Both the position numbers and the translations under genes were made by a program. Below the pieces are notes generated by a model. The model did no database searches. It saw only the letters and a program-made list of their open reading frames with translations, and was not told the DNA's origin. This document shows positions 1 to 26,589 of a DNA stretch of 26,589 nucleotides, in pieces. Position 1 is the first letter of the stretch; each line of letters opens with the position of its first letter. The stretch comes from a virus. The stretch spans positions 1 to 26,589 of IMG/VR virus record IMGVR_UViG_3300020166_000099; one strand, 5' to 3'.

Positions 1-174
1 GCCGAGGGTCCTACAGGATTAGGCGCATCCGTTAATGCTCCGGCCGAGGGTCCTACAGGATTAGGCGCATCCGTTAATGCTCCGGCCGAGGGTCCTACAG
101 GATTAGGCGCATCCGTTAATGCTCCGGCCGAAGGTCCTACAGGGTTAGGCGCATCCGTTAATGCTCCGACTAGC
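1..174 (+). repeat. 42-bp tandem repeat, 4+ copies, coding
   Basis: Units at 1-42, 43-84 and 85-126 appear identical. The unit at 127-168 differs at two positions, and a diverged unit follows. The period is exactly 14 codons, so expansion or contraction keeps the frame. The near-identity suggests recent expansion. The array runs off the left edge of the window. Confidence 0.95.
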
Positions 175-354
175 GGCCCGACCGGTCTATCTACTGCAAA
201 GCTTACGCTTAATATTAATATCGAAGCGAGTCAGGACACGATTGTTGCTAAGACTACCGAGCCGGCCGGAACCATTGAATATGCTTCGGATGTCGGATAT
301 CTATTCATATACGACGGAACCGATTGGCATCGTACTGACGGGGGTAACAGCTAA
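1..354 (+). CDS. Tail fibre module with GPTGL 14-residue repeats (5' partial)
   Basis: The reading frame is open from the first base and ends at TAA 352-354, so the start lies outside the window. The visible part has 117 residues. It begins with four near-identical 14-residue units (AEGPTGLGASVNAP) and a diverged fifth unit (TSGPTGLSTAKLTL). A short beta-like tail follows, ending in LFIYDGTDWHRTDGGNS. The ending resembles the DGSAWH ending of the next fibre genes, a motif I associate with modular phage tail proteins. The GPT(G/N)L repeat also occurs in the 1098-residue gene at 17824. The role is inferred to be a minor tail fibre or tip component. The next gene follows after 7 nt, so both are probably co-transcribed. 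Repeat number and N-terminal anchor are unknown because of truncation. Confidence 0.7.
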   Translation, partial: AEGPTGLGASVNAPAEGPTGLGASVNAPAEGPTGLGASVNAPAEGPTGLGASVNAPTSGPTGLSTAKLTLNINIEASQDTIVAKTTEPAGTIEYASDVGYLFIYDGTDWHRTDGGNS

Positions 355-361
355 CTAAGCC

Positions 362-667
362 GTGGGAGATATAAAAATATTTAATTCCGCTGGAGAGAAC
401 GATAACGAAAATACTATAACCTCTTCCGGATCGTCTGTCGGCCGAGTAAAAGATTTATATTTACTAAAATCTGAAATGGTTGAGCTTGAAGAAAAGGTTG
501 AGACTAATACCACAAAAGTGGAAAACATTACATCTGGCGCACCTGAAGAGATGGACACCTTGAAGGAAGTTGCTGACAGTCTGGACCTTGAATCATTTTT
601 AGATGCTTTGAACGGCCCAAAACCAGCCGCAGGCCCCTCAAATATTCAAGCAGTTCAAGTACCGTAA
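362..667 (+). CDS. Small phage tail/fibre-type protein ending in a GPSNIQAVQVP unit
   Basis: This 101-residue product starts at GTG 362, 7 nt after the previous stop. Residues about 30-60 are polar and charged with coiled-coil character. The segment SGAPEEMDTLKEVADSL matches a motif I recognise from phage tail-fibre proteins (GAPE.LDTL.E.A..L). The last eleven residues, GPSNIQAVQVP, look like one truncated copy of the GPTNL repeat seen in the flanking gene and in the 17824 gene. The role is inferred to be a virion fibre or connector module; no enzyme motif is visible. The GTG start is supported by tight spacing and the lack of an upstream in-frame alternative. No clear ribosome-binding site is seen. 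Confidence 0.65.
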   Translation: MGDIKIFNSAGENDNENTITSSGSSVGRVKDLYLLKSEMVELEEKVETNTTKVENITSGAPEEMDTLKEVADSLDLESFLDALNGPKPAAGPSNIQAVQVP

Positions 668-720
668 AAAAGTTCATCCATCCGATTGAGAACTATTAAA
701 TAACAAGGAATATATAGAGC

Positions 721-1239
721 ATGCCCAGCATTTTAGAAGCCTTAGGAACCTCTTTAAGCGGAAAGCTCGGAGAAAAATTAAATCTTGCCGGTGGTACTCT
801 TACTGGTCCTTTAATTGTTCCCGAACCTACCGCTGCAAACCATGTAGCAACAAGTAGTCAAGTAACCACTCTTGAATCTGCTATTGGAAATTATGGCGAC
901 TTTGTGGCAAGCTCTGCTGATGTTACCGTCTCGGTCTATGATACCGCAGCAAATATATTGGCCCGAGCAAGCGATCCGAAGGGTACCGTTGCTGTAGCCA
1001 GTGATACAAGCGCAATTTATTATTGGGCTGGTTCTGTATGGACTGCATCCAATATCGCAAGTATTCAAGCTGACAGCTTAGCCGCCGCCTTGACGCTTAA
1101 TATTTCCGGGGATACAGAATCATCCATCCGGTTACGCGAAGGAGATGCTACTGGTACCGTGATGTACGGAACGGATACTGACAAGCTATACATCTTCGAC
1201 GGATCCGCATGGCACGAATATCAACCAGCAGCAGCATAA
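721..1239 (+). CDS. Modular tail fibre protein with two DGSAWH-type modules
   Basis: This is a 172-residue product. The N terminus (MPSILEALGTSLSGKL) resembles the starts of the genes at 4374 and 4030(-). Next comes LAGGTLTGPLIVPEPTAANH, the phage tail pattern GGT.TG.L.....PTA linking to a short helix. Two copies of a module follow. The first (VYDTAANILARASDPKG to YYWAGSVWT) is about residues 80-115. The second (LREGDATGTVMYGTDTDKLYIFDGSAWHEY) is near the C terminus. The first is closely paralogous, also at DNA level, to the minus-strand gene at 3824-4030. The likely role is a minor tail fibre or tip subunit. Only a distant AAGGA-like stretch lies upstream, so initiation probably does not depend on a strong Shine-Dalgarno sequence. 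Confidence 0.7.
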   Translation: MPSILEALGTSLSGKLGEKLNLAGGTLTGPLIVPEPTAANHVATSSQVTTLESAIGNYGDFVASSADVTVSVYDTAANILARASDPKGTVAVASDTSAIYYWAGSVWTASNIASIQADSLAAALTLNISGDTESSIRLREGDATGTVMYGTDTDKLYIFDGSAWHEYQPAAA

Positions 1240-1246
1240 ATACAAA

Positions 1247-1552
1247 GTGAGCGACATTAATACATATGCAAACCAGGCAGCGATCGATTTGCTAACTCCA
1301 ATCGCTGGCGATCTTGTGGTCAATCGCGAGACCAATGCTCTACATCTTTGCACCAATGCAACCGGGCCAGTCTGGAAAATTTTCACAAATGACAGCTCGG
1401 CCAGCGGATATATTGAAATCGATCTATTTGGTGCAGAAGCAACAATCCTAGCGGATAGCACCCAAGAAATTGGCACCGCCGCATTATCGGACGAAGGAAA
1501 TATTTTAGTATGGAACGGATCCGCGTGGCACATCTTTAATTTTGACAGCTAA
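1247..1552 (+). CDS. Small tail fibre module protein
   Basis: This 101-residue product starts at GTG 1247, 7 nt after the previous stop, and the same 7-nt gap separates the first two genes in the window. It has two weakly similar halves. The first is about residues 1-48 (AAIDLLTPIAGDLVVNRETNALHLC to VWKIF). The second is about residues 58-101 (ATILADSTQEIGTAALSDEGNILVWNG, then SAWHIFNFDS). The ending is the DGSAWH-type motif shared by the neighbours. There is no signal peptide, membrane segment or catalytic motif. It is inferred to be a virion-associated fibre module from similarity and context, and its exact position in the particle is unknown. Confidence 0.65.
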   Translation: MSDINTYANQAAIDLLTPIAGDLVVNRETNALHLCTNATGPVWKIFTNDSSASGYIEIDLFGAEATILADSTQEIGTAALSDEGNILVWNGSAWHIFNFDS

Positions 1553-1567
1553 AATTACAAATTATTC

Positions 1568-2419
1568 ATGAGTACATTTGAAGTAAAAACACAAGCAGAG
1601 ATCAATGCACTGAGCCTCGATACGAGCGCAAAAGGTCGCGCATATTTTAATGATACCAACAGTTCTATAGTCGCGTGGGACGGCACGGCTTGGCGGTCAT
1701 GGGAGAGCGATGGTGGTTTTGCTACAGGTTCTTTTCCGTCCAATTCTTATAGTGCTTTGTTTGACGGTGCAAATGATTACATTGATACAAACAAAAAATT
1801 TGATTTTCTACAGCAGACCTGTGAGTTTAGTTTTACTTGTTGGGTAAAGTTCACGGATCACACAAGCACAGCGGCTAATCAGTTTTTATTAGGTAACACT
1901 AATACAGGCAGTCAACCGGGTGTGATGTGTTGGTACGATAATAGAAGTGCAGCGAAGCAATTAAGAGTAGTGGTTTCACCTGGTGCAGATTCTGCAAACG
2001 ATATTTTTGTAAATGTAACCAGTGCTATTACCGACAACGATTGGCATCATATAGCTGTTACTGCTTCAGGTAATGGAGGTACTTTAAAGATGTATAAAGA
2101 CGGCTCGTTAATAGGAAGCAATTCTGGGTTAACCACCACGACTAGTACAAGTTATCACAATATGCAAATAGGAGCAGTAGGAGGGGCGTCGCCTACTAAT
2201 TTCTTAGGAGGTCACTTAGACGAAGTCGCCTTCTTTACTCGTGAATTAACACTTAGTGAAATAGACGATATTAGAGCAACACCTTACAGCTACATTAATT
2301 ATACTTCGCTGTATCGTTTAGAAAATAATGCGAACGATGAGTCAGGAATTAACAACGGCACTAACAATGGTGCTACTTTTGTAGCTAAAGCTACCGACTC
2401 AACCAACACGCCTTACTAA
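1568..2419 (+). CDS. LamG/concanavalin-like lectin tail fibre
   Basis: This 283-residue product begins with a DGSAWH-type module (residues about 1-45, SSIVAWDGTAWRSWESDG). After a short linker comes a LamG-like jelly-roll of about 190 residues. Landmarks are YSALFDGANDYID, FSFTCWVKF, NDWHHIAVTASG, LKMYKDGSLIG and FLGGHLDEVAFFTRELTLSEI, which is the usual order in the Laminin_G_3/ConA-like family. Such domains bind glycans, so host-surface recognition is likely but inferred. No Shine-Dalgarno sequence precedes the ATG. A small partner gene begins one base after the stop (TAATATG). The gene is paralogous in layout to the fibre gene at 2648. Confidence 0.8.
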   Translation: MSTFEVKTQAEINALSLDTSAKGRAYFNDTNSSIVAWDGTAWRSWESDGGFATGSFPSNSYSALFDGANDYIDTNKKFDFLQQTCEFSFTCWVKFTDHTSTAANQFLLGNTNTGSQPGVMCWYDNRSAAKQLRVVVSPGADSANDIFVNVTSAITDNDWHHIAVTASGNGGTLKMYKDGSLIGSNSGLTTTTSTSYHNMQIGAVGGASPTNFLGGHLDEVAFFTRELTLSEIDDIRATPYSYINYTSLYRLENNANDESGINNGTNNGATFVAKATDSTNTPY

Positions 2420-2420
2420 T

Positions 2421-2648
2421 ATGAGAACATATGTAATAGCAAATACTTCCGAGGTTAGTGGTTTCGATTTTGACCAGCTTATCGACATCGATGAATCGTA
2501 CAGTCGTAAGAGTTTAGACGGATCAAAGATACTAGCACGGTACGAAGGCACACAACCATCTTTCCTTGCCGGAAAGACTGAGCATAGTCACGCAGAAATT
2601 CTTGCGATCTTGAGAGGTCCTGCGTGGACGAGCGAAGAACCTTTCTAA
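2421..2648 (+). CDS. Small protein paired with the LamG fibre (candidate fibre assembly partner)
   Basis: This is a 75-residue acidic protein. The only recognisable feature is the C terminus, GPAWTSEEPF. The small protein following the second LamG fibre ends similarly (DPSWFVTSEEPI). In tailed phages a small gene directly after a fibre gene is often a fibre chaperone or assembly factor. By position this is a good candidate, but I do not recognise the family. It starts one base after the fibre stop, and its own TAA shares its last base with the ATG of the next gene (TAATG), so translation is probably coupled across all three. Confidence 0.65.
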   Translation: MRTYVIANTSEVSGFDFDQLIDIDESYSRKSLDGSKILARYEGTQPSFLAGKTEHSHAEILAILRGPAWTSEEPF

Positions 2649-3553
2649 TGGCAACCCTTGATACAGTAGCAACACGATCGGCGAATACTAATAGTATCCC
2701 CGACGGGAAAGCATATTTCGAGACGAGCACAAATCAATTCATCGTCTGGGATGCGACCGATGGCGAATGGATACAGCTCGATTCCGATGGCACCGGCGCG
2801 GTACCCATGTCCAACGACTACAGCGTGAGCTTTGATGGAACTAGCTATCTAAATTTAGGAGATTTAGGAACAGCTGGTCACTCCTTAGGTTGTATGTCTA
2901 TCTGGTTAAGTGTAACTAGCTCACCAGGACTAATCTCTGGTTCCGGTGGAAATATTGGCTGGTTAATAGGTTTAGGTGGAGGCCTACAAGGCTTAGGTTG
3001 GGGTTACTGGAACGGAAACAAGGATCTTTTAGGCTATTACGCGGGTGGTTGGCAAACAACTTACGACGTGCCTACAAGCGGAGACGGTCTTGCCGCAGGG
3101 TATCATAATATTGTCATGAACCATAACGGTACCGGTTACGATATTTATATAGATGGGGTTATCGCGTATGCCGCCACTCTTGCGAGCGGTAATACCGGTG
3201 ATATTTCCGGTTACCAGACGTCAACATCCGGTATTGTCTCCGGCTTTTATTTTAACTCTGTCAAGCTAATGAAAGTTGATTATGGTACTGGATACAATAC
3301 TACTGGTCTGCTTGATGAAGCCTCTTTCTGGGATAGCCCCTTAACCGCCTCACAAATATCTGACATATATAACAACGGGGTTCCCGGAGATTTAGGTGAC
3401 CTGCAACCAAACGGTTGGTGGAGAATGGGTGAATCCGACAGTGCGACAGACGGCGGAACTGTGACCGGAATCCAAGATATTTCTGGAAACGGTAATCACG
3501 CAACCACAGTTGCGAATTCTCAACCTACATTCTCAACATCCGTCCCTTCCTAA
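2648..3553 (+). CDS. LamG/concanavalin-like lectin tail fibre (second paralogue)
   Basis: I chose ATG 2648, which overlaps the preceding stop (TAATG), over an in-frame ATG 24 nt upstream, because the N terminus then matches the other fibres. The product has 301 residues. The N-terminal module (about 1-48) ends QFIVWDATDGEWIQLDSDG, a variant of the DGSAWH motif. A LamG-like domain follows (YSVSFDGTSYLNLG, YHNIVMNHNGTGYDIYIDGV, LLDEASFWDSPLTASQIS). The C terminus has the GWWRMGESD and DISGNGNHAT patterns common in LamG-bearing secreted and phage proteins. The likely role is receptor binding. It differs strongly from the 1568 fibre within the lectin domain, as expected if the domain is exchanged or under diversifying selection. 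Confidence 0.8.
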   Translation: MATLDTVATRSANTNSIPDGKAYFETSTNQFIVWDATDGEWIQLDSDGTGAVPMSNDYSVSFDGTSYLNLGDLGTAGHSLGCMSIWLSVTSSPGLISGSGGNIGWLIGLGGGLQGLGWGYWNGNKDLLGYYAGGWQTTYDVPTSGDGLAAGYHNIVMNHNGTGYDIYIDGVIAYAATLASGNTGDISGYQTSTSGIVSGFYFNSVKLMKVDYGTGYNTTGLLDEASFWDSPLTASQISDIYNNGVPGDLGDLQPNGWWRMGESDSATDGGTVTGIQDISGNGNHATTVANSQPTFSTSVPS

Positions 3554-3554
3554 T

Positions 3555-3827
3555 ATGAAATATAAATTATTTAGTACACCGGCGGAATTTGATGCTAAAG
3601 AAGCAGAAATGATGATTGCGTTTGGCCTTCCCGACGGTAAAGGAACTGTTGGATTTAATGGGTCAAGCGAAGGTCATATGATTATGAATCCTGAGCATGC
3701 AGATTACGGATTATTTGCATTCGGAGTAAAAACCGAAGGACCTTTTAAAGCAGACCAACATTTTGATTCATCCGAGCTTGTAGACCGCGACCCAAGCTGG
3801 TTCGTAACCTCAGAGGAGCCTATCTAA
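3555..3827 (+). CDS. Small protein paired with the second LamG fibre
   Basis: This 90-residue product starts at ATG 3555, one base after the fibre stop (TAATATG). An in-frame start further upstream would overlap the fibre and is less likely. It is acidic and polar with no membrane segment. The end (DPSWFVTSEEPI) resembles the end of the partner protein at 2421 (GPAWTSEEPF), while the remainder is not obviously similar. A fibre-assembly role is inferred from position and tail similarity. Its stop codon overlaps by four bases the stop of the convergent minus-strand gene, which marks one edge of the inverted cassette. Confidence 0.65.
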   Translation: MKYKLFSTPAEFDAKEAEMMIAFGLPDGKGTVGFNGSSEGHMIMNPEHADYGLFAFGVKTEGPFKADQHFDSSELVDRDPSWFVTSEEPI

Positions 3828-4030
3828 ACCGTAATAGCGATCGCTCCCCAGGAGCTGGATCCTAGATAGATATATAGCTTATTTGTATCGCTAGCTAATG
3901 CGATCGATCCGACGGGGTCATTCTCCCGGGCAAGTATATTTGCTTCTGTATCTACTACTTTAACCAATCCACGGTTATGCTCAGTTGAGCTGCGAACCGC
4001 AGACCCGATAGCGCTGGCTAGGTTACTCAA
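3824..4030 (-). CDS. Inverted short fibre module protein
   Basis: This 68-residue product starts at TTG 4030. The N terminus MSNLASAIGSAV resembles MSNILSQIGASV of the plus-strand fibre at 4374. Residues about 22-60 (VVDTEANILARENDPVG to LYIYLGSSSW) resemble the first module of the gene at 721 (VYDTAANILARASDPKG). The DNA is visibly similar there too. It therefore belongs to the fibre family but lies on the opposite strand. The start overlaps the end of the upstream HTH gene (TTGAGTAA), suggesting coupled translation. It could be a functional alternative fibre, a regulator-linked moron product, or a stranded inverted remnant. The intact frame argues that it is kept. Confidence 0.6.
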   Translation of the reverse strand: MSNLASAIGSAVRSSTEHNRGLVKVVDTEANILARENDPVGSIALASDTNKLYIYLGSSSWGAIAITV

Positions 4031-4205
4031 AGGATACCCCCAGACTATTTTCTACATCGTTTGCGAGGTATCGAATGACGCGAGAATTAACAAGTTTTCG
4101 TTCCCATCCATATTGTTTCGCCCATCGACGAACAGTACCGGAAGAGACATCCATCTTTTCCCGGATGATTCTTGGCGAAAGATATCGAATTTCTTTTGCG
4201 ACCAT
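4023..4205 (-). CDS. Small helix-turn-helix protein
   Basis: This 60-residue basic protein starts at ATG 4205, with an in-frame stop just upstream that fixes the start region. Residues about 10-31 (SPRIIREKMDVSSGTVRRWAKQ) form a clear helix-turn-helix: a helix, the turn around DVSSG and the recognition helix TVRRWAKQYGW. The style resembles small phage regulators and the N-terminal HTH of small terminase subunits. DNA binding is likely, but the target is unknown. It is the first gene of a two-gene minus-strand unit whose second gene is a fibre module. The product is too short for a full small terminase. It might regulate the cassette or be a decayed remnant. Confidence 0.6.
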   Translation of the reverse strand: MVAKEIRYLSPRIIREKMDVSSGTVRRWAKQYGWERKLVNSRVIRYLANDVENSLGVSFE

Positions 4206-4265
4206 TTCCGATTAGTAACGATTATGAGCGCTTCTTGCGACCGGTTGGAAAACGGTAGCATCCGA

Positions 4266-4294
4266 TTGAAAAAGCGTGTGGGTAGGCGGATTAT
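4266..4294 (+). promoter_or_regulatory. Possible sigma70-type promoter for the 4374 gene
   Basis: TTGAAA at 4266-4271 (5/6 of consensus) is followed after 17 nt by GATTAT at 4289-4294 (4/6). It lies in the 168-bp gap that separates the minus-strand HTH cassette from the strongly expressed-looking gene at 4374. Nothing else in the gap is recognisable, except a short A-rich leader before the ATG. The match is modest and could be chance. Confidence 0.25.
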
Positions 4295-4373
4295 AGGAGC
4301 ACAAAGACTAGGGGGAGGAATACAAAACCCTTTTTTTAACTAAACCAAAAATAACCCAGAATATATACATACT

Positions 4374-5495
4374 ATGTCAAACATTCTTTCACAAATCGGT
4401 GCATCCGTAAAAACCAAGGTCGACGGCGTTCAAGCCAATGTCGAAGCCGAAGCAACCGCAAGAGAAGCAGCAATCGCTGCAGAAGCAGCGGCTCGCGGAT
4501 CAGCAAACACAACCTTACAAGCTAACATCGACGCAGAAGCTAGCACCGCGCGTGCTGCTGAATCTGCTAATGCTACCGCAATTTCCTCCGAGGAAACCGC
4601 ACGTATCGCAGCAGTAACTGGTGAAGCTAGCGCAAGAACCTCGGCGGACAGCACTCTTCAAGGAAATATTGATGCAGAAGAAACTGCAAGAATTGCCGCT
4701 GACGCAACTCTTACTACCAATCTTGCATCTGAAATCACTGATCGCCAAACCGCAGTAACCGGTGAAGCTACCGCAAGAGCATCTGCTGATACCGCACTTC
4801 AAGGTGAAATTGACACCGAAGAAGCTGCTCGTATTGCAGCTGACACTACTCTTACTACCAATCTCGCATCGGAAATCTCTGATCGTCAGACTGCAGTAAC
4901 TGGTGAAGCTACCGCACGTGCTGCTGCTGATACCGCACTTCAAGGTGAAATTGACACCGAAGAAGCCGCTCGTATCGCTGCTGACGCAACTCTTACTACT
5001 AATCTCGCATCTGAAATCTCCGATCGTCAGACCGCAGTATCTGGTGAGGCTACTCTTCGTTCAACCGCTGACGCTGCATTAGACGCTGCAAAGGCTAACC
5101 TTTCTGGCGCAAGCTTTACTGGAGCGATTAACGGAACTGATTTGGTACTCAGCGGTAATCTTACCGTTCAAGGTACTACCACCAGTCTCGAAACTGTTAA
5201 CTCCCAAGTTAAAGACTCGATCATGCTCTTAAATGACGGAGCTGCAGACAACACTAACAACGGAAACGATGTTGGATTGATCATGGAGCGCGGAAGCTCT
5301 GAGGACAATGTTGCATTGGTATTCGACGAAGGTGAAGACAAATTCGTATGCTACAAAACTTCAGCTACCGCTGCTTCGACCGACATTTCTGGTGACGACG
5401 CAAACGCTGAGCTTATGGACATCAAAGTTAACGATGTATTCATCGGATCTGACAACCTTGGTTCCTTGGCAGAGTTTGTAGCCGCTCTCGGATAA
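4374..5495 (+). CDS. Coiled-coil tail fibre protein with 47-residue repeats
   Basis: This is a 373-residue product. The N-terminal anchor MSNILSQIGASVKTKV is shared with the fibre modules. Residues about 22-240 are Ala/Glu/Thr-rich and helical, with a 47-residue repeat at about 101-147, 148-194 and a third copy ending near 240. Core phrases are EEAARIAAD, TTNLASEISDRQTAV and GEATARA. Residues about 245-373 form a beta domain (SGASFTGAINGTDLVLSGNLTVQG, VKDSIMLLN, DVGLIMERG) of a type common in phage structural and fibre proteins. A trimeric elongated fibre is inferred. The A-rich leader lacks a Shine-Dalgarno sequence. Codon choice resembles that of the capsid gene, and a strong terminator follows, suggesting high expression from its own transcript. 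Confidence 0.75.
   Translation: MSNILSQIGASVKTKVDGVQANVEAEATAREAAIAAEAAARGSANTTLQANIDAEASTARAAESANATAISSEETARIAAVTGEASARTSADSTLQGNIDAEETARIAADATLTTNLASEITDRQTAVTGEATARASADTALQGEIDTEEAARIAADTTLTTNLASEISDRQTAVTGEATARAAADTALQGEIDTEEAARIAADATLTTNLASEISDRQTAVSGEATLRSTADAALDAAKANLSGASFTGAINGTDLVLSGNLTVQGTTTSLETVNSQVKDSIMLLNDGAADNTNNGNDVGLIMERGSSEDNVALVFDEGEDKFVCYKTSATAASTDISGDDANAELMDIKVNDVFIGSDNLGSLAEFVAALG
4674..5093 (+). repeat. 141-bp coding repeats (three units)
   Basis: There are units of 47 codons at 4674-4814 and 4815-4955, and a diverged third at 4956-5093. Units one and two differ mostly at synonymous positions, so the protein repeat is conserved above the DNA repeat. They encode the helical shaft of the fibre. 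Confidence 0.85.
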
Positions 5496-5534
5496 AAATT
5501 CCTCCCTACACTACCAGACATTCATGACTTGAAC

Positions 5535-5567
5535 GGGGGTCGGAGGGCTATCTCTCCGGCCCCTTTT
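5535..5567 (+). terminator. Rho-independent terminator after the 4374 gene
   Basis: The 5' arm GGGGGTCGGAG (5535-5545) pairs with the 3' arm CTCCGGCCCC (5554-5563) around an 8-nt loop. This gives ten pairs including one G-T and a bulged G, followed by TTTT at 5564-5567. It ends five bases before the next ATG, so the downstream lysis genes depend on read-through or on a promoter I cannot see. Confidence 0.85.
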
Positions 5568-5572
5568 CATCT

Positions 5573-6010
5573 ATGCGATTATTCACTACAGTTCTAGTCC
5601 TCGTTGCGATCTATATAATCGCAGCCATGACTTCGTCGTGTAGCATGAAGACCTTTGCACCTACCGCCCTGGGGGCTGTTGGTGGAGGAGTGGGCGCAAT
5701 CGGAGGCCCGGGAACAGCATTTGCTGGAGCGGGTCTAGGAGCTGCCGCAGGGCAGATAATAAAAGAAAGTGATACCGTTCAATCTCAGGCTGAAAAGCTA
5801 AAAGCTTTAAGCGAAGGAGATGTATCAAAATTGGTAGAGCTTAAACTCAAAGAAGAACGCGGATGGTTCGAGAAGATGATAAATGGGGTGTACGACATCC
5901 TAATGATCGCAGCCCTGGCGATGGTCCTATACGTGGTATTCAATTTCTGGCACGGGCGGAAGCTCGTACAAAACATAAAGAAAAGTACAAACAGTTTTTT
6001 CGACACATGA
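5573..6010 (+). CDS. Lipoprotein-like protein with C-terminal membrane segment; candidate unimolecular spanin
   Basis: This is a 145-residue product. Residues 1-23 are a signal peptide with a lipobox-like TSSC. A glycine-zipper stretch follows (about 33-62, GAVGGGVGAIGG, GAGLGAAAG). Next is a charged helical segment (about 65-105) rich in Glu and Lys. A hydrophobic segment lies at about 110-126 (ILMIAALAMVLYVVF), then a basic tail. An outer-membrane lipoprotein anchor plus a C-terminal inner-membrane segment is the known layout of unimolecular spanins such as T1 gp11, which fuse the two membranes during lysis. The overlap with a holin-like gene (ATGA) supports a lysis role. The lipobox has Thr instead of Leu at -3. 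The alternative is a glycine-zipper membrane protein of other function. Confidence 0.55.
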   Translation: MRLFTTVLVLVAIYIIAAMTSSCSMKTFAPTALGAVGGGVGAIGGPGTAFAGAGLGAAAGQIIKESDTVQSQAEKLKALSEGDVSKLVELKLKEERGWFEKMINGVYDILMIAALAMVLYVVFNFWHGRKLVQNIKKSTNSFFDT

Positions 6011-6174
6011 TAACAATGATTACGGACAACGCAGCAATACTAGGATGGACCGGCACAGTCGCCACGATTTCTATCGGTCAATGGAACGAGGCAATCGCTT
6101 GCATATGCGGTGTCGTTACTACGGTATACATGATTACCAAGCTGATTAATTTAATTCGAAACAAGAAAGACTGA
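6007..6174 (+). CDS. Holin-like small membrane protein
   Basis: This is a 55-residue product. ATG 6007 overlaps the previous stop (ATGA), so translation is probably coupled; a longer in-frame extension into the preceding gene is unlikely. There are two hydrophobic stretches (about residues 9-22, AAILGWTGTVATIS, and 29-47, AIACICGVVTTVYMITKLI) around a short polar turn. The tail is basic (NLIRNKKD). Small size, two candidate membrane segments, charged C terminus and location after the spanin candidate fit a phage holin that permeabilises the inner membrane. No endolysin gene is seen in the window. Confidence 0.6.
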   Translation: MITMITDNAAILGWTGTVATISIGQWNEAIACICGVVTTVYMITKLINLIRNKKD

Positions 6175-6177
6175 ATC

Positions 6178-6318
6178 ATGGCATTTAAACATTGCGAAGG
6201 CTGCCCAGAGAAAAAGAAAGCTCTGTGTGCAAAATTTAGAACCTGCTTATCTGAAAAAGGAAAAGGAAAAGCTAAGAAGGGCGAGAAAAAGCCTGTTAAA
6301 AAAGGCACATACGGCTGA
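6178..6318 (+). CDS. 46-residue Cys- and Lys-rich small protein
   Basis: ATG 6178 follows the holin-like stop by three bases. The 46 codons end at TGA 6316-6318. The N-terminal half carries four cysteines (C6, C9, C17, C23; HCEGC, LCAKFRTC) spaced as in a small metal-binding or disulfide motif. The C-terminal half is almost all Lys, Gly and Glu (EKGKGKAKKGEKKPVKKG). A purine-rich AAGAAAG lies upstream. I do not recognise the family. It is a plausible real gene from its position in a tight cassette and its biased composition. It may share a CxGC-type motif with the 52-residue protein at 21120. Confidence 0.5.
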   Translation: MAFKHCEGCPEKKKALCAKFRTCLSEKGKGKAKKGEKKPVKKGTYG

Positions 6319-6378
6319 TTTTATAAGATTTAAAGCTTTTAGCTGCTAAATCAGATTAAATGCCTGTTATAAAAGGCA
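6291..6378 (+). repeat. Two near-identical 17-nt hairpin-forming direct repeats
   Basis: GCCTGTTAAAAAAGGCA at 6291-6307, inside the end of the 46-residue gene, recurs as GCCTGTTATAAAAGGCA at 6362-6378 with one mismatch. Each can fold (GCCT with AGGC). The second extends to AATGCCT/AGGCATT (6359-6380). There is no T-tract after it, so it is not a standard terminator. The 105-bp gap 6319-6423 holds little else; no convincing promoter was found. Confidence 0.6.
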
Positions 6379-6423
6379 TTCCAACCGGTTACATATTTGT
6401 AGCCCAATGTATATCTTCGCGGT

Positions 6424-7494
6424 ATGGAAACATCTACCGCGGAGGTTCACTCCCCGCAAATTGAAGAGGAACAGTTCAGCATTGAGAATGCGTCAACCGA
6501 CGATATTCGTAATGCATTAGGAGTAACGCCGGAGACCAACGACCCGCAACCTGAGACCGTAGCCGAGGAGCAAATCCCGGAGACTGAGACCGTAGGCCAA
6601 GAGTCGCAAGTCGAAGAACTTCAGCCGGAAGCAGAGGCATTAGCCCCTGAGTCCGAGATTGAAGAAACCGAAGAGGAAAAGCTCGGGAAGAGACGAATCC
6701 GTCCCCGTAACGAGTTAGATCAGCAAGTCATCGACCTTTACAGGTCTGAGGGCTTTGGAGGATCCTTCGCCGACGCATCCCGAATAATTTACGGACAAAC
6801 TGCCGAACCTGTATCTCAATCTATTTCGCCCAATCAGGAGCAAGTCGAGGCGTCCGAGCCCGACCCAATCAGTGGCATCGATAAAGAATCTGACGAAATT
6901 CGCGCATCCATTCTGGAGCTTGAAGGATCAGTCGAGAAAGCAGCAGAAGATCTAGAGACCACCGAAGCACTTAGGCTTCAGCGTGAGATCATGAAAAAAG
7001 AACTTCAACTGCAAAACTTGACTCTCCGTAAACAGCAAGTGGAGCAAGAAAGAGAGCAGCAAGTTTATCAATCCCATCGTTCTAAAGCGATGGATAGCCG
7101 CGACAGAGTCTACAATCGATTTCCTCAGCTGCAGGACAAACAATCCGTTTATCGTAAACAGTTTGATGATTTCGTATCGCAGGCTCAGTCCGACCCCGAC
7201 TACGCCGCAGTCTTTGAATCACCACGATGGCCAGAACTCATAGCAAGCGAATTTGCTTCGATTAACCCGATGCAGCAGGCACCGCAGGCTCAGCCCGCTC
7301 CAGCTCCTCAGGTTCCTCAACAAACCGCTCCGCAAATGGGTACACAGGCCAAAGTATTGACGACTGGGACTACGGCACAACCTGTAAACACTCCGGCTAC
7401 CCCCGAAGGTTTACTCCAACAGCTTCCCAATATGAATACTAAAGATATTTATTCGCTATTAGGATCCCCTGGTGGAGCACAGCCAAGAAGGTAG
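6424..7494 (+). CDS. Putative capsid scaffolding protein
   Basis: This is a 356-residue, highly acidic and Gln-rich product. Residues 1-90 are disordered and Glu/Pro/Thr-rich. About 92-125 is a compact basic segment (KRRIRPRNELDQQVIDLYRSEGFGGSF). About 150-215 is a strongly predicted coiled coil (ILELEGSVEKAAEDLETTEAL, LRKQQVEQEREQQV). About 220-280 is a helical region, and the end is Pro/Gln/Ala-rich before a short C-terminal helix. A low-complexity helical protein directly upstream of the major capsid gene is the usual position and composition of a scaffold. Family-level similarity cannot be shown by eye. The ATG lacks a Shine-Dalgarno sequence. Confidence 0.65.
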   Translation: METSTAEVHSPQIEEEQFSIENASTDDIRNALGVTPETNDPQPETVAEEQIPETETVGQESQVEELQPEAEALAPESEIEETEEEKLGKRRIRPRNELDQQVIDLYRSEGFGGSFADASRIIYGQTAEPVSQSISPNQEQVEASEPDPISGIDKESDEIRASILELEGSVEKAAEDLETTEALRLQREIMKKELQLQNLTLRKQQVEQEREQQVYQSHRSKAMDSRDRVYNRFPQLQDKQSVYRKQFDDFVSQAQSDPDYAAVFESPRWPELIASEFASINPMQQAPQAQPAPAPQVPQQTAPQMGTQAKVLTTGTTAQPVNTPATPEGLLQQLPNMNTKDIYSLLGSPGGAQPRR

Positions 7495-7533
7495 TTAGGA
7501 GTACTAAAACCTAATCTTAAATAAATAAATAAA

Positions 7534-9018
7534 ATGGCTGAAAAATCATTCCCACCAGCTAACGCAACCAACGCCCAAATTTTTGGCCAAGGTGAGTTAG
7601 GCAATGTTGATCTAATATCAAACACTAAATCCTACGCTGATCTCCTTAAAGGCGATTCCCAATCTGACTTGCGCTCACGCCTCTGGTCCGAGCTTGTAAC
7701 TCGCGACGCAAGAGAGAAAAATGTATTCGCAAAGTTCATCGGCGGCGAAGGAAGCGGTAAACCAATCACTGAAAAACGCGATCTTAGCGCAGGCGGATCT
7801 GACAAGATTACTTTCACAACTGTTGCTCCTATCCGTGGACAAGGTGTACGTGGTGAAGAAATCTTAAAGAATGCTACCGATACTCTTGATTTCGGAACAT
7901 TCTCCGTTGAAATCGATCTCGTTCGTCACGCTGTTTCCTGGACCCAAGTCCTGAAACTTATGAGATTCACCGGTAAGACCATTGACCAGCTTTCAGCTGA
8001 AGTCATGTCCGAGTGGATGTCCCGTACCGAGCAAGACCAAATTCAATATGCATTGCGTCAAATCTGCACCGCTAAAGGATCTTCAAATGTTCTTTCCGGA
8101 TACGGAACAGGAGCAGGCAAAGAGCTTAAATATGTTGACGGCTTAAGCACCGACATCATCCAAGAAGCTAAGCAAGCACTTATCGCCAATGGCGCTGAGC
8201 CAATGAACACTGGTGGAGACGAAAACCAAGAAATTCCTGGTTACTTGTTCTTCGCACCAGACGCATGCTTACGCCCATTGCGTTCTGATCCCGACTACTT
8301 GGAAGCAATTACTCAAGCCGACAGCCGTGGGCCAGAGAACAAATTGTTTTCCGGAAGCTATGCTAAATGGGACAACAACATAATTGCTAACCATAATGTT
8401 CTTATCGACACCGCTCGTGGACGCCAAGGTTCTCCATTACTTCCTACCTTCTACAACTTCGATACCTTGACTCAATCGGGTTCCGACCTTGTTATCGGTG
8501 GTGGTGACGGAGATTACACCGCAAACTTCCGTGGTGTATCCATTAACATCCCTGGTGGCGGAGGAGAAACCTTCGCAATCGATGAGGGGGATAATTACAT
8601 CTTGGCTATCGATACAGCAGGTGCATACAAACTGTATGAATACACCGTTGGAGCTACTACTACTGTTAATAGCATAACCTTAACCGAAAAAACTGACACC
8701 TTGGTTGCGACCAAGACTGACAACGTATTCGCACAAGGTTCCTTATTCGTTCAAGCTAATTCGATCGGAACTCCTATCGGATACGCACTTGCGATGGGTA
8801 AAGACGCTATGTACTTCGCTAAAGGCAAGATCTACGGTGAGCAAATCTTCCATTACGACGACTTCGCCAACTCCGGAAACGAAGCTCATTTGAGCGCTGT
8901 TGGTGTTCAGTCCGTCTACGGTATGGCTGCTCGCAAGGACACACGTGGTCGCGTTCCTTCCGTACAACTCATCGAAGTTGTTCGTCAGGTTCCTGGCTTA
9001 TCGTTGACCCAAGCGTAA
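7534..9018 (+). CDS. Major capsid protein, N4-gp56 type
   Basis: This 494-residue product forms the head shell. Landmarks of the N4-gp56/DUF4043-like HK97-fold family are the N-terminal LWSELVTRDAREKNVF, the segment DKITFTTVAPIRGQGVRG followed by TLDFGTFSVEIDLVRHAVSW, SEWMSRTEQDQIQYAL, and FFAPDACLRPLRSDPDY, then a C-terminal ALAMGKDAMYFAKG and QSVYGMAARKD. Between about residues 308 and 407 there is a Gly/Thr-rich beta segment that looks like an inserted domain. Codons are strongly biased (CGT, GAC, TTC, AAC), as in abundant proteins. The leader is an AT-only AAATAAATAAATAAA with no Shine-Dalgarno sequence. A strong terminator follows. Confidence 0.88.
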   Translation: MAEKSFPPANATNAQIFGQGELGNVDLISNTKSYADLLKGDSQSDLRSRLWSELVTRDAREKNVFAKFIGGEGSGKPITEKRDLSAGGSDKITFTTVAPIRGQGVRGEEILKNATDTLDFGTFSVEIDLVRHAVSWTQVLKLMRFTGKTIDQLSAEVMSEWMSRTEQDQIQYALRQICTAKGSSNVLSGYGTGAGKELKYVDGLSTDIIQEAKQALIANGAEPMNTGGDENQEIPGYLFFAPDACLRPLRSDPDYLEAITQADSRGPENKLFSGSYAKWDNNIIANHNVLIDTARGRQGSPLLPTFYNFDTLTQSGSDLVIGGGDGDYTANFRGVSINIPGGGGETFAIDEGDNYILAIDTAGAYKLYEYTVGATTTVNSITLTEKTDTLVATKTDNVFAQGSLFVQANSIGTPIGYALAMGKDAMYFAKGKIYGEQIFHYDDFANSGNEAHLSAVGVQSVYGMAARKDTRGRVPSVQLIEVVRQVPGLSLTQA

Positions 9019-9062
9019 GTTCTATGCCGGCTAGGATTTCTACAATCCAACCCTAAAACTTG

Positions 9063-9097
9063 GCCCCCCGTCCTGAATATTGGGCGGGGGGCTTTTT
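9063..9097 (+). terminator. Rho-independent terminator after the capsid gene
   Basis: GCCCCCCGTCC (9063-9073) pairs with GGGCGGGGGGC (9082-9092): eleven pairs with one G-T around the 8-nt loop TGAATATT, then TTTTT at 9093-9097. This is a textbook intrinsic terminator. The next gene starts 17 bases later, so it should limit expression of the head-tail genes relative to the capsid. Confidence 0.93.
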
Positions 9098-9114
9098 ATA
9101 TAACAAATAAAGTC

Positions 9115-9474
9115 ATGAAAATTATAATTATTGGTAAGAGAGATCAAATGGGCACGACACCATCCATTCGCGTAAAAGGAATGAGCCAGGTGCGATACAA
9201 TTTTATATGGGATAAGGAAATTAGACATTATGCCTATGAGCCTAAGAATCAAAAAGAGGTAGATGATATCTTTCGGACTCAGGGAAGACTTTACAAAACC
9301 ATGTTCTTTTCCGTTTGGCTTGCTCCCGAGACCGAGCCGGAAATTCCGGAAGCTAGACTCGTAAAAGAAGGAATGATCAAGCAATCATTGGCAGAGGCAG
9401 AGGTCGCAAGCACAAAGCCAAAGGCCAAAGGTCGCAAGAAGCAACCGGTAGAGAAAGAAATACAGCCTGCGTAA
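9115..9474 (+). CDS. Small head/neck-region protein of unknown family
   Basis: This is a 119-residue product. Residues 1-75 look folded, with beta strands (MKIIIIGKRDQMG, QVRYNFIWDKEIRHYAYEP), a helix (KEVDDIFRT) and another strand (YKTMFFSVWLAP). Residues 76-119 are charged and Lys/Glu/Ala-rich, probably disordered, ending KKQPVEKEIQPA. It sits between the capsid gene and the adaptor-like gene, where head-completion, decoration or neck proteins are usual. I do not recognise the family. The A-rich leader (AACAAATAAAGTC) lacks a Shine-Dalgarno sequence. An internal ATG at codon 12 is a possible alternative start. Confidence 0.65.
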   Translation: MKIIIIGKRDQMGTTPSIRVKGMSQVRYNFIWDKEIRHYAYEPKNQKEVDDIFRTQGRLYKTMFFSVWLAPETEPEIPEARLVKEGMIKQSLAEAEVASTKPKAKGRKKQPVEKEIQPA

Positions 9475-9483
9475 TATGTTACA

Positions 9484-10236
9484 ATGGCCGCCATTACATA
9501 TTTAGATCTAAAAGATCAGCTTGCGTCCATGCTGGGTGCGAGCGAAGTTTCTGATCTCCCACCTATTGACCAGAAGCGTGTTGGTATGTGCGTAAACCAA
9601 GCATACCGCGAATGCTATCTTCCAATTGATGGGAAGCGTCCAATGTGGGCACAGAAACGATTCGAAGTATCCTTTCCAGAAGGTATTCCTGGGGTAGAAC
9701 TATCATCAAACATTGTATCGGTTGATAAGATTCCTGAGCTCTTAGGAGAGGGACCACTCTCTCCAATGAAAGGACCGGAGGATGAGATCCGTGCGCGTGC
9801 TATATTTAGTTGGGACTTTCGAGCACCTAGCGGAAGAGGATTAAACTTTCCACAATTTAAAGATAATGAACCCGAGATCGGCCGTCCAATCTGGTACTAT
9901 TTAGATAGCCGAAATCAGGGAGAGGATGGAAAAGTAATCCCTCGATTATATCTCTATCCAATTCCTGATAAAGCATATGAGGTTGAATTCTTTGCTAATG
10001 TTCTACCTTCCGAGCTTGAACTAGATACCGATGAACCACGCATGCCATCTGATACTGTATGGGATATATTATTTCCTATCGCACAGGCTAAGATGCTCGC
10101 GGATCCAAGGTACAATGGAGACAATCGTGAAGTCTTAATGCGAATAGGGGAGGAAGCTAGAAAAAGACTTAGGACTTTGGTCTCACCTCAAAAGCATAAA
10201 GGTTCTCTTCGTTTAACCAAGCGTCCGGGCTGGTAA
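9484..10236 (+). CDS. Head-tail adaptor-like protein
   Basis: This is a 250-residue product. The N-terminal helical segment (YLDLKDQLASMLG, RVGMCVNQAYRECYLP) is followed by a beta-rich middle (FEVSFPEGIPGVELS, RLYLYPIPDKAYEVEFFANV). A C-terminal helical segment follows (DTVWDILFPIAQAKMLAD, REVLMRIGEEARKRLRTLV). The order of N-terminal helices, the phrase YP.P, the strand hYEVEFFA, then PS(D)..W..L..iA and C-terminal helices resembles podoviral gatekeeper/adaptor proteins of the tail tubular A type that join portal and tail. Placement after the capsid genes agrees. I am confident of a structural role but less of the specific family. Confidence 0.6.
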   Translation: MAAITYLDLKDQLASMLGASEVSDLPPIDQKRVGMCVNQAYRECYLPIDGKRPMWAQKRFEVSFPEGIPGVELSSNIVSVDKIPELLGEGPLSPMKGPEDEIRARAIFSWDFRAPSGRGLNFPQFKDNEPEIGRPIWYYLDSRNQGEDGKVIPRLYLYPIPDKAYEVEFFANVLPSELELDTDEPRMPSDTVWDILFPIAQAKMLADPRYNGDNREVLMRIGEEARKRLRTLVSPQKHKGSLRLTKRPGW

Positions 10237-10240
10237 GTAT

Positions 10241-11536
10241 ATGAGCAGAGACCTGACAATCAGGCTGCTCGGCCGTCCGCAGGTATCTTCTGATAAGCGT
10301 ACCGGGTTTAGCAAAGTATCTCGTCGCTATGTTGTCCAAGGCCCACGGGCTACACTTGCTGGTATTGTTGATTCTACAAACCCGTTGTTCTTACCTTATG
10401 GCAGTACGGACGAAGAATTTCTTGATTATTATTTAATCGAGCAGACTCTCGCTCCCGCAAGCGGGACATTAGATAAAGCATATCTTGTTCGCGAATTTTT
10501 ACAGATTAGTACGAGTGCGATTCAAGAGGCGTATACACAGACCAATGATTTAATCCGTGTGCGCAAACGCTTCGCTGTTCTTCGCAATAATGATACGGCT
10601 CTCGGATATGGAACCTTGTGGGCTAAACACCCTAGCCAAGCTAGTACATATGCGGAAGATCCCTGGGAGTATGCACCCGCATGGATAAGATCCGCTACTC
10701 CAGGATCTAAGAATTATAATGTCGATAATGCGGATACTGATCACGGATTTGGTACCGATATCCCGCAGGTCGGATCCGGAAGCCTTGGAACATTTGCCGG
10801 AGCTATTGCGAGCTCAGGGAATTGGATGGAAGGATATTCTGTAATGACCCAAGCTGGTTCCGGACTAGATGTATGGACGGTCGAATGGGTTACCCATGCC
10901 GCACCATACTGGATTCTCGGTACTGGGAGCGGGAATAGGAATAGAACTTCTTCGGTTAATGTTGTAGGCTTTGACGGTAACGGCTTGTACACCTCGGAAT
11001 CCCTAGCATCTTCTGGAAGTGTTTCTTACACGACTCGGGCAATGACATATAACTTTTTTGTGCGGGCTAATTCGATTCCATCGAATCTCGCGGAGATTGG
11101 TGGTGGATCTGCATCTGTATCTTTTAGCCCAACCGTCAGCTATGATTACGCCGTTACAGATAAAGAAGATAAAACAACTTACTTTAGAAACATTATTAAA
11201 AATAGCGTTTGGGGCGGAAACAATTCTTTGTCTATTGACGGTAAGAATGTTGGCTCTGTTTCTGGAAACTCCTTAATTCTTGACTTTACTGCGGAGCCCT
11301 CTGGTAAAGCCGGTTCTGATGGAGTGATACCTTTTAAAGACTCCGATCTCGCAAACTTTAGAGGCGCTCTCGTAAAATCTATAAAAGGAAACATCTCTTG
11401 GACTATGACCAAAGCAGGCTATAGCTGGTCCTCCAGCTCAGGTACTTTCGGCCAAACAAAAACATCAATAACTCCTCTATTTTCAAAAGGATCTGAGAAG
11501 ATCTGGAAGGTAGCCATTACATATGTTGGAGGATGA
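10241..11536 (+). CDS. Tail-associated structural protein, unknown family
   Basis: This is a 431-residue product. The N-terminal 130 residues (RLLGRPQVSSDKRTGFSKVSRRYVVQGP, LPYGSTDEEFLDYYLIEQTL) resemble the style of virion proteins that register onto the tail. The remaining part is Gly/Ser/Thr-rich and beta-dominated (GSGLDVWTVEWVTHAAPYWILG, SLSIDGKNVGSVSGNSLILDF). No enzymatic motif or membrane segment is seen. The start follows the adaptor gene by four bases, and the end overlaps the next gene by 14. The likely role is a baseplate-like or tail-hub component in a short tail, inferred from order only. Confidence 0.55.
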   Translation: MSRDLTIRLLGRPQVSSDKRTGFSKVSRRYVVQGPRATLAGIVDSTNPLFLPYGSTDEEFLDYYLIEQTLAPASGTLDKAYLVREFLQISTSAIQEAYTQTNDLIRVRKRFAVLRNNDTALGYGTLWAKHPSQASTYAEDPWEYAPAWIRSATPGSKNYNVDNADTDHGFGTDIPQVGSGSLGTFAGAIASSGNWMEGYSVMTQAGSGLDVWTVEWVTHAAPYWILGTGSGNRNRTSSVNVVGFDGNGLYTSESLASSGSVSYTTRAMTYNFFVRANSIPSNLAEIGGGSASVSFSPTVSYDYAVTDKEDKTTYFRNIIKNSVWGGNNSLSIDGKNVGSVSGNSLILDFTAEPSGKAGSDGVIPFKDSDLANFRGALVKSIKGNISWTMTKAGYSWSSSSGTFGQTKTSITPLFSKGSEKIWKVAITYVGG

Positions 11537-14500
11537 TCAAAAGTTTGAAGAGCTCGAATCTAAGCTCGCAGCTTTAAGCTCGCAGGTCGAAGACCTTGAG
11601 CAAGAGACCGAAGTCGATCCGTTCTTCGAGGACGATGTTCGTAGGGTAATAGACGATTTTAAAAGCCGTGAGCTCGCAGGTCTTGAGTCGGAGGACGAAG
11701 ATTTTGATGATGATGAGGACTCTAGCTCGGATGATTTTATAAGCGTTCAGACTACAGCAGGTCCAAGCTTTAAAACTCATTGGATTGCTCCGAAATCCTG
11801 CAATAATATGACCCGCGACCTTGCCCGCGATGCCTTTGTCCAGGGAGCAGCAGATAGGTATGGTACCAGCCAGCAAGTAAACAACGGAGATGTTCTTATT
11901 TTACTATGCCGCGAACCTGTAGCCGAAGAGCCGGAAGAGGGTAGCGAGGCCGAGGAGCCGGAGCCCCCCAAGAAAATATGTAGATATGTTGGGTTGGCTT
12001 ATAATACATTAGTTCATCCAGCCTCTGCTGAGCCAACAAGTGAGACTGAGGAAAGTATTTCAGCACCCGTTGGAAACTATGAAATATTTGTATGGAGCTC
12101 ATGCGAATGCTCGGATGAGCCTGCAGAAACCGTTGTTCTCCCCTCCATATTTGAAGCATCTACCGGGTCAACATCCAATGGAAACTATGCGAGCATTGGA
12201 AGTGACGAATCTCCAGACATGTCAAACGCTGACGGGTTATTGACTGAAGCTTCTCTAAGAAAAAGCAAAGATACAAGCAGTTCTAATTTAGCCAAAGGAC
12301 TGTCTAACACGCTATCTAAAAACGCTGCCGGCTACAAAGCTCAGCTTGTACAGCTATCCCAAGAGCTTAGCAGATACCATCTAGATCAAAAAAAGAATCT
12401 GCTGAATTTTGAAGCTGATAAGAAAAATCTAAACTCTCATGGATTTGGTTCGGATCTTTTTGTATCCAAAAATCTAGAGCTTTCGAACGGAGAGTGCGGT
12501 AATCTTGAAACTGTAAGTATATCAGGAGAAACCTTTGACTTAGCTTTGCTTAAAGAAGGTACTCCTAGCTTAGGTTCGACTTTTCTTTCAACAGCAAAAA
12601 TTAGCTTAGGTACTGCCGTAAGTATTGGCGGAACATTTAATTTAGATGTCTACGACACTAATCCAGTATCGTTAGGCCAAGATTTGAAATTTGAGACAGG
12701 AAGCACAGTATTCCTTCCGGTTATTACAGAGAAGAATGCGGATTTAATTACAACTTCTGATACTATAGATTCGCAGGCGTTTAGCTTAACAGGTGCTACT
12801 GTTACTTCGGATAGCTCTGGCGTAACTGTGTCTATCGGTACATCGGCTAGCACGTTTACTGCAAACTACTCCTCGGGTTTACTAACGCACAAAGGCTCTA
12901 CAACTACCAACTCTGGCAGTATTAATTTTAATATTCCATCCGTAGAAGTTTCAATATCCGACCTTGTTGATTTAACAAATACCGCGGAGATATCCCCATA
13001 TCCGATTACATCACTATCTAATGTTAGAGCAGATTCTGGTACTTATTCTGTATCTCTTTATAATATTCCATTACTTGCCAATCTATCGAAGGTGCGATCA
13101 AATTTTGCGGGTGGGCTGTATCGAGATTCTACAGCTATTGAGGGTTTAGACGGGGTTAGTTTAGGTAGTATAAATATTCCTAGCGGAACGACCGATCTCG
13201 GAGTTCCATCCTCTTCGGATCTTAATATATCAGCTAGCAAATCATCAGCCAGTGGGGGAGGGGTCGATGTAAGCCTCGGACTGGCCTGGATTGGAAATAG
13301 TTCAGAATATGATCATGGATTGTTTAAGGGTAATACGGCTGAGGAAAATCAATCCGCATCTGACTCATTTAATATTGAATTCAATGATCTAGCTACTCCT
13401 GGAAATCTTGGATCTGCAGGATCTTATATTAAAGAGCTACAAAATTTAGAGGGGTCAGGAGATTATAATAGCAATGGCGGGATTGATTTAAGTCTTGAAT
13501 TTACATCTCTTAAAAGTCAGCTCAATTTTATTGATAAAGGATTTTTCAATAATGAGACAACTGTCTCAACTGGATCCGGATCTTGGTCAGTATCCATTTC
13601 GCCAATGTCAATTGGTACCTTTCCAGATCTTGGAGAAGAAAGATCAGATGCATTAATTTCTAATATATCAGGTCTTAGTTCTTCAATAGATTCGAGCCAT
13701 AGCAATTCTGGAGATACTAAAATAAATCTTACTGGAAGCTTACAAAATACAAACTATACATTTACTAAAGGGCTGCTTACTGGTGCTACTGTTTCTAATG
13801 CCTCTAGCGTATCTTTAGGCAGTATAATAGTTCCCAAACCTGCTGGAACAAGCGATGACCACACGCCCGAACTTTTTAAAACATCAGTAAACTCGGGGGG
13901 TGCGAGCTCATTCTACCAAAAAAGCGTCTCTATATTTTCCAGCAACGATGCACTGATTAATTTTACGGACGGTCTGGCCGTGTCGCTTTCTAACCCGTCG
14001 TATACTCGTATAAGAGGGCTATCTTTAGATGCATCTAATAACAACGGAACTGTAGAGGCTACAAAGCTATCCGATATATCAGTTCGTGGAGTGTACGATG
14101 TAATCTATGAGTCTGAGGAGACGGGGGATGCTCGATACTACATAGATTACACATATCAAGATATTACTCTTACTATTCAGAACGGGTTGGTTACAGAGAC
14201 CGCACTCGGATCTTCGACAACGGAATCAAAAGGCCCTATAAATGTACCGGGAGCAGATTTAAAATATGGTTGCGATCCCGAATATGGCTGTCAGCCAGAC
14301 CCAGCAGGCGAGTTTTTTGATTCCTCATGCGGCTCAGGGTGCGTGGCTGAAGAGTTAATTCTTTCCTACAGGCCTTCAAATATTTGGATATATACAGAAT
14401 CGTCATATGAAAATGGAGAGTTTTGTTTTAACCTTGAATCATCTCATGAATCAATTCCGGCTGGTGCGGATTTACAAAACCAATTTTATACGAATGGCGG

Positions 14501-15299
14501 TCATTTAAAGGCTGAAAAGATTGCGGGTAAAAAAGTCGATAATTTCTATGTAAACAATGTTCTAATTCCGGAAGATACTATTTATTATGCGGAGAAAGAT
14601 CCGTACGACGTGTGTAATGCTGTACGGTTTGAACATTCATTTAGAAGGTACCGCGAAAATACATTAGACGATGGTTCAAGATGTTGGACTTTTATTTCCG
14701 AACATATATACATCCCTGGGCAAGGAGACGATAGAACTGTAATATGTACTAATAATGGGCGAGTAGTTTCTAAATTAGATGCCCTCGGTATAAATGTTCC
14801 CGAGTATCAAGTTAACAATTTACCTATCGGTCAGGACTTTTATGTCGATAGCAGAGCAGGGGATTACAACGGAATTTCTATTCAATCTACGGCACCTGGA
14901 AATACGGAAAATCCACCGCTCGGCGAATGTTCAACAGCGGCTCAAATAGATTATCAAGCAAGCGGGAATTCTACCCCATCTGAAATAGACCATGAAGATA
15001 CAATAGTATATCCTAAAACTACATCTACTACAGATGTAAATGTAAAGTTAACACTTCCGAACGACGGGTATATAGGCTCCACGGGTATGAGCGGCGTTTA
15101 TCTGGGTTTTACAAATTCTGACGGGTCTAAACTAGAAAGTCTGGAAGCTTACCCTTATCGAGGAGGTGGCAATAATAACGGTCCGGTAGAATTCACTATT
15201 CGTATACCCGAAGGAAGTACGTCTTTAACATATGAAATTAGACTGTCTCCTATAGGCATTCCGCCTGAATCATTTATTCTTCACTTAACTTCGCAATAA
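11523..15299 (+). CDS. Giant beta-repeat tail protein (1258 residues)
   Basis: ATG 11523 overlaps the preceding gene. Residues 1-35 are a short coiled coil, and 36-70 are extremely acidic (DDDEDSSSDDF). About 75-205 is a folded domain with Cys pairs. About 235-310 is helical. About 310-930 is a long Ser/Thr/Gly/Asn-rich beta array with loosely repeated units marked by phrases such as FTKGLLTGATVSNASSVSLG, YSSGLLTHKGST and GVSLGSINIP, suggesting a beta-solenoid or beta-helical shaft. Near 920-945 is a Cys cluster (YGCDPEYGCQPDPAG, SSCGSGC). The C-terminal third is beta-rich and may be the tip. It is inferred to be a large host-contact tail protein. I cannot name a family. Confidence 0.6.
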   Translation: MLEDDQKFEELESKLAALSSQVEDLEQETEVDPFFEDDVRRVIDDFKSRELAGLESEDEDFDDDEDSSSDDFISVQTTAGPSFKTHWIAPKSCNNMTRDLARDAFVQGAADRYGTSQQVNNGDVLILLCREPVAEEPEEGSEAEEPEPPKKICRYVGLAYNTLVHPASAEPTSETEESISAPVGNYEIFVWSSCECSDEPAETVVLPSIFEASTGSTSNGNYASIGSDESPDMSNADGLLTEASLRKSKDTSSSNLAKGLSNTLSKNAAGYKAQLVQLSQELSRYHLDQKKNLLNFEADKKNLNSHGFGSDLFVSKNLELSNGECGNLETVSISGETFDLALLKEGTPSLGSTFLSTAKISLGTAVSIGGTFNLDVYDTNPVSLGQDLKFETGSTVFLPVITEKNADLITTSDTIDSQAFSLTGATVTSDSSGVTVSIGTSASTFTANYSSGLLTHKGSTTTNSGSINFNIPSVEVSISDLVDLTNTAEISPYPITSLSNVRADSGTYSVSLYNIPLLANLSKVRSNFAGGLYRDSTAIEGLDGVSLGSINIPSGTTDLGVPSSSDLNISASKSSASGGGVDVSLGLAWIGNSSEYDHGLFKGNTAEENQSASDSFNIEFNDLATPGNLGSAGSYIKELQNLEGSGDYNSNGGIDLSLEFTSLKSQLNFIDKGFFNNETTVSTGSGSWSVSISPMSIGTFPDLGEERSDALISNISGLSSSIDSSHSNSGDTKINLTGSLQNTNYTFTKGLLTGATVSNASSVSLGSIIVPKPAGTSDDHTPELFKTSVNSGGASSFYQKSVSIFSSNDALINFTDGLAVSLSNPSYTRIRGLSLDASNNNGTVEATKLSDISVRGVYDVIYESEETGDARYYIDYTYQDITLTIQNGLVTETALGSSTTESKGPINVPGADLKYGCDPEYGCQPDPAGEFFDSSCGSGCVAEELILSYRPSNIWIYTESSYENGEFCFNLESSHESIPAGADLQNQFYTNGGHLKAEKIAGKKVDNFYVNNVLIPEDTIYYAEKDPYDVCNAVRFEHSFRRYRENTLDDGSRCWTFISEHIYIPGQGDDRTVICTNNGRVVSKLDALGINVPEYQVNNLPIGQDFYVDSRAGDYNGISIQSTAPGNTENPPLGECSTAAQIDYQASGNSTPSEIDHEDTIVYPKTTSTTDVNVKLTLPNDGYIGSTGMSGVYLGFTNSDGSKLESLEAYPYRGGGNNNGPVEFTIRIPEGSTSLTYEIRLSPIGIPPESFILHLTSQ

Positions 15300-15300
15300 T

Positions 15301-17778
15301 ATGCCAAACTACGAATATCAAACTACTGTATCTTTGGGTGGTGAGTATAAAGAAAAAGCCCCAAGGAAAGAAGGCTTTACCACATATGTAAACGGTACCG
15401 TGGATGTTACAACTCCTGGTGAGTATGTAATTACATACACCCACTTAAAACCTGATCCGTTTGAATCTATAACTGAGTCTAGATTAGTTACCGTATCTAA
15501 TGAAGGTTCTTTAGATGATACGCCTGAGCCTATTGTCCATCTATATGGAAATAGTGTTGAAACTATTAGCCGAGGCCAAGAATTTGTAGATCCTGGTGCT
15601 TATGCACTTAGTCATCCAAATGCTCTAAGTAGTGATGCATCAAATTTAGTTGTTAAAACTGTATCCTCTGTAGAAGAAAATAGTTGGTCGTCCCAACCAG
15701 TTGGGAGCTATACAATTTTATACTATGCGGTATCAGAAGGAAAGCGCGTAGGATTTGCCGCTAGAACAGTTATTATAGAAGTAGGCCCGACCTTGCTAGA
15801 GTTGTACGGCTGTTCGAGACTGTATATAGAATATCCAGGAGACGGTACTGTGCCTATATATGCCGGTGTGGACTATTCTGAAAGCGGTTCGCATATTACT
15901 AAAGATGCAGGCTATAATATTGAGGGATCTGACTACGATTTAAAAATATTTGTAAAGCGAGAAAGTGGTGGGAACTCGTATATTGTTACACCTGATAATA
16001 TATTTTTTACAGGCGATCCGGATAATAGTCAGACTTTTAATATTTACTACTCGGTTACAACTTCTTCAGGCGTTCAGAAACTAGCTATTAGAGAAGTTAC
16101 TATGGTTAAGCCTGGAGAAACTGATGGAAGCATTTTATCTGGTTTAGCATTTCAAGAAGAATCTGATGACGGATGTGCAGATGTTGCGCCAATAACCTCA
16201 GAAGATACCGAATACGATGATTTGTTTGATGAACTTGGAGATGCTATAAATGACGATCCTGATTTAACAATTGAAGAGGATTTACCAGATCCAGAAACTG
16301 ATAATTCTCTAGTAGTTCTTTGTGCGGGAGATACTGCATATAACGGAAGTATTTTTCCAAGTTCTTGGACTTCAAACCCTGGAAAGATTCCAGAAACTAT
16401 TATAGAAATTCATTATACACCCGCGAATCCCACGGGGTGGGATCTTTGGTGGAGAACAAAAACTGGTATGGTATTGCCAGGAGATAGCGAGCAGACCGAA
16501 TGGTTTGCAGAAAAAGGTGTGGTAACTTGGAGACTTCATAAAGTTCATAGCGAAACAAAAGTTACATACTCCTATGGACTGGGGGCTGGAGTAGATTCTT
16601 TTAGAGATTCATCAAAAGATTTTATATTTTCAACATTTGAACCCTACTACGACGCTGCTGGAAATAGGATTGGTGATATATTTTACGGCTTTTTTGGAGT
16701 TCATATATTTACTGAAGAATATGGATGGACGACCAATCAAACTAAGAATAGTGGCACATTATTTAATAGTGGAACTTATTGGGGTAAATCAGCTAGTTCT
16801 GTTACCCGTGTAACACAAGAGCTCAAAGATCACCATATGGAGGTAATCTCATCAGGAGAGCATCAATATACAGACGATGGACAACCCCTGCGCGTTCTTA
16901 GCGATCCAAACAGTAATACGCTAACCTCTGGTCGTTATGCAGGTGTTATATTTAACTCGCACCCTTTATGGCGTGCTTTTCAAATAAAGATAAATAAGCA
17001 AGATACAGGCACTGTTGCGGGGGAAGATATTATTAGTCTTAGATGGCAGACTATTGCTGGTGCAAGAGATGTTAGTTCCTATTGCGACTATTATATTGAG
17101 CCCACCCCGGAGCCTCCATCCCTTCCTCTATTTTGTAATACTACAATTGAACCAGGAAGCTTCACTTTGTGGAACGGTACTACGACTGAATATACACCTG
17201 GAGGCACCGTTCCTGCATGCCTTATTGAAGTTACATGGACGGATAATCCTTTTAAAGGAAATCATACGATGGGCTTGTATGAGTACTCCAACATCTCCCC
17301 GAATTCCAACTATTTCGATCTGCATGGCACTGAAACTCAATGGCTTTTAGAAAAAATTTACGAAGATAGGGTGCTTTATATTAGTATTAGTGGAGAGCAA
17401 CGTTTTGTAACGATTGATCAGGGCGATCCTACAATGAACAAGTTCGTGGGTAGTAGAGGTACATATTCTTGGAATCATTGGAGTATAGCTCACAACGGAT
17501 CCGGCTTACCTGGTCATAACCCCATTACTAATTTTGAAAACGGTACTCGAATATTAGAAGATGATATTGATAACCGCTTGTATAGTCTGGATCAGCCAGG
17601 GGCGTATCAGGGTCAAAAGTACTATAAAGGTCTCGTGGCCTGGGATAGATCCAGTTTTGGTTGGGCGGATCCACAAAATAATCCCTCTAAAACTTTAAGG
17701 ACATTTCCGTACGGTACTGCCGTAACCGATACTCCGCATACATACTCGGTAGAGCAGACAATTAATCCATGCTCATAA
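15301..17778 (+). CDS. Tail protein with Ig-like (DUF5011/HYR-type) domains and a duplicated C-terminal domain
   Basis: This 825-residue product starts one base after the previous stop (TAATATG). Residues about 1-80, 83-160 and 165-270 look like three Ig-like domains. The second is clearest (VHLYGNSVETISRGQEFVDPG, then VGSYTILYYAVSEG). This is the DUF5011 pattern of a sugar- or surface-associated bacterial Ig fold. An acidic linker (about 280-330) precedes two related domains at about 336-600 and 606-825. They share an opening Cys, an EIHYTP/EVTWTD strand, a TEWFAEK/TQWLLEK phrase and downstream Gly/Tyr-rich strands. The likely role is a fibre or adhesin on the tail. No enzyme motif is visible. 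Confidence 0.6.
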   Translation: MPNYEYQTTVSLGGEYKEKAPRKEGFTTYVNGTVDVTTPGEYVITYTHLKPDPFESITESRLVTVSNEGSLDDTPEPIVHLYGNSVETISRGQEFVDPGAYALSHPNALSSDASNLVVKTVSSVEENSWSSQPVGSYTILYYAVSEGKRVGFAARTVIIEVGPTLLELYGCSRLYIEYPGDGTVPIYAGVDYSESGSHITKDAGYNIEGSDYDLKIFVKRESGGNSYIVTPDNIFFTGDPDNSQTFNIYYSVTTSSGVQKLAIREVTMVKPGETDGSILSGLAFQEESDDGCADVAPITSEDTEYDDLFDELGDAINDDPDLTIEEDLPDPETDNSLVVLCAGDTAYNGSIFPSSWTSNPGKIPETIIEIHYTPANPTGWDLWWRTKTGMVLPGDSEQTEWFAEKGVVTWRLHKVHSETKVTYSYGLGAGVDSFRDSSKDFIFSTFEPYYDAAGNRIGDIFYGFFGVHIFTEEYGWTTNQTKNSGTLFNSGTYWGKSASSVTRVTQELKDHHMEVISSGEHQYTDDGQPLRVLSDPNSNTLTSGRYAGVIFNSHPLWRAFQIKINKQDTGTVAGEDIISLRWQTIAGARDVSSYCDYYIEPTPEPPSLPLFCNTTIEPGSFTLWNGTTTEYTPGGTVPACLIEVTWTDNPFKGNHTMGLYEYSNISPNSNYFDLHGTETQWLLEKIYEDRVLYISISGEQRFVTIDQGDPTMNKFVGSRGTYSWNHWSIAHNGSGLPGHNPITNFENGTRILEDDIDNRLYSLDQPGAYQGQKYYKGLVAWDRSSFGWADPQNNPSKTLRTFPYGTAVTDTPHTYSVEQTINPCS

Positions 17779-17819
17779 TGCCAAGCGATTGCTACACAAT
17801 GAGAAAGCGGGGAGTATAA
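17778..17819 (+). CDS. Possible 13-codon leader ORF
   Basis: ATG 17778 shares a base with the preceding TAA (TAATG, the junction used elsewhere in this gene run) and reads MPSDCYTMRKRGV to a TAA that ends 4 nt before the GTG start of the next gene. It could be a coupling leader peptide that carries ribosomes to the next start, or chance. Nothing is known about its sequence. Confidence 0.3.
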   Translation: MPSDCYTMRKRGV

Positions 17820-17823
17820 GGCG

Positions 17824-20800
17824 GTGAGGTTTTTCCGGATACCATCCTTCACCGGGATCGAAGCGCATCGCGATGACGCCGATCGCGGCTCCCTTCGTTT
17901 AGTCGAGGGTTGCTTACCGCACGGGCCGGGCGGTTTGCGTAGCGGTCCTGTGTGGAAAAAAATTGGAGATGTTCAATATGTCGCGGATGGTGACCAAAAT
18001 AAAATATCTTCCGCAGATGATGGATTAGGAAATTCTATAGTCTTTGTATCCCGACAGAACGAGGTTCACGATATAGCACTATTAACCACTGAACATACCG
18101 AGCTAGAATCTTTCACAGAGCAGGAAGAATTTACATTTGAAGATCCATCGCTTTATACCGCTGGTCCTGCAAATATTACTCCAATAGGTAATAAACTTTA
18201 CGCCGTCGGAGATGGGAGTAATGAATCAATATTTGTAGGTAAAGGCCCGGACGATACTTTTGAAGTTTTTCCAGACGAAAGTTTATACAGTCAAGAATGG
18301 TCAAGGTTTCCAAAATGTCAGTTCTTTGTTCAAGGACCTAAGAAAACAATCTTTGCAGCAGGCAATCCAGATAAACCATTAACCGTATACATATCAGAAC
18401 CTGCAGGCCTAACCTCTCCGTATCGAGATACTCCTTACAGTACTGAGGATACAACTTATAACCGGGGCGTACTTTCGACCGTCGACATTTTAGGTTCGAA
18501 TGCGAGCAAAATAACAGCACTCTCAACCCGTGGAGATCAAGTAGTAGTCCATACGGACAAAGGATGTCATCTTCTCTACGCACCCGCTCCAGACCAAGCA
18601 AATACTGGATATCGTGTTGAACAAGCACCAGCGACTAATTTCTCAGCAGCTGTAAATTCAAAAGTTGTTTCCCGAGCATCTGGATCATTGACATATTGGG
18701 TAGGGCACGACGGCCAAGTTTACAAGGATGAGGCCGCAAGTCGTGGGTCGGAGGACTTAAGAAGCCGGGCGGATGAAGACCAAGCAAACTGGAAAAGTAA
18801 GGGCGTATGGGAAGATGAATTACCTACAGACCTAACTAAATCTTTTGCTGTATACTCCCCACAGACCGGGATGTACTGGTTCTTTGTAGAGTCCGAGGAA
18901 AAAAAAACTTTTGATCTAATTCCAAGAACCCCGTTGAGGGGGCCTAGGAATTTAATAGCTCGTATACTAGCCCCGTTTTTCGGACCAACAAACCTAGAGG
19001 CAGTAATCCTTCCGCCAGAGGTTGGGCCCACAAATTTAGAGGCTGAAGTTCTTCCGCCAGAAGTTGGACCAACAAACCTAGAGGCTATAATTCTTCCGCC
19101 AGAAGTTGGGCCTACAAACTTAGAGACTGAAGTTCTTCTGCCAGAGTCTGGGCCCACAAATTTAGATGCAGAAGTTTTACCACCAACTGAAGGGCCCACA
19201 AATTTAGAGGCTGAAGTTCTTCTGCCAGAGTCTGGGCCTACAAATCTAGATGCAGAAGTTTTACCTCCAGAAGTTGGACCTACAAATCTAAAAGCTATAA
19301 TTCTCCCTCCACCTGAAGTTGGACCTACAAATCTAGAGGCAGTAATTCTCCCGCCAGAGGTTGGACCTACAAACCTAAAAGCTATAATTCTACCACCAGA
19401 AGTTGGACCTACAAATCTAAAAGCTATAATTCTACCACCTGAAGTTGGACCTACCAATTTAGACGCAGAAGTTTTACCTCCAGAGGTTGGACCTACCAAT
19501 TTAGAGGCAGTAATTCTCCCGCCAGAAGTCGGACCTACAAACCTAGAGGCAGTAATTCTCCCGCCAACTGAAGGTCCTACAAATTTAGATGCAGAAGTTT
19601 TACCGCCAGAGGTTGGACCTACAAATTTAGACGCAGAAGTTTTACCTCCAGAGGTTGGACCTACCAATTTAGAGGCAGTAATTCTCCCGCCAACTGAAGG
19701 TCCTACCAATTTAGATGCAGTAATTCTCCCGCCAACTGAAGGTCCTACAAATTTAGAAGCTATAATTCTCCCTCCAGAAGTCGGACCTACAAATTTAGAT
19801 GCGCTAGTACTTCCGCCGCAAGTCGGGCCAACTAATTTGCAGGCTGTTGAACTACTAGGTCCTTTCTCCGCTAAGGTTGAAAATGTTGTCGGGGGCTGGA
19901 ATTTAACCGGGTACTCTTCCGTAAAAAATACAGGTAACTGGACATCGTTTTTAAATTCCTACAATTTAAACAGTAACACTGGAACACCTGTGACTTTAAG
20001 TGTTCGGGCAGAAGTTGACAGCCAATTCGTTGACGCACATTTCCATAAAATATACATACCGGAAGAGGTTATATTTAATCCCGATATCGATGATCCTTAC
20101 TGGGATTCTGTAAACCGTTGGTACTATAAATCTGAGGTTGACGGTTTAACATATAATCAAGATGCAACTGTTCAAATAATATGGGGTGCATCACCTGTAG
20201 CACCGTACCTCGGGCCAACAAATTTACAAGCTTCTATACCCGACGATTTTACCCCTGATCCAGAAAGTTTATATATTGTCGTAGAAATATCTGAAGAGGG
20301 TACAAACCTTGATGACTTCAACGGTTGGCAAAGTGATGAGCTCGGATACAGCGATCCTGGAGGTTTACTCACAGTTGAAGAAACTAGATACTTTGGGACT
20401 ACGAGCGAAAAATCCGGAGTAAAACACAATGTCGGAGCTCAAAGAATAGAAATCGGAGGGAGGAACGGGCATGTTAATTCCGTATATCATCCAGGAATTC
20501 TTGTAAGGAATGATAACGGATATTTTATGAATGGATCCGCTTACACCATGTCCGCTGTGGCTAATGAAGGTTGGTCGTTTACGGGCTGGGTTATTAAGCA
20601 CCTAAACACTACTCCAGAGTCTGAAAGGCTTGGTACTGCTGCGGGCGAAGTGCAAATTGTTAGTGGTGCTTTAGACAACCCTACAGATCTCACTCTTTTA
20701 GTAACTGACCATACAAACTATATAACCGTAAAAGCTGAATTTATTGACCGCGCCCCCGACGCTGATGAAGTGCCCGATCCCGGAAACAAATATAACTTAG

Positions 20801-21120
20801 AAAATTGCGAGTGTGTAAGCGATAGCGGGTCTGGATTGGGAGACTTTGACACGCTCCAGGAGTGCGAAGATTGGAAAGCAGCAGCTACTTTTAACTGTAT
20901 AGGCGGGGAGTGTGTAGAAGATGATATGCAAATGGGTACATATTCAAGCTGCGCAGATTGCCAAGCAGCTTGCGGATCCGGCGGGTCTGATCCATGCGAT
21001 GATACTGCAGGTATTTATGACTACTCCCCCGACAATAATACATGCTGGGAAAGCATGGAACCTTCAAGCATGCAGTACACTGAGTGCGACTGCGTAAACC
21101 TAGGAGCCACCATTGTATAA
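17824..21120 (+). CDS. Tail nozzle-like propeller protein with 21+ GPTNL repeats, InlB-like and Cys-rich C terminus
   Basis: This 1098-residue product starts at GTG 17824, behind GGGGAG. An in-frame stop at 17800 bounds the start. Residues about 1-370 are beta-propeller-like (RLVEGCLPHGPGGLRSGPVW, ITALSTRGDQVVVHTDKGCHLLY, LTYWVGHDGQVYKDE), resembling T7 gp12/P22 gp10-type tail nozzle or stabilisation proteins. Residues 373-681 are the tandem 14-residue repeat (GPTNLEAVILPPEV). Then follow beta domains, one more isolated GPTNLQAS, and an InlB B-repeat-like domain (about 850-980: YTMSAVANEGWSFTGWV, YITVKAEF). The last ~105 residues hold 12 Cys. Such repeats are unusual in a nozzle, so the protein may be a fused nozzle plus fibre. 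Confidence 0.6.
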   Translation: MRFFRIPSFTGIEAHRDDADRGSLRLVEGCLPHGPGGLRSGPVWKKIGDVQYVADGDQNKISSADDGLGNSIVFVSRQNEVHDIALLTTEHTELESFTEQEEFTFEDPSLYTAGPANITPIGNKLYAVGDGSNESIFVGKGPDDTFEVFPDESLYSQEWSRFPKCQFFVQGPKKTIFAAGNPDKPLTVYISEPAGLTSPYRDTPYSTEDTTYNRGVLSTVDILGSNASKITALSTRGDQVVVHTDKGCHLLYAPAPDQANTGYRVEQAPATNFSAAVNSKVVSRASGSLTYWVGHDGQVYKDEAASRGSEDLRSRADEDQANWKSKGVWEDELPTDLTKSFAVYSPQTGMYWFFVESEEKKTFDLIPRTPLRGPRNLIARILAPFFGPTNLEAVILPPEVGPTNLEAEVLPPEVGPTNLEAIILPPEVGPTNLETEVLLPESGPTNLDAEVLPPTEGPTNLEAEVLLPESGPTNLDAEVLPPEVGPTNLKAIILPPPEVGPTNLEAVILPPEVGPTNLKAIILPPEVGPTNLKAIILPPEVGPTNLDAEVLPPEVGPTNLEAVILPPEVGPTNLEAVILPPTEGPTNLDAEVLPPEVGPTNLDAEVLPPEVGPTNLEAVILPPTEGPTNLDAVILPPTEGPTNLEAIILPPEVGPTNLDALVLPPQVGPTNLQAVELLGPFSAKVENVVGGWNLTGYSSVKNTGNWTSFLNSYNLNSNTGTPVTLSVRAEVDSQFVDAHFHKIYIPEEVIFNPDIDDPYWDSVNRWYYKSEVDGLTYNQDATVQIIWGASPVAPYLGPTNLQASIPDDFTPDPESLYIVVEISEEGTNLDDFNGWQSDELGYSDPGGLLTVEETRYFGTTSEKSGVKHNVGAQRIEIGGRNGHVNSVYHPGILVRNDNGYFMNGSAYTMSAVANEGWSFTGWVIKHLNTTPESERLGTAAGEVQIVSGALDNPTDLTLLVTDHTNYITVKAEFIDRAPDADEVPDPGNKYNLENCECVSDSGSGLGDFDTLQECEDWKAAATFNCIGGECVEDDMQMGTYSSCADCQAACGSGGSDPCDDTAGIYDYSPDNNTCWESMEPSSMQYTECDCVNLGATIV
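18940..19866 (+). repeat. 42-bp/14-residue GPTNL tandem repeat array
   Basis: One degenerate unit (18940-18981, GPRNLIARILAPFF) is followed by 21 units at 18982-19866. All are 42 bp except the eighth, which has an extra proline codon. The consensus is GPTNL(E/D/K)A(V/E/I)(I/V)LPP(E/T)(V/E). Position 6 and positions 8-9 vary among a few types (EAVIL, DAEVL, KAIIL) in mosaic order, suggesting repeated unequal exchange. DNA identity between units is moderate to high. Confidence 0.95.
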
Positions 21121-21278
21121 TGAACGAAGATAAAAAAACTATAAAACCAGAGGAGCCCGAGAAATCAAAAGGTCTTGGAGACTCGATTAAAAAAGTAACC
21201 GACAAGCTTGGTATAAAACAGTGCGGAGGTTGTAAGCGTAGGCAGGCAACTCTTAACAAATACTTCCCCTACAAATAA
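21120..21278 (+). CDS. 52-residue CGGC-type small phage protein
   Basis: ATG 21120 overlaps the previous stop (TAATG). The stop at 21276-21278 overlaps the next ATG in the same way, so the start is well supported. The N-terminal half is charged (MNEDKKTIKPEEPEKSKGLG). A short helix follows (DSIKKVTDKLGI) and then QCGGCKRRQATLNKYFPYK. The CxxCxxR...LN...P end is a pattern I have seen in small hypothetical phage proteins near tail genes. It has one CxxC only, so a metal site would need a partner or dimer. The function is unknown. Confidence 0.7.
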   Translation: MNEDKKTIKPEEPEKSKGLGDSIKKVTDKLGIKQCGGCKRRQATLNKYFPYK

Positions 21279-21958
21279 TGAGCGATTCAATTGAAGCCGC
21301 GGCTAAGCCGTCAAAATATAAAGCCTACTGTTTTACCGAACGGAGTAGTTCACTCGCAGGGCCATTTCCGCTCGATGTCACCGCGCTCGCTATCAAGGAC
21401 AACTCCTCAGAGGTTTACTGTATTTCAGAGGAGAAAGAGATTCTTAAATCTGATCTCTTAGATTTAAACGATCCGGTATTTCAAAAAGTATCAGACCCTA
21501 TAGATACAACCGCTAATTTTGATCCTTATACACAGACAGGAATTGTAGCCAATAAAGAGGGTTCGTTTTTATACCGAGGGAAATATCTACCCAGTCCATT
21601 TACAGATGCAAGCGTAGGGAAGGGCACCATATCGGATCCTTTATGGTTTAAAGACTGCTACCTTTCGATTGCAGAAACAAACTGGATGCATTTCGGATCT
21701 GAATCTGCGGAGAAAGAGGTTTATCGAATAGACCTTTCGTTCCATACAAATTCAATCGGACATGCTTGGCTATATATTCAAAACGATTCAGGTAAAGTAT
21801 CCGGGCAGTACAAAGGACCGATCAAAGAGATCGTAAAAGTATTTACCAATCTGCGAGGCCGAAGATTTAAACTTAAACTATTTGTAGCAACCCATGAAAA
21901 TTATCCATGGGCGATGCGCGAAATGGCAGTTGGTTACAACATAGGAAAATCGTTCTAG
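21278..21958 (+). CDS. Late structural protein of unknown family
   Basis: This is a 226-residue product with a TAATG start. It is predicted to be all-beta with mixed strands (YKAYCFTERSSSLAGPFPLD, TALAIKDNSSEVYCISEEKE, YRIDLSFHTNSIGHAWLYIQNDSG, RRFKLKLFVATHENYPW). No membrane segment or catalytic motif is seen. The phrase YRIDLSFHTNS...WLYIQNDSGK...GQY resembles the final beta domain found at the end of some phage propeller or nozzle proteins, so it may be a split-off C-terminal part of the tail tube complex. That is inference. It ends the TAATG-coupled series. Confidence 0.6.
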   Translation: MSDSIEAAAKPSKYKAYCFTERSSSLAGPFPLDVTALAIKDNSSEVYCISEEKEILKSDLLDLNDPVFQKVSDPIDTTANFDPYTQTGIVANKEGSFLYRGKYLPSPFTDASVGKGTISDPLWFKDCYLSIAETNWMHFGSESAEKEVYRIDLSFHTNSIGHAWLYIQNDSGKVSGQYKGPIKEIVKVFTNLRGRRFKLKLFVATHENYPWAMREMAVGYNIGKSF

Positions 21959-21960
21959 CG

Positions 21961-22089
21961 ATGCACAATGTCCAACGCGAGGTCTATTGGATTGTCGTGA
22001 TGGTCATGTTCTTCCTGGAGCGCGAAGCAATCCTAGACATTATGTTCATGCTCATAAAGCTGGCCATAATTTGGTCAGGCAGCCCATAA
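21961..22089 (+). CDS. 42-residue hydrophobic membrane protein
   Basis: ATG 21961 lies two bases after the previous stop. The 42-residue product has two hydrophobic stretches (about 8-19, VYWIVVMVMFFL, and 24-38, ILDIMFMLIKLAIIW) separated by a charged turn (EREA). It could be a small membrane protein or an accessory holin. Its last 15 bases overlap the 3' end of the convergent integrase gene. Position at the end of the late operon supports a real gene, but the product is too short to be sure. Confidence 0.45.
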   Translation: MHNVQREVYWIVVMVMFFLEREAILDIMFMLIKLAIIWSGSP

Positions 22090-23265
22090 CGCTTTGATCT
22101 TATCGTTAGCCATGACATCGGCGTAACTATCGTTAGTCGTACTTGCATCTGCATGTCTCAGGAACTTTTGAGATATGTAAATTCCTTCAGTAGTAGCTAC
22201 ATAAGACCCAAACAATTTTCTTAATTCGTGCAAGGGACTGGATCGCTCCCATCCAATTGATCGAAGCTTTTTAATTAAATCGTCAAAGAGTACCCGTCCA
22301 TAATCCGCTCGGGTAGTAATTAATAAATCATCGCCCGACGCTTTATTCAAAATCGATTTAGCGATCACCTTGCTTCCAAGAGTAAAACCTTCGTGCCCAC
22401 CTTTCGGCCTGAAGTCTCTATCCGCAGCCACAGTAATGCGAGCCCGATCACCGTCTAAATCAAACCATTCTCGACGACAATGAAATGCTTCGTTTCTACG
22501 CAACCCGAAATGTAAGCTCAATCCAAGCATCGTAAATATGTCGCCCTCTGACTCGGCAAACAAAGTAAATGTTTTTTCAATCAGATCTTCAGCTGGTAGA
22601 TGGTACTGCTTTTTTAGTTTCTTGTAGAACTCTTCAGATCTAATCGCTTCAACGAATGCCATATCATAATCTTTGAATATACGAGGCCGGGCAAAGATAG
22701 CCTTAACCTGACGCATGAGACTATTGACCGTTCGCTTACGACTTGCGATCTTTGACTCATCCCTAATGCCCGAAAGCGCTTGGTTTTTATATTCTCGGAT
22801 AAAATCCTCGTCGATTAGGGACAGATCAAAACTGTCGTCCGGAACTTTTCCGATGACTTGTTTAATCAACCGAGTAATCGCCTGTCTATATCCGGTCAAT
22901 GTCGTATCGGTAATTCCTGCGGATACTTGATTCATCGCTAGGGCCTCAAGACATTGGCCTAAGGTCGGAGGTTTTGGCTTGGTCAATGCGAATGCTTTTT
23001 TATTAAACATCGCTTGCACATCCCGAAACGGGTGAAGTATTAAATGTGCTCGTATCTGATCGGCCAAAGAAAGTGCTTGGGTTTTATCAATTCCGAGCGG
23101 GAAATATCTTACTTTTCCATTCGCTTTGGTCTTGAAATTCCAACCTCCATTCTTGCTGCGTTTATAGATTCGCGTACCAGTTCTCGATTTTGCTCGAAGT
23201 GCTGTAGCGACTTTGTGACTACTTGGTGTGTGGTTCATAGCACTATATTTTGTGTGTTCTCTCAT
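22075..23265 (-). CDS. int: Tyrosine recombinase (phage integrase)
   Basis: This 396-residue product catalyses site-specific integration and excision. Residues about 25-75 resemble an arm-binding N-terminal region (GTRIYKRSKNGGWNFKTKANGKVRYFPLG). About 100-200 is a core-binding SAM-like domain. About 215-396 is the catalytic domain with R256 (GLRRNE), a Lys near 288 (RPKGG), H346 and R349 (HELRKLFG), H371 (FLRHAD) and Y381 (TTNDSYAD), so the active-site set is complete. The start at ATG 23265 has no Shine-Dalgarno sequence; a Met at codon 10 is an alternative. A hairpin and a tRNA-Leu fragment lie directly upstream, consistent with attP beside int. Confidence 0.93.
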   Translation of the reverse strand: MREHTKYSAMNHTPSSHKVATALRAKSRTGTRIYKRSKNGGWNFKTKANGKVRYFPLGIDKTQALSLADQIRAHLILHPFRDVQAMFNKKAFALTKPKPPTLGQCLEALAMNQVSAGITDTTLTGYRQAITRLIKQVIGKVPDDSFDLSLIDEDFIREYKNQALSGIRDESKIASRKRTVNSLMRQVKAIFARPRIFKDYDMAFVEAIRSEEFYKKLKKQYHLPAEDLIEKTFTLFAESEGDIFTMLGLSLHFGLRRNEAFHCRREWFDLDGDRARITVAADRDFRPKGGHEGFTLGSKVIAKSILNKASGDDLLITTRADYGRVLFDDLIKKLRSIGWERSSPLHELRKLFGSYVATTEGIYISQKFLRHADASTTNDSYADVMANDKIKALWAA

Positions 23266-23272
23266 TTTGTCT

Positions 23273-23295
23273 AGGGTTTTTGCATAAACCCCCTA
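23273..23295 (-). promoter_or_regulatory. Hairpin in the int leader
   Basis: GGGTTT (23274-23279) and AAACCC (23286-23291) can form a stem around a TTGCAT loop, extended loosely by flanking TA/CTA. On the minus strand it lies 8-30 nt upstream of the int start codon. It may modulate int translation or transcription, or be a core-type recombinase site. No T-tract follows. Confidence 0.4.
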
Positions 23296-23315
23296 CAACT
23301 AGTGCTTTATATCAA

Positions 23316-23355
23316 ATTTTGAATCCAGCGCGTCTACCAATTCCGCCATCCGGGC
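23316..23355 (-). other. 5' half of a tRNA-Leu(CAA) at the attachment site (attP/attL core)
   Basis: Read on the minus strand from 23355, the sequence starts GCCCGGATGGCGGAATTGG and continues through a D-arm (TAGACGCGC) and the 5' anticodon stem to the loop TTCAAAA, anticodon CAA. This is the canonical bacterial tRNA-Leu 5' half. After the loop the 3' stem strand, variable arm, T-arm and acceptor 3' strand are absent. Instead the sequence runs into the int leader. The tRNA is therefore a 40-nt fragment, as expected if recombination occurs in the anticodon loop of a tRNA-Leu gene. Confidence 0.85.
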
Positions 23356-23463
23356 AAGTTGTTGATATTCAGCAAGTTGACAGTGGTGTGTTGCAATGTT
23401 ATACTCGTTGAAATGGTCATAATGTAGCGACTTTGTGACCACTGCAACAAAAATGGAGGGACT

Positions 23464-23742
23464 ATGAAGGATTGGTTAGAAGCTCAAAAGGCTAGTGAAA
23501 ACGACATGTTAAACGCTGTATCTTTGCAGGCAAAAGAGATTGCTGAGGAGTTAATTCCACAGGTTCGATTGTGTGCATTAGAGAATGAAATGACTGCCGA
23601 TATTATTTTTCGGGTGCATTTCGAATTCGATAAGGCGAGCACTGATATCTGGTCGGAAGGAGTTGTTGAATTCCCCGCCAAGCAATCGGTATCTACAGCT
23701 TTTAGAATCGATGCCGAAAAAGAAGAAGCAGAAAAGTCCTGA
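23464..23742 (+). CDS. 92-residue protein of unknown function, early region
   Basis: A clear Shine-Dalgarno sequence (GGAGG) sits seven bases or so before ATG 23464, unlike most structural genes here. Residues 1-45 are helical and acidic (WLEAQKASENDMLNAV, AKEIAEELIPQV). Residues 45-75 form strands (TADIIFRVHFEFDKA, EGVVEFPA), and a charged tail follows. I do not recognise the family. It is divergent from int across the attachment region and overlaps the next gene by 32 nt. A regulatory or excision-related role would fit the location but has no motif support. Confidence 0.65.
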   Translation: MKDWLEAQKASENDMLNAVSLQAKEIAEELIPQVRLCALENEMTADIIFRVHFEFDKASTDIWSEGVVEFPAKQSVSTAFRIDAEKEEAEKS

Positions 23743-24022
23743 GCCAAGCAAGGTCCTAGATAAACTAGGGCTTTCAGCAGATGAAGTTCGGGCGGCGTTT
23801 TCTTTAGAGACTCCAGAGTCTCAAAAGCCTAGGAAAAAAGGATACCTATTCCTGGCGGATCAAAAGAAAATGAAAAAGCGAATGCGGTTCTATTCAAATA
23901 TGATCTTCGCACGATTCGAGGCCGGTCTGAGTCCAACTATCATAGCGGGCATTCTCGGTGTCTCCGAGGAAACTGTGCGTGTCCGTTTGCGTCGTAACGG
24001 CTATTTCTCCGTGCCCCGTTAA
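23711..24022 (+). CDS. Small basic protein with C-terminal helix-turn-helix
   Basis: ATG 23711 starts a 103-residue product (MPKKKKQKSPEP). An in-frame start 48 nt further upstream would overlap the previous gene more deeply. The N terminus is Lys-rich. About residues 60-97 form a helical HTH (FARFEAGLSPTIIAGILGVSEETVRVRLRRNG), with helix 2 at PTIIAGILG and recognition helix EETVRVRLRR. The likely role is DNA binding, such as a phage regulator or recombination directionality factor. The last 129 nt lie antisense to the end of the nuclease gene. It is the second gene of a divergent plus-strand unit with the 92-residue gene. Confidence 0.65.
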   Translation: MPKKKKQKSPEPSKVLDKLGLSADEVRAAFSLETPESQKPRKKGYLFLADQKKMKKRMRFYSNMIFARFEAGLSPTIIAGILGVSEETVRVRLRRNGYFSVPR

Positions 24023-24427
24023 TAAATCCCAACGATCGCGAAAGCGTTCGTACTGACCAACAGAGTTTTCGGCATTAGGGTAGAGCCACATGCTAACCGA
24101 CTTAAGCTCGGGGCATGGAACGATGTACCAGATGTCAGGATCGACATGAGCTACAACAATATCGATGCGATCGCAATCGATCGCTTTCTTGCTGTTGTTC
24201 CCTGTGCCCGCGGTGATTTTATACCGATCAGTCTTCCACTTTTTAACAGGTGTCTTAGTTCCTTTGATCTGAACCCGCAGAACTTCGTTTGCGTGATTCA
24301 TGACAAGCATGTCCTGAGGCAGCCCTTCCTCGATCGGACTAAAAGCGTGAAGCCCGTGCTCAAGACATTTGAGCACGAACCTCTGCTCGAACAAGGTGCC
24401 GAGCGCTTTCATTTCGGATTTAGCCAT
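23894..24427 (-). CDS. PD-(D/E)XK nuclease, Holliday-junction-resolvase-like
   Basis: I chose ATG 24427, which overlaps the primase end (ATGGCTAA), giving 177 residues. A longer frame upstream lies inside the primase gene. Landmarks are E14 (GTLFEQRF), D39 (GLPQDMLV), Q53-x-K55 (VLRVQIKGTKT) and, near residue 90, the conserved DRIDIVVAHVDPDIWYIVP. The order G..FE...L...G......P......D......VQIK....DIDh.A....WYI.P matches PDDEXK_5-type phage and intron endonucleases. Roles in such families include branch resolution or nicking during replication. The segment after RWDLL (about residue 137) reads antisense to the HTH gene and may be a non-essential tail. Confidence 0.75.
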   Translation of the reverse strand: MAKSEMKALGTLFEQRFVLKCLEHGLHAFSPIEEGLPQDMLVMNHANEVLRVQIKGTKTPVKKWKTDRYKITAGTGNNSKKAIDCDRIDIVVAHVDPDIWYIVPCPELKSVSMWLYPNAENSVGQYERFRDRWDLLTGHGEIAVTTQTDTHSFLGDTENARYDSWTQTGLESCEDHI

Positions 24428-26516
24428 TTCCAAAAATCTTCCAGCCGTATTGAACTTGATCGCTACGACCAACCCAATCAAAGCCTTTTGATGTCATGTG
24501 ACTAAGACCCCAGCCTAGCTTCTTCGGGTTGAGCTCCTTGAGAAGTACTCGATTATTCTCATTCGCGGAAAGAACAACCATCAACTCGGAACAAGTACCT
24601 TCCCAGGCATCGTCCCCGAGCGTTGCTCTGAACATAGCCAGAATCTCGATGATGTGGCTGTAGCGACTATCGGCCTTCGCAATCGCTTCAAGGCCCGGAT
24701 TGATGTATGCTTGGACTCCAAACCGTACGTCAAAGCGCTCTTGTGGAATCTCGTAGTCCAAAAGCCAACGGGCAAAGGCCGGAAGCTCTTTAGCGATTAC
24801 ATCCTTAATACCGGGAAAGAAATCATACCCGTCACGGCATTTGAAGACCATGAGTTTGTCCTTAATGCTCATGTCCAAATCAGGGAGAAGTCGCATCGAT
24901 ACCGGGTCATCATTCAATGTGCAGCTAATCCGTCCGCGCCAAAATACACGACCCGACTTCTTAAACTTACCATTGATCAGAAATGTATCATTGGCGATAT
25001 GCTCCTTCAGCTTGGCGGTAAAGGCCGTGTGCATAGCATTGCTCGCACTCGGAGCCTCATCGTCAACAAGCCAAGCACCGTATTCAAACAAATGCTCAGT
25101 CCATTCTGATTTACCGGTTAAATAATCTGATGCCTTGATCCCGCCACCAAATAACTTCCCAAGAACCTGCGTATTGAAAAAGGTCTTTCCGCAGTTAGGA
25201 GGACCAACAAGGAAGTGTGCATGGCCACGCTTAGGCTTTCCAGCATGGGCATTTGAATACGAGTAGGCTAACCAATCCAGCTCATGATTAATCTGCTCAT
25301 CTCCGAGCATGTAATTCATCCATTTCCAGATCTCGGGAAAATCCTTTTCGGGAGTAACCTCGAAATCGGTTGGGGTAATAGGTTGTACCCTTGCCGTGTT
25401 GAAATACCTACGGTTTTCATGGGTTACAATCGGGCTCTTAATAAAACAAAAAGGAAGTCCAGCCTCTACTCGTTTACCAGTAATGATCGAGTGCAATGCT
25501 CGTTTACTCTCGGATACATTCTCATTGCGTCCGGGGCGTGAGCTAAGATCGTTTCGGCATTGAAGGTCTAGAAGACATTCTTCCTTATTATTTACAAAGA
25601 ATCCACCAGACCCATCTTGAACATAATAGTTTTTTCCATCGAACCAATAGCCATCAATCGCTTTACCAATCCGTCCAACTTCAAACTGACGAACAAACGC
25701 AGGGCTCAGAACCTCGCTCCAGGTGTAGAAACCTTTCGCCATGTTGAACACTTGCATGCCTGTATCCCTGACGATCGCAGAATTAGTAGTCTTGTGCTGT
25801 CCGCCCGGATCCCAAAAGGTTGGACCGCGAGAACCTTCCACAAATTCTCCAGGCCATTGATGATCGGGCCAAGCCCGTTGAACCTCTTCGAATACGGTGT
25901 TCAATGGAATCTCAGGACCTTGTCCACGAAAGTCAGCTGACTTAGATGTTTCATACTGCCAGAAATGTAGCATGTCTGCACTGATCCGAGCTTTAGGGCT
26001 GACCGGTCGCCAATCTCCACCATGAAGCAGATAATGCTGCTTTTCAAAGTTTCCTAGATCGAAACCCCGAGCAATCGCGTCCCGTCCCTCAAGCTTCAGC
26101 TCTTTGGCCAAACGCTTCAGGAATCGTGTATTGCTCTGAGATCCGTGCATGAATAGCGGGGCCTCGAAAAACCAAACCGCATGGATGCCTCCGGAATAGC
26201 TTCGGCTAATATAATTGACTGGATATTCATGATCGATCAATCGACGGACAATTTCTTCAAACTGTTCATCCGTAAATCTAGCATCCCAATCGGCTGATAC
26301 CCCGTGCAAAAATCTGACCGGGTTATTGCTCGATACTCGCTGGTTAGGGTCAATGCCTTCACAGGTACTATAAGCTAGATACCTTGTGCTCGGCCTGGCC
26401 GCCCATTGTTTATATTCGTTGCTATCCCTAAATTCTGGGAGTTCAAAATCAACCTCCCATGGTTTGCGCTTTGATACTTGGCTAGCGCTTAAATTAGGTA
26501 TTGTAAATAAGTCCAT
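24420..26516 (-). CDS. Primase-polymerase/SF3-type helicase fusion
   Basis: This 698-residue product starts at ATG 26516 with a GAGGTGG Shine-Dalgarno-like sequence upstream. Residues about 30-190 are an archaeo-eukaryotic-type primase/PrimPol domain: D76 and D78 (ADWD), S.GGIH with H112, and D153 (ARGFD). About 385-600 is an ATPase: Walker A GPPNCGKT (438-445), Walker B WLVDDEA (near 485), a sensor Asn (TLND, 535) and Arg-rich segments consistent with a D5/SF3-like helicase. A C-terminal winged-helix-like region follows (about 610-698). The layout is that of NrS-1-like phage primase-helicases, which start and drive replication. It overlaps the nuclease gene by eight bases and the upstream gene by 23, forming one minus-strand operon. 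Confidence 0.85.
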   Translation of the reverse strand: MDLFTIPNLSASQVSKRKPWEVDFELPEFRDSNEYKQWAARPSTRYLAYSTCEGIDPNQRVSSNNPVRFLHGVSADWDARFTDEQFEEIVRRLIDHEYPVNYISRSYSGGIHAVWFFEAPLFMHGSQSNTRFLKRLAKELKLEGRDAIARGFDLGNFEKQHYLLHGGDWRPVSPKARISADMLHFWQYETSKSADFRGQGPEIPLNTVFEEVQRAWPDHQWPGEFVEGSRGPTFWDPGGQHKTTNSAIVRDTGMQVFNMAKGFYTWSEVLSPAFVRQFEVGRIGKAIDGYWFDGKNYYVQDGSGGFFVNNKEECLLDLQCRNDLSSRPGRNENVSESKRALHSIITGKRVEAGLPFCFIKSPIVTHENRRYFNTARVQPITPTDFEVTPEKDFPEIWKWMNYMLGDEQINHELDWLAYSYSNAHAGKPKRGHAHFLVGPPNCGKTFFNTQVLGKLFGGGIKASDYLTGKSEWTEHLFEYGAWLVDDEAPSASNAMHTAFTAKLKEHIANDTFLINGKFKKSGRVFWRGRISCTLNDDPVSMRLLPDLDMSIKDKLMVFKCRDGYDFFPGIKDVIAKELPAFARWLLDYEIPQERFDVRFGVQAYINPGLEAIAKADSRYSHIIEILAMFRATLGDDAWEGTCSELMVVLSANENNRVLLKELNPKKLGWGLSHMTSKGFDWVGRSDQVQYGWKIFGNG

Positions 26517-26589
26517 ATGTTTCCACCTCTTCGATTTTGCTGTCTACTTCCAACTCAAGGTCGGTCTCGTAGCAGCTTAAGTTATTAAT
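26494..26589 (-). CDS. Partial upstream gene of the replication operon (3' end only)
   Basis: The frame is open from the window edge to TAA at 26494-26496, giving 31 residues of an acidic C terminus (ETDLELEVDSKIEEVETYG). It overlaps the first 23 bases of the primase gene, and its end contains the primase Shine-Dalgarno sequence, so translation is probably coupled. Too little is visible for a function. A chance open frame cannot be excluded. Confidence 0.5.
   Translation of the reverse strand: MNNLSCYETDLELEVDSKIEEVETYGLIYNT

Follow-up and report, generated by a model that had tools for sequence, protein, structure and literature searches.

Phage repeat arrays that may supply the first strand of FN3 domains encoded by separate genes

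Arrays of short P-x-x-L units in virion proteins of this phage and its relatives probably donate strand A of the FN3 fold to separately made FN3 subunits, which would produce a beaded fiber. The array unit appears to have the length and lettering of the first FN3 strand, and in relatives small genes encoding an FN3 domain that begins after this strand are found next to, or close to, the array genes. The closeness of the two kinds of gene, the replacement of the FN3 gene between nearly identical flanks, and the fit of the unit to the missing part of the domain argue for a link between the arrays and FN3.

RESULTS AND DISCUSSION

A 14-residue unit in three genes

The window, i.e., the whole stretch of DNA analyzed, corresponds to a 26,589-base virus record and begins inside gene 1. 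A unit of 14 residues, GPTNLxAxxLPPxx, is present in three of its genes, namely, gene 1 (positions 1 to 354), the gene at 362 to 667, and the gene at 17824 to 21120, here called the array gene (Table 1). Positions 1 to 168 consist of four 42-nt copies with 98% matches (translation, GPTGLGASVNAPAE), and a divergent fifth copy (GPTGLSTAK) starts at position 175. The 21 units of the array gene keep a step of 14 residues throughout, with one gap of 15. A degenerate DNA pattern for GPTNLxA gave 21 forward matches (the isolated unit and all but one of the 21 array units) versus none on the reverse strand and none when read backwards in the window, indicating that the repeats did not arise by chance.

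Table 1. Coordinates of the repeat units and associated features in the window
Feature	Position	Strand	Remarks
Gene 1	1..354	+	Cut by the left end of the window; four 14-residue units, a fifth divergent unit, and C-terminal stretch GTIEYASDVGYLFIYDGTDWHRTDGG
Single C-terminal unit of gene 362-667 (GPSNIQAVQVP)	632..664	+	Gene end reads ...AAGPSNIQAVQVP*
N-terminal anchor domain of array gene (~360 aa)	17824..18939	+	Conserved; 31 IMG/VR relatives, 45 to 99% identity
Degenerate unit (GPRNLIARILAPFF)	18940..18981	+	Immediately before the 21-unit array
Array, 21 units of about GPTNLEAEVLPPEV	18982..19866	+	Read as repeated FN3 strand A
Isolated unit (GPTNLQASIPD)	20212..20244	+	In the C-terminal region of the array gene
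226-aa gene after the array gene	21278..21958	+	C-terminal part (...MREMAVGYNIGKSF) kept in relatives

The sequence-only reading had located the repeat at four places, and all four, with their positions, their copies, and the isolated unit, were confirmed in the sequence. Its view of the unit as a portable element also held up, as the unit occurs in different virion genes of one phage, in collagen-like genes of relatives, and, reworded, in tail-tip genes of Aeromonas phages. No known repeat family was recognized over the array in searches with the whole protein (PHROGs, E value of 0.01; Pfam, E value of 0.1), a PDB search with the window's array protein gave no match at an E value of 1, and no relative of the window's array was found in bacterial genome contigs (20 pattern matches, none confirmed). 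The C-terminal unit of the gene at 362 to 667 is retained in L049 to L051 and is missing from the related gene in L115.

Selection on the unit and variation in copy number

Pairwise comparison of the 21 copies at the positions of GPTNL.A gave a pS of 0.573 and a pN of 0.007. Synonymous sites thus vary freely and the motif is almost invariant, so it is the motif itself that is under selection; over the whole unit, the dN/dS of the 21 copies was 0.22. The number of copies differs among close relatives. Counted with one motif, the arrays of the window, L012, and L013, which share anchor domains of 98 to 99% identity, hold 22, 18, and 15 units, and the full-length relatives of gene 1 in L049, L050, and L051 (292 to 347 aa) hold 11, 14, and 10 counted units. 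Units recur every 14 residues (15 in one case) in the arrays of the window, L012, and L013. Across 15 arrays including those of relatives, the spacing ranges from 11 to 18 residues and is often mixed inside one array (14 to 17 in L016, 13 to 16 in L027, and 11 to 18 in L038).

The array gene and its relatives

The anchor domain gave no significant PHROG or PDB match; its identification as a tail-nozzle protein, considered because of a resemblance, received no support from the searches. By reading, an array was placed directly after the anchor domain in 22 of 31 anchor loci of viral contigs. L028 has one unit, L029 is cut off, and units are absent from L014, L015, L025, L026, L034, L036, and L037. 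The arrays of relatives share the frame P-x-x-L-x-A/S with varied wording (e.g., APINLNAEAEQVL, APGVPTNLQSSLIPD, PGTVTGVSATPDL, and GPTGLSATQYIVAPAN). The C-terminal regions that follow differ among relatives, with the array located at the junction (e.g., in L016 and L033), and Pfam recognized RCC1 (matched in one member) and PKD domains among them and, weakly, an InlB-type repeat; the HELCHILG motif in the C-terminal region of L016 looks metallopeptidase-like to us. The C-terminal part of the 226-aa gene recurs in relatives, where it is carried by the gene that follows either the array gene or the FN3 gene described below.

FN3 genes that begin after strand A

Just downstream of the array gene, many relatives have short open reading frames (ORFs) of 74 to 113 aa with starts like MATVTLTW. 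Eight of the 10 ORFs scanned matched Pfam fn3 (PF00041), starting with ORF residue 3 or 4 on profile position 15 or 16 (of 84) and extending to position 75 to 83; four of them scored above the curated cutoff, and those of L019 and L035 gave no fn3 match. A profile built from 14 such ORFs matched FN3 domains in proteins of solved structure. For the ORF product of L020, the AlphaFold model had a pLDDT of 93 to 97 and, from its Met on, matched solved FN3 chains with a Z score of about 10. The single-domain rows of this fold comparison begin at about chain residue 17 to 19 (4o00 from 19, 3mpc and 8bw6 from 17), and in two rows with an rmsd of about 8 (6zva_B and 4m6a_I), residues before the FN3 Met were aligned to the chain starts. 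Since both the fn3 matches and the fold alignments begin past strand A, the first strand is not encoded in these ORFs, which are referred to below as A-less FN3 genes.

The likeness of the unit to the first strand of FN3, seen initially in the window alone, is therefore matched by a domain from which exactly this strand is absent. The accompanying statement that the rest of FN3 is missing pointed the way to this explanation, in that relatives encode the rest as a separate gene. No FN3 gene was found in the window itself; in near relatives, the FN3 gene is located just upstream of gene 1, i.e., beyond the left end of the window.

Fit of the unit to the missing part of the domain

For 10 pairs, a unit was joined in front of the FN3 ORF from the same genome and the product was scored against fn3. 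The joined unit carried the alignment back to profile position 2 or 3 in six pairs. In the four of these that scored without the unit, the gain was small, at 1.4 to 1.9 bits (24.8 to 26.7, 25.9 to 27.7, 20.5 to 22.3, and 32.8 to 34.2); the two further extended pairs went from no score to 15.5 and to 14.0, with the latter alignment reaching only to position 46. Reversed units produced no extension in any of the four cases tried, and 4 of the 10 pairs gave no fn3 match with or without the unit.

When eight L020 units and one A-less FN3 were modeled with AlphaFold as one chain, no unit docked, with the array being represented without alignment rows. The FN3 part reaches its pLDDT of 93 to 97 without strand A, so the strand may not be needed. 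An AlphaFold monomer of the whole array gene product (22 rows) had a mean pLDDT of 39; of the 21 units, 14 form a short strand in it, with a pLDDT of about 46 to 59 at best and lower elsewhere.

Genomic linkage of arrays and FN3 genes

Chains of at least three units were found in 22 of 64 genes neighboring FN3 ORFs versus 6 of 251 other genes (34 loci and 36 FN3 ORFs; Fisher P value of 3e-12, which ignores kinship and how the loci were chosen). This comparison excluded L119, a copy of L019, and 36 of the remaining 39 FN3 ORFs passed overlap filtering. Four of the six arrays scored as nonadjacent (L021, L050, L051, and L105) are in the next or next-but-one gene. By the criterion of at least three units, 23 of the 36 FN3 ORFs have an array neighbor; by eye, the same applies to L023, L050, and L063, the last having a 13-residue PGxVxxL array mostly missed by the regular expression, and neighbors with two to three units were seen for two ORFs each in L070 and L107. 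The array of L025 is in the gene immediately downstream of its A-less FN3 gene. In L070, L071, and L107, collagen-like genes at the position of gene 1 carry two to three units (three by eye in L070 and L071) and adjoin A-less FN3 genes. Genes neighboring FN3 contain no unit in L108, L110, L112, L116, L117, and L118 (L116 was dropped by the filter); the array gene is three genes from FN3 in L112 and next but one in L105.

The FN3 profile matched in 29 of 33 records and in 24 of the 28 records reached via the anchor domain, 13 of the FN3 genes in those 24 being among the 14 that built the profile and thus matching by construction; three anchor loci (L017, L018, and L026) were left out of the scan. 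There were 38 matches, 34 of which are in open frames of at most 125 aa, all starting at profile position 1 to 4. Because the other loci had been chosen by anchor domain or FN3, gene 1 alone was used as bait, yielding eight loci. All six loci with upstream DNA (L120 to L125) have an FN3 gene of class II (see below) upstream, with a 436-aa gene between the FN3 gene and gene 1 in L125; of these six, three were previously known and L120, L122, and L125 are new.

Replacement of the FN3 gene and classes of FN3

L120 and L121 are 98.4% identical over 3,505 upstream bases and 99.9% identical over 1,400 bases holding the array gene, and the FN3 genes between those flanks share 52 identical residues of 106 aligned. 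Between the two, the scaffold is constant and the bead differs.

Two classes of FN3 can be distinguished: class I, downstream of the anchor-array gene, has the motif GG...Y(K)(I/V)YR, and class II, upstream of gene 1, has the motif D(V/I)D..E(I/V). Arrays with a class I gene next to them contain no G-P units in L016 (0/12), L019 (0/13), L020 (0/8), L021 (0/11), L022 (0/9), L024 (0/6), L038 (0/11), L054 (0/12), and L064 (0/17); the exceptions beside class I are L030, L031, L032, and L039, which have 40 to 45% G-P units after a non-G-P first half, and the L039 contig also holds a class II gene. In anchor-gene arrays for which no class I gene was found, G-P units account for 22/22 in the window, 18/18 in L012, 14/15 in L013, 8/8 in L027, 4/4 in L033, and 1/1 in L028. 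Gene-1 arrays near class II are of the G-P type in L049 to L051, L105, L109, L111, and L115, and units beside class II in L070, L071, and L107 are not. The motif used for these counts missed most units of L023, L035, and L063. On a tree in which L064 and L035 meet as long branches, the difference in unit type needs two changes, with one independent pair on supported branches. With just two changes, the partial match between unit type and FN3 class is suggestive at best.

Similar layouts in other phages

The array of the window's protein matched two cultured Aeromonas phages. As judged by eye, the tail-tip protein of the Aeromonas phages (L040 and L073 to L080; Casjensviridae) ends in PxxL units of 13 to 16 residues in all nine distinct records, with the last part of the array out of frame in L079, and the product of the gene after it starts (V/L/I)TL(K/D)W and continues into a longer region, again in all nine. 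Ten relatives, inspected by eye from 747 records with a related tail protein, served as controls: none has an array in the last 160 residues, and in none does the next gene start (V/L/I)TL(K/D)W. Short PP(A/S)GA...FxF tails were seen at the ends of two of the 10, those of RcHartney and Mallos. The start of the Aeromonas next-gene product compared with FN3 gave an hhalign probability of 10% and an E value of 0.003, PDB E values were 0.2 to 0.9, and Pfam did not recognize the domain; an FN3-like character of this start is thus weakly supported. The later part of the same product looked propeller-like.

In a third group of phages, comprising the close relatives L066, L068, and L069, a gene ending in a single unit is followed by a gene with an A-less FN3-like start, and this alternation continues along the series. 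One gene ends ...TPTGLS(V/A)QTL(A/G), the next starts (S/T)FTLNW and ends ...(T/A)P(T/S)(E/N)LSVMNDAGFDS, and the one after that starts MATVTLTW. Searches of cultured phages with tblastn gave no match for the capsid gene, for gene 1 of the window, or for the 608-aa gene (putative portal) of L049.

A proposed beaded fiber and its alternatives

In the proposed mechanism, a unit (P-x-x-L-x-A/S...) would be strand A of an FN3 domain whose strands B to G are made as a separate small phage protein. Each array unit would fill the open A position of one FN3 subunit, so that a single chain would be lined with FN3 beads completed in trans. Their number would be set by the length of the array, which ranges from 1 to about 21 units, and a protein with just one C-terminal unit would hold a single bead or a single FN3-headed protein. 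Because 14 residues can span about 4.6 nm, roughly as much as an FN3 domain is long, neighboring beads would fit side by side. Such a fiber might have a role in adsorption.

A self-sufficient shaft, in which the array forms a trimer, each unit adds a strand and a turn to a rod resembling a beta-spiral, and the FN3 genes encode independent adhesins, appears unlikely. It would suit the regular 14-residue period in the window's lineage, the short strand predicted in 14 of 21 units, and the purifying selection on the unit. However, the spacing of 11 to 18 residues in relatives' arrays is awkward for it (although known shafts tolerate some length change), as is the presence of units in one to three copies near a C terminus, and it offers no account of why array genes adjoin FN3 genes from which precisely this strand is absent. 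The regular trimerizing shaft with a single register that had been suggested from the window is not supported, given the same copy numbers and the spacing that varies within single arrays of relatives. We regard a spacer role, in which a flexible and proline-rich array would separate the anchor from the C-terminal region and its repeats would expand by slippage, as less likely still. Low-confidence models, the richness in proline, and counts of 22, 18, and 15 units behind nearly identical anchors are what a spacer would lead one to expect, but the amino acids of GPTNL.A are nearly fixed while their codons change, the proximity of FN3 goes unexplained, and the unit at the very C terminus of the gene at 362 to 667 joins nothing.

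The alternative to which we give the least credence is that the unit attaches to a different edge of the A-less FN3 (e.g., beside strand G, in the manner of a tandem beta-zipper) or has some other binding partner. The proximity of the genes and the replacement of FN3 demonstrate a functional link without locating the binding site, and AlphaFold closes the FN3 fold without strand A; against this, in 6 of 10 pairs the unit suits the profile positions that are missing, both in sequence and in length. Donation of strand A in trans remains our preferred explanation.

We propose more tentatively, with somewhat more doubt than confidence, that this is a general design of virus fibers, in which a donor-strand chain bears strand-less FN3 beads, the unit type may pick the class of bead, and recombination swaps beads without touching the scaffold. 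Some 300 plus 110 codons would then suffice for about 20 domains, compared with about 2,000, and elsewhere the same plug and socket would join successive virion proteins.

Relation to known systems

Strand A of FN3 can reportedly be given in trans, as in a consensus FN3 scaffold with N-terminal strand swapping (PDB 4m6a); the likeness to the phage case lies in strand A acting in trans, and the difference is that the scaffold is engineered and has no separate strand gene or array. In chaperone-usher pili, Ig-like subunits with an incomplete fold receive the strand they lack from another chain, with each subunit carrying one donor strand for the next, whereas in the phage case up to about 21 donor strands would sit on one chain and serve a separate subunit. 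The adenovirus-type triple beta-spiral shaft is a viral fiber with repeats of about 15 residues and G/P turns that forms a self-sufficient trimer; its repeat length is similar, but the known shaft has no split FN3 partner gene. In the tandem beta-zipper of fibronectin-binding adhesins, as described in PMC4412574, several fibronectin modules gain strands from a disordered sequence; those are complete host FN1 modules, whereas the phage case would involve two phage genes. We found no report of split FN3 domains or donor-strand arrays in phages in the open-access literature searched, including passages of PMC7140400.

If the proposal is right, an FN3 domain can be divided among genes and serve as an exchangeable bead on a scaffold of repeats. 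This would account for phage PxxL arrays that lack annotation and for phage FN3 genes that stand alone, and protein engineering would gain a short strand-and-catcher pair of natural origin. The tail-tip arrays of the Aeromonas phages should then bear many copies of the product of the next gene, a prediction that is testable in cultured phages.

Other genes of the window

A 141-base tandem repeat (3.1 copies, positions 4611 to 5053) is located in the gene at 4374 to 5495, which has weak PHROG matches to virion proteins. The gene at 15301 to 17778, immediately before the array gene, encodes a bacterial surface Ig-like domain (PF16403; E value of 1e-10). On the minus strand, a 698-aa gene at 24420 to 26516 weakly matches DUF5906 (E value of 6e-5, below the cutoff), and an integrase is encoded at 22075 to 23265 (phrog_1; E value of 1.4e-19), suggesting that the phage may be temperate.
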